This document shows positions 1-64,000 of a stretch of DNA of 64,000 nucleotides, in pieces; positions within the stretch are counted from its first letter, which is position 1, and every line of letters starts with the position of its first letter. The stretch is taken from NCBI RefSeq assembly GCF_014117425.1, contig NZ_CP059725.1, positions 2,542,001-2,606,000 on the forward strand, written 5' to 3'. The position numbers and the translations under genes were made by a program. Below the pieces are notes generated by a model, which saw nothing but the letters and a program-made list of their open reading frames with translations, did not search any database and was not told the origin of the DNA. Source of the DNA: Bartonella sp. HY038. Lineage in GTDB: Bacteria > Pseudomonadota > Alphaproteobacteria > Rhizobiales > Rhizobiaceae.

Positions 1-1
1 T

Positions 2-313
2 TATCAGCTTAACCAAACGCCAATGAAATTATTGCTTGATAATCAAATTGATTTAAGTGGCGGTAAATTATTAGCATTTTCTACAAATGATAAAGTTGCC
101 GTGATGGAAATTGCCGATAAAACCATGGGTGGCGGCAAGCTAAAGCTAATATTTGACCCCAAGACCTACGAATTAAGACAATGGACCATGATTGATCGAC
201 AAAACCAAGAAACAACAGTGCAAATCACCGAATTAAAAACTGGCGTTCGCTTTGCTGATGGCATGTTTAAAATAGATTATCAGCGCATTTCCATGAAGCG
301 AAATAGAAACTAA
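2..313 (+). CDS. lolA: LolA-like outer-membrane lipoprotein carrier, C-terminal part
   Basis: The reading frame is open to the left edge, so this is the 3' end of a gene cut by the window. About 103 residues remain. The pattern 'QTPMKLLLDNQIDLS' followed by 'DKTMGGGKLKLIFDPKTYEL' and 'LRQWTMIDRQNQETTVQI' matches the C-terminal half of periplasmic LolA-family carriers, in which an antiparallel sheet holds the acyl chains of lipoproteins on their way from LolCDE to LolB. The first ATG in the window (23) lies inside the conserved region and is not the start. A strong hairpin terminator follows at 337. The family assignment comes from remembered sequence pattern and the N-terminus cannot be seen. 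Confidence 0.75.
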   Translation, partial: YQLNQTPMKLLLDNQIDLSGGKLLAFSTNDKVAVMEIADKTMGGGKLKLIFDPKTYELRQWTMIDRQNQETTVQITELKTGVRFADGMFKIDYQRISMKRNRN

Positions 314-336
314 TAAAGCTTAAATATCTTATAAAC

Positions 337-373
337 AAAAGCCTTTGCATTAGATTTGCAAAGGCTTTTTTTT
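337..373. terminator. Rho-independent terminator after lolA
   Basis: A 13-bp perfect stem (AAAAGCCTTTGCA at 337-349 with TGCAAAGGCTTTT at 356-368) is followed by a T run on the plus strand. The A run on its left side could also stop minus-strand transcription from the hydrolase gene. Confidence 0.85.
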
Positions 374-399
374 AACTCATTATGCTATCTTTTTTAATT

Positions 400-502
400 A
401 GAGCGTTTTTGCAAAAAGTGTGAAGCGGTTTTCGGACAAAAAACGCGGTGCAGACAATGGATTAGAGCGCCGATCTGATCCAATCAGATCAAAATGCGCT
501 CT
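400..502. repeat. Palindromic intergenic repeat of Rhizobiales type
   Basis: The right half is an interrupted palindrome: AGAGCGC (464-470) and GATCTGAT (472-479) pair with ATCAGATC (483-490) and GCGCTCT (496-502). The left half begins with AGAGCG and contains GTGAAGCGGTTTT. I recognise this composition from the short dispersed repeats of Brucella, Ochrobactrum and Rhizobium intergenic regions. Only one copy was seen in this window. Confidence 0.65.
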
Positions 503-516
503 AGTTAAATAGCGTA

Positions 517-1716
517 TTAATTTGCCACGTTTAAAATACGCGCCGGTGTATAAAGTATCAATGATGCAGCTCCCTGTACAAAAGACCGCGCGCCTTTTAT
601 TACTGAATTACCGTCCGCAAGAAATGCTGCATTATCATCATTGTCTTCATCGCCTTTAAGGACCGAATGGGAAAGCGCACCATCTTGCACCAGTGCCATC
701 AGTGTTGGTGATGACGCAAACACCGCATGCGAGCCACCATCAACATTTGACATGTCAAAAACTGCAATTCCCGCTTTATTTAGCATTGCAATATCCGACC
801 CATCACCAACGCGAGCGTGGCCACCGGTGATTGTTCCTGAAACTGTAAGTGCTTTATCGTTGCTAGAGACTTGAACAGCGGTTGATTTTGGCAATCCATT
901 AATATCTTTTAGCTGCATTTGAAAAACATCAACATCAATATCAGGTGCGGCAAGCAATAGATTAGAAATACGGTTGATTGGTCCACGTTGCTTTTTAAGC
1001 GCAAGAGTACGCAATGCTTCCATAGTCACATAATTACCCATCGAGTGAGCAACAACACTAACCTGCTTAGCATTTGTTTCTGATACTAATTGCAATAATT
1101 CAACAAGACCATCACGAGCATAATCGGCGCTGTCTCGATCAAAGACGTAAAGCCCTAAGGCACCACCTGATGGCCATGCATAGTGAACAGTTACAGCATT
1201 TAATTGATAATCATAGGCAATTTGCGCGGCTCTAAATGTACTTTCAGCAAAGTTATTATTGTAACCATGAATAAAAACTAGAATTTCTTTATTTTTTTGT
1301 GGCAAATTTGCTAAAGCACTATTTAAAGCACTTTTAAAATCTTGCCTATCTTTGTAGGTTTGCATAGAAACGGCAGCAAAATGCTCGCCAGAGTTTGGCT
1401 TATTACCATTAGCTTCCACGGCACCTTTTTGGTGGGCTGCAGGTATCCCAACATCAACACGTGCGAAATTTAAATGCGGTGAACGTTTCGAACCAAAAGG
1501 CAAATATAGATTATTTTCTTTACCGCGACTTGTAGCAACATAGACCGGCTGAACAGCAATTGGTTTTTTGGGTTGGATAAGTGCAGCTTTAGATGCCGCA
1601 ATTGACGAAGCTGTCGCCATTTTATCATGCCAAAGAATAGCACGTTCATCGGTGCAGGCACTTAAAACAGCACCAAATACCAGCAGTAATAAAAAACGGC
1701 TAACAAAAAACTTCAT
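517..1716 (-). CDS. Lipoprotein alpha/beta hydrolase (DUF900 family)
   Basis: The product is a predicted envelope-anchored serine hydrolase of about 399 residues. The N-terminus is a lipoprotein signal peptide, with a hydrophobic stretch ending in the lipobox LSAC about 21 residues from the chosen start. 'ILVFIHGYNNNFAEST' is the oxyanion strand-loop typical of DUF900 hydrolases, and 'VVAHSMGNY' is the nucleophile elbow (serine in G/A-H-S-M-G). Candidate catalytic Asp and His lie further on, as in 'VDGGSHAVF'. The longest frame starts five codons upstream at 1731, but the ATG at 1716 has a GGA-rich site upstream and gives a standard signal peptide, so I chose it. The substrate is unknown. The gene stands alone. 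Confidence 0.8.
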   Translation of the reverse strand: MKFFVSRFLLLLVFGAVLSACTDERAILWHDKMATASSIAASKAALIQPKKPIAVQPVYVATSRGKENNLYLPFGSKRSPHLNFARVDVGIPAAHQKGAVEANGNKPNSGEHFAAVSMQTYKDRQDFKSALNSALANLPQKNKEILVFIHGYNNNFAESTFRAAQIAYDYQLNAVTVHYAWPSGGALGLYVFDRDSADYARDGLVELLQLVSETNAKQVSVVAHSMGNYVTMEALRTLALKKQRGPINRISNLLLAAPDIDVDVFQMQLKDINGLPKSTAVQVSSNDKALTVSGTITGGHARVGDGSDIAMLNKAGIAVFDMSNVDGGSHAVFASSPTLMALVQDGALSHSVLKGDEDNDDNAAFLADGNSVIKGARSFVQGAASLILYTPARILNVAN

Positions 1717-1852
1717 GATTGGTAAATCCATCTATTGAATAAATCAAACGCCAAAGACACAAAAATTTAGACACTTCTAAGGCAAATGGCCTTAAAATTT
1801 CAATATACGTGAAAAGTTGCAATATTAAGAAGGTTTTAAAATCCTAAGGACT

Positions 1853-1878
1853 GTTGATATATTTATCGCAATATCAAC
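1853..1878. other. Short hairpin after pncA
   Basis: GTTGATAT (1853-1860) and ATATCAAC (1871-1878) form an 8-bp stem just beyond the pncA stop codon. There is no T run, so this is a weak terminator or mRNA-end hairpin at best. Confidence 0.4.
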
Positions 1879-1881
1879 ATC

Positions 1882-2490
1882 CTATATGGTCAATAATAGT
1901 TCAACACCATTATTTTGCATTGCTTTAATTGCATGATCAAGCGAGCCATTTAGATCAATAGCACGGCAAGCAGTTAAAACTACACTTACCTCAAAACCAG
2001 AACGCACACCATCAATTGCTGAATATGCAACACAAAAATCTGTGGCCAAACCGCATAGCAATATTTTTTTTATCTGGCGCTCAGTTAAGTAGCCTGCTAG
2101 CCCAGTTGGGGTTTTATGATCATTTTCAAAAAATGCCGAATAGCTATCAATTGCAGCATTATAGCCTTTGCGCAATAAAAGCTCACTTTTTTGCCAGTGA
2201 AGGTCAGGGTGAAAATCGGCACCATAACTGCCTTGAATGCAATGATCTGGCCAAAGCACTTGTTTACCATAGGGCATTTCAATAATTTGGTAAGGGTCGC
2301 AGCCATCATGCTGTGACGCAAAACTTGAATGATTGTGAGGATGCCAATCCTGCGTTACAATAATATGATCATGGCAAGCAATAAGCTCATTAACCGGTGC
2401 AATAATATCATCGCCTTGGGCAACAGCTAATGCACCACCAGGGCAAAAATCATTTTGTATATCAATAACAATTAATGCCTTGTCACTCAT
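1882..2490 (-). CDS. pncA: Nicotinamidase / pyrazinamidase
   Basis: This cytoplasmic isochorismatase-fold amidase converts nicotinamide to nicotinate and ammonia in NAD salvage. The 202-residue length is normal for PncA. The family motif IDIQNDF carries catalytic Asp10. 'RKGYN' carries catalytic Lys108, and 'CGLATDFCV' carries nucleophile Cys153. The metal-binding set is visible as Asp48 and His50 in 'QDWHPHNH', with a further His in 'PDHC' near 83. No other NAD gene is adjacent, although nadD of the biosynthetic arm lies 12 kb away. The assignment is firm. Confidence 0.93.
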   Translation of the reverse strand: MSDKALIVIDIQNDFCPGGALAVAQGDDIIAPVNELIACHDHIIVTQDWHPHNHSSFASQHDGCDPYQIIEMPYGKQVLWPDHCIQGSYGADFHPDLHWQKSELLLRKGYNAAIDSYSAFFENDHKTPTGLAGYLTERQIKKILLCGLATDFCVAYSAIDGVRSGFEVSVVLTACRAIDLNGSLDHAIKAMQNNGVELLLTI

Positions 2491-2582
2491 CTATTTTCCC
2501 ATTTTTAAAATTTAAAAAAAGCTTGTATTTTATGTCCCAATTTATAAGTGTGTTTTATATATTAAAAAAAAGGTAAAACCAA

Positions 2583-3005
2583 ATGCAAAATATTTTGAAT
2601 TTTATTAAAAAAAATGGAATTTCTGAAAGTTTTGTTACCGGCTTTATTGATGAGACGGATGGAGTAAAAAAATTTCATCCCTATTATTATATTTTTTATA
2701 TAAAAAGCGGCGATAAACTCTTTAAAGTTTCAATCAATGAAAAAGATCTTTCTATTGTTATTGCTGAAGGAAAAATAGAATGTTGCTTTGATATCGACGA
2801 AGATGACGAATTTTGCTTTTCTTCCATCCATAAGCATCTATTTAAATGTGAAGATGCCGTTAGAGTTGACGATATTTATACTAAACGAGAACGTTTTGAA
2901 AAATTGGTAATAGAATATTCATATGGTCAAAACTTAAAAGGCATATTAATTGCAGATCCTCTTAATTTTTTCGGCTTCACTTTTCACAATGATGAAGTTC
3001 TTTGA
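2583..3005 (+). CDS. Hypothetical AT-rich protein
   Basis: This is a 140-residue acidic protein with no motif I recognise. It is rich in Ile, Phe, Lys, Asp and Tyr and its codons are markedly more AT-rich than those of the housekeeping neighbours. It contains an acidic patch, 'FDIDEDDEFCF'. The ATG follows an AAAGGT site by about 7 bases, and an A/T-rich promoter-like stretch lies upstream. The composition, size and solitary position resemble orphan immunity proteins of contact-dependent or polymorphic toxin systems, but that is only an impression. The 460 bases behind it contain no intact gene. Confidence 0.55.
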   Translation: MQNILNFIKKNGISESFVTGFIDETDGVKKFHPYYYIFYIKSGDKLFKVSINEKDLSIVIAEGKIECCFDIDEDDEFCFSSIHKHLFKCEDAVRVDDIYTKRERFEKLVIEYSYGQNLKGILIADPLNFFGFTFHNDEVL

Positions 3006-3467
3006 AAACCAATAACGCCTAGCATTGCAAAGCTCTAAGATTATACCAAATCTAGTTTTTTTATATGAAATCAAAATTTATTGTGTAAAGTTAATTATTA
3101 GTTAAAAAAGGACTTGTTTTTTACTGCAATATTGTTGTTGATAAACTGCCTTGATTAGAAATACGGCATATTTTGCATGAAACTGGCTGGAAGGGGAATT
3201 TTACAGCAGTTTTTGAAATTGCAATTTAAAAGCCAAATGTGGTGAGAGGGATAAGGTTAATTTAAAAAATGCCGGCGGTGGGTTTTTTCATAATCAATTT
3301 GAACATATCCAATATTTAGACCAATTGAGCTACTATCCTATAAAGATGGCGACATAAGTTTAAATATAACAGCTATCATTTTAAAATTGGCTTAAAACAT
3401 ATACAGCTCCTGCAATGGCATGAAGCAAGGCAAGTTATAATATAGATCGTCATTACAGGAGAATATA
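3006..3467 (+). other. Gene-free AT-rich stretch, possibly gene debris
   Basis: No intact gene is visible. Short protein-like stretches occur in successive plus-strand frames, for example 'HETGWKGNFTAVFEI' near 3176-3227, 'NAGGGFFHNQFEHIQYLDQ' near 3268-3324 and 'FKYNSYHFKIGLKHIQLL' near 3359-3412. This could be a decayed gene with several frameshifts that once followed the AT-rich gene at 2583. Open stretches of this length also arise by chance in AT-rich DNA. Confidence 0.3.
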
Positions 3468-4175
3468 ATGTCATTTATTTCCAAGCGGATTGTTGCAGGT
3501 CTTTTAGCTGTTTCAGTTTTGGCAAGCGGTTGTACCAATACAACAAGTGCAATTGACCCATCAACGATGACCCCAACGGAAATTGCTTTGCGTCAACAGC
3601 AAACTGAACGCACCCGCATTGTACAAGGTGTTGCAACTGGTGCTGTCGTTGGTGCGCTTGCAGGTGCAGCAATTGGTGCAATTGCTGGTGGCGATAGCCG
3701 CTCAATCACACGCGGCGCAATTATTGGCGGCGTTGGTGGCGGTGTTATTGGTGGTGCAGATGCAAACCGCGTTAATCAGCAGACCCGCGGCATTGCAGCC
3801 GAGCAAAGTGACTTGCGCGCGATTATTGCCAATGCTGATAAGAGCATTGCCCATTACAGCAAAATCAATGGGTTGACTGGTCGCCTTATCACTGAAGAAA
3901 CCACTCGTCTTGCTAATAGCAAGAAAAGCCTTGCAAGCGGCCAGATGTCAAAAGAAGCCTATCGCAAACAAGTTGAAAGCGCCCGCGGCAATGTCAAGGT
4001 TGTTAGCCAATATGTTGATCAGGCAGATCAAGATCTTAATGATTTGAAGCGAGCAACAGCTAATAACAATAATGCTGCCGCTAAGCAGCGTGTTGCCCAG
4101 TTAACCGCGCAACGCAATCAGCTTAAAAACCAATTGGCTCGTATGCAAACAGCTGTAAGCCGCGCTGATAGCTAA
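3468..4175 (+). CDS. Glycine-zipper lipoprotein with coiled-coil C-terminus
   Basis: The product is a predicted outer-membrane or periplasmic lipoprotein of 235 residues. The lipobox LASGC puts the lipidated Cys at residue 22. Residues about 53-100 form a glycine-zipper region (repeated AxxG/GxxxG such as 'GALAGAAIGAIAGG' and 'GGVGGGVIGG'), a pattern seen in 17-kDa-antigen/SlyB-like proteins that sit in or against membranes. Residues about 105-235 are helical, polar and Gln/Asn/Lys-rich, probably a coiled coil. The ATG follows AGGAGAATATA. A hairpin terminator separates it from a second lipoprotein gene. The function is unknown; an envelope structural role is inferred. Confidence 0.75.
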   Translation: MSFISKRIVAGLLAVSVLASGCTNTTSAIDPSTMTPTEIALRQQQTERTRIVQGVATGAVVGALAGAAIGAIAGGDSRSITRGAIIGGVGGGVIGGADANRVNQQTRGIAAEQSDLRAIIANADKSIAHYSKINGLTGRLITEETTRLANSKKSLASGQMSKEAYRKQVESARGNVKVVSQYVDQADQDLNDLKRATANNNNAAAKQRVAQLTAQRNQLKNQLARMQTAVSRADS

Positions 4176-4184
4176 TAATTTAAC

Positions 4185-4230
4185 AGCTGCCGATTTGTCG
4201 ATATTTTCACACATATCGGCAGCTTTTTAT
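4185..4230 (+). terminator. Rho-independent terminator
   Basis: A 10-bp stem (AGCTGCCGAT at 4185-4194 with ATCGGCAGCT at 4215-4224) runs straight into a T run. It lies between the two lipoprotein genes, so the second is expressed either by read-through or from its own promoter. Confidence 0.85.
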
Positions 4231-4248
4231 TAAAGGATTAAGTAAGAA

Positions 4249-4599
4249 ATGACTGGTTTAAAGAAAAAACTTTTTCCATTGGTTGTCATTGGCATGTTAG
4301 GCGCCGTAACAGCCCTTACTGGTTGCCAAAGCTCTTGTACGGGTGACGCTCGTTTTGATGGCTATTATTGTGCACGTTCCAATATTTCAAATGGAACCTA
4401 TACACAGCAGACCGCCCAATTAAGACAAACTGCGGCAAGCCGTCAAGCTAAGGCAAGCCAATTGCGTCAGCAATATAATCAAGCGCAAGCTCGCCTTCGT
4501 GCAGCACGCAATAATCGCGCGACACCAGCAGCAGACATTTTACGTCTTGAGCAAGAGGTAAACTCACTACAACGTGCTCTTAATCAATATGCTGGTTAA
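4249..4599 (+). CDS. Small lipoprotein with helical C-terminus
   Basis: This is a 116-residue predicted lipoprotein. A Lys-rich start and hydrophobic core end in the lipobox LTGC (Cys26). The mature part contains further cysteines ('QSSCTG', 'GYYCAR') and then a long Gln/Arg/Ala-rich helix (residues about 50-113) with heptad-like spacing, ending 'LEQEVNSLQRALNQYAG'. The ATG is preceded by an AAGGATTAAGTAAGAA region. Composition and layout echo the preceding glycine-zipper lipoprotein, which suggests a common envelope role. No family name can be given. Confidence 0.7.
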   Translation: MTGLKKKLFPLVVIGMLGAVTALTGCQSSCTGDARFDGYYCARSNISNGTYTQQTAQLRQTAASRQAKASQLRQQYNQAQARLRAARNNRATPAADILRLEQEVNSLQRALNQYAG

Positions 4600-4806
4600 G
4601 AATAGCAGTTAAGTTACGTTTAATTTCTATTATAGTAAAATATCGGCGCTGAGAATATGGGGAAGACAGCAAGCCCCTATTGGCAGCGCCGTTTATATTT
4701 TTCTGTAGTAGCGCATAATATTTACGCTTTGCGGCAAGCAAAACTTTGCCCCTTTAAAAAGCGTATAAAATTTGTGGTTAATATTCAATCATATAAGGTA
4801 AAAGCT

Positions 4807-5553
4807 GTGTTTTTTAAAAAGCTAATTTATACCCTTGGTATTATTTCTTGTGGTGTAATCATATCCTCATGCGGCGCTCGTAAAGATTACTCCGTAACCG
4901 AAATTACCAATTTCACAAACAGCCAAGCAAGCCGAGCAACTGTTCGGGTATTTGCATATGAGCGAGAATGTTTAGCAGGGAGTATTCGCGTACGACAGTT
5001 AATAGATGGAAAGATCGACTATCGCCAATTTACCATTCTCTCTTCAAGCGGTAGACATTATGGTGTTGTGGGCCTTACGGATAAAACAAAGAGAATGGCC
5101 ACTTTTCCAGATTTTGGCTCAAAAAAAGCTTCTTTAGAAAAATTAAATGCTAAAGACATTATTGATTCATTTACAGTATTAAAGCCGGGGCGCTATGTTA
5201 TCACCGAAGTAAAATGTTTTACAAACGGTCAACACTCCGAATGGATTGGTGAAACAGAAAAAACATTTTTTGGTACAAAAACTGCAGAGGTCATTAAACC
5301 CGTTCTTGGCGCTAATTATTTTGAGCTAAAGGAAAATGAATGGCTAGATCTTGGAAGCATTGAATTAAAGGGGTTTGAAGTTTCTTATCGCCAATATATT
5401 GGCATGTCTCTCCCTTATCCAGCCAATGAAAAGCTTAAAGAGATCTTGAATACAAGATTTCCCAACCTTGCAAAAAATATTACCTTTGGAACGGCAAGAG
5501 CAATGCCTTTATCTGTTTTAAGTCAACTAGATAATCGAGCGACAGGTCACTAA
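4807..5553 (+). CDS. Hypothetical lipoprotein
   Basis: The open frame extends upstream to 4657, but the GTG at 4807 is preceded by AAGGTAAAAGCT at good spacing. It yields a clear lipoprotein signal peptide whose lipobox is ISSC about 22 residues in. The first 50 codons of the longer frame have no such features. The 248-residue product has a beta-rich, polar mature region, including 'ATVRVFAYERECLAGSIRVR' and 'LKPGRYVITEVKCF', consistent with a periplasm-facing sandwich domain. I recognise no family. It is the third lipoprotein gene in a row on this strand and ends at a bidirectional terminator. Confidence 0.65.
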   Translation: MFFKKLIYTLGIISCGVIISSCGARKDYSVTEITNFTNSQASRATVRVFAYERECLAGSIRVRQLIDGKIDYRQFTILSSSGRHYGVVGLTDKTKRMATFPDFGSKKASLEKLNAKDIIDSFTVLKPGRYVITEVKCFTNGQHSEWIGETEKTFFGTKTAEVIKPVLGANYFELKENEWLDLGSIELKGFEVSYRQYIGMSLPYPANEKLKEILNTRFPNLAKNITFGTARAMPLSVLSQLDNRATGH

Positions 5554-5582
5554 TATAAAATTATTTTAACAGCTTTTAAAAC

Positions 5583-5618
5583 AAAAGGCTCGGAAGCATT
5601 ACGCATTCGAGCCTTTTT
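5583..5618. terminator. Bidirectional terminator between convergent genes
   Basis: AAAGGCTCG and CGAGCCTTT form a stem flanked by A and T runs. It sits between the plus-strand lipoprotein gene and the end of trcR on the minus strand. Confidence 0.8.
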
Positions 5619-5642
5619 AAAATAGAAATTTATGATGTCAAA

Positions 5643-6338
5643 TTAGAAAGAATTGTTTTCTTCTTCCTCGTCTTCATCCTTACGCTTCATGGAAGAAAGC
5701 TTTGCAAAGATCTTGTCAGCATCGAGCTCTTCTTCTTCATGGCCGCGATCATAGCCATAATTTTCAGTCGCAGATGCTGGCAACAAGGTTTCATCGCGTG
5801 GCATATCAGCAGGGCGATTTTTAGCAGCTTTTTCAACTTCAATATCAAGATCAATCTGCGAGCAAAGACCAAGAGTTACAGGGTCACGAGCAACAAGAGT
5901 GCCTGAATTCCAGTGGGTGCGAGTGCGGATTTGCTCAATAGTTGATTTAGTTGTGCCAATAAGACGTGAAATTTGTGCGTCTTTTAATTCAGGATGGTTT
6001 TGCACAAGCCAGAAAATAGCATTTGGACGATCCTGACGCTTTGAAAGCGGTGTATAGCGTGCCGTACGACGCTTACTTTCAGGAATACGCACTTTTGGAT
6101 CAGCTAATTTCAAACGTAAATCAGGATTTTGTTCGGCACGCTTAATGTCATCACGGCTTAATTGTCCGGTATTGATTGGATCAAGACCTTTAATGCCTTG
6201 CGCGGCTTCACCATCAGCAATTGCTTTTACTTCCAGTGGATGCAATTTGCAAAAAGCAGCAATCTGATCAAAAGATAAAGCAGTATTGTCAACAAGCCAT
6301 ACGGCGGTCGCCTTGGGCATCAGCAGCTGGTTAGCCAT
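5643..6338 (-). CDS. trcR: TrcR-like cell-cycle transcriptional regulator (DUF1013)
   Basis: This 231-residue cytoplasmic protein is conserved across alphaproteobacteria as DUF1013 and named TrcR in Caulobacter-related work. The N-terminal 'MPKATAVWLVDNTALSFDQIAAFCKLHPLEVKAIADGE' region looks like a helix-turn-helix. A second similar segment, 'RPNAIFWLVQNHPELKDAQISRLIGTT', follows. The tail is strongly acidic (a Glu/Asp run near the C-terminus). The frame opens at 6365, but the ATG at 6338 is preceded by AGAAGGA at ideal spacing and matches the family start. A role in cell-cycle transcription follows from family knowledge, not from this sequence. Confidence 0.82.
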   Translation of the reverse strand: MANQLLMPKATAVWLVDNTALSFDQIAAFCKLHPLEVKAIADGEAAQGIKGLDPINTGQLSRDDIKRAEQNPDLRLKLADPKVRIPESKRRTARYTPLSKRQDRPNAIFWLVQNHPELKDAQISRLIGTTKSTIEQIRTRTHWNSGTLVARDPVTLGLCSQIDLDIEVEKAAKNRPADMPRDETLLPASATENYGYDRGHEEEELDADKIFAKLSSMKRKDEDEEEENNSF

Positions 6339-6607
6339 AGATATAATCCTTCTGTTCGCCCGCACCGGTTTTGCGGGACGTGGGTAAAAGCCACATTTTT
6401 TCCGGGAAATTTGTTATCCTTATATAGTGATTTTTATCTTGCGGCAAGTAGGCAATCAATAAAACCGGCTTGTACCATTAGTTTAGAAAGCATCAATATA
6501 AGCTCATAACGCCAGCCGCTTGAAATTTTATAGCTGTCGTCTTACCTATAAAACATAATATTTATTATAAAAATGCGTTAAAACGGCTTTCAAATCTTTA
6601 GAAAATT

Positions 6608-7117
6608 ATGGCAATCATTAATCTTCATAAAAACCATCCACTTGATGACGGGCGACAATCTGAACGCGCACTTTTTGTGCGGCGCGGCGTTATGCGACTA
6701 TTATTAAGCCTTGGCTTTGCACCCTTAAGCGAATTATCGCTGGCTGATGGTCGGCGTGCTGACCTTTTAGCGGTGTCATCAAAGGGTGAAATTTGGATTA
6801 TTGAAGTCAAATCCTCCATTGCTGATTTAAAGGCCGATAATAAGTGGCCTGATTATCGGGCATTTTGTGATAAGCTGTTTTTTGCAACCCATAGTGACGT
6901 GCCAATGGATTTATTTCCTGAAGATTGCGGATTTATCCTTGCTGACAGTTATGGCGGCCATGTCCTGCGCGAAGCACCAGAGCACAAATTAAATGCTGCA
7001 CGTCGTAAAGCCGTGATCCAGCGGTTTGGTAGAGCTAGCGCCACACGATTAGCACGCGCCGAACTTGATGGATTAATCATTGACCAAAAGCAGCTTGATT
7101 GTGAAAATGCTGACTGA
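6608..7117 (+). CDS. mmcB: MmcB family DNA repair protein
   Basis: This 169-residue protein has a PD-(D/E)xK nuclease-like core: 'RRADLLAV' (Asp52) followed by 'EIWIIEVKSS' (Glu66-x-Lys68). The flanking segments 'RGVMRLLLSLGFAPLSELSLADGRRADLL' and 'KWPDYRAFCDKLFFAT' are as I know them from alphaproteobacterial MmcB, implicated in mitomycin C damage repair. The ribosome binding site is weak. The next gene, metH, begins 244 bases further on with its own regulatory region, so this is probably a single-gene unit. Confidence 0.85.
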   Translation: MAIINLHKNHPLDDGRQSERALFVRRGVMRLLLSLGFAPLSELSLADGRRADLLAVSSKGEIWIIEVKSSIADLKADNKWPDYRAFCDKLFFATHSDVPMDLFPEDCGFILADSYGGHVLREAPEHKLNAARRKAVIQRFGRASATRLARAELDGLIIDQKQLDCENAD

Positions 7118-7185
7118 AAATAAAAACTAGCTAAAGTCTTTGTTTTTTAAGATTTTTATTCCCTTACCTTTTACCACCTCTTTAT

Positions 7186-7209
7186 TGACATAAAGATTTC
7201 TTTATGTCA
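7186..7209. promoter_or_regulatory. Candidate methionine-regulator operator upstream of metH
   Basis: There is a perfect 10-bp inverted repeat, TGACATAAAG then a 4-base spacer then CTTTATGTCA, about 150 bases before metH. The half-site ATAAAGA resembles motifs I associate with ArsR-family methionine/SAM regulators (SahR/SamR type) of alphaproteobacteria. No regulator gene is nearby. The link to metH is inferred from position. Confidence 0.5.
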
Positions 7210-7361
7210 TTTAAGTGGAGCGGCAAGGGAGGAGTTTGACAAAACAATCTTTGTCCGTACCCAAACTGCAAGCTTCGCGCCTTTAAGTTTTAAGCCGAAG
7301 ATTAAGCAATGAGCCTATTATTTTATAACAATGCGCCGATAACGACCAAGGATCATGTATT

Positions 7362-10300
7362 ATGAGCGAATCTTTCTCTTCACTTTTTGAAAGCAGTAAG
7401 GCAGCGGATGATCGCCTTGCAATGCTCAAAAAAGCCGCTAAAGAGCGCATTCTTATCCTTGACGGCGCAATGGGAACACAGATTCAAGGTCTAAGCTTTG
7501 AGGAAGAACATTTTCGCGGCCACCGCTTTGTAAGTTGTGATTGTTTGCTAAAAGGCAATAATGATCTTTTAACCCTTACCCAGCCAAAAGCCATTGAAGA
7601 TATTCATTATCGCTATGCCCTTGCTGGCGCAGATATTTTGGAAACCAATACTTTTTCATCAACCTCAATTGCGCAAGCTGATTACGGTATGGAAGCGGAA
7701 GTTTACGAGCTTAACCGCGATGGCGCACGCCTTGCTCGACGCGCAGCTTTACGCGCGCAAGATTATGATGGCAAAATGCGCTTTGTTGCAGGTGCTATTG
7801 GGCCAACCAACCGCACTGCATCACTTTCACCGGATGTTAATAATCCGGGCTATCGCGCTGTCACTTTTGATGATTTACGCATTGCCTATGGCGAGCAGAT
7901 TAGAGGACTGATCGATGGTGGTTCGGATCTTTTACTTATCGAGACGATTTTTGACACATTAAATGCAAAGGCGGCTATTTTTGCTGCTGAAGAAGTGTTT
8001 CTTGAAAAGAATATCCGTTTGCCGATTATGATTTCAGGCACGATTACCGATTTGTCTGGTCGAACCTTATCTGGGCAAACGCCAACCGCCTTTTGGTATT
8101 CGCTTGCCCATGCCCAGCCTTTTTCATTTGGGCTAAATTGCGCGCTTGGTGCCCATGCGATGTATCCGCATATAAAAGAATTGTCCCAAGTAGCAGATAC
8201 GCTGATTTGCGCTTATCCCAATGCTGGTCTTCCCAATGCTTTTGGTGAATATGATGAAAGCCCAGAGGCTATGGCGGAGCAAGTCGCCAATTTTGCAAAG
8301 GATGGTCTTATCAATATTATTGGTGGTTGCTGTGGTTCAACGCCTGCACATATTGCCGCTATTGCTGAAAAAGTTAAAGAATTTAAACCAAGACAAATTC
8401 CGACAATTGAGCCGCGTTTACGCCTGTCAGGCCTTGAGCCTTTTACTTTAACTGATGATATCCCATTTGTGAATGTGGGGGAGCGTACCAATGTGACCGG
8501 CTCGGCACGGTTTAAAAAGCTTATTACCGCAGGTGATTATAGCGCGGCATTAGAAGTTGCCCGTGCGCAGGTTGAAAATGGTGCGCAAATTATCGACATT
8601 AATATGGATGAGGGGCTGATTGATTCTAAAGCCGTTATGCATGAGTTTTTAAATCTGTTAGCAGCTGAACCTGATATTGCCCGCGTGCCGATTATGATCG
8701 ACTCGTCTAAATGGGAAGTGATTGAAGCAGGTTTAAAATGCGTGCAAGGTAAATCCATCGTCAACTCAATTTCTATGAAAGAGGGCGAGGAAAAATTTAT
8801 CGAGCAAGCTCGTCTTGCCCGTAGCTATGGCGCCGCCGTTGTTGTTATGGCTTTTGATGAAGTTGGCCAAGCTGATACACGCGAGCGTAAGGTTGAAATT
8901 TGTACCCGCGCTTATAATATTTTAACTCAGCAAGTTGGTTTTCCGCCGCAAGATATTATTTTTGACCCCAATATTTTTGCCGTTGCCACCGGTATTGAAG
9001 AACATAATAATTATGGTGTTGATTTTATTGAAGCAACCCATGATATTCGTGCCACCTTGCCGCATGTCCATATTTCTGGGGGTGTATCCAATCTTTCTTT
9101 CTCATTTCGCGGTAATGAACCGGTGCGTGAAGCCATGCATGCGGTTTTCCTTTATCGCGCCATTGCTGCCGGTATGGATATGGGCATTGTCAATGCTGGC
9201 CAATTGGCAGTTTATGATGCCATTGACCCAGATTTGCGCAAAGCCTGCGAAGATGTTGTGCTTAATCGTGATGACGGCGCGACTGAGCGTCTATTAACTC
9301 TGGCCGAGAATTATCGCGGCCAAGGCGGGCAAGCGGCTAAAGAAAAAGATATGTCTTGGCGCCAATTGTCGGTTGAAAAGCGGCTTGAACACGCGCTAGT
9401 CAACGGTATTTCAGAATTTGTTGAGGCTGACACTGAAGAAGCGCGGCTACAAGCTGAAAAGCCACTTGATGTGATTGAAGGGCCGCTCATGGCGGGTATG
9501 AATGTGGTTGGCGATCTTTTTGGCGCTGGCAAAATGTTTTTGCCACAAGTGGTTAAATCTGCCCGCGTGATGAAGCAGGCGGTTGCGGTTTTATTGCCCT
9601 ATATGGAAGATGATAAATCCGGCAATACCCGCTCAAGCGCGGGTAAAATTGTTATGGCTACGGTTAAAGGTGACGTGCATGACATTGGCAAAAATATTGT
9701 CGGTGTTGTGCTTGCTTGTAATAATTATGAAATTATCGACCTTGGGGTCATGGTGCCGGCAGCTAAAATTTTAGAAACCGCCCGTGAAGTTAAGGCCGAT
9801 GCCATTGGCCTATCAGGGCTTATCACACCATCGCTTGATGAAATGGTCAATGTTGCCAGTGAGATGGAAAAAGAAGGCTTTGATATTCCATTGCTGATTG
9901 GCGGCGCAACCACAAGCCGCGTTCATACAGCGGTAAAAATTCATCCACGTTATCAACGTAGCCAAGCGGTTTATGTGCTTGATGCAAGTCGCGCGGTTGG
10001 CGTCGTATCATCACTCTTGTCGCCCGATAGCCGTGACGCAACAATAAGCGATATACGTGAAGAATATGCCAAGGTTGCGAGCGCCCATGAGCGTGGGGAA
10101 GCGGCTAAAAAACGCTTACCGCTTGCAGAAGCACGCGCTAACGCTTTTAAGATTGATTGGCAAAATTATTCGCCACCCAAGCCAACATTTCTTGGCACCA
10201 AGGTTTTTGATGATTGGGATCTTGCTGACCTTGCCCATTATATTGATTGGACACCTTTTTTCCAAAGTTGGGAGTTGAAAGGGCGTTTTCCAGCTATTTT

Positions 10301-11111
10301 ACAAGATGAAAAGCAAGGCGAAACGGCACGCCAACTTTATGATGATGCACGCCATATGTTGGATAAAATTATCAAAGAAAAATGGTTCCACCCAAAAGGG
10401 GTTATCGGTTTTTGGCCAGCCAATACAATTGGTGATGATATTGCGTTGTTTACTGATGATACAAGGTGCGAGCAATTAGCAACCTTTTATACACTTCGCC
10501 AGCAATTAAGCCGGCGTGAAAATGTTGCAAATCTTGCCTTGGCTGATTTTGTTGCACCGCAAACAAGTGGCAAAGCTGATTATCTTGGTGGCTTTGTGGT
10601 AACTGCTGGTAATGGCGAACAAAGCTTTGCCGAAAATTTTGAACGCGCCAATGATGATTATTCGTCTATTTTAGTGAAAGCTTTGTCGGACCGTTTTGCT
10701 GAAAGCTTTGCCGAGCGTATGCATGAAGAAGTGCGCAAAAATTATTGGGGCTATGCAAAGGATGAGGCCTTTACACCAGAGCAATTGGTAGGGGAGCCTT
10801 ATAAAGGTATTCGGCCAGCGCCTGGCTATCCTGCCCAGCCAGACCATACTGAAAAACGAACCTTGTTTGATTTGTTAGATGCCACCAAGGCAACAGGGGT
10901 GGAGCTTACAGAAAGCTATGCTATGTGGCCAGGATCAAGTGTTTCTGGGCTTTATTTTTCACATCCAGAAAGTTATTATTTTGGCGTTGCCAAAGTTGAG
11001 CACGATCAGGTGGAAGATTATGCTGCGCGCAAAAACATGCCGGTTGGTGAGGTTGAACGTTGGCTTGGGCCAATTTTAAACTATATGCCTAATAAGCTAG
11101 ATGCGGCTTAA
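7362..11111 (+). CDS. metH: Cobalamin-dependent methionine synthase
   Basis: MetH transfers a methyl group from methyltetrahydrofolate to homocysteine through methylcobalamin. At 1249 residues it is full length with all four modules. The homocysteine/zinc domain covers about 20-350; the zinc cysteines are in 'FGLNCALG' and 'GGCCGST' near 320. The pterin-binding domain starts near 366 ('[13 protein letters not shown]'). The B12 domain carries the cobalt-ligand motif '[10 protein letters not shown]' (His near 772). The C-terminal AdoMet reactivation domain covers about 900-1230 ('[12 protein letters not shown]'). The ATG follows AAGGATC. It is monocistronic, with a terminator at 11149. It implies that the cell makes or imports cobalamin. 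Confidence 0.97.
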
Positions 11112-11148
11112 TTGAAGTTTTCAATCTATTAAAGCCAAAGTAAGTTAT

Positions 11149-11179
11149 AAAGGGCGCTGTAAAAGTGCCTTTTATTTTT
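11149..11179 (+). terminator. Terminator after metH
   Basis: AAAGGGCGC and GTGCCTTT pair with one bulge and a G-U pair, and TTTATTTTTC follows. It lies 38 bases past the metH stop codon. Confidence 0.65.
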
Positions 11180-11358
11180 CATCTAAAAAGCAATTTAATT
11201 CGAATAGTTGCGCTTTTATGTAGAAAAATGCGCAAAATTCAATTATAGCATTTTATCAATGGCAGATGTTTGCTCCCATCGCTCAAATGTATTAGTCAAA
11301 CATCTCAAGCATTTTGTTGGTACAAAATTGCTTCATCCTTATTCTCTAAAACTGGTAA

Positions 11359-12384
<1,026 letters not shown>

Positions 12385-12390
12385 AATTTG

Positions 12391-13515
12391 ATGGCGGCGG
12401 TCAAACAATCATTAGCAAGCTATAAGCGCATTGTGGTTAAAATTGGCTCTTCCCTTTTGGTTGACCCAAATTCTGGCCTTAAACAAGACTGGCTTGCCGC
12501 TATTTGTAGTGATATTGCCGCACTCAAAGCCTCTGGCACAGAAATTATGGTTGTTTCCTCTGGCGCTATTGCCTTGGGGCGTACCTTGTTATCTATTCCA
12601 TCGGGTGCGTTAAAACTGGAAGAAAGTCAAGCTTTTGCGTCGGTGGGGCAGATTGAACTTGCCCGCGCCTATAATGAAGAATTGCAAAAATTCCAGTTGC
12701 GCACGGGGCAAATTTTATTAACCCTTGACGATACCGAAGAGCGTCGGCGTTATCTCAATGCTCGTGCCACCATGAATACTCTGCTAAAATTGGGCATTGT
12801 GCCAGTTATTAATGAGAATGACACTGTTGCCACCAGTGAAATCCGCTATGGCGACAATGATCGCTTAGCTGCGCGCGTTGCAACAATGATGGGCGCAGAT
12901 TTGCTTATTTTGCTATCGGATATTGATGGGCTTTATACGGCACCGCCGCATTTAGATAAAAATGCTAAATTATTACCAGTGATTGATGCCATTACCCCAG
13001 ATATTGAGGCCATGGCAGGCGTTGCGGCATCGGAATTATCACGCGGCGGCATGAAAACTAAGCTTGATGCCGGTAAGATTGCCACGAGCGCCGGCACGGC
13101 AATGATTATCACTTCGGGCAAGCGGCTTCATCCACTTAAAGCTTTGGATGAGGGTATTCCTTATAGCCTCTTTAAACCATCAGAGCGCCCGGTCAATGCG
13201 TGGAAAACATGGATAGCCGGTCAGATTGAGCCAATGGGTATTTTACAGGTTGATGAAGGCGCAGTGCGCGCCTTGCTTGCCGGCAAATCACTTTTACCCG
13301 CTGGTGTTGTTTCAGTATCGGGTCATTTCCATCGTGGTGATACGGTTGCGATTGTGCGCCCAGATGGCGGCGAAATTGCTCGCGGGCTTATTGCTTATGA
13401 TAGTGATGAAGCTCGTCGCATTGCTGGCCATAAAAGCACGGAAATTGCAGATATTTTGGGTTATGATGCGCGCTCTGCCATAATTCATCGCAATGATATG
13501 GTTGTGCATAAATAA
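12391..13515 (+). CDS. proB: Glutamate 5-kinase
   Basis: ProB catalyses the first step of proline biosynthesis, ATP-dependent phosphorylation of glutamate. The product is 374 residues. The amino-acid kinase domain (about 1-260) has '[13 protein letters not shown]', '[10 protein letters not shown]', 'INENDTVA' and '[12 protein letters not shown]'. A C-terminal PUA domain (about 285-365) is present. It begins six bases after obgE. A TTG directly precedes the ATG, but the ATG is the natural start, with GAGG about 12 bases upstream. It is translated next to proA. Confidence 0.96.
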
Positions 13516-13524
13516 GGGGATATA

Positions 13525-14805
13525 ATGCCAGATCATCATCAAAATCATGATATTGTCAGTGCCATGCTTGATATGGGAGTGAAAGCACGGCAAGCCCAGC
13601 GCAGGCTAAAATCAGCCTTGCCGGAACAAAAGACCGCTGCGTTAAAAGCCATTGCCGATGAAATTTCTAATAATTGCCAAGCCATTCTTGCTGCCAATCA
13701 ATTAGATATTGAGCAAGGGACAAAAGCTGGCATGTCGGCAGCATTGCTTGACCGTTTACGCTTAGATGAAAAACGCATTGCGAATATTGCTGACAGCGTG
13801 CGCATGATTGCCGATTTGCCTGATCCAATTGGCAGCCTCATTGATGAATGGGATCGTCCCAATGGTTTGCATATTCAAAGGGTGCGCACGCCGCTTGGAG
13901 TTATTGGTGTTATTTATGAAAGTCGCCCCAATGTAACCGCGGATGCGGCTGCCCTTTGCCTTAAGGCTGGTAATTGCGTCATCTTGCGTGGTGGCTCGGA
14001 TTCTTTTCATTCATCAAGTGCAATTTATCAAGCAATTAAAGCAGGGTTGTTAGCGGCTGGCTTACCACAAAATGCCGTGCAAATGGTTGAGACAACCGAC
14101 CGCGCTGCGGTTGGCGAAATGCTTAAAGGTCTTAATGGTGCGATTGATGTCATAGTGCCACGTGGTGGCAAAAGCCTTGTTAAGCGCGTGCAAGATGAAG
14201 CAAGAGTACCAGTCTTTGCTCATCTTGAAGGTATTTGCCATATTTATATTGATAAATCCGCCGATAAAAATATTGCTAATGAAGTTGTGCTTAATGCAAA
14301 AATGCGCCGTACTGGTATTTGTGGCGCAGCTGAAACCTTATTGGTAGATCGCCATTTTGACGTGCAAGCATTGATTGCTATTTTGAATAATCTTGTTGCT
14401 AAAGGTTGCGAAATTCGCGGCAGCACTGAAATATTGCAAATATTTGATAAGGCAGTGCTAGCAACTGATGAGGACTGGTCAACCGAATATCTTGATGCGA
14501 TCTTGTCGGTGCGTTTTGTTGATGGCATTGATGAGGCGATTGACCATATTGAACACTATTCATCACATCATACAGAAGCCATTATTGCTGAAGATCCTCA
14601 AATTGTTGAAAGATTTTTTAATGGCATCGACTCAGCCATCCTAATTCATAATGCCTCGACGCAATTTGCCGATGGTGGTGAGTTTGGTTTTGGGGCGGAA
14701 ATTGGTATTGCTACGGGTAAAATGCATGCACGTGGGCCAATTGGTGTTGAGCAGCTTACCTCGTTTCAATATCATGTATTGGGCAAAGGGCAAATAAGAC
14801 CTTGA
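13525..14805 (+). CDS. proA: Gamma-glutamyl phosphate reductase
   Basis: ProA performs the NADPH-dependent reduction of glutamyl phosphate to glutamate semialdehyde, the second step of proline synthesis. It has 426 residues and an aldehyde-dehydrogenase fold. Visible motifs are '[26 protein letters not shown]', 'VPRGGKSL', and the catalytic cysteine region '[14 protein letters not shown]'. It starts 9 bases after proB with a GGGGATATA site, and its stop overlaps the start of nadD. Confidence 0.97.
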
Positions 14806-15413
14806 GCGACAAGCTAGCCGATCATTATTTAAAAATGCCCCATGCGGAAAAAGGCAATATTATCGGCCTTTATGGTGGCTCGTTTAATCCGCCGCATAAG
14901 GGGCATGTTTTAGTGGCCGATATTGCAATAACACGGCTACGCCTTGACAAACTATGGTGGATGGTAACGCCGGGCAATCCACTAAAAAGCCAAAAGGAAT
15001 TACGGCCTTTAAGTGAACGGATAGGCTTAAGTGAAGGACTAATCTCTGATCCACATATTAAAGTAACAGCATTTGAACAGGCGATTGAAACACGCTTTTC
15101 AGCCGATACCATCAACCACATTTTGCAACGTAATGTCGGTGTGCATTTTATTTGGATTATGGGAGCAGATAGCCTAAAAAACTTCCATCTTTGGCAGCAT
15201 TGGCAGGATATAGCTCGTAAAATCCCCATCGCAATTATTGATAGGCCGGGCGCAACCATTGCAGCTCTATCATCAGTGACGGCACGGCGCTTTGCCCAAA
15301 ACCGTATTGATGAACGCTTAGCAAGCGGCCTTGCTTTAATGAAACCACCTGCATGGACCTTTATCCACGGCCCACGCTCAAGCCTTTCGTCAACCCAATT
15401 GCGCCAAAGCTAA
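14802..15413 (+). CDS. nadD: Nicotinate-nucleotide adenylyltransferase
   Basis: NadD adenylates nicotinate mononucleotide to deamido-NAD. It has 203 residues and the nucleotidyltransferase motif '[15 protein letters not shown]' near residue 22-36, '[11 protein letters not shown]', and the C-terminal '[10 protein letters not shown]' equivalent of the ISSTxIR motif. The frame can start at TTG 14802, overlapping the proA stop by 4 bases, which suggests translational coupling. The next ATG (14835) lacks a ribosome binding site. The tail ends very soon after SSTQLR, so the protein is slightly short. Confidence 0.93.
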
Positions 15414-15521
15414 ATAGTTGATAAGGCATTGGTTAATAATTTATCTTGCCAATTACACTAATTTACGGCACATTTAATAAATGTGATGCGTAACGATATC
15501 TTTTTATAGAAAGGGACGGCT

Positions 15522-15947
15522 CTGAAAACCGCAACACACATAAACGACACCTTGTCGACAAGCGAACCAATCTTGGCTAATAATCGGTCTGGTCGCAAAC
15601 CTCATAAAGCTATTCCTCTGCCTGAGCTACAGCTAGAATTTATTATTGAATGCCTAGAAGACGCTAAAGCAGAAGAAATCATCCAAATTGATATTAGGGG
15701 CAAGTCTGCACTTGGCGATTTCATGGTTATCGCTTCAGGTCGTTCTAGCCGCCATGTCGCATCTGCTGGCGATCAAATTTTACGCAAACTACGCGAAGAA
15801 GGCGTGCGTAATGTTAAAGTTGAAGGACTACCTGATGGTGATTGGGTGTTGATCGATACTGGCGATGTTATTATTCATCTCTTCCGTCCAGAAGTGCGTG
15901 AATTTTATAATCTTGAAAAAATGTGGCAGCAGCCAGCAAAAGATTAA
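15522..15947 (+). CDS. rsfS: Ribosomal silencing factor RsfS
   Basis: RsfS binds uL14 on the 50S subunit and blocks subunit joining during starvation. The core 'ECLEDAKAEEIIQIDIRGKSALGDFMVIASGRSSRHV' and 'VKVEGLPDGDWVLIDTGDVIIHLFRPEVREFYNLEKMW' is diagnostic. The start is unsettled. TTG at 15552 has no ribosome binding site. CTG at 15522, in frame and followed by AAAACC, sits about 5-6 bases behind AGGGACGG. I have drawn the CTG start; with it the protein is 141 residues. Confidence 0.88.
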   Translation: MKTATHINDTLSTSEPILANNRSGRKPHKAIPLPELQLEFIIECLEDAKAEEIIQIDIRGKSALGDFMVIASGRSSRHVASAGDQILRKLREEGVRNVKVEGLPDGDWVLIDTGDVIIHLFRPEVREFYNLEKMWQQPAKD

Positions 15948-16004
15948 GAACCGCTCTCTATTGCCGTTCTTCCCTATAGTAATTTTTCAAAGGGATGCAA
16001 CTTG

Positions 16005-16202
16005 ATGAATTTGCGCAAATACCTATGCTTTGGCGATTATGGTGTTTGCGCAATTTTTTTGGGCTTTGTAATATATTATGTGCAAAGCATTTTTATCGTC
16101 AAAGAGCCATTTGCCTCAAGACTGCTTAACATTAAAGCAAAGTATAAGCATAATTTATTGCATGGCTTTAATGCAGAAAATCAGGCTTTTATGATTTTTT
16201 GA
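16005..16202 (+). CDS. Doubtful small membrane protein
   Basis: This is a possible 65-residue protein whose ATG follows AAAGGGA at about 9 bases. Residues about 12-32 are hydrophobic (a 'VCAIFLGFVIYYVQSIFIV' segment), so it could be a single-pass membrane peptide. It resembles nothing I know and lies in AT-rich DNA inserted between rsfS and rlmH. It may equally be a remnant or chance frame. Confidence 0.3.
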   Translation: MNLRKYLCFGDYGVCAIFLGFVIYYVQSIFIVKEPFASRLLNIKAKYKHNLLHGFNAENQAFMIF

Positions 16203-16286
16203 CCAATTTGCTTGAATTAGAAATAGCGTTTATTTTATAAAACAATATATAATTGAAGAATATTTAAGATATTCAAAGGACGGGTT

Positions 16287-16931
16287 ATGGCAAATAGATC
16301 AACTCTTATTGGCATTAATGGCTATTTGCCCGATAGCAATCTAATTCCTGAGGAAAAAATTTATCTCGGTGATCAGCCTTATGCTGTTCCATTGTTTTTT
16401 CGCTTATTAGTAAGCGGCAATACAAGATGTATAACAAGCATTGATTATAGCAATGATGAGGACGACGAAGACGAAGGCTTTCCTGTGGATCCGGTCATTT
16501 ATGCTACTATGGGTGATGGTGATATTGGATTTAATCGCTTTAAAAAACTAGGCCTATTGATGAGAAACCTAGCCGTTAAAAATAATCCTGAAATAGTTGA
16601 ATTATTTGACCCTGTATTGGAGCATTTGTCATCGCATCGCTGCCAATTCTATGTTCTTGAATCCTATGAAATTGATGTTTTGGAAAATTATGATCGCGAC
16701 CCGCCTATGGAAGAGTGGGTAAAAATGCGAGCTCGCCAACATATAAAATTAGGTCAAGCTGTTGATCATTTACGGGGGCCACAATTTTGGCAGCAGCGCA
16801 AATTAATGCAAATTATTACGCAAAAGCCAAGAGATAATCCTTTAAGTGATCTTACACTTGGCGATGATTTCGACAATGTAGAGCGTGAAAATGCTATGCT
16901 TGGACTTGCCGGACTTTTTGAATGTATTTAA
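16287..16931 (+). CDS. Hypothetical protein, possible immunity-like (MANRS-type)
   Basis: This 214-residue acidic cytoplasmic protein begins 'MANRSTLIGINGYLPDSN', a start I loosely associate with a family of putative immunity proteins (DUF7822-like). It has 'YAVPLFFRLLVSGNTR' after it and an acidic loop 'YSNDEDDEDEGF'. AAAGGACGGGTT precedes the ATG. Codon use is AT-rich compared with rsfS and rlmH, which it separates. No toxin, transposase or integrase is adjacent. The function assignment is tentative; the presence of a real gene is likely. Confidence 0.6.
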   Translation: MANRSTLIGINGYLPDSNLIPEEKIYLGDQPYAVPLFFRLLVSGNTRCITSIDYSNDEDDEDEGFPVDPVIYATMGDGDIGFNRFKKLGLLMRNLAVKNNPEIVELFDPVLEHLSSHRCQFYVLESYEIDVLENYDRDPPMEEWVKMRARQHIKLGQAVDHLRGPQFWQQRKLMQIITQKPRDNPLSDLTLGDDFDNVERENAMLGLAGLFECI

Positions 16932-17104
16932 TTCTATAAAAAAATTAAGTTTACAAGATTATTTTGTGACAATATCGTATCATGTCTATGAAATACCCTG
17001 TTTTTGATAAAAAAGGTTTATCCACTCCATATATTTATCGTAGAGGGTAAATTAGTAAGCCAACCCAAATGGGTGGATTATGCAAATCAAAAAAGGAATA
17101 TGTT

Positions 17105-17587
17105 GTGCAAGTTGGAATTTTTGCCGTTGGCCGCATGAAAAAAGGCCCAGAGCGTGAGCTTGTTGACCGCTATTTTGACCGTTTTACAAAATCGGCTCCA
17201 ACCTTAGGCCTAAGCTTTGGCGGCGTTCATGAAATCACCGAAAGCCGCCTTGATAAGGCGCAAGCACGCATGGATGAAGAAAGCAATAAAATGCTTGAAC
17301 GCCTGCAAGACAATGCGCGACTAATCGTACTTGACGAGCGTGGAAAGTCGATTTCATCGCGCCAATTTGCTGATGACATTGCCCAATTTCGTGATGATGG
17401 TGCGCGGCAATTATTAATTGCGATTGGTGGGCCCGATGGTCACGGTGATTTGGTACGCCAAAGGGCAGATAAACTATTGTCTTTCGGCTCGATGACATGG
17501 CCACACCAGATTGCTCGTATTTTACTTGCCGAGCAGCTTTATCGGGCGACAACGATTTTGAATAATCACCCCTACCATCGCGATTAA
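17105..17587 (+). CDS. rlmH: 23S rRNA pseudouridine1915 N3-methyltransferase RlmH
   Basis: This SPOUT-class methyltransferase acts on helix 69 of 23S rRNA. The 160-residue length and the sequence 'IFAVGRMKKGPERELVDRYFDRF', the SAM-binding 'LLIAIGGPDGHG' and the terminal 'HQIARILLAEQLYRATTILNNHPYHRD' are characteristic. The frame opens at 17069, but GTG 17105 is preceded by AAAAAAGGA at 7 bases and matches the family N-terminus. RlmH usually follows rsfS directly in relatives; here about 1.1 kb intervenes. Confidence 0.94.
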   Translation: MQVGIFAVGRMKKGPERELVDRYFDRFTKSAPTLGLSFGGVHEITESRLDKAQARMDEESNKMLERLQDNARLIVLDERGKSISSRQFADDIAQFRDDGARQLLIAIGGPDGHGDLVRQRADKLLSFGSMTWPHQIARILLAEQLYRATTILNNHPYHRD

Positions 17588-17634
17588 AAATCGTAAACCT
17601 TATAAAAGGTGAATACAAACGGTAAAGCTATCAT

Positions 17635-18045
17635 ATGCTAAATGAACTTACTTTATATTGGGGAACTACGTTATACTTTGTCTTTGCATTTTTTTTCGTT
17701 TATGGCGTTTATATTGGTAAGTATTAAGCGCAGTTGGTTAATGCGCCTTCTATTGCTACCGACTATACTATTTCCATTTTTTTATGTATTTTTTATTTTT
17801 CACAAAATTTAGCTGATGGTCATAATGATGGTTGGCTTACTTACTTTGTACGTAGCTATAACACCCCCAATTTACTCGAAATATAAAATGAGTTTCCAGA
17901 TCTAACATTTAACCATTCAATATTATTTGCGCTGGCTTTGCTTGCCACATTTGCCTATCACCTTAAGCAATATGACCCTTTAAGAAAATTTTATTTTATT
18001 CAAAGATTAACACCAATTGAACAAACCCTGAATATGGAAAAATAA
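17635..18045 (+). pseudogene. Membrane-protein pseudogene with two in-frame stops
   Basis: From ATG 17635 to TAA 18043-18045 a single frame of 137 codons is interrupted only by TAA at 17725-17727 and TAA at 17884-17886. The frame is otherwise protein-like. Three hydrophobic segments are visible: 'TLYFVFAFFFVYGVYIG', 'ISIFLCIFYFSQ' and 'SILFALALLATFAYH'. Polar loops such as 'ADGHNDGWLTYFVRSYNTPN' and a charged C-terminus lie between and after them. No frameshift is needed, which suggests recent inactivation of a small membrane protein. I do not recognise the family. Confidence 0.6.
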
Positions 18046-18164
18046 TAGGTATCACTCAAACTATTTAGTAGCGAGTGAAATATTTTAAGTGATACCACAA
18101 ACCCTCATCAAACATTTTGCCAAAGCATAATATTTTTGATGATATTTAGAGCATTTTAAGAGCT

Positions 18165-19271
18165 TTAAATATCGATTTGGCGCATTGCCCACGCATCAAG
18201 ATTAGCATCGCGATAATCACGAACATTGCTAACACCATCTTGCTCACAAGCATTTAAAAGGCCGCGCAAAATATTCCCTGCAAGAAACGGCCCTTCATAA
18301 ACCATAGAGCTATAAAGCTGCAATAAATCCGCGCCTGCCTTAATTTTTTCTAAAGCGGTTTCACCATTACGAATGCCGCCCGCACCAATAATATTATAAT
18401 CCTTGCCAAGCCGCTTACGCATTTTCGCAAGTACTATTGTGGAGCGTTCAAAAATTGGCTTACCCGATAAGCCACCCGCTTCTTTAGCTTGAACCTTGTC
18501 GTTTAAACCACTACGCGACAAGGTCGTATTGGATATGATGACACCATTAAACGAACTTGCTAATAGTTCTTGCGCAATATCATCTAAGCTTACCTCGTCA
18601 AGATCCGGCGCAATTTTTAAGAAAATTGGAATTTCTTTGGTTGTTTTCGCCATTTGCGAAGTTCGTGCTGCAGTTATTGCACTTATCAGCTCGTTCAAAC
18701 TGCTTCGTGCTTGCAAGTCACGCAAACCGGGTGTGTTGGGTGAAGAAATATTAACAGTAAAATAGTCCGCAACATCATAAAACCGATTAATGCCTTGAAC
18801 ATAGTCATCAATACGGTCTTGTGAGGTTTTATTGGCACCAATATTAACCCCGACAATACCTTGCCTACGCCTTGCTATAAGCCGTTGATGAGCAGCATCA
18901 TGACCATCATTGTTAAATCCCATGCGATTTATAACCGCTTGGTCATCAACCAAGCGAAATAAGCGCGGCTTAGGATTTCCCTCTTGCGGCAATGGCGTTA
19001 ACGTACCAATTTCGGTAAAACCAAAACCGAGCCGTAAAACCGCGTCTGGCACTTCAGCATTTTTATCAAATCCAGCAGCCATACCGAGTGGATTTTTTAA
19101 GTTTAATCCAGCGACGTTACATTCAAGGCGAGTGTCCTCGATTGGTATGCCTTTAGTAAGCCCAGTTTTTAAACCAGAAAGTGCCATGCCATGAGCGGCT
19201 TCAGGATCAAACTTATAAATAAAAGGCTTGATGAGTGACCAGGCCAAGCTTTGCTTGATTGGAAAGTTCAT
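18165..19271 (-). CDS. pyrD: Dihydroorotate dehydrogenase (quinone), class 2
   Basis: PyrD oxidises dihydroorotate to orotate at the inner membrane in pyrimidine synthesis. It has 368 residues. The N-terminal membrane-association helices (about 1-40) mark it as class 2. Motifs are '[14 protein letters not shown]', '[12 protein letters not shown]', 'VNIGANKTS' and '[14 protein letters not shown]' (catalytic serine region). The FMN-phosphate loop is '[27 protein letters not shown]'. Its ATG overlaps the stop of the DUF952 gene (ATGA), so the two are cotranscribed and probably translationally coupled. Confidence 0.96.
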
Positions 19272-19612
19272 AATAAATCCTTATCAATCGAAAAAATGCC
19301 ATTATCATTGGAATTAAAGGGCCAAATATTTTCTATAAGTTGGCAATCTAAAGTCGCATAGAGATGGGGAAATAAAGCACCACCTCTTGATACTTCATAG
19401 CGTAAGGCTTGACCCAGCTTTGCTTCATCAACTTGCAATAGCCAAAGATTATCTTGCCCCTTGAAATGCTTATTGGCGGTTTCTGCCACTTGGGCGGCAG
19501 TTGAAAAATGAATAAATCCATCTGCAATGTCGATTGAGGCGCCCAAAAAAACCCCATCTTCTTGCGCTTGCTGCCATTGCACTTGGGTCAAAATTTTATA
19601 AATAAAGGCCAT
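19268..19612 (-). CDS. DUF952 family protein
   Basis: This is a small 114-residue cytoplasmic protein. '[39 protein letters not shown]' and '[28 protein letters not shown]' are the DUF952 signature, in which the first segment and the 'FPHLYA' motif are conserved. The biochemical role is unknown. It forms a two-gene operon with pyrD (4-base overlap), an arrangement common in Rhizobiales. Confidence 0.88.
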
Positions 19613-19774
19613 ACCAAATTCGCCATTTCAAAACGGGTTTCATTCTATCATAATGTGTTTACAGCTACAAAACCGCATTAAGGACGAGGCTTACCGCTTA
19701 AACATCTTTCATATGGCTATAACAGTTAAAACACAATTGGCAAAATACCGCTTACAAGATTTATGTAATTTATA

Positions 19775-19808
19775 AAAAAGCGCCGAAGCAAATTACTTTG
19801 GCGCTTTT
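19775..19808 (-). terminator. Terminator after tonB
   Basis: AAAAGCGCC and GGCGCTTTT, extended by a partly matched AAG/CTT, form a strong stem. On the minus strand it is followed by a T run, 54 bases beyond the tonB stop. Confidence 0.8.
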
Positions 19809-19861
19809 AAATTCCATAGATAAAGCCATTTTAAAAATTGTTCGTTTTAAATGCTTTATGA

Positions 19862-20779
19862 TCAACGAATCTGGATTGGTACAGTAAGGCTTCCACCACC
19901 TTTTGGTGGCGTTGGTATTGGTGATGCCATTTGAACCACTTTCAAAGCAATTTCATTAACCCGATCATTACCTGATGAGCGACTAATACGAGTTGATGTC
20001 ACCCTTCCTGATGCATCATAGGAAAATTGAACCATTGCAATACCGGTTAAACCACCGGCTTGACGCCTTACGCGGTTAGCCATGCTGCGCAATTTAACCT
20101 GCACTTTGCCTTTCCAGTCATTAAAGAGTTTTCCACCTAGACCGTCAGTTGTACTGGTGCGTGGTGCGGCAAAAGTTGAACCTTGTTTTGCATCAACTAT
20201 TGGTGCCGCCGCTTTTTGGTTGCGGTCGGCCCTTTGTGCCTGCCTTTTTGGCGGTGGTGTTTTTTTACGCTCTGGCCTTTCAACCTTTTTAGGTTCCGGC
20301 TTTTCAGGCTTTGGTGTTGGTTTTACCTTTTCTTCTTTAGGCTCTTCCTTTGGCTCTTCCTTTTTTATCTCTTCCACCATATCGGATGGCGGCGTCACTA
20401 CAGGATCAGGCTTCACGTCTTCAACAACGGGCTCAGGTTCGGGAAGTGGTTCTGGTTCAGGCTCTGGCTCCTCTTCGGGATTTTCCTCAACTTCAGGTTC
20501 ATTAACCTGTGTTTCGGCCTGTACCTCTTCAGACAAGTTTGGACTATCCGGCGCGGTTACTTCTTCTGCAAAAACTAACATTAAAGCAGGAGGCGCCCCC
20601 GCCAGACGATCTGGCTCATTACCAAAGCGATAAAGTGCAACGGCTGCAGCAATATAAAAAAACGTGACAAAAATCGCCGCACCACCCCATAATAGACATT
20701 TATGCCACCATGGGGCTGCTGGTAGAATAAAGGGGGACTGCTTTTGCCCTGAACTGTCCTGTCCTATATTTCCCTGCAT
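19862..20779 (-). CDS. tonB: TonB energy transducer
   Basis: TonB couples the proton-motive force harvested by ExbBD to outer-membrane receptors. The 305-residue product has a short cytoplasmic N-terminus and one membrane anchor (about 27-52). A long Glu/Pro and Lys/Pro spacer (about 85-190) contains repeats of EPEPEP and 'KPTPKPEKPEPKK'. The globular TonB C-terminal domain (about 212-305) includes 'GLTGIAMVQFSYDASGRV' and 'RSSGNDRVNEIALKVV', ending 'GGGSLTVPIQIR'. It is the last gene of the exbB-exbD cluster, 260 bases after a second TonB-like gene. Confidence 0.92.
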   Translation of the reverse strand: MQGNIGQDSSGQKQSPFILPAAPWWHKCLLWGGAAIFVTFFYIAAAVALYRFGNEPDRLAGAPPALMLVFAEEVTAPDSPNLSEEVQAETQVNEPEVEENPEEEPEPEPEPLPEPEPVVEDVKPDPVVTPPSDMVEEIKKEEPKEEPKEEKVKPTPKPEKPEPKKVERPERKKTPPPKRQAQRADRNQKAAAPIVDAKQGSTFAAPRTSTTDGLGGKLFNDWKGKVQVKLRSMANRVRRQAGGLTGIAMVQFSYDASGRVTSTRISRSSGNDRVNEIALKVVQMASPIPTPPKGGGSLTVPIQIR

Positions 20780-21041
20780 TGTTTCAACTCCTAATTGGAA
20801 AGCTGCAAAAACCGCCGCCCTATTTTCTCACTTCAATTTACATAACTTTTGCAATGCTTTTATTCGTAAAGCTTTTATTGCCACATACTTAAATTTCACA
20901 AAAAAACATCATATTTTGCTAAAATCTGCTATTTCTGAAATTTGCAAGAATGTCGTAAATGATATTATCTTCAACAGATGAGGTATTTACCCACTTAACA
21001 AATTCTACATATTTTCTTGATGAGCAAATGCGATGATCATT

Positions 21042-21611
21042 TTAAGATGTTGGATCTGTCTTGATTTTATCATCAATCATCTCATCATCGGTTGGCTTTT
21101 TTTCTGATTTTGGAAAACTAATCGGAACGGTGAGAGTTCCGCCGCCATTGATTGGTTTTGGTATAGTAGCCATCTTTTGAAACATGGTTACCGCGTATTG
21201 ATCAAGTTTTTCATTCCCTGAAGGGCGCTTAACTTCAACGCTAGTGATTGTGCCCTCGTCATCATATTTAAAACTGATAAGAACCACACCACCCTCAGTT
21301 CCTTCAATCTCAGGCATGCTTTGGCTAAATCTTTTAATCCTAACCTGTACGCGACCTTTCCAGTCTATATTATTCTTGTCAAAATATCGTTGGGCCGCAA
21401 AACCCTCTTTATCGAATGGCTTATTTGGCTTTACCGATATCACTGGCGGTGAAGCTGGCAATGCTGTAGATTGATTAACTTCACTTTGGTGGCTTGCGTC
21501 ATCATTTACAAGATGTTGGTTATCACTTGTTGGGTTTTGTACTTCTGCAAATGCAGAATGTAAGGGCAGCAAAAGCAAAAAAGATAAAAACACAGTCAAT
21601 GACTTTATCAT
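21042..21611 (-). CDS. Secreted TonB-C-domain protein
   Basis: The C-terminal half ('WKGRVQVRIKRFSQSMPEIEGTEGGVVLISFKYDDEGTITSVEVKRPSGNEKLDQYAV', then 'GGGTLTVPISF') is clearly paralogous to that of the neighbouring TonB. The N-terminus from ATG 21611 is a cleavable Sec signal ('FLSFLLLLPLHSAFA', cut before Glu), with AGGT upstream. It also lacks the long Pro-rich spacer. The longest frame reaches 21767 inside the exbD tail, and ATG 21647 is an alternative start. A TonB domain without an inner-membrane anchor cannot transmit force in the usual way, so it may be a periplasmic regulator, or the signal may act as an uncleaved anchor. Confidence 0.75.
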   Translation of the reverse strand: MIKSLTVFLSFLLLLPLHSAFAEVQNPTSDNQHLVNDDASHQSEVNQSTALPASPPVISVKPNKPFDKEGFAAQRYFDKNNIDWKGRVQVRIKRFSQSMPEIEGTEGGVVLISFKYDDEGTITSVEVKRPSGNEKLDQYAVTMFQKMATIPKPINGGGTLTVPISFPKSEKKPTDDEMIDDKIKTDPTS

Positions 21612-21678
21612 TTTTATACCTATTTTAAATTTTGCATTTTCTGCCATCTTTAAATTTCCAATATATTTTAAGCGCTTT

Positions 21679-21732
21679 TCATTGCGCCGCAGGTGGTCAT
21701 TGCGCAGCAGGTGGTCATTGTGCAGCAGGCGG
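21679..21732 (-). repeat. Three tandem 18-bp repeats at the exbD stop codon
   Basis: Copies at 21679-21696, 21697-21714 and 21715-21732 differ from the middle copy by one or two bases. On the minus strand each reads Pro-Pro-Ala-Ala-Gln-stop in the exbD frame, so the end of exbD has been copied twice downstream together with its stop codon. Confidence 0.85.
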
Positions 21733-22155
21733 AGCAGAGGGAGACACCTCAAGCCCAACAAGCCCAATGCTAAAATATCCAGCCGCGCGCAGTGAATTGA
21801 ATAAATCCATCATTGCACCATAATTAACATTTGTATCACCACGAATGAAAATCTTGGTTTCCTTATTATTTTCACTTTGCCTATCTAGTTCAGCAGCAAG
21901 ATTTTCTAGGTTTACCGTAACATCGCCAACAAAAAGCGACTTATCTTGCTGAAGCGATAGATAGATTGGCTTATCTTCTGGCGGCTGAGCCTGCGTTGTA
22001 GATGCCGGCAATTTTACCGGAATATCGCTAGTTGCCAAAGGTGCAGCCACCATAAAAATAATCAGCAGAACCAAAATAACATCAATGAACGGCGTCACGT
22101 TAATGTCATGGTTAAGATCTAGTTCGTCACCAATTTCACCGAGTTTTGCAGCCAT
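21715..22155 (-). CDS. exbD: ExbD biopolymer transport protein
   Basis: This 146-residue component of the ExbB-ExbD-TonB motor has a single membrane helix (about 24-42) with the proton-path aspartate in 'NVTPFIDVILVLLIIFMV'. The periplasmic domain (about 60-140) includes 'FIRGDTNVNYGAMMDLFNSLRAAGY'. It begins 4 bases after exbB. Its 3' end lies in the first of three tandem 18-bp repeats. Confidence 0.95.
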   Translation of the reverse strand: MAAKLGEIGDELDLNHDINVTPFIDVILVLLIIFMVAAPLATSDIPVKLPASTTQAQPPEDKPIYLSLQQDKSLFVGDVTVNLENLAAELDRQSENNKETKIFIRGDTNVNYGAMMDLFNSLRAAGYFSIGLVGLEVSPSAPPAAQ

Positions 22156-22159
22156 TATT

Positions 22160-23389
22160 TTACTCCGCAGTTAAGGGTTGTATAGGGCGCGGCGATTTTC
22201 TTTGGGCTTCACGAAAATCAAGATCACGGCTCACAAGGCGTTCAATGCCCGTTGATGCATCGGTTACAATCTGACGATATCCAGTAATAGATTTGGCAAG
22301 ATAGTTATAAATCACAACAGCAGGAATAGCTGCAACAAGGCCAATTGCCGTTGCAAGCAATGCTTCAGCAATACCTGGCGCCACAACCGCCAAATTGGTG
22401 ACTTGAGATTTTGAAATACCGATAAATGCATTCATAATACCCCAAACAGTACCAAATAGACCAACAAAGGGGCTAATTGAACCAATGGTTGCCAAAATAG
22501 CTGAGCCACCAGCCATGCGCCGGCCTGCATGGGCTTCAATACGTGATAAAGCGGATGTTACGCGCTCTTTGACACCGCTGCTACCAGCCCCATCCACTGC
22601 ATTAATGGACATACGCACTTCATTGGCTGCGGCATTAACAAGGCGTCCACTGACATTTTTTTTATTGGCAAATTTTTCAATTGCTTCACTAAGACTATGC
22701 GAACTCACAATCTCCCGCACTGCATTACGCACTTTGGCTTTGGCAATACTAAGCTCAATCGTTTTGGCCACAAAAATAATCCAAGTGAGCAATGATGCCA
22801 TTGCAAGACCAATCATCACGGTTTTAACTACCCAGTCGGCCTGCATAAACATGCCATAAGGAGAAAGGTCATGCGGCAGCGTTGACTTATCAATGCCAAC
22901 TACGGTCTCACCTGCATTGATAGGCGGCAGCGGCTGGGCAGGTAGATTACCAGTACCTTGAGCTGTTTCACTATTTTGCGGATTGTTTATAGCTGGTGCC
23001 GTGGCATCTTGAGGAGCCGAATTTGCTGGGGCATTATTTGGGCTTGCAGGTACTTGGTTTGCAGGGGCTTGATTAGCACTTGGCGTATTAGCTGAGCTAT
23101 TGTCACCATTGGCAGTTGTTGCAGGTACGATCACCGTGCCATTTGTTGGCGGAGTACTGGTCGCTTGCGCCCCATTTCCAGTTTGTGCAGTTGGTGTTGG
23201 CTGCAATACTGGTGCTTGCTGAAGAGGCGCTGTATTGGTTTGAGAATCAATTGCTTGATTAGGTACTGATAAAGCCCCCTCACCTTGAACTGGTTGTGTG
23301 GGCGCATTTTGTGCATGGCTATTGCCTGCCATTACCAATAATATGCCTAGTGTGCCCACAACTTGCTTTATTAAGCCACTCATCATCAT
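22160..23389 (-). CDS. exbB: ExbB proton channel protein with long periplasmic extension
   Basis: This is the MotA/TolQ/ExbB-family proton channel of the TonB system. The signal peptide 'LGILLVMAGNSHA' is followed by about 125 residues rich in Pro, Gln, Asn, Thr and Ala. The channel domain begins near residue 170, with helices around 180-200, 305-325 and 350-370. The conserved region is 'GRRMAGGSAILATIGSISPFVGLFGTVWGIMNAFIGI'. Three ATGs in a row lie at 23389, 23386 and 23383. AAGAGG is best spaced for the last, and the upstream frame to 23407 lacks support. The extension is longer than in enterobacterial ExbB but typical of rhizobial forms. Confidence 0.93.
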   Translation of the reverse strand: MMMSGLIKQVVGTLGILLVMAGNSHAQNAPTQPVQGEGALSVPNQAIDSQTNTAPLQQAPVLQPTPTAQTGNGAQATSTPPTNGTVIVPATTANGDNSSANTPSANQAPANQVPASPNNAPANSAPQDATAPAINNPQNSETAQGTGNLPAQPLPPINAGETVVGIDKSTLPHDLSPYGMFMQADWVVKTVMIGLAMASLLTWIIFVAKTIELSIAKAKVRNAVREIVSSHSLSEAIEKFANKKNVSGRLVNAAANEVRMSINAVDGAGSSGVKERVTSALSRIEAHAGRRMAGGSAILATIGSISPFVGLFGTVWGIMNAFIGISKSQVTNLAVVAPGIAEALLATAIGLVAAIPAVVIYNYLAKSITGYRQIVTDASTGIERLVSRDLDFREAQRKSPRPIQPLTAE

Positions 23390-23969
23390 GCCTCTTACAC
23401 ATCTCAAATATAATAGGAAATTTTTGGCTATTCTTACCCTTTAATAATATGATAAATCAAGTCATGTTTAATAAAAACAGCGAAAAACTCCACCAACAGC
23501 TTTATTTTATGGTTTTATGCACTATTTAACACCATTTCTTATGGCTGATATTTAGCATAGGTTGGAAGGATACCAAACAAGGGCTTATTAATGCAGCGAT
23601 ATTTTAATATAATCTAAAATCGTATATTTTTTGGAATCGCTCACCTATCTTAATTATACTATATCAACGGCGATAAAACTTAAAAATTACGCCGGCTAAC
23701 TTAATTCAAGGTTTTGCCTAATAAGATTTGCTTAACACCAACAGAATCGCCGCTTAACCTAAGACGACGATCTTGCCCCAAATAAAAGCGCCATCACCAA
23801 AAGGAGGCTCAATATACAGAATTTTGGTGCGGATTATTGTTCATTAAGGCTGAATTTTGACGTTGTGGCTAAAATATGATTAGACTTATACGTCATAATA
23901 CAGTAACGACTGGCGGCTAAAAATTAAGCGATAATATACGAATATCACAATGTAATTGATTGGGTTTGC
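23390..23969. other. Intergenic region between exbB and the ABC importer
   Basis: This is the divergent region between the minus-strand exb cluster and the plus-strand transporter. It must hold both promoters. No convincing iron-box palindrome and no gene were recognised in it. Confidence 0.5.
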
Positions 23970-24950
23970 ATGTCTGAAATTATCTTTGAGCAAATTTCGC
24001 GCCAGTGGGGTGGTGTTGGCGGTGTTGATAATGTCAGCTTTAGCGTTGAAAAGGGCGATTTCTTGGTTCTTCTTGGGCCATCAGGTTGCGGTAAGTCAAC
24101 AACATTGCGTTTGCTTGCTGGTCTTGAAACTAGCGATTCTGGTAAAATTTTCATAGCGGGTCGCGATGTTACGCGTTTACCGCCAAAAGACCGCAAACTT
24201 TCAATGGTTTTCCAGTCTTATGCACTTTTTCCTCATCTTAATGTTGCAGAAAATATTGTTTACGGCCTAAAGGTCCGCGGTGTTGGACGCGCTGAACGCG
24301 ATGAACGTTTGAAAAAAGTTGCACAAATTGTTGGCCTTAGCCATTTGTTGGATCGTAAATCAGGGCAATTATCTGGTGGACAAAAGCAACGTGTAGCATT
24401 AGGACGCGCGATTATAGCTGAAGCTGCCGTTTGCTTAATGGATGAACCGCTTTCTAATCTTGATGCAAAATTGCGCCATGAAATGCGCACCGAAATTCGA
24501 TCCTTGCAACAACGCCTTGGCATGACAATGGTCTATGTTACCCATGACCAAACCGAAGCTATGACGATGGCTGACCAAGTTGTGTTGATGAATAATGGCA
24601 AGATTGAGCAAAAGGGCGCGCCCCATGAGCTTTATCAATGCCCAACATCAACCTTTGCCGCGCGTTTTGTTGGCATGCCACCAATGAATCTTATTGAATA
24701 TGAAAATCATATTATTGGTATTCGCCCTGAAGATGCGCGAATTGATACCAATAATGGTCCTTTAAAAGGTAGCGTTAAATCTGTAGAATATTTGGGTGCA
24801 GATAGCATCATTGTTGCAGATATTGCCGGACAAACTGTTTTGGTTCGTGAAGCTGGCTTTTCAAACGTAAAACCCCAAAGTGAGGTTTACATCACTTGGG
24901 ACAGTGAAGCAGCTCACCATTTTAACTTACAAACTGGTATGCGCCAATAG
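23970..24950 (+). CDS. ABC importer ATPase, UgpC/MalK type
   Basis: This is the ATP-binding subunit of a CUT1-type importer. It has Walker A 'GPSGCGKST' (36-44), Q-loop 'FQSYALFPHL', signature 'LSGGQ' (134-138), Walker B 'CLMDEP' (155-160) and the switch His in 'YVTHDQTEAMTMAD'. The C-terminal TOBE/OB region (about 235-326) contains 'IIGIRPEDA'. At 326 residues it is somewhat shorter than MalK. It leads an operon with a binding protein, two permeases and an inositol-phosphatase-family enzyme. The substrate cannot be read from the ATPase. Confidence 0.93.
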   Translation: MSEIIFEQISRQWGGVGGVDNVSFSVEKGDFLVLLGPSGCGKSTTLRLLAGLETSDSGKIFIAGRDVTRLPPKDRKLSMVFQSYALFPHLNVAENIVYGLKVRGVGRAERDERLKKVAQIVGLSHLLDRKSGQLSGGQKQRVALGRAIIAEAAVCLMDEPLSNLDAKLRHEMRTEIRSLQQRLGMTMVYVTHDQTEAMTMADQVVLMNNGKIEQKGAPHELYQCPTSTFAARFVGMPPMNLIEYENHIIGIRPEDARIDTNNGPLKGSVKSVEYLGADSIIVADIAGQTVLVREAGFSNVKPQSEVYITWDSEAAHHFNLQTGMRQ

Positions 24951-25062
24951 ATATTCTGTTGGCAAAATCCGATTAATCAAGGTTTAGATAACACCGATAA
25001 AAGATAATCTTTACACTTGAAGTGCCTAATATCACTTGGATTTATCATCATTGAGGGAAAAA

Positions 25063-26340
25063 ATGAACTTTGTACAAAAAATATGCGCCGCGGCGGTCCT
25101 AGGTTGGTCGGCATTTGGCTTTACACCTGCTCAATCCACTGAGCTTACCATGTATTATCCAGTTGCCGTGGGTGGTCCGCTCACCAATGTTATGGATGAT
25201 TTTGTAAAACGCTTTGAAAAAGAAAACCCAGACATTAAAATCAATGCGGTTTATTCAGGCAACTATTTTGAAACCATGACCAAAGTCATGACAGTGGTTA
25301 AGGGCGGGCAACCGCCGCAATTATCGGTTCTTTTGTCAACCGACGTATTCACCTTGCTTGAAGAAGATGCAATCGTGCCATTTGATGACATTAGTGGTGA
25401 AGATAGCAAGGATTGGTTTGATAAATTCTATCCTGCTTTTATGGCCAATGGCAATATTGATGGCAAAACCTGGAGCATTCCTTTCCAACGTTCAACTATT
25501 GTTCTTTATTATAATAAAGACGCTTTCCGTGAAGTTGGTCTTGATCCAGAACAGCCACCAAAAACTTGGGATGAAATGACTGAATATGCCCAAAAGCTAG
25601 TTAAAAAAGATAATTCTGGCAATGTAACCCGTTGGGGCGTCAAAATTCCAAGCACATTCGGTTATTGGATGTTACAAGCCTTGGCCATTGAAAATGATCA
25701 TGAATTGATGAATAAGAATGGCAACGAAGTTTACTTTAACGACAACAAAACCGTTGAAGCTTTAAATTATTGGTTAGACCTTTCAAAGACCTATAATGCT
25801 AGCCCTAAAGGCAATATTGAATGGGGAACATTGCGCAGCGATTTTCTTGAGCAAAATACTGCAATGATGTGGCATACAACCGGTAATCTTACCGCAGTGA
25901 AAGAAGGCGCAAAGTTTGATTTTGGCGTTGCAATGCTACCAGAAAAAGTAAGACGCGGCTCACCAACTGGTGGCGGCAACTTCTATGTATTTAAAAAAGC
26001 TAGCCCAGAACAACAAGCCGCGGCTGTAAAATTCATCAAATGGATGACTACACCAGAGCGTGCTGCCGAATGGAGCATGAAATCTGGTTATGTTGCAACC
26101 CGTCCTGATGCTTATGACACAAAAGAGCTAAAGGCCTATAGCGAAGAGTTTCCTGTAACCCTTGTTGCTCGTGATCAACTGGCCTATGCAGTGCCTGAAC
26201 TTTCAGTTTACGAAAATGGTCGCATTTATAAAATCATTAACGATGCCATTCAGGCTGTGTTAACTGGTAATCAAAGCGCAAAAGACGGGCTTGATAAGGC
26301 ACAAAGCCAAGCAGAGCGCATCCTTAAACCCTATAAATAA
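25063..26340 (+). CDS. ABC importer substrate-binding protein, UgpB-like
   Basis: This 425-residue periplasmic binding protein has a signal peptide (about 1-26, ending 'GFTPAQS'). 'GGPLTNVMDDFVKRFEKENPDIKINAVYSGNYFETMTKV' and the end 'LSVYENGRIYKIINDAIQAVLTG' resemble UgpB and related sugar-phosphate binding proteins. The frame opens at 25036, but the ATG at 25063 sits right behind GAGGGAAAAA and starts the signal peptide. Glycerol-3-phosphate or a glycerophosphodiester is a plausible ligand, supported only by similarity. Confidence 0.9.
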   Translation: MNFVQKICAAAVLGWSAFGFTPAQSTELTMYYPVAVGGPLTNVMDDFVKRFEKENPDIKINAVYSGNYFETMTKVMTVVKGGQPPQLSVLLSTDVFTLLEEDAIVPFDDISGEDSKDWFDKFYPAFMANGNIDGKTWSIPFQRSTIVLYYNKDAFREVGLDPEQPPKTWDEMTEYAQKLVKKDNSGNVTRWGVKIPSTFGYWMLQALAIENDHELMNKNGNEVYFNDNKTVEALNYWLDLSKTYNASPKGNIEWGTLRSDFLEQNTAMMWHTTGNLTAVKEGAKFDFGVAMLPEKVRRGSPTGGGNFYVFKKASPEQQAAAVKFIKWMTTPERAAEWSMKSGYVATRPDAYDTKELKAYSEEFPVTLVARDQLAYAVPELSVYENGRIYKIINDAIQAVLTGNQSAKDGLDKAQSQAERILKPYK

Positions 26341-26379
26341 GTCATTTTCAAAATGATCAAATATTATTGATATTCTAAC

Positions 26380-26416
26380 AAAAATGTGGCTGGACATAAG
26401 CGCCAGCCGCATTTTT
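26380..26416 (+). terminator. Intra-operon hairpin after the binding-protein gene
   Basis: AAAAATGTGGCTGG pairs with CCAGCCGCATTTTT (one mismatch), with a T run. It stands between the binding-protein gene and the first permease gene. Such hairpins commonly protect or attenuate so that more binding protein than permease is made. Confidence 0.7.
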
Positions 26417-26434
26417 AAAATGAAGTAGAACAAT

Positions 26435-27325
26435 ATGTCAGTTTCGCGCAAGCCGATTAGTTGGAAAGAAAACATAAATGCATGGTTGCTTATAACACCA
26501 GCGATGCTTTTACTTGTGACCTTTACCTATTATCCAATTATCGCAACATTTATTTCCAGTTTCTTTTCGCAAAGCCGTTCCAAAGGCAGTTATTTTTCGG
26601 GTATGGAAAATTATCATACCATGATGAATGACGGTATTTTTTGGCAAGTTTTTGGCAATAATATTGTTTTTGCGCTTGTTACCGTTCCTGCAAGTATTGC
26701 GCTAGCAATGATGATGGCAATTTTTGTCAATGGGAAACTAAAGGGGCGCGGTTTTATGCGCCTTGCTTATTTCACACCAACGATTTTGCCAATGATTGCG
26801 GTAGCTAATATCTGGCTGTTTTTTTATACGCCGGGCTATGGATTACTAGACCAGTTTTTACAAAGCCTTGGTTTTTCAGGTCATAACTGGTTGGGTGATC
26901 CTTCAACCGTAATGGGCTGCCTTATTGTCATGGCAATATGGAAAGAAGCCGGATTTTTTATGATTTTTTATCTGGCTGCCCTCCAAAATTTATCACCAGA
27001 ACTAAAAGAAGCTAGCGAAGTTGAAGGTGCAAGCCGCTGGTATTTTTTCCGGCGCGTTACTTTTCCATTGCTGATGCCAACCACACTTTTCGTCTCGATT
27101 AATGCGATTATCAACGCCTTTAAACTGGTAGATCATCTGGTTATCATGACTAAAGGTGGGCCAGATAATGCTAGCTCCCTTTTATTATACTATATTTATG
27201 AAAATGCGTTTTCTTATTGGGATACGCCCTATGCCGCAACATTAAGTGTAACCTTGATTATCGTGTTGGCGGTTATTGCAATTACTAAATTTGTTATTCT
27301 TGATCGCAGGACCCATTACCAATGA
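26435..27325 (+). CDS. ABC importer permease, UgpA/MalF type
   Basis: This 296-residue inner-membrane permease has about six hydrophobic segments ('WLLITPAMLLLVTFTYYPIIATF' first). The EAA coupling loop is 'ELKEASEVEGASRWYFFRRVTFPLL' (about 188-212). It follows the binding-protein gene after a hairpin, and the next permease gene overlaps its stop by 4 bases. Confidence 0.93.
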   Translation: MSVSRKPISWKENINAWLLITPAMLLLVTFTYYPIIATFISSFFSQSRSKGSYFSGMENYHTMMNDGIFWQVFGNNIVFALVTVPASIALAMMMAIFVNGKLKGRGFMRLAYFTPTILPMIAVANIWLFFYTPGYGLLDQFLQSLGFSGHNWLGDPSTVMGCLIVMAIWKEAGFFMIFYLAALQNLSPELKEASEVEGASRWYFFRRVTFPLLMPTTLFVSINAIINAFKLVDHLVIMTKGGPDNASSLLLYYIYENAFSYWDTPYAATLSVTLIIVLAVIAITKFVILDRRTHYQ

Positions 27326-28131
27326 GCCGTACAACTGAATTTCTTGAAACAATTGGCGCTTGGTTTTTGGCTCTTTTATGGATCCTACCCGTGATCTATG
27401 CCTTTTGGACAGCGTTCCATCCTAGCGAATACGCGACCCGCTTCGATTTAACCGCACCGCTTACACTTGATAATTTTAAGCATGCATGGGCACAAGCACC
27501 GTTTTTACGCTATTATTTTAATACAACCTGTCTTGTATTACTTATTTTATGCGGGCAGATCATTGTTGCAACTCTTGCTGCCTATGCATTTGCGCGGTTT
27601 AATTTCATCGGCCGCGATATTTTGTTCATTCTGGTGCTTATCCAGTTGATGATTATGCCCGATGTCCTCATTGTTGAAAATTACCGCATTGTTTCAGGTC
27701 TTGGGCTACTTGATACAATCCCTGCGATGGCGCTTCCCTATATTGCGTCAGCCTTTGGCATTTTTCTACTACGGCAAACTTTTAAAAATGTTCCCAATGA
27801 TCTTGTCGATGCGGCTAAGGTTGAGGGCACATCATCAATTGGTATTTTGCTAAAAGTTTTTGTGCCACTTGCAAAACCCACCTATATTGCTTTTGCCCTT
27901 GTTTCAGCAAGTTTCCATTGGAATAATTTTCTTTGGCCGCTTATTGTTACCAATTCAGTAGAAAGTCGCCCTTTAACCGTTGGTTTGGCAATTTTTGGCT
28001 CACCAGAAACTGGTGTCAACTGGTCAACCATCACCGCAGCAACAGTGATGACAATTGCCCCCCTATTAATTGCCTTTTTGTTGTTTCAACGCCAATTTGT
28101 GCAATCTTTTATGCATGCTGGTATAAAATAG
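27322..28131 (+). CDS. ABC importer permease, UgpE/MalG type
   Basis: This is the second permease subunit, 269 residues, with six predicted membrane helices. The EAA loop is 'NDLVDAAKVEGTSSIGILLKVFVPLAKP' (about 155-183). Its ATG overlaps the stop of the first permease gene, so the two are translationally coupled to give a heterodimeric channel. Confidence 0.93.
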   Translation: MSRTTEFLETIGAWFLALLWILPVIYAFWTAFHPSEYATRFDLTAPLTLDNFKHAWAQAPFLRYYFNTTCLVLLILCGQIIVATLAAYAFARFNFIGRDILFILVLIQLMIMPDVLIVENYRIVSGLGLLDTIPAMALPYIASAFGIFLLRQTFKNVPNDLVDAAKVEGTSSIGILLKVFVPLAKPTYIAFALVSASFHWNNFLWPLIVTNSVESRPLTVGLAIFGSPETGVNWSTITAATVMTIAPLLIAFLLFQRQFVQSFMHAGIK

Positions 28132-28188
28132 GCGTGACGATTTAATTTGTAAAAGCAATAGCAACATCAAGATTATTGGAAGACCAAG

Positions 28189-29007
28189 ATGAGCCAAGAA
28201 TTTCAAGCTTCTGATTATAACATTGTTATCGAGATAGCACGCCAAGCAGGTCAATTGGCAGCGCAACATTTTAACAATATTGGGCAACTGGAAGTCATCG
28301 AAAAGGGCCATCTTGATCTTGTTTCCATTGCCGATAAGGAAGTGGAAAATTTTATCTATGGTGAAATTGACCGCCATTTTCCTGATGATGGTATTTTTGG
28401 TGAAGAAGGCGGCGCAAAGCTAAGCAAAAATGGCCGCGTATGGATCATTGATCCCATTGATGGCACATTTAATTATTTACGCGGTAGCGGCGATTGGGCT
28501 ATTTCTATTGGCTTATTAGACGGTAAACAGTCAATTTTTGGTGTTGCAAATGCACCAATTCGTGGCGAGATGATTTATGGCGGTGTCAATTGCCCGCCAC
28601 AACTCAATAATAGACCTTTGAAAGAATTGGCAAGCCTTGATGCTAAAAAAGCCGTCATTGATATTGCTGTCCACCCTAAATGGGCACCCATTTATGAAAT
28701 GACAATGCTTGAAGAAATATTGATCCATCAAAAAATGGCCTATCGTGCAACGGGTTCCTCGGTCATTTCGCTAATGCGCGTTGCCATGGGACTAAGCGAT
28801 GGCTATATCGCGGCGGGCGTTGCATCATGGGATGTGGCTGGACTTTTACCTATTTTAACCGCTTTAGGAGCAGAAAACACCCTAAATTGGCAAGATCGCC
28901 GACTTGACCAAGAAGTAAATATTTTGGTGGGTAAAAAGGGAATTATTTCGCAATTGCAAGCACTTAAAACTATTTGCTATGCACTAGAACAACAAATTAC
29001 TAGCTAA
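28189..29007 (+). CDS. Inositol monophosphatase family enzyme
   Basis: This 272-residue cytoplasmic metal-dependent phosphatase has the metal-site motifs 'GEEGG', 'IDPIDGTFNYLRG' and 'WDVAGLLPIL'. It begins 57 bases after the importer permeases on the same strand, so it probably dephosphorylates the imported compound or a product of it. In this context a sugar or polyol phosphate is likelier than a general housekeeping substrate. Related family members include SuhB, CysQ and histidinol phosphatase, and I cannot separate these by eye. Confidence 0.88.
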   Translation: MSQEFQASDYNIVIEIARQAGQLAAQHFNNIGQLEVIEKGHLDLVSIADKEVENFIYGEIDRHFPDDGIFGEEGGAKLSKNGRVWIIDPIDGTFNYLRGSGDWAISIGLLDGKQSIFGVANAPIRGEMIYGGVNCPPQLNNRPLKELASLDAKKAVIDIAVHPKWAPIYEMTMLEEILIHQKMAYRATGSSVISLMRVAMGLSDGYIAAGVASWDVAGLLPILTALGAENTLNWQDRRLDQEVNILVGKKGIISQLQALKTICYALEQQITS

Positions 29008-29135
29008 AGACTATATTTGGCTTTTTGAAACTTTATAAAATTTACTTGATTTTTAAAAGCAAAGCGAATATTGAACCGTGAAATAACTCCGTATTGCTGC
29101 GGCTGCTGAACCTGCACAATTTTAGGAGTTAAGTC

Positions 29136-30563
29136 ATGTTACATGATAAACGCCCAGTAAACATGGGCGAACATATTTTTTCATCTATTCCATATCAAGC
29201 AATTATTGCGAAAAATGAACCGCAAGGCCATTACTTACGGGCACTCGATGATTTGCGCCGCGCTTTACACGAACCGCAATTAACAAGCGATACCATTGAC
29301 AATATTGTCACAACACCCGATTTTCATGCGGGCAAACCAGTACCTGTTGGGGTTGTGGTTGATACACAGCATGTCCTAATGCCTCATTTAATTGGCAATG
29401 ATATTGGCTGTGGCATGCGCATGATCGTTATTGATAATGTGTCACCTGATGAATTATTGCCTGAGCTTGACGGTCATTTAAGGCATATATTATTTCAAGG
29501 TGGGCGCAATATTGCGCTGACAGGACGCAATCGCCAAGCCATTTTACAACATGGCATTTTAGGGTTATTGGATAGCTTTAAAGCAGGGCGACAAGGCTTG
29601 TTGGCTGATATTAATATTGATGCGGCATGGCACGATGTTAATCATCAAGGCGATTATGGCCATTTCAACGCGAATAGAATTATTGAAGACTTTGCTGATT
29701 TTGGCAAAGGATTAGACGAATTTCGCCATGATGCTATTTTGGGAACAATTGGTGGCGGCAACCATTTTGTTGAATTTGGTTTTGTCGATGACATTGTTGA
29801 TGGTCAATTTGCCCATGCCGCAGGCTTAAAATCTAATAGTTTAGTGGTCATTATCCATAGTGGTTCATTAGATTTTGGCCAAAGAATTGGCAGCATACTG
29901 CGTGAAAAAATGCGAGAAAGTGCCGATCATAAATGTGGCCTTGATGTAGATGATAATAATAGCTTAGTGCAATTTTGTATCAATGGATATGCAAATGCCG
30001 TCAATATTGCATTTGCCAATCGCTTCTTAATTGGCTTATCAGCTATTAAAGCACTACAACGCGTTTTAAAACGCAAGGTTGAGCATCATTTGGTTTATGA
30101 TGCGGCGCATAACGCTATTTGGTATGAAGATGGTGTTTATCGCCATCGAAAAGGTGCTTGCCCTGCCCGTGGTGGTGATATTATGGCAGGCAGTGCCTAT
30201 CATTGGCTTGGTGAACCAGTTATTTTGCCCGGATCAATGGGGGACGGTAGTTGGCTATTAAAAGGGCTTGGCAATAAACAATTAGCACAATCATCAGCCC
30301 ATGGTGCGGGTAGGCGTTTATCACGTAGCCAAGCACGAAAAAGCGCGCTGTTAAATACAAAACTGCGCGTTGTAACACCTATAGCTCACGAAAATAGTAA
30401 TCTATATGGGCGTTTAGATATTCAAAAGGAACTAAAAGACCGCTTGCGTGAAGAAGCACCTGCCGCTTACCGCCCAATTGACGATGTTGTTGAACCAATG
30501 GTTAACGCCAAGATGGTAAGTAAAGTTGCCAAGATTAAACCTATTTTGACAGTAAAAGGATAG
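29136..30563 (+). CDS. rtcB: RtcB-like RNA ligase
   Basis: This is a 475-residue GTP-dependent RNA 3'-phosphate ligase family member. The manganese-site motif 'NDIGCGM' is at about 88-94, 'GGGNHFVEF' near 205, 'IIHSGSLDFGQRIG' near 239 and 'YDAAHNAIW' near 320. The guanylylated histidine motif is 'AHGAGR' near 388-393. Thus the catalytic set looks intact. It is longer than E. coli RtcB (about 408). No RtcA cyclase or RtcR regulator is adjacent; it sits alone behind GGAG. RtcB members repair broken tRNA or rRNA, and the specific role here is unknown. Confidence 0.9.
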   Translation: MLHDKRPVNMGEHIFSSIPYQAIIAKNEPQGHYLRALDDLRRALHEPQLTSDTIDNIVTTPDFHAGKPVPVGVVVDTQHVLMPHLIGNDIGCGMRMIVIDNVSPDELLPELDGHLRHILFQGGRNIALTGRNRQAILQHGILGLLDSFKAGRQGLLADINIDAAWHDVNHQGDYGHFNANRIIEDFADFGKGLDEFRHDAILGTIGGGNHFVEFGFVDDIVDGQFAHAAGLKSNSLVVIIHSGSLDFGQRIGSILREKMRESADHKCGLDVDDNNSLVQFCINGYANAVNIAFANRFLIGLSAIKALQRVLKRKVEHHLVYDAAHNAIWYEDGVYRHRKGACPARGGDIMAGSAYHWLGEPVILPGSMGDGSWLLKGLGNKQLAQSSAHGAGRRLSRSQARKSALLNTKLRVVTPIAHENSNLYGRLDIQKELKDRLREEAPAAYRPIDDVVEPMVNAKMVSKVAKIKPILTVKG

Positions 30564-30603
30564 GTAATTCATTATTAAATAACATCGGCAATTAAATCTT
30601 AAA

Positions 30604-30644
30604 TTTGGCGTTTTCTTACAAAAATTTTTAAAGAAAGCGCCAAA
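30604..30644. terminator. Bidirectional hairpin between rtcB and the TagR-like gene
   Basis: TTTGGCGTTTTCTT pairs with AAGAAAGCGCCAAA (one G-U pair) in the 119-base gap between two convergent genes. Confidence 0.65.
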
Positions 30645-30682
30645 TATTGCTCATTTTGCTAAAGCATCTTTGCCAACAAATC

Positions 30683-32287
30683 CTAATCAAACCATGGATG
30701 GGCGCCAATAAGTTTATCGACAATGGCACGGGTTTGGGTGACGCTGCCAGCATGATAATCGGATATTTGCTGCATAGCTTCATCCACATATCGTACCAAG
30801 GCTTGACGTTTTTGTTCAGTCAACTCACGCTTAACGATATCGCCTTGCACTGCCACCTTATTGCCTTGATCTGTTGCAATTTGCACGATAGAATCGGTAT
30901 ATATCGTCACAAACATATCAAAATTTTCACGTTCACGCTTAAAGCGCGTCCTTGTGCTTTCCTTCAAGTCAGCAGGAAAATCAGGATCGTTTAAATTAGC
31001 ATAAAAATTATCAAGGGCGCGCGAGGCCAAATGTAATTCACGTGCCGACATGCCAGCATTAAAAATCGCGCGGCGTAAACTGCGATTTTCAACGTCATTT
31101 CGGCGTGTAAACTCGGTTTCCAAACGTGTACGCAAACCAGCAATTTCTGTTTTCAAAGGCCCTTCAATCCGCGCTTCAATTTCTTGCAATTGCATACTAG
31201 GTTGATTGGCGGCATCGCCCTCTACCTGCTTGCTTAGCTCTTTAAATGCCGCCTCTAAGCGCTCCACAGACGCTAAATCGCCAATCGATGGCGTGCTAAT
31301 CACCAATCGGAAACCAGCCGTGCGGCGGCGCATTTCACCTTTTGAATCTTGCGAAAAAAATGGATATTCATCACGACGAGACGATGTTAAAGTTTCTGGA
31401 TTATCTAAGAACGAACCACCGCGCACAACAAAACCACCAACTGCGCCATGCAAGCGATCAAGTCGGGTTAAGCGAAACGGATCAAGCATAATTTCTTCAG
31501 CATTTCCATAAAGATCATAAAGACCAAGAGGATTAGGATTTTTTTGGCCAATTGGCTTTGCTTTACCGCTTGCTGATTGTGCGCCATTATACCAAGCATA
31601 ATCATCAATAGAGCCATTGGTAAAGAAGCGGCTATTGCTACGTTCGGCTGCACTAACCGATAGGCCTCCACGGGTGGCAAATTCCCACTCGACTTCGGTT
31701 GGTAGGCGTACATAGCCGTTTTGTGCGCCAATTGCAGTTAGCTGGGCTAGATCATCTTTATAAAGCCAAGCATTTAAACGGCGGGTAAATTCCACCGCAT
31801 CATACCAACTAATACCAGTTTCAGGTAATGCATCAGGCGGCCCCATACGGGTTGGACATTTTTCGGGACTATCTGCCATCACCGCTTGATATTGCGCATG
31901 GCTAATTTCATATTTTCCCATTAAAAAGAAGTTGCCGCGCTCATTAGTTAATGCACCACTAATATGCTCTTCACGGCGATATTCCATATAAGCGCGCTCA
32001 CCTTCAGTTGCTCCAAGGCTTACTGGACTGTCGCTCAAAGGTGCACTGGCAGAATTTTCGTCCATAACCACTGTTTGTACGGCACGAAATACAAGTTTGC
32101 CATCACAGGGCAAGTCAATGACAACATCGCCATCGGCAGGCTTTGGATTCCAAACGCGCGGTGTCCATTCAGCAGAAAGTGCAGTGCCGCTTAAAGCTCC
32201 CCAAGATAGGGCAGCAATACCGATAGCAGTAACACGGTGACGCCAAGATTTGAACGATGAGAAAGTGGGATTAAATTTATTCAGCAC
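30683..32287 (-). CDS. Secreted formylglycine-enzyme-like protein (TagR-like)
   Basis: This is a 534-residue periplasmic protein. GTG 32287 is preceded by GGGAGGGG and overlaps the upstream permease gene; the longer frame starts at 32308. A signal peptide covers about 1-40 ('IGIAALSWGALSGTALSA'). The FGE-sulfatase (SUMF) domain spans about 90-320: 'YEISHAQYQAVM', 'GISWYDAVEFTRRLNAWL', 'VRLPTEVEWEFATRGG', 'YGNAEEIMLDPF', 'RGGSFLDNP'. The two catalytic cysteines of true formylglycine enzymes near the 'RGGS' strand are absent, so it is probably a binding or scaffold protein. The C-terminal 200 residues are helical and coiled-coil-like. Last gene of the srf run, beside TagS- and TagT-like genes as in the type VI regulatory locus. 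Confidence 0.82.
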   Translation of the reverse strand: MLNKFNPTFSSFKSWRHRVTAIGIAALSWGALSGTALSAEWTPRVWNPKPADGDVVIDLPCDGKLVFRAVQTVVMDENSASAPLSDSPVSLGATEGERAYMEYRREEHISGALTNERGNFFLMGKYEISHAQYQAVMADSPEKCPTRMGPPDALPETGISWYDAVEFTRRLNAWLYKDDLAQLTAIGAQNGYVRLPTEVEWEFATRGGLSVSAAERSNSRFFTNGSIDDYAWYNGAQSASGKAKPIGQKNPNPLGLYDLYGNAEEIMLDPFRLTRLDRLHGAVGGFVVRGGSFLDNPETLTSSRRDEYPFFSQDSKGEMRRRTAGFRLVISTPSIGDLASVERLEAAFKELSKQVEGDAANQPSMQLQEIEARIEGPLKTEIAGLRTRLETEFTRRNDVENRSLRRAIFNAGMSARELHLASRALDNFYANLNDPDFPADLKESTRTRFKRERENFDMFVTIYTDSIVQIATDQGNKVAVQGDIVKRELTEQKRQALVRYVDEAMQQISDYHAGSVTQTRAIVDKLIGAHPWFD

Positions 32288-33470
32288 GTAGAGCCCCTCC
32301 CGGTGCAACAGTCACAAAACGCCATGCCGATAGCGCGGTGACGATGAGAATAAGGAACATGGTTGCCAAGCCTGCAGCAACAAGCTGAATTGGCTCCAAA
32401 TAACAATTGGCCGCACCACTGGCAAGACCAAGAGAAAATCGACTATTGATAAAATCTGCAAGACCCAAATAAAGTCCCATTGCGGTTAGAAGCCCAATGA
32501 GGCCAGTAGTTAAACCAAAACCGGCAACGAACCAAAATATTGTTGCTCGCGATCCCCCCATAAGGCGCAAAAGCGCAATATCACGGCGATGCTTGTCAAA
32601 CACACCTAAAATACTGGCACTTGCTGCACCAAAATAGGAAATGATCAGTAGGCTTGCCACCACGGCAATAATGCCATTTAATGCTTTTTCGATAGAAACC
32701 AGCTTTTCAACATCAGCCGCCCGCGAGCTTACCGGATAGCCTAGATCCTCAATCGATTGGGCTAATTTGGGCACAAATTCAATTTGCTTGGCATAAAGAC
32801 GCAGATTAGCATGGCGCAAATGCCGTTCACTTATGGGGCGACCAGCAAGCTCTAAGCGATCAATCGCAAAACCATCAAGAAATGACTCAACTTCTTCAAC
32901 CAATGTGGCATTGACAATCGCCTGACTGCCTGATGCTTGCGCGGCATCAATGAGCCCAGTAATTCTTAATTTTTGCACCAATGTTAGCCGATCGCTTTCA
33001 CGTTGCGTTCGTAAAATTACTTCATCGCCAATTGCCACTTTTAAACTATCGGCAACACGTTTTGAAATAACCGTTTCACCTAACTTTGGTGGTGCAACAT
33101 TTTGCGGTAAAAGTGGATCTCCCTCGCCGCCCGGCAATAGCGAGATCGCCTCCCGCCCACCGTGACTTGCAGGTGATAGCCAAGCGCGCGCTGCAAGGCC
33201 GCGCGTAGTTGGTTGAAAAAAGCCAACGCCTTCAAGCCCTTTAATCTTAGCAAGTTCTGCAACTCCCAAAGGATGATCACCAATGAGTCGTATTTCAAGA
33301 TTGCGTGGGTCGTTGCGCAACTCATTAACAAGCGCGGTCAATGTACCACTTTTTAGCCCCCATAAGACTAGAATGGGGGCAAGCATAGCAGCAAGCACCA
33401 AAAGCGATAAAAATGCTCCGCGTGGATGGCCAAAAATTGTGCGAAGCCCTAGATAGAAGCCAAGCCTCAT
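32277..33470 (-). CDS. FtsX-family ABC permease (TagS-like)
   Basis: This 397-residue inner-membrane permease has the MacB/LolC topology. One helix near 18-38 is followed by a large periplasmic domain (about 40-260), then three helices (about 265-285, 312-335, 365-388). 'FDKHRRDIALLRLMGGSRATIFWFV' is the typical coupling segment of FtsX-like permeases. These do not transport small solutes but transmit ATPase action to the periplasm or move lipoproteins. It overlaps the ATPase gene by 4 bases. The adjacent FGE-like and VWA genes make a TagS identity likelier than LolC. Confidence 0.87.
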   Translation of the reverse strand: MRLGFYLGLRTIFGHPRGAFLSLLVLAAMLAPILVLWGLKSGTLTALVNELRNDPRNLEIRLIGDHPLGVAELAKIKGLEGVGFFQPTTRGLAARAWLSPASHGGREAISLLPGGEGDPLLPQNVAPPKLGETVISKRVADSLKVAIGDEVILRTQRESDRLTLVQKLRITGLIDAAQASGSQAIVNATLVEEVESFLDGFAIDRLELAGRPISERHLRHANLRLYAKQIEFVPKLAQSIEDLGYPVSSRAADVEKLVSIEKALNGIIAVVASLLIISYFGAASASILGVFDKHRRDIALLRLMGGSRATIFWFVAGFGLTTGLIGLLTAMGLYLGLADFINSRFSLGLASGAANCYLEPIQLVAAGLATMFLILIVTALSAWRFVTVAPGGALRAE

Positions 33471-34207
33471 ACCTGCACCTCGCTTGTTGTGTCATATAAA
33501 ACCGCTTGCGAAAAACCAGGTTTGATATTTTCGCGCTCAACCTTTACCAAACTAAAGCCATGACGCGTTGCCAAGCTAACATCATGGGTAATCATTACTA
33601 TGGCAGTGCCAGTATGCTCGGCAACACTGGTAATCATCTCCATGCAAATATTGGCGGTTTCATCATCCAATGCACCAGTTGGTTCATCACACATCAAAAA
33701 CGCCGGCCGATGAGCAAGCGCACGAGCAATCGCTGTTCTTTGTCTCTGCCCTATCGACAAATCCTTGGGACGAGCATCGCCATCATTACCAAGTCCAACT
33801 GCTTGCAAAAGCGCCATGATATAATTATCATCGCGCCGCCCTGCCAATTTTTGCTGAACGGCAACATTTTCCTTAACCGTCAAAAAAGAAAAAAGCGGGC
33901 TAGTTTGTACAACATAGCCGAAAAGATGGGCACGCAATTGCGCAAGCCTTGCATTTTCGCGGCGAATAGCTTTGGCACTAACATCAATTGTGCCAAACTC
34001 ATCGCCAATAAGTTCGAAATAATCAGATGTTTGTGGGCGGCTAGCAAGAGCCAATAAATCCATTGCAGTTGTTTTGCCTGATCCCGTCGCCCCAACAATT
34101 GCTTTTTTATCGCCTTCTTGTAGCGAAAATGAAGGAATATGAAGACAAAAAGAACGCTCACGATCAGTGAGCGTTTTTGTCATGTTTTCAACAACAATAC
34201 GAGCCAA
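33467..34207 (-). CDS. ABC ATPase, LolD type (TagT-like)
   Basis: This 246-residue cytoplasmic ATPase has Walker A 'GATGSGKTT' (39-47), signature 'LSIGQRQR' (150-157; the usual second-position Gly is Ile), Walker B 'FLMCDEPTGALDD' (170-182) and switch His 'MITHDVSLATRHG'. The 'DEPTGALD' form is that of LolD/MacB/FtsE-type partners of FtsX permeases. Its stop overlaps the permease start (ATGA), and the VWA gene ends 37 bases upstream. Confidence 0.9.
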   Translation of the reverse strand: MARIVVENMTKTLTDRERSFCLHIPSFSLQEGDKKAIVGATGSGKTTAMDLLALASRPQTSDYFELIGDEFGTIDVSAKAIRRENARLAQLRAHLFGYVVQTSPLFSFLTVKENVAVQQKLAGRRDDNYIMALLQAVGLGNDGDARPKDLSIGQRQRTAIARALAHRPAFLMCDEPTGALDDETANICMEMITSVAEHTGTAIVMITHDVSLATRHGFSLVKVERENIKPGFSQAVLYDTTSEVQV

Positions 34208-34244
34208 AACAATGTCCTTAATTTGTTACCATAAAGGCAAAGGA

Positions 34245-36266
34245 TCACGGTAAGCGATCAAGTGAAATAGTTGTGACGAACTCACCAGCCGCAGCATCAG
34301 ACTGCAATTGCAACCAAGCATTTGGATCATTGTGCACCCGCTCATAAAAAGCAAGCTTCGATTTTAAGTCCAAAATACGATCGCGCTGCTGAGAGGCTGG
34401 CATTTGTACCCAATCCTCAGGGGTAAGGTTAAGAATTTGACTGGTATAGGGTAAACCTTCCAAATATTCGCCAAAAGCATCCCCAAGCGGCGCATCAGCT
34501 GCCAATTGCCGTGGATCATTAGAAGCACGCGCCGCCAAATCACGAATATCACGGAAAAATTCCATCGGATCGCCGCTCATAACCTCACTGCGATTAACAA
34601 TAGTGCGTAACGTTTCAGATAAGGTTGAAAGTTGGTTTTTGGTGAGCATGATACGAATATCAAGGGCTGGTTTAATAGCCGGCTGGTCAAAGTCACGATC
34701 TATCGTCCAAGCCTCATAAAAAGCTGGTGCGGCCGCATTTTCGCGCCGTCCTAAAAACTCAAGTTGCATGGCGCGGCTCGCGCGCGCAATTTGCGCCGGT
34801 GCTGAATTATCATCTTCAGCCGGTGCTTCAGTTAAACGACCAGCAGCAATATTGTTTAAATCGGTTACAATTTGGGTCGCGGCTGGGCGAATTTGATCAA
34901 TAAACCCTGATACATCGGTCGTCGTAATTGGCGTATAAAGGGTACCACCGGCAATACGCGACAAGCGGCGATAGGCATCTTCGGCATATTGATGGTCGCG
35001 TGCGCCTTCAGGGGTACGCACATGCAAGGTAGTGATGCGGATACCTTTTTTGCGGGCTAACTCATTAATTTCGTCAACAAACAAAGAGCCCGCAAAATTA
35101 TCGCCATGTTCTGGTTTTCTTGGACCTGCGTCTGTAATCAAGATCATATATTTTAAATCAAACGCATCCCAATCGCCGGCCTCAAGCCCTGCAAATACAC
35201 CGCCAAGGGCATCTTCATTAATACCTTGGGTTGAGCGAGTTGCCGTTTTCATTTTGCTAATTTCAGTTACAAAATCATCGGCGGTGGCAGTTGGCGTCAA
35301 ACGCTGAAATACTTTGACATGATAGCCAATACCGCGATTGGTTGTCTCATTTTGGCGAAAGCCAATAAGTCCAAAATTAATTGGCTTACCTGAATCTTCA
35401 ATATCGCCCTTCAAGGTTAAAACGGCATCACGCGTTGCATCAATATAAGGCTGCATCGAAATGGTTGTATCAATGACAAACATCACGCCAGTTTTAGGCT
35501 GTTGATTGCCAGCTTGCTGCGCATTTGGATCATTTGCCGGTTGGTTAGGTGAATTGGGGTTTTGCTGCCCCTGATTTTGTGCAGTTGCCGGTGTTTGCTG
35601 AGATTGCTCGCTTTGAGTAATCGAACCAACCCCTAAGAATGTGCCTTCTGCATCATCATGCAACCATCCTTTTTCAAAATCCAAAATAGGCAAGAGATAA
35701 AATTTTTCATCAATTGACGGAATATTTTCAGGCTCCAAAGCGATAACTGGACTACCTTGTTGCCCTGGATTTTGACGAAGGGCTGCAATTTTTTCTTTAA
35801 CGTCACTTGCACCAATCACATTAACAAGCTTATTTTTATCTGCAAAGAAAAGCTGCCTTTGGCGACCAACTTCGACGCGATTATTAAAAGCTGCAACAAT
35901 TGAGTGTTTCCAATCGACCGCAAATTCTTGTTTTATCCAACCCTGCGTTGCGCCGCGGCTATTACCTGCCACTTCCAAAACACCATTTTGACGAGCAAAA
36001 ACATAATAAATTTCAAAGGCAGGTAATGGCTTACCAGCGCTATCGGGTGAATTGCTTTTCGGCAACAAAATTGCGCCCGGCTTAGTGACGATGCGTTGAT
36101 AAAGGGTTTGCCGCCCTTCTTGCTTTAAAGCTTCACGGTCAGCATTTTGCGCATTAACCTGCGTCAATGACAGTATTGCAACGAGCAGGCTTACAAGCGC
36201 AAGACCTACGAGGCGACCCAAATATTGAACATAATTTGGCGCTAAAGAGCGAAAAGCATGGTTCAT
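34245..36266 (-). CDS. Secreted VWA protein resembling the PpkA periplasmic region
   Basis: This 673-residue protein has an N-terminal signal or anchor (about 17-40, 'ALVSLLVAILSLTQVNA'). An SH3-like domain (about 50-115) reads 'RIVTKPGAILLPK' then 'LPAFEIYYVFARQNGVLEVA' and 'TQGWIKQ', the pattern I know from the region before the VWA domain of type VI kinase PpkA. A Gln/Asn/Pro linker precedes the VWA domain (about 258-460) with MIDAS motif 'DTTIS'. A helical C-terminal region follows. No kinase domain is present. It overlaps the upstream gene by 4 bases and precedes TagT-, TagS- and TagR-like genes. Confidence 0.83.
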   Translation of the reverse strand: MNHAFRSLAPNYVQYLGRLVGLALVSLLVAILSLTQVNAQNADREALKQEGRQTLYQRIVTKPGAILLPKSNSPDSAGKPLPAFEIYYVFARQNGVLEVAGNSRGATQGWIKQEFAVDWKHSIVAAFNNRVEVGRQRQLFFADKNKLVNVIGASDVKEKIAALRQNPGQQGSPVIALEPENIPSIDEKFYLLPILDFEKGWLHDDAEGTFLGVGSITQSEQSQQTPATAQNQGQQNPNSPNQPANDPNAQQAGNQQPKTGVMFVIDTTISMQPYIDATRDAVLTLKGDIEDSGKPINFGLIGFRQNETTNRGIGYHVKVFQRLTPTATADDFVTEISKMKTATRSTQGINEDALGGVFAGLEAGDWDAFDLKYMILITDAGPRKPEHGDNFAGSLFVDEINELARKKGIRITTLHVRTPEGARDHQYAEDAYRRLSRIAGGTLYTPITTTDVSGFIDQIRPAATQIVTDLNNIAAGRLTEAPAEDDNSAPAQIARASRAMQLEFLGRRENAAAPAFYEAWTIDRDFDQPAIKPALDIRIMLTKNQLSTLSETLRTIVNRSEVMSGDPMEFFRDIRDLAARASNDPRQLAADAPLGDAFGEYLEGLPYTSQILNLTPEDWVQMPASQQRDRILDLKSKLAFYERVHNDPNAWLQLQSDAAAGEFVTTISLDRLP

Positions 36267-37456
36267 TGGCAGTAATCCTGAAAGGTTGTGCGTTCATCCG
36301 CTGTACCAGAATAGCGTTTTTCACGTAAATTATTGCAAAGACGGGTTATATTTTCACGCATGGTAGCATCTTGCTCGGCCAATTTGGTCCAGCTTTCAAA
36401 AGCACGGCGAATATTGGGAGGTGTTATACGATCATTGCCGGTGGCATCTGATGTTGGATCATTAGCCTTGGCATACCACTCAAGTGCTGCACGATTGCCT
36501 CTTTCACCAGAACGATAAATTGCTTCAAAACCAATATCAGTATTGCCACCCTCATCATTACGTAAAGTCCGGCCAAGATCAAAAAGTCGCTGCGGATCAG
36601 TATCAGGTGCGGTGATAAGTGCGCTCCAGCCATCAGGGCCAAGCGCAAAATCTCGTTGAACCTGTGTTTGCTCAACGACTGGCTCTGGTGTTGTTGGATC
36701 TGGTGTTGTTGGATCTGGCGTTACTGGTGGTTCTTCTCCACCTGTAACGGGCGGTGTTGCCGGTGAACCACCCGCAACCTGTTCTGTGTTTTGATTTAAA
36801 AATGAACTATAGATAAAATATCCACCAGCAATGATAGCAACACACGCAATAAGACCAATTATCACAAAAGGCACAACCATTGATTTTTTCTTTGGCACAT
36901 TGGCACCAAAATTATTTTGGCCAGCAAGAGCAGCATTTACCGCACGTTTAACATCTTCATTCTTTGGATTTTCATCGGTTTGCGGTTGCCGAGGTGCGCG
37001 CGGTGTCTCCTCAAACATTTTAATCTCAGGCTCTGGTTCCGGCTCATCCTTTGACTGAGGTGCTGTCGGCTCTGGTTCAAAAACCGGCTCAATCTTTTGC
37101 GCTATTTTTGCTTTGCCGCCATCAACCACACTGTTTCGGCTCTTTTTAGGAGCCGGTGTCACAGGAGGCCAAAATGCAAAAAATGCAACCTTACCAGCCT
37201 TTACGGTTACGGCTTCACCATCAAGGACATAATCCACCACATCGGGCCCAAGCAAAACACGTGCGCCACTCGCCATTGGGTCAATTTGTATAGGATCAAT
37301 ACCAAAAGATTGCGCCTGCCAACCATTGGGCCCTAGATTACCTGCAGTATCGGAGTCGCGTGTAATATAAATGACTGCATCCTCAGCAATAGGTTCATCG
37401 AAAATCAACCATGCATGACCGGGGCCAAATTCCAGAGCGGCAATGATCTCAGCCAT
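36263..37456 (-). CDS. Single-pass membrane protein of the srf run
   Basis: This is a 397-residue protein of unknown family. ATG 37456 directly follows GAGGAAAAA; the frame opens at 37471. The N-terminal domain (about 1-105) is beta-rich ('HAWLIFDEPIAEDAVIYITRD', 'KVAFFAFWPPV'). A Glu/Pro-rich linker, one membrane helix (about 192-218, 'VVPFVIIGLIACVAIIAGGYF'), a Pro/Thr/Asp linker with the repeat 'PDPTTPDPTTPEP', and an extracytoplasmic helical domain (about 270-397, with Cys pairs) follow. The topology suits a connector between the cytoplasmic SrfB/SrfC and the periplasmic VWA protein, whose gene it overlaps. Confidence 0.72.
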   Translation of the reverse strand: MAEIIAALEFGPGHAWLIFDEPIAEDAVIYITRDSDTAGNLGPNGWQAQSFGIDPIQIDPMASGARVLLGPDVVDYVLDGEAVTVKAGKVAFFAFWPPVTPAPKKSRNSVVDGGKAKIAQKIEPVFEPEPTAPQSKDEPEPEPEIKMFEETPRAPRQPQTDENPKNEDVKRAVNAALAGQNNFGANVPKKKSMVVPFVIIGLIACVAIIAGGYFIYSSFLNQNTEQVAGGSPATPPVTGGEEPPVTPDPTTPDPTTPEPVVEQTQVQRDFALGPDGWSALITAPDTDPQRLFDLGRTLRNDEGGNTDIGFEAIYRSGERGNRAALEWYAKANDPTSDATGNDRITPPNIRRAFESWTKLAEQDATMRENITRLCNNLREKRYSGTADERTTFQDYCQ

Positions 37457-37593
37457 TTTTTCCTCTTCCACATTAATTTTAAAGATGACAAATCTTAAAA
37501 TAAGTTTGCCTATTACAAATACAAGTTACCCAAACTGTAAAGACCTTTCCATTTGAAAATGGAAAATAGTTTTTTACGCACAGTAATTTAACT

Positions 37594-37634
37594 TATACTC
37601 TGCTCATTTTAAAACCTTAAATGTACAGAGTATA
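37594..37634. repeat. Covarying hairpin A of the srf run
   Basis: TATACTCTG (37594-37602) and CAGAGTATA (37626-37634) form a 9-bp stem. The loop begins CTCATTT. Related hairpins lie at 43705 and 43818. It occupies the gap between srfC and the next gene; no T run follows it on either strand. Confidence 0.75.
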
Positions 37635-37718
37635 GTGGTTTTCTAATTATTCATCTTTTGTATTTGTTTTTAAGCAAATCAAATACAAGCATCATAATTT
37701 AAAACTATGCAACAATCG

Positions 37719-40418
37719 CTATTCGACTGGATGCAACGCATCAATAATTCGCCCCAAAGCGGCATTTTGTTCGATATCTATGGTTAAACCCTCTTCACTT
37801 TTAGCATTATCACTGGCAAGTGCCATAAAGGCAATCGCCCAATCTTCTAGCGTCGTCAAATAGGGTGTTGCAGGCTCAAGACCAATATTTTTTGCATTAA
37901 ACGGTGATGGACCATGATCAAAGACAATGCGTGGTGGCTCGGCATAGTCATTTTTGGGTCGCTCATTCTTTTCCATGAGTGAAGCGCCTAGATCGGCGAT
38001 AAAGCGATTAAGAAAACGCTCACTCACCAAAGCGGCTTTAGAAATTTGCTCATCACGGCGATCAACAAAGGCAACCCGTTTGATGGTTTCCGCCATAATA
38101 TCAGGCATTTTTAGGCGTTTAGCAGCAAAAACAATATCATCAACCATTTCGCGTAAGTGGTTAGGATCCATCTTAGTTTCAATCAAGAAATGCGGATTAT
38201 CAACTTGGCGATAAAGATGGCTTATCCAAGTTGCTATGGCTGCACTAACAAATTTCCCCTCACGGCGATTATTGGCGCTAGTCTCAACTGGTACCGCATC
38301 ACCACTCTCATCGCCCGTATTTTCTTTTTTCTCCCATGGACGCAAGCGGCGCGGCGCGCTTGGTGCTGCCACCGCATCCTGGCTAATAGGGTGGCGATCC
38401 ATTTCAATCAAGGCTTCATAAAGCTGATCGGTGATGCTAGCATTATCAAGCATTAAACCACGAAGCAATGTACCAAAACGGTGATAGTTTTCCTCTGCCG
38501 TATAAAGAGCGTCGACCACATTGCGTGCAATTTCTTCACGCTCTGCTAAGCGTTTGCCAAGATCTGTTGTTGTATAAAATGGCTTTAATATTGCTAATAA
38601 ATCCATATTTAACTTGTTAAGGCGGAAAGCAATTTGTTGATATTTTATCTCTGGGCGACAAACGGGGGCAAGGCTTTTAGCAATATAGCTCGCACCGCCA
38701 TCATTAACCCGCATCATTTCATCAAAGGCAGTTTGTGGGTCGTTAAAATGCTCTTGCACATAATCGGTTTCTAAAAACCCATCACGCAATTCTTTGACCC
38801 AATCCTTACGGTCTTCGCGTATATCCACCTCACGCCCACCATCAAAGGTAAACATATCGGCATTCATAACATTGGGATTACGCATTAAAAACATATTGCG
38901 AAATGGCTCATTCGGTGTCCATTGTTTGACCCATGAATCGGGGCTTGAACCAAAAGGCTTAATCAATGATGCCATCATCCGCCCTTCAAACCGCGTTTTT
39001 AACCCCATGGAAGAGTCATTGGCCTTTTTTTCAAAATGCATATCAAAACGGGTTAATACAAAGTATAATAGTGGCGGTTTACCAATACGTTCATTTGGCC
39101 GCGCACCATGGGTGGTTGCAATCCAATTGGCTGCAACATCGGCAAGCTGATTAACATCTAGATTGCTTTCTTTAACGCAAAACAGCATGGCGGTAATATC
39201 TTGCTCATTGCAGTAACGTTGAAAAAGATATTCAACCTTACCGCGCAAAATAAGCGAAGCCATGGTTTCGCGCGGCGCTTCGCTTAAAAAACGCGCTAAA
39301 CCTTTTGTGCCGCCTTCATCATCTTCGCCGCTGCCTTGCGGCAAACCACGGGTTCGATAGCCGGGAAAATCGAGCAAATCCGTATGCTCGAAAAAAGGCC
39401 AAGGATTATCAGCAAGGTTAATCAATAGTTCGGCAGTAAGGGCGGTAATAATCGGCTTATTGAGCGAAACAATTTTACCATTTGGCGTTGCTACATCAAG
39501 CTTAACCGCGTCTTCTTCAATAATATCGCTTAAGGTTTCAACATCAAGGATAGATTGCTGGTCTTCTGCTGAAATATCAATAGCACTAAACGGCACAAAT
39601 ACTTCTTCAGCAAAATTCAAGCTTTGCAAGCTTTTTACAAGATTAAGATAAACATCGCTGATTGCCTGATGACGACCCCATAAAAGCGATAAAAATTCTG
39701 CGAGTTTTGGCAAACTAAGACGCGGCGCAATATCTGCTGCAACTACCCAAAATGAGCCAAGACGTTTGGTTAATTCAAACTCGGCAAGGGTCTTGTTAAA
39801 ATATTCTTCCAAGCCCCAAATATCTTCAATGGTAAGACCATTAGGCTCGCCACTATCACCTGCACTTTGTACCGCCTTATTACGAAAAGGCGCAAGAAAA
39901 GCCTTAATTTCATCTTCTGTTGGCCAAGTCTCATATCGCCCTGGTTGACCATCAAAAAAATAAGCATTGGCAAAAATCTTGATAAGATCGGCATGGCTTA
40001 ACAGCCGCAAATGCACAGGAAAACCATCGGGAGCAGCTTTTGGATCACGAATAGTAAAGCGGGTTACAAGACCGGTTGCTTCTTTACCGCGATCTGGATT
40101 AATCGTTGTAATATAATTAACTGGCTTGTCCATACCTTGGAAACGCGCCATTAAAGCGTCGCCCTTACGGGCTAGCACTGAAATCAAGTGTGATTTTCCC
40201 ACTTGGCTTGCACCAAATACCGCAACCGCCATTGGCCGGCGAGCAGCTTTCGATAACTGACCAGCATTAACAATACCAAGGCGCAAGGCGCGCTCAAGAC
40301 GGGCTGCTTGATCGCCAACCAATGCGCGATTATTAGCCTTTTGCAACCAATCAAGCGCCGCACGTGCAGTCTCTTTGGTGGTATCGGCTGCCAAGCCCAA
40401 ATTTTCATTCGCCTTCAT
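37719..40418 (-). CDS. srfC: SrfC-family large GTPase-like protein
   Basis: This 899-residue cytoplasmic protein is of the 'virulence factor SrfC' family. The N-terminal GTPase-like domain has a P-loop 'GASQVGKS' (69-76), a G3-like 'DFPG' near 344 in 'TDLLDFPGYRTRG', and a G4-like 'TRFD' near 453. This layout and the long helical remainder recall dynamin-like or YfjP-type GTPases. The first 60 residues are helical. Srf names come from Salmonella, where srfABC are SsrB-regulated; the biochemical role is not established to my knowledge. It follows srfB after 113 bases. Confidence 0.85.
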   Translation of the reverse strand: MKANENLGLAADTTKETARAALDWLQKANNRALVGDQAARLERALRLGIVNAGQLSKAARRPMAVAVFGASQVGKSHLISVLARKGDALMARFQGMDKPVNYITTINPDRGKEATGLVTRFTIRDPKAAPDGFPVHLRLLSHADLIKIFANAYFFDGQPGRYETWPTEDEIKAFLAPFRNKAVQSAGDSGEPNGLTIEDIWGLEEYFNKTLAEFELTKRLGSFWVVAADIAPRLSLPKLAEFLSLLWGRHQAISDVYLNLVKSLQSLNFAEEVFVPFSAIDISAEDQQSILDVETLSDIIEEDAVKLDVATPNGKIVSLNKPIITALTAELLINLADNPWPFFEHTDLLDFPGYRTRGLPQGSGEDDEGGTKGLARFLSEAPRETMASLILRGKVEYLFQRYCNEQDITAMLFCVKESNLDVNQLADVAANWIATTHGARPNERIGKPPLLYFVLTRFDMHFEKKANDSSMGLKTRFEGRMMASLIKPFGSSPDSWVKQWTPNEPFRNMFLMRNPNVMNADMFTFDGGREVDIREDRKDWVKELRDGFLETDYVQEHFNDPQTAFDEMMRVNDGGASYIAKSLAPVCRPEIKYQQIAFRLNKLNMDLLAILKPFYTTTDLGKRLAEREEIARNVVDALYTAEENYHRFGTLLRGLMLDNASITDQLYEALIEMDRHPISQDAVAAPSAPRRLRPWEKKENTGDESGDAVPVETSANNRREGKFVSAAIATWISHLYRQVDNPHFLIETKMDPNHLREMVDDIVFAAKRLKMPDIMAETIKRVAFVDRRDEQISKAALVSERFLNRFIADLGASLMEKNERPKNDYAEPPRIVFDHGPSPFNAKNIGLEPATPYLTTLEDWAIAFMALASDNAKSEEGLTIDIEQNAALGRIIDALHPVE

Positions 40419-40531
40419 GCTACTTACCTATTGCAAGTGGTTTTAACCAAAGCCAATTAAAACCACGATAAAACAACTATAATCTTTTGTGACGAAATAT
40501 TGCGTTTATTTAAAGTGCAATATTTCACATT

Positions 40532-43500
40532 TTATAAAACCGTTAATGTGCCAGAATCCAGCCAATATTCACTTGATTTATCATCAAGCTGCAAAGTACA
40601 GAATGTCAAATTGATGGAACGGCGTACATCACCGCCATTAGCATCCCATGCTTCTCTAATAGTCAGCTCTTCTTTAGATGCCTCTTGTTCTAACACCGAC
40701 GCACTATCGCCGCTTTCGTCCTCTTGCACCTCGCGAGCAATGGTGATTTCAATAGGACGGGGAACATTGCCAGCTCCTTCATCAATCGATAATTGATAAA
40801 GCGGATTGGTAATCCAGCGTTGCAATGGCAATTGCCTAAACCCTAGCCGCGCACGTGTGTAAATTTTTAACTTATGCTCGGCTTCAACAGCGCCATTTTG
40901 CTGTAATTCTTCAGCTGTAAACAACACCCGTGATTGCTCAAGAACGCCATCACTACCAAGTTCACCAATATAGGCAGCAGTAGAACGCATTTGCAATTTA
41001 TGGGTTTGCAAGCTGAAATTTACAATTGAACCTTCGGCTAAAGCACAAAGCATTGCGCCAACAACAGCGGTGGTTTTAGGATCACCAATCGTCACATCAC
41101 TGCGCGAGCGGAATGGATACCAAATATCAACCCGATACCGATGTAGTGGTTGTATCTTATCAGGAGTAACGGCAAGGCTATTTTCCAAATATTCGTGAAT
41201 AGCCGGCAAACGCGATGGCCTACCTGAAAGCAATACCTTATCACAATCAAAATGGCTAATGGCTTCACTTAAGCAATCAAGCGCGATTTGCAACGTTTCA
41301 TTGATTGCCGAGCGTAAACGCTGGAAATCAAGATCAATTGGTGTGTCGCCAATATTAAAATCAACCGCGCCGCCGGCACGTGCTGCTTCATGAACATAAG
41401 CAAGGTCAAGATAATTATCTTTAAGTAAAGCTGGCACCAATTCATCAAGACGCTTGGTATGAATGGCTTCATAGCGGTCTTGCCCAGATTCTTCATAGGC
41501 TGACATAAGCCCAAGGGCTGCTGGCATTAGAACTTTAATCACCGTTTCGCGGCGCTGATCCTTAATCTGCTCGGCCATATTGGAGCGGTCACCACCAAAA
41601 AGCTCATTTAAAATGGCGCGTGGGTTACCTGCCCCACATGCGCTTAATTGACGTGAAATTGCCGGTAAAATTAACCGCTCAATCACCGATTTTGTAATAT
41701 CATCACCAGCAATACCAATGCCTTCACGGAAAGTTTGCACAGGAACCAAAGCGCGATCATCATTTTGATAATAGGTGGTAATCATCAAATCCGATGTACC
41801 GCCGCCAATATCAATACTGGCAATACGTAATGATGGTTCAAGCGGTGTATCTGGCTTAGGCTCTTGCCCCGCTTCAAAACGTTGGCGCGGCTTACCGAAC
41901 AGATCAAAATATTCAACAATACGTCCACCAAAGCGGCGACTTATTTCGCTATAGAGCCAAACAAATTGAACACAGGTTGCCTCATCCCATGATACTTGTA
42001 CCGTTGGGCGAGCAAGGCTTGGGCTTGAAGATTGATGCCAATCCATCAACTCCCATAAAAGATTAACCGCTCCTTCAACCCGCGAGCGCATAAGCCGTTG
42101 TTCAAGCGTTGGCAAGGCTGATGGCAAGGTCATAATCACGCGGCGCAAACGGCGCGGTGCATTGCTTTGCTTACGTTCGGCACGCACTTGCGGATTATTA
42201 ATCATAGCAATGGCTTGAAATAGAATTTCAGCAATCATTAAAGAATAAAGCGATGAGCGCGAATAGGATAAAGCCGGACTTGGCTGCATTAATTCGCTAT
42301 CACTTCTTTTGCCATAAAGCCGCTTATATAAAGCACGATCTTTGCGTATTTGCGAAATCACATCGCCATTGCGGTTTAAAAACCGCCGCACGATGCGGCT
42401 AATTGGCGGTGCAGCACCATCAGCCAAATATTGCGAAGCTGGAAAACGCCAAGACTGGTTAACTTCTTGCACATCCCATAAATAGCGTTTTGGGCTAGAT
42501 ATACCACCAACAGCGGCAGTACCGCCCTTGATTGCGCGTAGGCGCGATGCTTCTGGCCCAACCCGCACAACACCTGGCCATAGGAACGCCCGTTGCCGCC
42601 CCGATAGACGTGACAATATATCATCACCAAAGGTGGCTTGTGAAAACTCGATATTACTGTCAAAAGGTTCACTATATTGCAATTCTGGACGCTCAAGATC
42701 ACGTAAAGACAAAATCATCGAATTATTAAGATCGACATTATCCTCATTAGGGTAATTCTCAATCAGCAAACCGCAAGTACGGCTATTACCAATATCAAGA
42801 ACGAGGTCAACATCAACCGGCCGTACATGGGATTGCCCTGAAATTGTATCCATAAAGCGCACTTTTGGAATCGTGCAACCAATGCCCAATAATTCAATAA
42901 AAGTAAACCAACGCGCCGCATGTTCAAGCGCAAAACGCCGATCACTCTCGCGCAGTTTGCGGCCTAATTCTGTTTCTCGATGGGCAACAAAAAGATTTTC
43001 AATCCAGCTTAAAGCCCAGCTTTGAAAATCCATTTCCTCGCCGCTAATTGGGTGCTTGCGTGGGTCGCCCAAAAACCAACCATTGCGGCTAATCATGCTT
43101 ACCAGAGAAAATTCTTGCGGATTAAGAATATCATTGGCAATGGGTGCCGTATAAGGCCATGGTCGTGATTGTGGATCGCCACTACCGCCGCCATGCTGTT
43201 CCACCGCTGTATCAAAGGCAAAAACCGCCATATGCGAAGGTGCATCTGCATCATCGCTATGCGGTGCTTTAATAACCCTCACCCGCGACCAATTGGTTGG
43301 GCCAGTGTCATAATTTTCTAAACCATTAGCATCACGTCCTGGCAATGCCCGTAAAAACGGCAATGGTACCCATTGATTTAAAAATGGTTCCAAGGCTTTA
43401 TTTTTATTGACCGAATATTCCTCATCACCCTCTTCGCTAAAATAAGGCGCATCTGCTTGCGGATCAATTTCATTCCAGCCTGGAAACAGCCGGAATACCG

Positions 43501-43639
43501 GTTTACCGTCACTACGCACTTCCATGCGCTTTTCAATAAAAGGCCGATCAAAACGGCTAATTTTATCAAAAGCAAAAGGCAGCGTTACAAATTGAATACC
43601 GCTGTTTGGAACAAGAACAATATCTTTTGGCTCGATCAT
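40532..43639 (-). CDS. srfB: SrfB-family actin/Hsp70-fold ATPase
   Basis: This 1035-residue protein is of the 'virulence factor SrfB' family. Three nucleotide-site motifs of the actin/Hsp70 superfamily are visible. Phosphate-1 is 'DVDLVLDIGNSRTCGLLIEN' near 276-295, phosphate-2 is 'SIDIGGGTSDLMITTY' near 603-618, and the adenosine motif is 'DKVLLSGRPSRLPAIHEYL' near 797-815. The N-terminal 270 residues and the C-terminal 150 (beta-rich) are family-specific. It is preceded by a 224-base gap with two hairpins, so it may also have its own promoter, and is followed by srfC as in other srf loci. Confidence 0.88.
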   Translation of the reverse strand: MIEPKDIVLVPNSGIQFVTLPFAFDKISRFDRPFIEKRMEVRSDGKPVFRLFPGWNEIDPQADAPYFSEEGDEEYSVNKNKALEPFLNQWVPLPFLRALPGRDANGLENYDTGPTNWSRVRVIKAPHSDDADAPSHMAVFAFDTAVEQHGGGSGDPQSRPWPYTAPIANDILNPQEFSLVSMISRNGWFLGDPRKHPISGEEMDFQSWALSWIENLFVAHRETELGRKLRESDRRFALEHAARWFTFIELLGIGCTIPKVRFMDTISGQSHVRPVDVDLVLDIGNSRTCGLLIENYPNEDNVDLNNSMILSLRDLERPELQYSEPFDSNIEFSQATFGDDILSRLSGRQRAFLWPGVVRVGPEASRLRAIKGGTAAVGGISSPKRYLWDVQEVNQSWRFPASQYLADGAAPPISRIVRRFLNRNGDVISQIRKDRALYKRLYGKRSDSELMQPSPALSYSRSSLYSLMIAEILFQAIAMINNPQVRAERKQSNAPRRLRRVIMTLPSALPTLEQRLMRSRVEGAVNLLWELMDWHQSSSPSLARPTVQVSWDEATCVQFVWLYSEISRRFGGRIVEYFDLFGKPRQRFEAGQEPKPDTPLEPSLRIASIDIGGGTSDLMITTYYQNDDRALVPVQTFREGIGIAGDDITKSVIERLILPAISRQLSACGAGNPRAILNELFGGDRSNMAEQIKDQRRETVIKVLMPAALGLMSAYEESGQDRYEAIHTKRLDELVPALLKDNYLDLAYVHEAARAGGAVDFNIGDTPIDLDFQRLRSAINETLQIALDCLSEAISHFDCDKVLLSGRPSRLPAIHEYLENSLAVTPDKIQPLHRYRVDIWYPFRSRSDVTIGDPKTTAVVGAMLCALAEGSIVNFSLQTHKLQMRSTAAYIGELGSDGVLEQSRVLFTAEELQQNGAVEAEHKLKIYTRARLGFRQLPLQRWITNPLYQLSIDEGAGNVPRPIEITIAREVQEDESGDSASVLEQEASKEELTIREAWDANGGDVRRSINLTFCTLQLDDKSSEYWLDSGTLTVL

Positions 43640-43704
43640 TAGGTGTGCTTCATTCTGTTTTAATTGTTAAATCCGAATGGTGATACGGAATAAAATAATA
43701 TTCT

Positions 43705-43746
43705 TATACTTTGTTCATTTCAAATCCTAAAAATCTGCAAAGTATA
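43705..43746. repeat. Covarying hairpin B of the srf run
   Basis: TATACTTTG (43705-43713) and CAAAGTATA (43738-43746) form a 9-bp stem, with a loop starting TTCATTT. It is related to the hairpins at 37594 and 43818, with paired changes in the stem. Confidence 0.75.
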
Positions 43747-43817
43747 TATCTTTTTATCAATGGTCGCTTTTTTCCACTTGATTTTCAACCTTAACCAAAT
43801 GCGCTTTTGATAAAAAA

Positions 43818-43854
43818 TATACTCCGTTCATTTAAATGGAATTCACGGAGTATA
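43818..43854 (-). terminator. Covarying hairpin C, terminator-like, after the DUF2135-type gene
   Basis: TATACTCCG (43818-43826) and CGGAGTATA (43846-43854) form the stem; the loop contains TTCATTTAAATG. On the minus strand a T-rich run follows, 10 bases after the stop codon of the upstream gene. It is probably a partial terminator that lowers srfB expression relative to the first two genes. Confidence 0.7.
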
Positions 43855-43863
43855 ATTGTTCAA

Positions 43864-45573
43864 TTATGGATTGGTAATGACATAAATTTGCCTTGGGCTA
43901 CGACGACGCGAGCCATTGGCAACACCATCAATGATCTTATCCTCAACTTTGGACTCGCCAGTTTGCGGATCCACAATCGTTTTACGAATACGCAAACGGA
44001 AAGGCGTATTGGGACGCGGATCACCATGATTGTCATAATAATCTACATAGACAGGAATCTTTGGCGGAATCTTTGATGGATCACTCCAATAGATATTTTC
44101 AACCGGCTCACGCGATAGCATATCGGGGCGTTGGTTGGCATCACGGTCAAGCGTTGCGCCACAACTTGAACGGCGTTTAAAATAAACGCGCGTGCCATTG
44201 GGACAGCGGATTGATAAGTCAAGATCAGATTTGCCCTTCCAGATAAGGGTAATTTGCAATGCACCCGTTCTTACCCCTGCCCGATTAATCACATCATCAA
44301 GTTCACGCTGACGCTCAGTTTGCTGTGGTTGTTCGGGTGTTTGTTCAGGCTCTGCGGGCTGTTCAGGCTCAGCAGGTTGTTCTGGCGGCGTTGGCTGAGG
44401 AGGTGTTGGTTGCTGCGGAGTTTCTGGTACTGGTACAGGAACAATTTCCACACGCTGCTCCGGCGCATTACCGCCATTTTGTGGCATAATAATTGTAATA
44501 TTAGGTTGCCCATTATTGGGCCCAGAACCATTGTTGCCACCATCATTACCGCGATCAGCACGTTGTTCTGGCTGGCCATTGTCAAATGGATTTCTACCAT
44601 CATCCGACCTTGGATTGCCATTGCGACGATTATTTGCAGGTGGCTCATTGGCTGCTTGCTGCTCAATACATTCTTGCTGCCTTTTGCGGGCTTCATCTTC
44701 AAGGTTGGTTATTTCCTTGTTTAAATCAGCAATTTTTTGCAAGCTCGGATCGTTTTCACTACCAATTTCAACCTTTGGTCCATTGACCACTGTGCTCCAA
44801 CGGTTAAGCGCCGACGAACTCAATAAAAGCCAAATGAAAATAAGGGCAAGCAAAGCACAAAGCAGCCAAAAAATAAGTGCAAGCCAATTAAAGGGGCGTT
44901 TTGCAACAACGCTATTATGATGATAGGTGGTTGTATGCACCACATGTTCAACATTATGGGTTTGTTGCGATTGGTTTGTTTGCGGCGCATTTGTTGGTGT
45001 TGATTGTGCAACGGTTGGTTGACCTGCCGTTGGCTGCTCTGCATTAACTGGCGCAGGGCTTGGTTGTTCAACTGCCTGACTACTACGCACCTGAGCAGCA
45101 GTACCGGCGGTGCCAACGGCTGTAAGCCCCATGGATCGCTGCTCGTTTTGCGCCGAAACATAGCCCCAGCCAACGAGTACTGGCTTACCATCAACATCAT
45201 AAAGCCAACCGCTATCTGGCGTAATCATCGCATTGCGCAAAGCCTTAGCAATTTCCTTATCACCACGCGATCCTTGCTCAAGACGGTTTGCCAAAGTAAT
45301 CACCGACATTTTGCGGCTTTCAGCCGCGCTTAGCAATGCCGATTTGCTTTGTGGGTCGAGCTCTTCCATGGGTTGTGGGCGGCTATTGGCATTAACATAC
45401 CAATCAACCTGTGCACCATTACCTGAAGGGATAGGTTCTGCCAAAAAATTGGCATAATCATTGCCAAGCTCGCTCACCAAGCGGTCAGTCAATAAGGCAT
45501 GATCACGTTCACTAACTGGACCAACAGGGCGTAAATTATTAAGCAGAGTTATTGCAAGACGAATATTGTTCAT
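43864..45573 (-). CDS. SrfA-like membrane protein with DUF2135-like C-terminus
   Basis: This 569-residue protein has an N-terminal cytoplasmic domain (about 1-140) with 'VDWYV' (56-60) and 'DVDGKPVLVGWGYV' (126-139), the two marks I recall from SrfA proteins. One membrane helix follows (about 224-246, 'WLALIFWLLCALLALIFIWLL'), then a short coiled coil (about 264-295), an Asn/Gly/Pro/Glu linker with 'PTPPQPTPPEQPAEPEQPAE', and a C-terminal beta domain (about 435-569). 'GALQITLIWKGKSDLDLSI', 'CPNG' and 'ATLDRDANQ' in that domain resemble DUF2135. Its ATG overlaps the protease gene's stop by 4 bases. Confidence 0.75.
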   Translation of the reverse strand: MNNIRLAITLLNNLRPVGPVSERDHALLTDRLVSELGNDYANFLAEPIPSGNGAQVDWYVNANSRPQPMEELDPQSKSALLSAAESRKMSVITLANRLEQGSRGDKEIAKALRNAMITPDSGWLYDVDGKPVLVGWGYVSAQNEQRSMGLTAVGTAGTAAQVRSSQAVEQPSPAPVNAEQPTAGQPTVAQSTPTNAPQTNQSQQTHNVEHVVHTTTYHHNSVVAKRPFNWLALIFWLLCALLALIFIWLLLSSSALNRWSTVVNGPKVEIGSENDPSLQKIADLNKEITNLEDEARKRQQECIEQQAANEPPANNRRNGNPRSDDGRNPFDNGQPEQRADRGNDGGNNGSGPNNGQPNITIIMPQNGGNAPEQRVEIVPVPVPETPQQPTPPQPTPPEQPAEPEQPAEPEQTPEQPQQTERQRELDDVINRAGVRTGALQITLIWKGKSDLDLSIRCPNGTRVYFKRRSSCGATLDRDANQRPDMLSREPVENIYWSDPSKIPPKIPVYVDYYDNHGDPRPNTPFRLRIRKTIVDPQTGESKVEDKIIDGVANGSRRRSPRQIYVITNP

Positions 45574-47687
45574 TGTGCATTCCCCTGTTGGTTAGAAGAT
45601 TGATTGCCCGAATTGGTTGACGGCCGAGTTGACTGATCGCTTGATGGTTGATTTGAAGATTGGCTACCATTGGCTGCCCCGCTACCTGCAGGTGGCGTAG
45701 AAGGTGTAGTTCCGGTTGCAGGACTTTGCGTACCGCCATTAGCACCACCACCAGATGACGGCGCCGGACTTGCAGGTGGATTAGCTGGACCATTATTACT
45801 ACTACCTGTTGTAGGCGCTGCATTACCACTTGTGCTTGGCTGTGTTGACGGTTGTCTGGCATCTGGTGTTGCAGTATTTGGTTTTGCATTGTTCGGCTGC
45901 GCATTGGGTGCCGCCGGGCTGGTTGGCGCAGCCTCGCCATTGGTTGCACCCTCACCATTGGTTGTTGGCGCGGCTTGCGCTACAGCAGGCTGTTGCGCTT
46001 GCGGATTGCACTGGGTATCATCAAATTTAAAAGCCACATTGGAGCGCTTTAAAAAGCTGGTCAAGGTACTGGTGCGCTGTGCAAAGCTTAATGGAGAATT
46101 TTCTGAACCGCCAGAGCGCAAAAATGTATTAACCCCAACAGCACGGCCACAATAATCGATGAGTGGCCCGCCACTATTACCGCCAGAAATTGCTGCAGTA
46201 TGCAGCATTAATTCCAAACCTTCAATGCCTTGCTGGAAAGTGGTTACCATGCCTTGCGTTACCGCCATTTCAGGAGCGGCAGTCGCATCACCGCGCAACA
46301 AGCGATGAAATACTGTGTCGGTTTCCATAATAATACCAGGGAAGCCTGCAGCAATAACACTTTCACCCTTGGCGGTTTTTCCAGCAATAGCAAGCACTGC
46401 AGGAGCGCGGGCACCGCTTACTCTTAAAACAGCAAAATCAGGAGCGCCGATTTGCGCTTCACCGCGCGAGCGGGCGACAACTTTGGCATCAATCGTTTTA
46501 CCAAGCTCCTTATTAATAATTTTAACATTTTGAGCTTCACCAACCACATGCAGATTGGTTAAAATATCAGTTTCATTGATAAAGAAACCCGACCCCATAC
46601 TGCCGCCTTCATCGCTATCATCTTCCACCATAATGAGAACGGTTGCCTTTTCGGCATGGGCAATTGGTCCACTGGTTGGCACAACCAACGCGCCAGAAAT
46701 ATCTGGCAATGGTAAATTAGGGTCAATCGCGCTAATTACGCCATCACCATTATTACCTGATCCACCACCTTGGGCACGGCCTGCCGATTGCGGGCTAGCT
46801 TCAGGCATTGGGCAACTAAAACCACTTAAACCTTTTTTTAATTCATCACGGCGTGTTTCCAACAAAGCAATAGCTTCATCTTTTTCAGTTGATGAAACCT
46901 TAATCCCAAGATTGCCAGCCGGCAAAAAATAAACTAGCAATAGAAGTGCAATAAGAAAAAGAAAAACCCCAGAGAAAATAAGCGGTAATAAAAAACCACC
47001 TCTTGATGGCGGTGCGGTGACATATTGATGTGTCTCATGCACTCTTGTTGCATCTGGATTATGGTTTTGGGCATTTTGGCTTACTTGCGAGCCTTGATGC
47101 TGATTGCCATCATTTGCAGCCACTGTCTGGCCTCCTATCAAAGGGGTGGAAAGATCGCTATCAGTGTTATGAAAATGCAAAACAGCCTTAACACCAATCA
47201 CATGACCTAATCCATTATTAAAATGATTTATGCGTGTCTTTTCGTCTTTACTAATGGCTTTTGGTAAAAGCCCCCAATTAGTCAATATTGGGCGATTGGC
47301 TACCAATAATAAATCTTGATTAATATCAGCAATGTTAAACCAACGCTCTACAATTGGAAAAAGAGGCGTTGCGGCAAAAATAGTCAAAATATTTTGCCAT
47401 TCTTTTTGCAATTCTTGGGCAACCCTTGCTTTTGTGCCCTCATCAAGATCTAGCCAGGCAATGGCATTACCATGCTCGTTGCAATACCAAGAAACAACAT
47501 CACCACTATTATCACGCGTTTCACTAATAAAGGGTTTTGCAAAAATAAAATGACTAATTCCAGCACTATGGCGAGAAAAATAGGCCTCCACCTCATCAAA
47601 GGAATGAACAACAGCTTTTCCTTCAAAACAGGCATAGTCAAACTCTTGCAAATTATTACTTTTTAAAAAGCAGTTGAAATTATCCAT
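45570..47687 (-). CDS. SrfA-like membrane-anchored trypsin-like protease
   Basis: This 705-residue protein is the first gene of the run. The N-terminal domain (about 1-175) carries 'VVSWYCN' (64-70) and 'NRPILTNWGLLP' (131-142), matching the SrfA-like domain of the next gene. A membrane helix lies at about 231-255. The extracytoplasmic S1/HtrA-type domain (about 345-540) has an intact triad: His380 in 'LTNLHVVG', Asp417 in 'APDFAVLRV', Ser505 in 'GGNSGGPLID'. There is no PDZ domain. Two Cys (in 'IDYCGRAVGV' and 'DTQCNP') may form a disulfide. The last 145 residues are low-complexity Ala/Pro/Asn/Ser/Gln. Confidence 0.82.
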   Translation of the reverse strand: MDNFNCFLKSNNLQEFDYACFEGKAVVHSFDEVEAYFSRHSAGISHFIFAKPFISETRDNSGDVVSWYCNEHGNAIAWLDLDEGTKARVAQELQKEWQNILTIFAATPLFPIVERWFNIADINQDLLLVANRPILTNWGLLPKAISKDEKTRINHFNNGLGHVIGVKAVLHFHNTDSDLSTPLIGGQTVAANDGNQHQGSQVSQNAQNHNPDATRVHETHQYVTAPPSRGGFLLPLIFSGVFLFLIALLLLVYFLPAGNLGIKVSSTEKDEAIALLETRRDELKKGLSGFSCPMPEASPQSAGRAQGGGSGNNGDGVISAIDPNLPLPDISGALVVPTSGPIAHAEKATVLIMVEDDSDEGGSMGSGFFINETDILTNLHVVGEAQNVKIINKELGKTIDAKVVARSRGEAQIGAPDFAVLRVSGARAPAVLAIAGKTAKGESVIAAGFPGIIMETDTVFHRLLRGDATAAPEMAVTQGMVTTFQQGIEGLELMLHTAAISGGNSGGPLIDYCGRAVGVNTFLRSGGSENSPLSFAQRTSTLTSFLKRSNVAFKFDDTQCNPQAQQPAVAQAAPTTNGEGATNGEAAPTSPAAPNAQPNNAKPNTATPDARQPSTQPSTSGNAAPTTGSSNNGPANPPASPAPSSGGGANGGTQSPATGTTPSTPPAGSGAANGSQSSNQPSSDQSTRPSTNSGNQSSNQQGNAQ

Positions 47688-48089
47688 TTCGCCCCCTTTT
47701 TAATTGCTAACAACAATAAAAATAATAAATGCTGCTGTTTTGTTTGCAAATGCCCCGCCCCAATCCCGTCACCGATAAATAAGTCCTATAGTCAATAAAT
47801 ACCAATAGGCTTTATAAAATAGTCTAGAAAAAGTGAAAGCAGATTACTTAAGAAAAATCAAGAAACAAGTTTAACTATCCATAAGTGTTTACATTAGAAA
47901 ACCTATAAAATATTACAATTTTCTGCAAAGAAATTAAATTTTATGCATCATCTTAATATTAGAAAAAATTAATTTAAAAGTATTTTTCTTCTTTAATTCT
48001 ATTTATTTAACAAATTTACGGCTTAATTTTAACGCAAGATACGTGCAATAATAGCCCCACAAGATAGTGGGGCTAAATAACAACTATAA
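47688..48089. other. Upstream region of the srf run
   Basis: A gene-free, very AT-rich 400 bases must contain the promoter of the nine-gene minus-strand run. No operator-like palindrome was recognised. The end of the upstream phosphodiesterase gene and its hairpin mark the far border. Confidence 0.5.
48052..48075 (-). terminator. Hairpin after ugpQ-like gene
   Basis: TAGCCCCAC (48052-48060) and GTGGGGCTA (48067-48075) form a GC-rich 9-bp stem 15 bases past the stop codon. The T run is weak. Confidence 0.65.
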
Positions 48090-48824
48090 CTATGAAGCCT
48101 TACAAATTTCCTTACGCATTTTTAAAGCAAGGTCTGGCTGATCGGTAGTAATATATTTAACTGGTTGCTTGAGCCAATGTGCAAGCCTTGCAGGACCATT
48201 GATTGTCCACACACCCAGTTGAAAACCTTCTTCAATTGCCGCCTTGGCAAATTCAACCGAAGTTGCACTGCCGTTAAAGCTTAAATCACGATAGCCCTTA
48301 TTGCGACAAGCGGCAAAATAAGCAGCAAAATCTTCTGGCATGCGCTCAACACAAGGGCCAGATGGAACACCTGCGTCAATAAATGGTTTTAAACAATCAC
48401 CATCAAAACTAATTGCTGATGTGCGATTGCCCATTTTATGCGCTTCAATCAAAGCCAATGATTTTTGCGCTAAAACTAGTTCTTCAGCCTTATTGCCGCG
48501 AGTCTTTATCTCAATATGTAAACCAAGATTGCTTGGTGCCAAAGCCTCAAGCACGTCTTCAAGCAAAGGTGGCGCTTCATGACCGCCGCTTATGCGCAAA
48601 GCTTTGCGCTCGTCATTATTAAGCTCGGATATATCATCGCTTCTGCCTGCCAGTTGCTCAAGATGAAAATCATGAAAAACCACGACTTCACCGCTTTTTA
48701 GCAAATGCACGTCACATTCTACTTCATCAGCACCAAGCACGATGGCATTCATAAAAGCCGAAAGGCTATTTTCTGGTGCAAGTGCTGCACCTCCGCGATG
48801 GGCTGTAATTTTTGGCTTATGCAT
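48090..48824 (-). CDS. ugpQ: Glycerophosphodiester phosphodiesterase
   Basis: The enzyme hydrolyses glycerophosphodiesters to glycerol-3-phosphate and an alcohol. It has 244 residues and no signal peptide, so it is cytoplasmic (UgpQ type). The GDPD signature is 'TAHRGGAALAPENS' (7-20) with 'ADEVECDVHLLKSGEVVVFHD' (32-52). 'LHIEIKTRG' follows and 'LGVWTINGP' near the end is typical. It stands apart from the Ugp-type importer 20 kb away but could act in the same pathway. Confidence 0.92.
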   Translation of the reverse strand: MHKPKITAHRGGAALAPENSLSAFMNAIVLGADEVECDVHLLKSGEVVVFHDFHLEQLAGRSDDISELNNDERKALRISGGHEAPPLLEDVLEALAPSNLGLHIEIKTRGNKAEELVLAQKSLALIEAHKMGNRTSAISFDGDCLKPFIDAGVPSGPCVERMPEDFAAYFAACRNKGYRDLSFNGSATSVEFAKAAIEEGFQLGVWTINGPARLAHWLKQPVKYITTDQPDLALKMRKEICKAS

Positions 48825-49204
48825 AGCAACCTCTTATTAAACAATAAATAGTTAATCACTTTAAATAATGGCAAAGGATAATGGACCTTAGAGTCAGGAC
48901 CTATTAATTTAAACGAAATGGCATGAGAAAAATTTTATGAGAACCCAAAGATTAAATGCGAGAAGAGCCGCTGAGAAATATAAATATTTTCAAGGCTCCT
49001 CGTCAAAGCTATCACAAAAATTAACATATCCTGAAAGGACACAAAACAGTTGTAATCCACAGCAATGTAAAGCTCAAATGGGTATACCACCCACTTTATA
49101 CTTTCCTCCCCTTTATATTTTAAATTATATATCTTTGCTGTTCATTGTGCTTGTTTCTTTAGATTCATAGCTTCTCACGCTAAATCATAAATCAAAAAAT
49201 TATT
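48825..49204. other. Intergenic region without convincing gene
   Basis: An open frame of 77 codons (48937-49170, plus strand) lacks a ribosome binding site and has unlikely composition, so I do not call it. The promoter of the phosphodiesterase gene should lie at its left end. Confidence 0.4.
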
Positions 49205-49615
49205 TCAATCCTTATTTCGGTAATAGCGCTCGCCATTCATGGTTGAAGCACCATTAAAATGCGCAACACCCATTTCTAAACTTTTAGCGATATGGGCTGC
49301 CTTTTGCTTAAAGATTTCTGCATCATGAGGTAGACACAAATCATCTACCGTTTGCCTAAAGATATCAAGCCAATGGTCAAAATGCTGCGCATCAATATCA
49401 AGCACGACATGTTTAGGCATTGGTCGCCCTTCATAACGGCCACTATGCAGCATCACCGCCGACCAAAAGGCAAACATTTGCTGTAGATGCGGCTCCCAAT
49501 TTTTTATCTTTTCTTCAAAAATTGGGCCTAGCAATGCATCGGCTCGCACTCTATCATAAAAATGTCGCACCACGGTTTCAATCAATACTTCGTTAACTGC
49601 ACTGGTTTGCGTCAT
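49205..49615 (-). CDS. Group III truncated haemoglobin
   Basis: This 136-residue haem protein is of the 2-on-2 globin group III. 'VVRHFYDRVRADALLGPIFEEKI' includes the B10 tyrosine (Tyr20). 'FWSAVMLHSGRYEGRPMPKH' is the E-helix hallmark, and 'DAQHFDHWLDIF' carries the proximal histidine (His78). Group III globins are linked with oxygen or NO chemistry, mostly in alphaproteobacteria and Campylobacter. It is single in its context. Confidence 0.92.
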   Translation of the reverse strand: MTQTSAVNEVLIETVVRHFYDRVRADALLGPIFEEKIKNWEPHLQQMFAFWSAVMLHSGRYEGRPMPKHVVLDIDAQHFDHWLDIFRQTVDDLCLPHDAEIFKQKAAHIAKSLEMGVAHFNGASTMNGERYYRNKD

Positions 49616-49694
49616 TCTTACTTCCCTTCATTTTGCTGACAAAATTTTATCAAAACCAAAATCTGTTTAGTTTTAAGCTTGTCATCATGTCAGC

Positions 49695-50795
49695 CTAATC
49701 TTCAATACGAACTCGGACGGCAAAAATATCAATTTCATATTCAGGGCCCAATAAAGCGCTTTGTAAAAAGAGTTGGCCATTATTATTAATGTTCTGCGGA
49801 ATTTCAACCGAAAAAAGCAGATCTTCTCGTGTTTGGGGCAAATCAAAATTACGCTTGCCACAACTATTATCCAAGCCAAAATCACAGGTAATAGCAATTT
49901 GTGCCGTTGCATCATTGACGCTACTTGCAATCACATTAAAATAAACTGTTTTACCACGCAATTGCTCAATAACGCCCTCACCAACGTCGATGACAACTTT
50001 ATCATCAAGACTATTGGATTTAAAACGCAAGGCACGATTATTACCTTCACCTTTTATTTGCGCCTCAGCACTTCCTTGCACTGAAAAATCGTTAATTCGT
50101 GATGGATCAAAAACCGTTATCCAACCACCATCTTGGGAAACCTGTGCTTGATCGGTAATGGTTGCCGGTGGATTGGATGTTTGTGGGGTTGCATCATCAG
50201 GGCGATTAATGGCAGTAAGACTATTATAAAACGCCCAAGCCACTAAAACCAACAACAGCAATAAAACCATTAAAATAAGGTTGGAACGCCACCAACTATG
50301 GCGCTTTTGTAGCCTTGATGCTTGCCCCCCTGGTGGTGCAAAGCCCAATTCCTCTGGACCAATACCACTAGTCTTATTTTGACTGGCCTTTTCATCTATT
50401 TCTTGCAAAATGCCGTTTTCAATATCTTCGACCATGCGATCGGCATCATCAATGCTATTACCAACTTGCGGCCGCCTATCTTCAAAAGCTCCGTCATCAA
50501 AAGCTGCTTCAATTGCGTCATTTGGCGATGTTGTAGGCACATCATCAATTTGACTATATTCACTCTCAATTTCTTGGATAAGCGTGGTAAGCATATTACG
50601 TAAGGCATTACGATCTTCATCGCTTAAATGAGGATCGCCGATAATTGACCTTTCATGGTTTTCCCAAACTGCACGATAAACCTGCTCACGCAAATTATCA
50701 TTAGATGTGTCAATTTTTTCTAACGTATGACGTATAACTTGCTCGATATTTGGCAAAGACGACCCCTTCACACGACTCTTAAACAAAAGTTTCAA
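49695..50795 (-). CDS. Single-pass membrane protein, unknown function
   Basis: This 366-residue protein has a cytoplasmic helical acidic region (about 1-165; 'LREQVYRAVWENHERSI', 'EEIDEKASQ'-like helices). One membrane helix lies at about 173-193 ('NLILMVLLLLLVLVAWAFY'). The periplasmic beta-rich domain (about 215-366) has two Cys ('ITCDFGLDNSCGKRNF') and looks like a carbohydrate-binding-type sandwich. I believe similar proteins occur next to ubiG in other Rhizobiales. No enzyme motif was found. Confidence 0.75.
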   Translation of the reverse strand: MKLLFKSRVKGSSLPNIEQVIRHTLEKIDTSNDNLREQVYRAVWENHERSIIGDPHLSDEDRNALRNMLTTLIQEIESEYSQIDDVPTTSPNDAIEAAFDDGAFEDRRPQVGNSIDDADRMVEDIENGILQEIDEKASQNKTSGIGPEELGFAPPGGQASRLQKRHSWWRSNLILMVLLLLLVLVAWAFYNSLTAINRPDDATPQTSNPPATITDQAQVSQDGGWITVFDPSRINDFSVQGSAEAQIKGEGNNRALRFKSNSLDDKVVIDVGEGVIEQLRGKTVYFNVIASSVNDATAQIAITCDFGLDNSCGKRNFDLPQTREDLLFSVEIPQNINNNGQLFLQSALLGPEYEIDIFAVRVRIED

Positions 50796-50845
50796 CCAAT
50801 ATGCTTATAGCTATCCACCCTATCAAAAAGGCTTTGATAGCTAAA

Positions 50846-51592
50846 TTACTTTAAGCGTCGCGCCAATAGCATATAATTTGCATCCATATCGCGTGAGCGA
50901 TTCCAGCTATCTTTTATCGGGTTAAATGTAATACCCAATTCGTCGATAACTGATAGACCATTGGAGCCAAGCTCTTTCTTCAACTCTTCAGGACGCAAAA
51001 ATTTGTCATAGCTATGGGTGCCCTTTGGCAACCAACGCAAGACATATTCAGCACCAATAATTACCAAAGCCCAAGCTTTCAAAGTACGATTAATTGTTGC
51101 AACAAACATCAACCCTTGCGGCTTCACCATAGCTGAACATGCCTCCATGAAAAGATGTACATCGGCAACATGCTCAACAACTTCCATATTAAGGACACAG
51201 TCGAATTTTTCGCCTGCAGCAGCTAGATCTTCAGCTGTCGTTGCGCGATAATCAATGGTAACACCACTTTGCTCCGCATGAATTTTTGCAACTTCAATAT
51301 TGGTTGCAGAAGCATCTGCTCCCACAACATAAGCACCAAGACGGGCCAATGGCTCGCATAATAGCCCTCCACCACAACCAATATCCAAAATACGCAACCC
51401 CTCTAGCGGTAGAGCCGCCAAAGGATCACGATCGAAAGCCAAACAGATTTTTTCTTTAATATAAGCAAGACGTGTAGGATTAAATTTATGCAAAGGGCGA
51501 AATTTACCTTCAGGGTTCCACCACTCGGCCGCAATACGCGAAAAACGCTCAACTTCTGTTTCATCAATAGTTGTACGAGCAGCCTCTGTCAT
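50846..51592 (-). CDS. ubiG: Ubiquinone biosynthesis O-methyltransferase
   Basis: UbiG performs both O-methylations in ubiquinone synthesis. It has 248 residues and no signal peptide. Motifs are '[29 protein letters not shown]', SAM-binding motif I '[19 protein letters not shown]' (68-86), '[13 protein letters not shown]' and '[16 protein letters not shown]'. It precedes the single-pass membrane protein gene on the same strand with a 50-base gap, so they may be cotranscribed. Confidence 0.96.
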
Positions 51593-53367
<1,775 letters not shown>

Positions 53368-53429
53368 GAAATTGATCCGGGCTTTTATTAGCCCGGGTCT
53401 ACACGCTTTCAACCAAAGAAGGATTAGAT

Positions 53430-54626
53430 ATGGATATCCATGAATATCAGGCCAAAAGGCTTCTTCATGAATATGGTGCGCCTATTGCTAATGGTGTTGC
53501 CATTTATTCTGCTGAACAAGCTGAAGAATGGGCAAAAAAATTGCCTGGGCCGCTTTACGTTGTAAAAAGCCAGATCCATGCTGGTGGCCGCGGTAAAGGT
53601 AAATTCAAGGAATTAGGGCCTGATGCAAAAGGTGGTGTACGCCTTGCTCATTCCATTGAAGAAGTTGTTGCTAATGTCAAGGAAATGCTCGGCAATACTC
53701 TTGTTACCAAGCAGACAGGTCCTGCTGGTAAGCAAGTAAACCGTCTTTACATCGAAGACGGCGCTGACATTTCACGCGAACTTTATCTTTCCATTTTGGT
53801 TGACCGCACTGTTGGTCAAGTGGCCTTTGTTGTTTCGACCGAAGGTGGCATGGATATTGAAGCTGTTGCTGAAGAAACACCTGAAAAAATCGTTACCGTT
53901 GCAATTAATCCAGATACAGGTGTAACTGCAGACGATGCTAACAAACTTGCTGATGCATTGAAGCTTGAAGGTGATGCACGTGAAGATGGGCTGAAGCTTT
54001 TCCCAATTCTTTATAAAGCCTTCACTGAAAAAGACATGAGCCTTTTGGAAATCAACCCACTTATCGTTATGACAGATGGTCATGTACGTGTGCTTGATGC
54101 CAAGGTTTCATTTGATAATAATGCTTTGTTCCGTCATGCTGATATCCTCGCTTTGCGTGATACAACTGAAGAAGATCCAAAGGAAATTGAAGCATCGAAA
54201 TATGACCTTGCCTATGTTGCTCTTGAAGGTAATATTGGCTGTATGGTCAATGGTGCCGGGCTTGCTATGGCGACCATGGATATTATCAAGCTTTACGGTG
54301 CAGAGCCTGCAAACTTCCTAGATGTTGGCGGCGGCGCTTCAAAAGAAAAAGTAACAGCAGCCTTTAAGATCATTACAACGGATCCAAATGTAAAAGGCAT
54401 TCTGGTTAATATTTTCGGCGGTATCATGCGCTGCGATATTATTGCAGAAGGCGTTTGCGCTGCAGTGAAAGAAGTTGGCTTGCAAGTGCCGCTCGTTGTG
54501 CGCCTTGAAGGCACCAATGTTGAAGCCGGCAAGAAAATTATCAATGAAAGCGGCTTGAACGTTATTTCTGCCGATGATCTTGATGACGCAGCGCAAAAAA
54601 TTGTTGCTGCGGTGAAGGGAGCCTAA
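53430..54626 (+). CDS. sucC: Succinyl-CoA synthetase beta subunit
   Basis: This is the nucleotide-binding ATP-grasp subunit of succinyl-CoA ligase, 398 residues. It starts '[19 protein letters not shown]' and shows '[15 protein letters not shown]', 'EINPLIV' and '[18 protein letters not shown]'. The ribosome binding site is AAGGA. It ends 3 bases before sucD. Confidence 0.97.
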
Positions 54627-54629
54627 GCT

Positions 54630-55532
54630 ATGTCCATTCTTGTTACAAGAGACACCAAAGTTCTCGTTCAAGGTCTAACCGGTAAAACTGGTACATTCCA
54701 CACCGAACAGGCTCTTGCCTATCATGGCACGCAAATGGTTGGCGGTATTCACCCTAAAAAGGGTGGCGAAGTTTGGACTGCAACGAGCGGTCAAGAATTG
54801 CCAATCTTCACCAGTGTTGCTGAAGGTAAAGAAAAAACTGGTGCTGATGCATCAGTAATCTATGTACCACCAGCAGGTGCTGCTGATGCAATTATCGAAG
54901 CGATTGAAGCTGAAATTGGTTTAATCGTCTGTATTACTGAAGGCATTCCTGTGCTTGACATGGTACGGGTTAAAGCCCGCCTTGATAAGTCAAAATCACG
55001 TCTTCTTGGACCTAACTGCCCAGGCGTTCTAACTCCTGATCAGTGCAAGATCGGCATTATGCCCGGTTCAATCTTCCAAAAAGGTTCTGTAGGCGTTGTT
55101 TCGCGCTCTGGTACCCTTACCTATGAAGCTGTTTTCCAAACTTCGCAAGAAGGCCTTGGCCAAACAACTGCTGTTGGCATTGGTGGTGATCCAGTTAAGG
55201 GCACTGAATTCATTGACATGCTTGAAATGTTCCTAGCTGATGATGAAACCAAGTCGATCGTGATGATTGGTGAAATTGGCGGTAGCGCTGAAGAAGATGC
55301 AGCACAATTCCTTAAAGATGAAGCTAAAAAAGGCCGTAAAAAGCCTATGGTTGGCTTTATTGCAGGACGCACAGCACCTCCAGGACGCACCATGGGTCAT
55401 GCCGGTGCGGTTATTTCTGGCGGTAAAGGCGGCGCTGAAGACAAGATTGCGGCTATGGAATCTGCAGGTATTAAAATCACAGATTCACCAGCACGCATTG
55501 GTAAAACTTTGGCAGATTTGCTTAAGGGCTAA
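54630..55532 (+). CDS. sucD: Succinyl-CoA synthetase alpha subunit
   Basis: This CoA-binding subunit has 300 residues. '[23 protein letters not shown]'-type N-terminus and '[10 protein letters not shown]' are visible. The phosphohistidine loop lies in '[23 protein letters not shown]'. GGGAG at the end of sucC serves as ribosome binding site. A 650-base gap separates it from sucA. Confidence 0.97.
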
Positions 55533-56186
55533 TCTTTCTTAAATGCCTAGATAGTTTTCAAGGTATTTAAGTGTCACAATTTGGGGTGGCGTTTAGCCAC
55601 TCCATAAAAGCTAAATTATTACTGGTAAAACTAAGTCATTATGGGCAATGCAACTATAAAACCCAATTTTATGTAAAATAGCATTTATATAAACATAAAG
55701 GCAAATAACATAAATAAGGCTTATCTGTGTAATGAAGTTAGCTGAACTATTTTAAAATGCAGTTGCAGCGCAGTTATAATAATTTTGCCTGCAAATGAAA
55801 AACGAAAAGAATTGAATACTTTTAATGCGTTAAAACAAGTTTTACGCATGTTATGTTCGGGAGAACTCCTAACGCTTTAAATCCATCATGGTATAAAAGG
55901 CGGTTTGGAAAAGGTGGACATAGTAAGGAATGGATTGGGCGGCAAAATAGTGATGAAAGTGTTTGATGGCAAAAGCCATGATTCATATAAACTCATCAAC
56001 GCTACCCAAAATATAATAAAGAGAAAACGGGTTCACCGACTATTTTTTGTTTTTTTAGAGCCTATATAAATATCAAGGCAAATTACGAAAAATAGTATTG
56101 AACTGATTAAGTTTTATAAGCTCTGGTCTATAATGACAATTATAACCAGCCCTTTAAAGGAGACGGAAGCTTTTTCCGTAAAGTAA
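55533..56186. other. Long sucD-sucA intergenic region
   Basis: About 650 bases. A short GC stem (GGGTGGC with GCCACTC near 55585-55602) may end the sucCD message. ATGCGTTAAAAC and GTTTTACGCAT near 55825-55850 form an imperfect hairpin. A plus-strand frame from TTG 55905 to 56069 (54 codons, behind AAAAGGCGG) is weak; I do not call it a gene. The sucA leader starts near the right end. Confidence 0.45.
56156..56186 (+). promoter_or_regulatory. sucA leader: ribosome binding site set back by a hairpin
   Basis: AAAGGAG (56156-56162) lies 24 bases before the sucA ATG, which is too far for normal initiation. The bases between include a perfect stem, ACGGAA (56163-56168) with TTCCGT (56174-56179). 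If folded, it leaves an effective spacing of about 7 bases. No closer ribosome binding site is visible. Confidence 0.55.
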
Positions 56187-59100
56187 ATGGCAAGGCAAGA
56201 ACAGGCAAATGATCTTTTGGCCCTTACCTCTTTTCTAGATGGTGGTAATGCTGATTACATCGATCAGCTTTATGCACAATATGAAAAAGACCCAGGTTCA
56301 GTTGATCCTCAATGGCAAGAATTTTTTAGCACTCTTCATGATGATAAAAATGATGTCGAGAAAAATGCAGCAGGCGCTTCATGGCAGCGGACGAACTGGC
56401 CGCTTAAAGCGACAGGCGAGCTTGTTTCAGCACTTGACGGTAATTGGGCCAGTGTTGAGCAACATATGAGCGATAAGCTCAAGAGTAAATCTGCCGCTGG
56501 TAGCGCCAAAAATGAAAAAGGCGAAGCCGTTGCAGCTTTAACGCAAGAACAATTAGTCAATGCCGCTCGTGATAGCGTGCGTGCTATCATGATGATCCGC
56601 GCTTATCGTATGCGTGGCCACCTTCATGCCAAGCTAGATCCTTTACAGCTTGCTGAACCGGTTGAAGATTACAATGAATTAGCACCTGAAACCTATGGTT
56701 TCACCAAGGATGACTATAACCGCAAGATCTTTATCGATAATGTTCTTGGTCTTGAATATGCAACCATTCCACAAATGTTGGAAATTTTGAATCGCACCTA
56801 TTGCTCGACCATTGGTGTGGAATTCATGCATATTTCAGATCCTGCTCAAAAAGCATGGATTCAAGAACGCCTTGAAGGCCCTCATAAGGAAATCGCTTTT
56901 ACGCCTGAAGGTAAAAAAGCAATCTTAAACAAGCTTATCGAAGCTGAAGGCTTTGAGCAGTTTCTTGATGTGAAATATAAAGGTACTAAGCGTTTCGGTC
57001 TTGATGGCGGTGAAGCTCTTATTCCAGCTCTTGAACAAATTATTAAGCGCGGCGGCGCTATGGGTGTTCAAGAAATCACCTTTGGTATGGCACATCGTGG
57101 TCGTTTGAATGTTTTGACCCAAACTTTGTCAAAGCCACATCGTGCTATTTTCCACGAATTCAAGGGCGGTTCTTATAAGCCAGATGATGTTGCAGGCTCA
57201 GGCGATGTGAAATATCACCTTGGTACCTCATCTGACCGTGAATTTGATGGCAATAAAGTGCATTTGTCACTTTTACCTAACCCTTCCCATTTGGAAATTG
57301 TTGATCCTGTCGTTATTGGTAAAACCCGCGCCAAGCAAGATCAATTGGTAGGTCCAACCCGTACCGATCTTATTCCATTAAGTGAGAGGGCAAAAGTTAT
57401 GCCTCTTCTCATTCATGGTGATGCGGCATTTGCGGGTCAAGGTGTTATCCAAGAAACATTTGGCCTTTCAGGTTTGAAAGGTTATCGTGTCGCTGGTTCT
57501 ATCCACGTTATCATTAATAACCAGATTGGCTTCACCACCAATCCTCGTTACTCACGTTCTTCGCCATATCCATCAGATGTTGCAAAGATGATTGAGGCGC
57601 CAATTCTACACGTTAATGGCGATGATCCAGAAGCTGTAGTTTTTGCGGCTAAAGTGGTTACTGAATTTAGACAAATTTTCCATAAGCCTGTCGTCTTAGA
57701 TTTATTCTGCTATCGTCGTTATGGCCATAATGAAGGTGATGAACCATCATTCACACAGCCATTAATGTATAAGGCCATTCGTGGTCATAAAACCACAACT
57801 CAGCTTTATGCCGACCGCTTAATTAGCGAAGGTTTGTTGACAGCGGAAGAATTTGAAGCACAACGCCAAAAATGGCGCGATAAGCTTGAAATCGAATTTG
57901 AAGCAGGCTCCGCCTATAAGCCTAATAAAGCTGATTGGCTTGATGGCGCTTGGACAGGACTACGCGCTGCTGATAATGCTGATGAACAACGTCGCGGTGC
58001 AACCGGCGTTGCAGTTAAAACCTTGAAAGAAATCGGCAGCAAGCTTGTCGAAATTCCAGAAGGTTTTCAGGTTCACCGCACCATTCAACGCTTCCTTGAC
58101 AATCGCACCAAGATGATTGAAACAGGTGAAGGTATTGATTGGGCAACGGCAGAAGCCTTGGCATTTGGTACTTTAGTAACTGAAGGCAATCCAATTCGTC
58201 TTTCTGGTGAAGATGTTGAACGTGGCACATTCTCCCAGCGCCATTCGGTTCTATATGACCAAGACACTGAAAATCGCTACATTCCGCTTAACCATTTGCA
58301 AAAAGGCCAAGCTATTTATGAGCCGATTAACTCCATGTTATCGGAAGAAGCAGTTTTGGGCTTTGAATATGGTTATTCCCTTGCTGAACCACGTGGCTTA
58401 ACGCTTTGGGAAGGCCAATTTGGCGATTTTGCCAATGGTGCGCAGGTTGTCTTTGACCAATTTATTTCTTCTGGTGAGAGTAAATGGTTAAGAATGTCTG
58501 GTCTTGTTTGCTTGCTTCCTCATGGCTATGAAGGTCAAGGTCCTGAGCATTCATCTGCCCGTCTTGAGCGTTATTTGCAGCTTTGTGCTGAAGATAATAT
58601 GCAGGTTGCCAATTGTACAACACCTGCCAATTACTTCCACATTTTGCGTCGTCAAATGAAGCGCGATTTCCGCAAGCCATTGGTTCTTATGACGCCTAAG
58701 TCATTATTGCGCCATAAGCGTGCTGTTTCAAGCCTAAGCGAACTAGGTCCAGATACTAGCTTCCACCGCCTATTGCTTGATGATGCGCAATATTTGAAAG
58801 ACCAACCAATTGAATTGCAAAAGGATGCCAATATCCGCCGCGTTGTAATTTGTTCGGGTAAGGTTTATTACGACCTTTATGAAGAACGCGAAAAGCGCGG
58901 TATTAATGATGTTTACCTGCTTCGTGTGGAACAGATTTATCCATTCCCTGCAAAAGCCTTGGTAAATGTCTTATCACGCTTCCGCAATGCTGAGATTGTT
59001 TGGTGTCAAGAAGAACCTAAAAATATGGGTGCTTGGTCGTTTGTTGAGCCTTATATTGAGTGGGTACTTGCCCATATTGATGCGAAATATCCACGTGCAC

Positions 59101-59198
59101 GTTATGCTGGCCGTTCTGCCTCTGCTTCACCAGCAACGGGCTTAATGTCGAAACACCTTGAACAACTTGCAGCCTTCCTAGAGGATGCGCTTGTTTAA
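56187..59198 (+). CDS. sucA: 2-oxoglutarate dehydrogenase E1 component
   Basis: This thiamine-diphosphate decarboxylase of the 2-oxoglutarate dehydrogenase complex has 1003 residues, as usual. The N-terminal E2-binding segment 'LDGGNADYIDQLYAQYEKDPGSVDPQWQEFF' is intact. 'GMAHRGRLNVL', the ThDP/Mg region 'LLIHGDAAFAGQGVIQET' with 'INNQIGFTTNP', 'YRRYGHNEGDEPSFTQPLMY' and 'PHGYEGQGPEHSSARLERYLQL' are all present. It is followed by sucB after 73 bases. Its translation start has an unusual leader. Confidence 0.97.
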   Translation: MARQEQANDLLALTSFLDGGNADYIDQLYAQYEKDPGSVDPQWQEFFSTLHDDKNDVEKNAAGASWQRTNWPLKATGELVSALDGNWASVEQHMSDKLKSKSAAGSAKNEKGEAVAALTQEQLVNAARDSVRAIMMIRAYRMRGHLHAKLDPLQLAEPVEDYNELAPETYGFTKDDYNRKIFIDNVLGLEYATIPQMLEILNRTYCSTIGVEFMHISDPAQKAWIQERLEGPHKEIAFTPEGKKAILNKLIEAEGFEQFLDVKYKGTKRFGLDGGEALIPALEQIIKRGGAMGVQEITFGMAHRGRLNVLTQTLSKPHRAIFHEFKGGSYKPDDVAGSGDVKYHLGTSSDREFDGNKVHLSLLPNPSHLEIVDPVVIGKTRAKQDQLVGPTRTDLIPLSERAKVMPLLIHGDAAFAGQGVIQETFGLSGLKGYRVAGSIHVIINNQIGFTTNPRYSRSSPYPSDVAKMIEAPILHVNGDDPEAVVFAAKVVTEFRQIFHKPVVLDLFCYRRYGHNEGDEPSFTQPLMYKAIRGHKTTTQLYADRLISEGLLTAEEFEAQRQKWRDKLEIEFEAGSAYKPNKADWLDGAWTGLRAADNADEQRRGATGVAVKTLKEIGSKLVEIPEGFQVHRTIQRFLDNRTKMIETGEGIDWATAEALAFGTLVTEGNPIRLSGEDVERGTFSQRHSVLYDQDTENRYIPLNHLQKGQAIYEPINSMLSEEAVLGFEYGYSLAEPRGLTLWEGQFGDFANGAQVVFDQFISSGESKWLRMSGLVCLLPHGYEGQGPEHSSARLERYLQLCAEDNMQVANCTTPANYFHILRRQMKRDFRKPLVLMTPKSLLRHKRAVSSLSELGPDTSFHRLLLDDAQYLKDQPIELQKDANIRRVVICSGKVYYDLYEEREKRGINDVYLLRVEQIYPFPAKALVNVLSRFRNAEIVWCQEEPKNMGAWSFVEPYIEWVLAHIDAKYPRARYAGRSASASPATGLMSKHLEQLAAFLEDALV

Positions 59199-59271
59199 AT
59201 ATTAATTTCAAGTCTATCTTAGCTTTTGCCAAGATAGACTTCCCGAAACTTAAGTCTAATGGAATGTAATT

Positions 59272-60495
59272 ATGGCAACTGAAATTCGTGTTCCCACATT
59301 GGGTGAATCTGTTACCGAAGCAACAATCGGCAAATGGTATAAGCAACCTGGTGAATCAGTTAACGCTGATGAGCCGCTTGTTGAGCTTGAAACTGATAAG
59401 GTAACAGTTGACGTGCCTGCCCCTGCAAGTGGCAAGCTTGGTGATATTTTGGTAAAGGAAGGCGACACTGTTGAAGTTGGCGCTTTGCTTGGTACCTTGG
59501 TTGAAGGCGCTGCCGGCGCTGCACCTGCCGCACCAAAGGCTGAAGCTGCTGCACCCGCAGTTACAGCACCTGCCGCTCCAGCTACAGCTCCTGCATCTTC
59601 ATCAGCTACACCACCTGCACCATCAGCTGCTAAGCTTATGGCTGAAAACAACTTATCAGCAAGCCAAGTTGATGGTTCAGGCAAACGCGGTCAAGTGCTT
59701 AAGGGTGATGTTCTTGATGCATTATCTAAGCCTAGCGCTGCTGCTAGCGCGCCAGTTGTTGCCGCACCACGCGCAGCATCTGCACCAGATGATGAAGCAC
59801 GTGAAGAACGTGTACGCATGACCAAATTGCGCCAAACAATTGCTAAGCGTTTGAAAGAAGTGCAAAATACTGCGGCAATGCTTACCACTTTCAACGAAGT
59901 GGATATGAGCGCTGTTATGGAATTGCGTAAGCGTTACCGCGATGTATTTGAGAAAAAGCATGGCGTTAAGCTTGGCTTCATGGGCTTCTTCACCAAGGCT
60001 GTTTGCCACGCCCTTAAGGAAGTTCCAGCAATCAATGCTGAAATTGATGGCACAGATATCATTTACAAAAACTATGCCCATGTTGGTATTGCAGTAGGTA
60101 CTGATAAGGGTCTTGTTGTGCCAGTGGTACGCGATGCTGACCAAATGTCAATTGCACAGATTGAAAAAGAAATTGGTCGTCTTGGCCGTTTGGCACGCGA
60201 TAGCAAGCTTGGTATTGCTGATATGCGCGGTGGCACATTTACCATCACCAATGGTGGTATTTACGGCTCACTCATGTCAACGCCAATCATCAATGCACCA
60301 CAATCAGCAATTCTTGGTATGCATGCCATTAAAGAACGTCCAATTGCAGTTAATGGCCAAGTTGTCATTCGTCCAATGATGTATTTGGCTGTTTCATACG
60401 ATCACCGTATCGTTGATGGTGCAGAAGCTGTGACATTCCTCGTACGCATTAAAGAAAGCCTCGAAGATCCAGAACGTTTGGTTCTTGACCTTTAA
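59272..60495 (+). CDS. sucB: Dihydrolipoamide succinyltransferase (E2)
   Basis: This is the core acyltransferase of the 2-oxoglutarate dehydrogenase complex, 407 residues. The single lipoyl domain (1-77) carries the lipoylated Lys in '[11 protein letters not shown]'. An Ala/Pro linker, a peripheral-subunit binding domain (about 118-152) and the catalytic domain (about 180-407), with '[16 protein letters not shown]' holding the active His and Asp, follow. Relatives usually carry lpd soon downstream; here a terminator and a convergent MFS gene follow instead. Confidence 0.97.
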
Positions 60496-60519
60496 TCTTC
60501 TTTCCATCGCATAATGCTT

Positions 60520-60557
60520 AAAAGGCGCTTTATCGCAAGGTAAAGCGCCTTTATTTT
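60520..60557 (+). terminator. Terminator after sucB
   Basis: AAAGGCGCTTTA (60521-60532) and TAAAGCGCCTTT (60541-60552) form a perfect 12-bp stem followed by a T-rich run. Confidence 0.9.
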
Positions 60558-60559
60558 TG

Positions 60560-60595
60560 AACTCACTTGCCATTTTGGAAATTGGCAAGTGAGTT
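60560..60595. terminator. Second hairpin, between sucB and MFS gene
   Basis: AACTCACTTGCCA and TGGCAAGTGAGTT form a perfect 13-bp stem just past the first terminator. T runs are weak on both sides. It probably ends minus-strand transcription from the MFS gene. Confidence 0.6.
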
Positions 60596-60649
60596 TATCA
60601 GCTAGGTTTTTAGGTAAAATCTATTAAAATATGACAGCAATATTTGATC

Positions 60650-61876
60650 TTATTGTATTTCATTCGTTTTTTTTGTTTCTGGCATAAAGAAATATGCGAT
60701 AATGAGCCCCATCAAGGCAATTGAGCCTAGCGTTAAAAATGCTTCTGCATAGCCAAATTTTACAACAATGCCGCCAGCCAAACTTGCGCTTAAAGCTGCA
60801 CCAACGCCTTGTATAAAAGCAACGATGCCTTGAGCCGAATTATAATTTCCTTTGCCCCACATAATATCGGCGATAACCACTGGAAGCAGCGCACCTAAAA
60901 TGCCAGCCCCAACCCCATCGAATAATTGCACAAAAAATAGCCAATAGACATTGTCCCATAATGGATACAAAAATCCTCTTAGGGTTAAAAAGAAAAAAGC
61001 CAAAATTATAAATTTTTTTCTTCCCCATAGATCTGCTTTGGCTGCAACAAGCAATGCAATCGGTATCATGACAATTTGTGCGGCCATGGTACATAATGCA
61101 ACCAAAGAGGTTGCATGTTCAGCGCCAACAAGTTTACTTAAATATTGCCCCAAAGTTGGTAGCATTGCAGCATTTGCCAAATGAAACACCGCCATTAAAA
61201 AGGCAAAAATCAATAAGGATGGGACAAGTAGTATTTTTTTAAATTCTAGCGGCGGCCCAGCACTTTCATCGATGCCTTGCACGGCCTTTTTGTCAATTGA
61301 AGAGGATGGAATAAGTAGAATAGAAATAATCGAGAATATTGTTAAAATCGCCATAAGCCAAAAAACAACTTCAGGTCCAAAAAGATAAGCGCCCATCGCC
61401 GCCAATGCCGCAGAAAAGAAATTTCCGGCATGATTAAAAGCTTCATTTCGGCCTATTCTACGGGTAAAATATCTTGGCCCAACAATGCCAAGCGATATAC
61501 CGGCTATTGCAGGCGCAAAAACACCTGCTGCCATTGTTGTTACTGATTGTGTAAGGGTTATAATAAAAAACGACGACACAAAAGGTAAAAACAAGCATCC
61601 GGCTGTTACAATTAACGCCGCCAAGATAAGTAAAGCACGTTTCGCATTTACTTTATCAATAATATAGCCAATTGGAGACAATGTTAAAAGCCCGCATAGT
61701 CCAGCAATCGTCATGACAAGACCAATTGTCGCCTCATTCCATCCTTGCTCAGGCCCTTTTACAGCTAGAAGATAAATTGAAAGATAAGGACCTAACCCAT
61801 CGCGAACATCGGCTAAAAAGAAGTTTACACCATCGAGTGCTTTGAAAGCAGAAGTTTTATTTTTAAATTCTGGCAA
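60650..61876 (-). CDS. MFS transporter
   Basis: This 408-residue inner-membrane protein has about 12 hydrophobic segments. The loop 2-3 motif is 'GYIIDKVNAKRALL', and a related loop 'KADLWGRKKFIIL' occurs in the second half. The N-terminus 'LDGVNFFLADVRDGLGPYLSIYLL' is shared by a subgroup of MFS proteins of unknown substrate. It converges on the suc operon. Confidence 0.9.
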   Translation of the reverse strand: MPEFKNKTSAFKALDGVNFFLADVRDGLGPYLSIYLLAVKGPEQGWNEATIGLVMTIAGLCGLLTLSPIGYIIDKVNAKRALLILAALIVTAGCLFLPFVSSFFIITLTQSVTTMAAGVFAPAIAGISLGIVGPRYFTRRIGRNEAFNHAGNFFSAALAAMGAYLFGPEVVFWLMAILTIFSIISILLIPSSSIDKKAVQGIDESAGPPLEFKKILLVPSLLIFAFLMAVFHLANAAMLPTLGQYLSKLVGAEHATSLVALCTMAAQIVMIPIALLVAAKADLWGRKKFIILAFFFLTLRGFLYPLWDNVYWLFFVQLFDGVGAGILGALLPVVIADIMWGKGNYNSAQGIVAFIQGVGAALSASLAGGIVVKFGYAEAFLTLGSIALMGLIIAYFFMPETKKTNEIQ

Positions 61877-62089
61877 TTATTGTTCTCATTTCAACTGGAT
61901 AGATAAGGCGCATTAGTTAAAAATATTGTTATTCCAAAATTTAAATTAGATAAATAGAAGTGCTCGATTTTTTTTATTGTACAGAAACACAAATTCGTTA
62001 TTAACGGCGAATAAAACACTGAAATTTATAATAAAACTAATACAAAATGACATTTAAAAATTATAAGATGATAAATTGGTAAGTAATTT

Positions 62090-62350
62090 GTGTTGAGATT
62101 TGATGAAGATGATCGCTTAGCCTATATCCGTTACAAAGGAAACCTACACCTTTTTTCGATGAAAAGATGGGTTTGGATATTGGACTATAATAAGTGGAAT
62201 ATGGCTTGGATTAAGGCAAGCACTCAGTACGCTATTCCAATTGATTTAGAAGATGCAAAGGATAGATATGGTATCATGGTTCTTGATACTGATACGATTG
62301 ATTTATTTTTTAAAAAACTCGGCACCGTATTATTCATATTGATGATATGA
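62090..62350 (+). pseudogene. N-terminal part of a probable frameshifted orphan gene
   Basis: A GTG-started frame of 86 codons, AT-rich, reads 'RFDEDDRLAYIRYKGNLHLFSMKRWVWILDYNKWN'. It ends soon after a T6A6 run at about 62307-62318. If one frame is switched at that run the reading continues without a stop as '(K)TRHRIIHIDDMKKFFKNK' straight into the next frame, giving a single protein of about 183 residues. I therefore read this and the following frame as one gene split by a one-base change, or two overlapping genes (ATGA). Confidence 0.45.
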
Positions 62351-62643
62351 AAAAATTTTTTAAAAACAAAATCTCAAAGACCAATTGCTATTGGGATATC
62401 GAAAATTTACTTCCACACATATATATTGATTTTGATAAAAAACGACTTGATGCATGCTATAGTTTTGATGATAGTCCTTTTTGGGAACTTTATGCTCCTG
62501 AGGGATGGCAAGCAAGGTTTTTTAGTTTTTCGACAAAATATCCTGAAGATTTATTACCATTGGATCAAAAATACTGGTGCATCAATGGTGCCAACCATAT
62601 ATATTTGATGAATACCGACTGCGATGATGAAGATGAAAGCTAA
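62347..62643 (+). CDS. C-terminal part of the orphan gene, or separate small protein
   Basis: These 98 codons begin at an ATG that overlaps the previous stop by 4 bases. 'DFDKKRLDACYSFDDSPFWELYAPEGWQARFFSF' and the acidic end 'NTDCDDEDES' look like a real cytoplasmic protein. No known motif is present. Its composition is like that of the immunity-type genes nearby. No good ribosome binding site precedes the ATG, which favours its being the second half of a split gene. Confidence 0.5.
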   Translation: MKKFFKNKISKTNCYWDIENLLPHIYIDFDKKRLDACYSFDDSPFWELYAPEGWQARFFSFSTKYPEDLLPLDQKYWCINGANHIYLMNTDCDDEDES

Positions 62644-62723
62644 ATAGACTTCTACTATAGGCAATTATTTGTAAAATCTTCAATATTTCTCTTTGGTTCC
62701 ATATACAGCATACAACCATTTTT

Positions 62724-63194
62724 TCAATGCCTTAACAAAACTTTCGGAATATCAAACCAACTATTAGCGACTTCATCTTTAGTAAGGCGTGAATGTCTTA
62801 AAAAACGTATATAATGATCATAGGCATATTTGCCATAGTCCTCACTTACCTGCGCCATCACCTCAATTGTTGGTTTCATCCAGTTCCAGCGTGAATGGCA
62901 GCTCCCATCTTGGCGATTATTTTGCTCATAATCGCGACCAAATTGGATTACTGATTCAAAAATATAAAAGCGTATAACTTCATCAAAGCTTAAATTTTCA
63001 ATGCGTCCACATTCTTTGCCACGCTCTTCATAAAGAATTGTAAAAACGTCACCAGCATAGGTTAAATAGGGAGTACCATCACCTTGTGGAGCTTCAGGAA
63101 CCGTATCATAATAAAGCTTTGGTAAATTGTGTGCGATTAAAATATCATTGACCGCATCCCTTATCTTAGCAATTTTGTCTTTAACTTCTACCAT
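62724..63194 (-). CDS. Immunity-like protein (Imm63-like), copy 1
   Basis: This 156-residue cytoplasmic protein has 'GTPYLTYAGDVFTILYEERGKECGRIENLSFDEVIRFYIFESV' and 'YEQNNRQDGSCHSRWNWMKPTIEVM'. These recall the Imm63 family of polymorphic-toxin immunity proteins (a 'Y..ERG.E' segment followed by 'YE...R' and an Arg-Trp stretch). It is paralogous to the next gene upstream. AGAGGAAAGT precedes the ATG. No toxin gene is visible. Confidence 0.6.
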   Translation of the reverse strand: MVEVKDKIAKIRDAVNDILIAHNLPKLYYDTVPEAPQGDGTPYLTYAGDVFTILYEERGKECGRIENLSFDEVIRFYIFESVIQFGRDYEQNNRQDGSCHSRWNWMKPTIEVMAQVSEDYGKYAYDHYIRFLRHSRLTKDEVANSWFDIPKVLLRH

Positions 63195-63254
63195 TTTACT
63201 TTCCTCTGTATTGCAAGATAATACAAAATCTGGATAAAAGGTTTACTCTACTGC

Positions 63255-63716
63255 TCATTGCGGTATTTCAGACCAGCTATTGGCAATTTCATCTTTAGAA
63301 AGTGGTGAACGAAATAGTACCTCTTGATAATATATGATTGCATATTCACCAAAATCTTCATCAACTGCCATCATTGCGTCAATTGCTGGCTTCATCCAAT
63401 TCCAACGCGAATAATCATTTACATTGCGACGATTATTTAGTTCATAATTGCTACCAAAATGTTGGCAAGCCGAAAAAATATAAAATTTTACGACACCGTC
63501 AAATGTTAAATTCTCAATACGGTTAATTTCTTTGCCACGCTCTTCAAATATTAACGTGTAAGTGTCTTGGTCAAAAGTGAGATAGGGTTCACCCCACCCC
63601 GTTGGATTTTCAAAAATAATGACAGGCACGCTATTAGAATTAAAAGAATCGTGTTTTTCTAAAATGTCAAAAACTTTTGCACGTACAAGTTGAATTTGAT
63701 CTTTATTTTCAGTCAT
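63255..63716 (-). CDS. Immunity-like protein (Imm63-like), copy 2
   Basis: This 153-residue paralogue of the adjacent gene shares 'EPYLTFDQDTYTLIFEERGKEINRIENLTFDGVVKFYIF', 'YELNNRR', 'YSRWNWMKPAIDAM' and 'LSKDEIANSWSEIP' with copy 1, where the last block reads 'LTKDEVANSWFDIP'. The copies lie 60 bases apart on the same strand, pointing to tandem duplication and divergence. The immunity role is inferred from family likeness. Confidence 0.6.
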   Translation of the reverse strand: MTENKDQIQLVRAKVFDILEKHDSFNSNSVPVIIFENPTGWGEPYLTFDQDTYTLIFEERGKEINRIENLTFDGVVKFYIFSACQHFGSNYELNNRRNVNDYSRWNWMKPAIDAMMAVDEDFGEYAIIYYQEVLFRSPLSKDEIANSWSEIPQ

Positions 63717-63786
63717 TTTTGCAGCTCACCATTATTAAATCGATGATTTTTCTGTTAGCTACAGAAAAAGCAGCCATTAACAATAA

Positions 63787-63819
63787 CAAAAAGGGCCAAA
63801 CGCAATGTTTGACCCTTTA
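63787..63819 (-). terminator. Terminator of the partial gene at the right edge
   Basis: AAAGGG.CAAAC and GTTTG.CCCTTT pair with one mismatch. On the minus strand the stem is followed by a T run. Confidence 0.75.
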
Positions 63820-63847
63820 TTGAAATGCTTTTAAAAACACTTATGTC

Positions 63848-64000
63848 AATCAGCCAACACAGCGCGAATACGATCAATATATCTACGGCCAAAGTTCAAA
63901 TTATTTTCGGAAACCGAAAGGCTTTCGTCAAAAAATTGCTCTTCGCCTTGCGCTGATGCTGCCGATAAAGCCGCCGACAATGCCATTGAGCCTACGACAT
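63848..64000 (-). CDS. C-terminal end of an unidentified protein
   Basis: A minus-strand frame runs from the right edge to TGA at 63850-63848 and encodes about 50 residues: 'VGSMALSAALSAASAQGEEQF' then '..LSVSENNLNFGRRYIDRIRAVLAD'. The stretch 'MALSAALSAASA' looks like the end of a signal peptide, so the whole product may be a short secreted protein whose start is just outside. The terminator at 63787 supports a real gene. No family was recognised. Confidence 0.6.

What the first reader, a model, noticed from the sequence alone, without database searches (positions are those of the whole stretch)
30683..47687. SrfABC locus joined to a TagRST/PpkA-like sensory module without type VI secretion
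Nine minus-strand genes encode two SrfA-like membrane proteins, SrfB, SrfC, a membrane connector, a PpkA-periplasm-like VWA protein, an LolD-type ATPase, an FtsX-type permease and a secreted FGE-like protein. Physically the last four lie as FGE-like, permease, ATPase, VWA, which is the order tagR-tagS-tagT-ppkA known from the Pseudomonas aeruginosa H1 type VI locus. In that locus TagQRST act upstream of PpkA to trigger secretion. Here there is no kinase domain and no tss, hcp, vgrG or clpV gene in the window. I infer an envelope-sensing machine whose output is the SrfB ATPase and SrfC GTPase instead of a secretion apparatus.
Basis: partly seen in the sequence, partly recalled or inferred. Interest (0 to 1): 0.92.

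Follow-up and report, generated by a model that had tools for sequence, protein, structure and literature searches.

The report
Envelope sensor coupled to SrfABC dynamin
A Bartonella-like bacterium carries the outer-membrane damage sensor known from a toxin-injection system, but with the signalling kinase replaced by an adaptor seen almost only beside the SrfB and SrfC proteins, and SrfC is predicted to be a membrane-remodelling dynamin.

Summary
The nine genes are real and in the stated order. The VWA protein matches the periplasmic half of PpkA over about 95% of its length; the ATPase groups with TagT, not LolD; no TssC occurs in the 99.93% complete genome. SrfABC + TagQRST/PpkA without T6SS was published in 2013 (PMC3608642), so the association is not new. 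Added here: (1) TagQ lies in the window at 3468-4175, unlinked, and the first SrfA-like protein ends in a trypsin-type protease with its triad; both were missed. (2) The 'connector' corresponds to PpkA's missing cytoplasmic-transmembrane half: its periplasmic part is shared with 'split' kinases beside the same VWA gene elsewhere, but its head is not a kinase. Heads follow partners: kinase in 28 of 29 T6SS loci and 0 of 37 Srf loci; adaptor in 44 of 44 Srf loci with a connector, 0 of 29 T6SS loci, 1 of 16 others. A Mesorhizobium chimera carries a kinase on a Rhizobiales-type connector. (3) SrfC's predicted structure is dynamin-like. Best explanation: an envelope-damage sensor whose swapped head recruits a dynamin and an actin/Hsp70-like ATPase. 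Composition is well supported; docking and membrane repair are inference.

The parts
3468..4175 (+). TagQ: outer-membrane lipoprotein with glycine zipper (235 aa), unlinked from the operon
   Evidence: Only match at E<=0.01 in the own genome to a profile of five TagQ proteins lying beside tagR, E 3.9e-64; Gly-zipper_Omp 3.3e-6; Cys22 in a lipobox-like context; 43% identity to L014 TagQ
30683..32308 (-). TagR-like secreted FGE-fold protein (541 aa), without the cysteine expected of an active FGE
   Evidence: PF03781 4.2e-33; no Cys after the RGGS motif here, nor in any of the 31 of 66 FGE proteins in which the motif was found (that this is the active-site position is recalled)
32277..33470 (-). 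TagS-like FtsX-family permease (397 aa, 4 hydrophobic segments)
   Evidence: PF02687 2.7e-7; finds the permease beside ppkA of P. aeruginosa PA7 at 9e-36; segments; no tree was run
33467..34207 (-). TagT-like ABC ATPase (246 aa), Walker A, signature and Walker B present
   Evidence: groups with T6SS TagT, not LolD,
34245..36266 (-). Kinase-less PpkA: N-terminal hydrophobic segment + periplasmic VWA region (673 aa)
   Evidence: segment 19-37; DTTISM metal-site variant visible in the sequence
36263..37471 (-). Connector: cytoplasmic beta-sandwich head (about 1-100), disordered linker, one TM, periplasmic Sel1-like domain (about 260-397); takes the place of the kinase half of PpkA
37719..40418 (-). 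SrfC: GTPase, predicted bacterial dynamin-like protein (899 aa)
   Evidence: PF10139 4.7e-220; model pLDDT 84.7; Foldseek SynDLP 4.0e-8, BDLP 2.4e-4; G1/G3/G4 motifs
40532..43639 (-). SrfB: putative actin/Hsp70-type ATPase (1035 aa)
   Evidence: PF07520 1.1e-258; DxGN at 282, DxGGGTxD at 610, SGR at 805, largely invariant in 30 sequences; superfamily assignment by motif, recalled
43864..45573 (-). SrfA-like single-pass membrane protein 2 (569 aa)
   Evidence: NF040486 8.2e-23, below cut-off; TM 233-251
45570..47687 (-). SrfA-like single-pass membrane protein 1 with C-terminal trypsin-type serine protease (705 aa)
   Evidence: PF13365 1.1e-21; SrfA 2.2e-4; TM 234-252 and H380/D417/S505

Best explanation
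It is an envelope-damage sensing and response machine. TagQ (outer membrane), pseudo-FGE TagR (periplasm) and the TagS/TagT ABC unit detect outer-membrane damage and act on the kinase-less PpkA (VWA) protein, as their homologues do in Pseudomonas aeruginosa. The VWA protein passes the signal to the connector, the counterpart of PpkA's cytoplasmic-transmembrane half. Instead of a kinase that phosphorylates Fha, the connector carries a small beta-sandwich head that docks SrfC and/or SrfB. Clustering of these heads under the damaged site nucleates SrfC, a dynamin-like GTPase, with SrfB as an ATP-driven loader or remover, and the assembly remodels or seals the inner membrane. The two SrfA-like proteins tie SrfB/SrfC to the periplasm, and the protease on SrfA1 processes a periplasmic substrate on activation. 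Shown here by sequence or predicted structure: homology of the Tag, VWA and Srf proteins, no kinase in the locus and no TssC in the genome, connector architecture, partner specificity of the head, dynamin-type fold of SrfC. Inferred: direction of signal, docking, membrane repair, roles of SrfB and protease.
For: Head swap: of 80 named loci carrying the VWA gene, 37 are Srf loci (kinase 0, TssM/TssK 0, connector 37), 29 T6SS loci (kinase 28), 14 neither. The adaptor-head profile hits 44 of 44 Srf loci that have a connector (up to 31 of them in its training alignment), 0 of 29 T6SS loci and 1 of 16 others. Of 10 non-Srf genomes searched whole, none has SrfB (none of its controls rings either, but the same search finds 13 genomes), and TssC is in exactly the 6 with a split kinase. 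Connector and split-kinase C-terminal halves align with hhalign score 126.6, prob 99.4; 100 column shuffles reach 16.35 at most. L016's C-terminal half hits the L013 connector at 5e-17 and the window connector at 1e-10, its N-terminal half PpkA kinases at 6e-17. One clade of kinase-bearing VWA rows is rejected, p-AU 7.5e-25 (group chosen). The adaptor also sits beside SrfB/SrfC where no VWA gene is in view (L178-L181, L100). SrfC. TagQRST/PpkA senses outer-membrane damage and PpkA dimerisation activates output (PMC11881912, passages).
Against: No interaction, expression or phenotype data exist for this locus. Six loci of the unnamed family f39 (presumed enterobacterial; L101-L106) have SrfA, SrfB and SrfC without connector or Tag genes, so SrfB/SrfC has some function independent of the sensor. 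Known srf phenotypes are a swarming defect in Salmonella (PMC4219756) and reported cytotoxicity of SrfABC (PMC6950479), not repair. SrfC has no evident membrane-insertion segment. SrfB had no profile match to a solved actin or Hsp70. Sel1-like domains are common, so part of the connector/kinase profile match could be generic. Three of the six phylum-sample genomes with both halves have TssC elsewhere, so an adaptor head does not exclude T6SS. L026 has the adaptor but no SrfB in its genome.
Confidence: 0.5

Rival explanations
1. SrfABC is a secreted or injected toxin/effector set, and the Tag/PpkA module triggers its release.
For: PMC3608642 suggests PpkA might trigger export of SrfC; PMC6950479 reports cytotoxicity of Xenorhabdus SrfABC and T6SS post-translational control genes near it.
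Against: No TssC in this genome, no TssM/TssK or kinase in the 37 named Srf loci as far as each reaches; SrfB and SrfC have no N-terminal hydrophobic segment; SrfC folds as a dynamin.
Confidence: 0.12
2. The output is surface behaviour (swarming, adhesion, flagella): the module reports surface contact or envelope strain and SrfBC adjusts motility.
Against: The six f39 loci with plain srfABC lack the sensor. No motility gene was among the 20 window ORFs scanned with Pfam; the others were not scanned.
Confidence: 0.18
3. TagS/TagT is an exporter of the Lol/MacB type and the operon is a lipoprotein or peptide export system with an accessory protease.
For: FtsX match, and weak LolC and LolD-like matches.
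Against: The ATPase groups with T6SS TagT, apart from LolD and other ABC ATPases of three genomes, SH-aLRT 98. The own genome has a separate LolC/E gene over cut-off and an adjoining LolD-like gene just under it. The permease was not placed on a tree.
Confidence: 0.1
4. Two unrelated operons that happen to be adjacent.
For: Each half occurs without the other: 7 of 13 SrfB genomes lack the VWA gene and 5 of 11 VWA genomes lack SrfB.
Against: The core order SrfB-SrfC-connector-VWA-TagT-TagS recurs in the named Srf loci as far as each contig reaches, on several branches of the VWA tree, with a dedicated connector between the halves.
Confidence: 0.04

Closest known systems
srfABC + tagQRST/ppkA neighbourhood of host-associated Deltaproteobacteria (PMC3608642, passages read)
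   Same: Same gene set: srfB, srfC, a Hap-like gene, tagQ, ppkA and, in most of those genomes, tagRST; only one of them had T6SS machinery genes
   Different: In the passages read, PpkA is described as a threonine kinase that might trigger export of SrfC. Here PpkA has no kinase, the connector is its exchanged head and SrfC is dynamin-like; those passages make none of these points
P. aeruginosa H1-T6SS TagQRST-PpkA pathway
   Same: All four Tag proteins and the periplasmic VWA region of PpkA; tagR-tagS-tagT-ppkA in the same order
   Different: No kinase domain, no TssC in the genome; tagQ is unlinked; connector added
Plain SrfABC (Salmonella and relatives)
   Same: SrfB and SrfC families
   Different: Six loci of family f39, presumed enterobacterial, lack connector, VWA and Tag genes; another f39 genome (G296) has the full set, and Xenorhabdus is reported to have T6SS control genes near srfABC
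Bacterial dynamin-like proteins (SynDLP, BDLP, LeoA, IniA)
   Same: Predicted fold of SrfC and GTPase motifs
   Different: SrfC is encoded with a putative actin/Hsp70-like ATPase and a transmembrane sensor

Membership tests
TagQRST-PpkA threonine-phosphorylation pathway | PpkA periplasmic VWA region | tested here: met
   33-35% identity over about 95% to kinase-bearing PpkA
TagQRST-PpkA threonine-phosphorylation pathway | Ser/Thr kinase domain in PpkA | tested here: not met
   None in the VWA protein or connector; in the genome one partial Pkinase match over cut-off, on contig C4
TagQRST-PpkA threonine-phosphorylation pathway | TagT ATPase of the T6SS clade | tested here: met
   SH-aLRT 98 branch
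TagQRST-PpkA threonine-phosphorylation pathway | TagS permease and TagR FGE-fold protein | tested here: met
   phmmer finds the PA7 genes beside ppkA at 9e-36 and 8e-48; no trees run
TagQRST-PpkA threonine-phosphorylation pathway | TagQ lipoprotein | tested here: met
   Window 3468-4175, E 3.9e-64, unlinked
TagQRST-PpkA threonine-phosphorylation pathway | A type VI secretion system to regulate | tested here: not met
   TssC: no match in own genome, control rings; Fha and other tss genes not searched genome-wide
SrfABC | SrfB and SrfC families | tested here: met
   PF07520 1.1e-258, PF10139 4.7e-220
SrfABC | SrfA | tested here: inconclusive
   NF040486 81.5 and 20.8 bits against a cut-off of 150
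Bacterial dynamin-like protein (SrfC) | Dynamin-type fold | tested here: met
Bacterial dynamin-like protein (SrfC) | GTPase motifs G1, G3, G4 | tested here: met
   GASQVGKS 69, DFPG 350, TRFD 456; key residues invariant in 32 sequences
Bacterial dynamin-like protein (SrfC) | GTP-driven assembly on membranes | not testable with these tools
   Needs biochemistry
Actin/Hsp70 ATPase superfamily (SrfB) | Two phosphate motifs and adenosine motif | tested here: inconclusive
   Motif-like segments present and mostly invariant; profile finds no solved relative; no structure predicted
LolCDE lipoprotein transporter | LolD-clade ATPase | tested here: not met
   Separated from the LolD rows

The most novel reading that the evidence does not exclude
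The PpkA-type sensor has an exchangeable cytoplasmic head. With a kinase it fires a type VI secretion system; with the beta-sandwich adaptor it recruits a dynamin/actin-like pair to the damage site for membrane repair. SrfABC, long filed as virulence factors or toxin, would then be an outer-membrane-damage response machine, and the tit-for-tat T6SS sensor one specialised use of a wider damage-sensing module.
Probability: 0.4. Interest if true: 0.88.

Novelty: new variant of a known kind. Interest (0 to 1): 0.7.

Why it matters
SrfB and SrfC are still named virulence factors without a settled mechanism. A predicted dynamin fold for SrfC, plus a partner-specific head on a sensor whose P. aeruginosa homologue responds to outer-membrane damage, turns that open question into direct tests. 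It also means that a TagQRST/PpkA-like gene should not by itself be read as evidence of a type VI secretion system.

Tried and rejected

Literature: no paper on the head exchange or on SrfC as a dynamin was seen among the rows listed: 20 of 24, 15 of 21, 9 of 9, 3 of 3, 0 found, 10 of 2,172 (off topic), 15 of 107, 4 of 4 (off topic). Subscription journals and preprints were not searchable.

A protein search with the connector alignment gave 12 proteins among 7,992 candidates scored, too few to use. I considered whether Srf loci descend from T6SS loci or the reverse. The VWA tree (87 rows) puts the Pseudomonas fused-kinase clade among Srf rows, but the root is uncertain and the 80 named loci are those nearest the window, so I claim no direction. 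Rows dropped: for the ATPase tree, domains of 180 aa or less, eight long-branch or cut loci and most Pseudomonas rows. A permease tree was prepared but not run.
Full report
What is there. Nine minus-strand genes occupy 30683-47687: SrfA-like 1 with a trypsin-type protease, SrfA-like 2, SrfB, SrfC, a connector, a VWA protein, an ABC ATPase, an FtsX-type permease and a secreted FGE-fold protein. SrfB and SrfC match their Pfam families over nearly the full length. The SrfA names are weak. By hydropathy SrfC has no membrane segment, SrfB only two marginal internal ones (1.62 and 1.67 against a threshold of 1.6), and both SrfA proteins and the connector have one each. A tenth component, TagQ, lies at 3468-4175 on the other strand. 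It is the only match at E<=0.01 in the genome to a profile of five TagQ proteins that sit beside tagR in related operons (E 3.9e-64), and has a glycine zipper. The nearest named database relatives of the VWA and connector proteins are from Bartonella sp. LJL80 (77%) and Bartonella sp. HY329 (81%).

Relation to the T6SS sensor. The VWA protein aligns over about 95% of its length with kinase-bearing proteins of about 1014 aa at 33-35% identity; the two of those that I scanned carry Pkinase at their N-terminus. It is therefore the periplasmic part of PpkA without the kinase. In a quick tree of 113 ATPases, all 83 from loci with this VWA gene (Srf, T6SS or neither) lie on one side of a branch with SH-aLRT 98 against 30 others from three genomes, LolD included. 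The FGE-fold protein lacks a cysteine after its RGGS motif, as do all 31 of 66 relatives in which the motif was found (that this is the active-site position is recalled), so it is probably a binding protein, not an enzyme. The own genome has no TssC and one partial kinase match over cut-off, on contig C4.

How often the halves travel together. In the same 299 genomes of the phylum, SrfB is over cut-off in 13 (one more is below it), the VWA gene at E<=1e-20 in 11, TssC in 58. Six genomes have both halves: in five they share a contig, and in G114 each lies on its own contig. Seven have SrfB alone, five the VWA gene alone. Four of those five have a 1017-1189 aa frame, long enough for a fused kinase, and have TssC; the fifth (G014) has neither. 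In 397 genomes of the order, SrfB is over cut-off in 14 (four more are below it). Nine of these, the window included, have SrfB, SrfC, connector, VWA, TagT, TagS and TagR together, seven of the nine from one genus; four have SrfB, SrfC and a connector but no VWA gene in the fetched stretch; one contig (L177) ends soon after SrfC.

The connector is an exchanged PpkA head. A scan of named genomes gave 80 loci with the VWA gene, the best 80 of 559 relatives and therefore biased towards the window. By neighbours within at most 10 kb, 37 are Srf loci: all have a connector, none a kinase or TssM/TssK. Twenty-nine are T6SS loci: 28 have a kinase, and the exception (L036) has only 423 bases of contig before its VWA gene. 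Fourteen show neither partner. In 26 of the 29 T6SS loci the kinase is fused to the VWA region. In Inquilinus (L027, L052), in Chromatiaceae (L019, L021, L022, L030) and in Mesorhizobium (L016) it is a separate protein directly upstream of a kinase-less VWA gene, in the connector's place (Pfam-tested in L016, L019, L022 and L027). The part of these split kinases behind the transmembrane segment matches that of the connectors (hhalign score 126.6, prob 99.4; without L016 122.6; best of 100 column shuffles 16.35). The L016 protein is a chimera: its C-terminal half is closest to the L013 and window connectors, its N-terminal half to PpkA kinases, and its VWA protein sits inside the Rhizobiales Srf clade.

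Heads follow partners. The adaptor head, the first 100 or so residues, was found in 44 of 44 Srf loci that have a connector (up to 31 of them in the training alignment), in 0 of 29 T6SS loci and in 1 of 16 others, L026. It was also found in 12 of 13 order-sample loci, four of which show no VWA gene; two of the 12 (L172, L174) are probably training records under another name. Six SrfABC loci of family f39, presumed enterobacterial, have no connector, while another f39 genome (G296, L096) has the full set. Ten genomes without Srf genes beside the module were searched whole: SrfB in 0 of 10 (no control genome holds SrfB, but the same search finds it), TssC in 6 of 10, exactly those with a split kinase. 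Four of the six are Chromatiaceae and the completeness of the ten is not told, so these are not ten independent, certain cases. Kinase-bearing VWA rows do not form one clade (p-AU 7.5e-25, 15 rows against 46 after I dropped long or redundant ones; the group was chosen after seeing the first tree). So the head has probably changed more than once. An adaptor head does not exclude a T6SS elsewhere: three of the six phylum-sample genomes with both halves have TssC.

Mechanism. In P. aeruginosa, physical or chemical outer-membrane damage is sensed through TagQRST-PpkA, and PpkA dimerisation activates the response (PMC11881912, passages; pathway also in PMC6657622, passages). By homology the same sensor here should gather connector heads under the damage. 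The heads' near confinement to SrfB/SrfC neighbourhoods makes SrfC and SrfB the likely clients. A dynamin recruited to damaged envelope most plausibly remodels or seals membrane. This last step is inference: existing phenotypes are a swarming defect (PMC4219756, passages) and reported cytotoxicity (PMC6950479, passages).

Novelty. The association of srfABC with tagQRST/ppkA, mostly without T6SS, was reported in 2013 (PMC3608642, passages), and for Xenorhabdus T6SS control genes near srfABC are mentioned (PMC6950479). Among the rows listed I saw no paper on the head exchange or the dynamin fold of SrfC; several of those listings were capped. I rate the finding a new variant of a known kind.

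Noticed in passing
L016:7989-9953 (Mesorhizobium sp. BR1-1-16): Natural chimera: kinase head on a Rhizobiales-type connector; no SrfB match and one TssC match in the genome.
   Followed up: yes
L026 (Phaeospirillum MAG) 5315-8709: Adaptor-headed connector without SrfB or TssC match in the genome, beside an Hsp70-family gene and a 626 aa protein with hydrophobic stretches and charged, coil-like regions; possibly a substitute for SrfB/SrfC.
   Followed up: partly
L178-L181 (family f71 of the order sample): SrfB, SrfC and adaptor-headed connector with no VWA or Tag gene in the fetched stretch; in L178 and L180 a second protein with charged repeats and a Sel1-like end lies beside it.
   Followed up: partly
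L019:16241-21802 (Chromatium okenii): Large TPS-type exoprotein gene directly behind tagQ.
   Followed up: no
L059 (record titled Anaerolineae MAG): Its VWA protein is nearly identical to alphaproteobacterial L051; probably a misbinned contig rather than a Chloroflexota system.
   Followed up: no
L043, L067, L087: Module with only a short TM + Sel1 protein: no kinase or adaptor in the locus, no SrfB or TssC match in the genomes; its output is unknown.
   Followed up: partly
window 49695-50795: A 366 aa protein with one evident hydrophobic stretch and no Pfam match over cut-off, just beyond the neighbouring genes.
   Followed up: no
named Srf loci: The trypsin-type protease is not universal: seen in 12 of 37 named Srf loci, many of which are cut before that gene.
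   Followed up: partly
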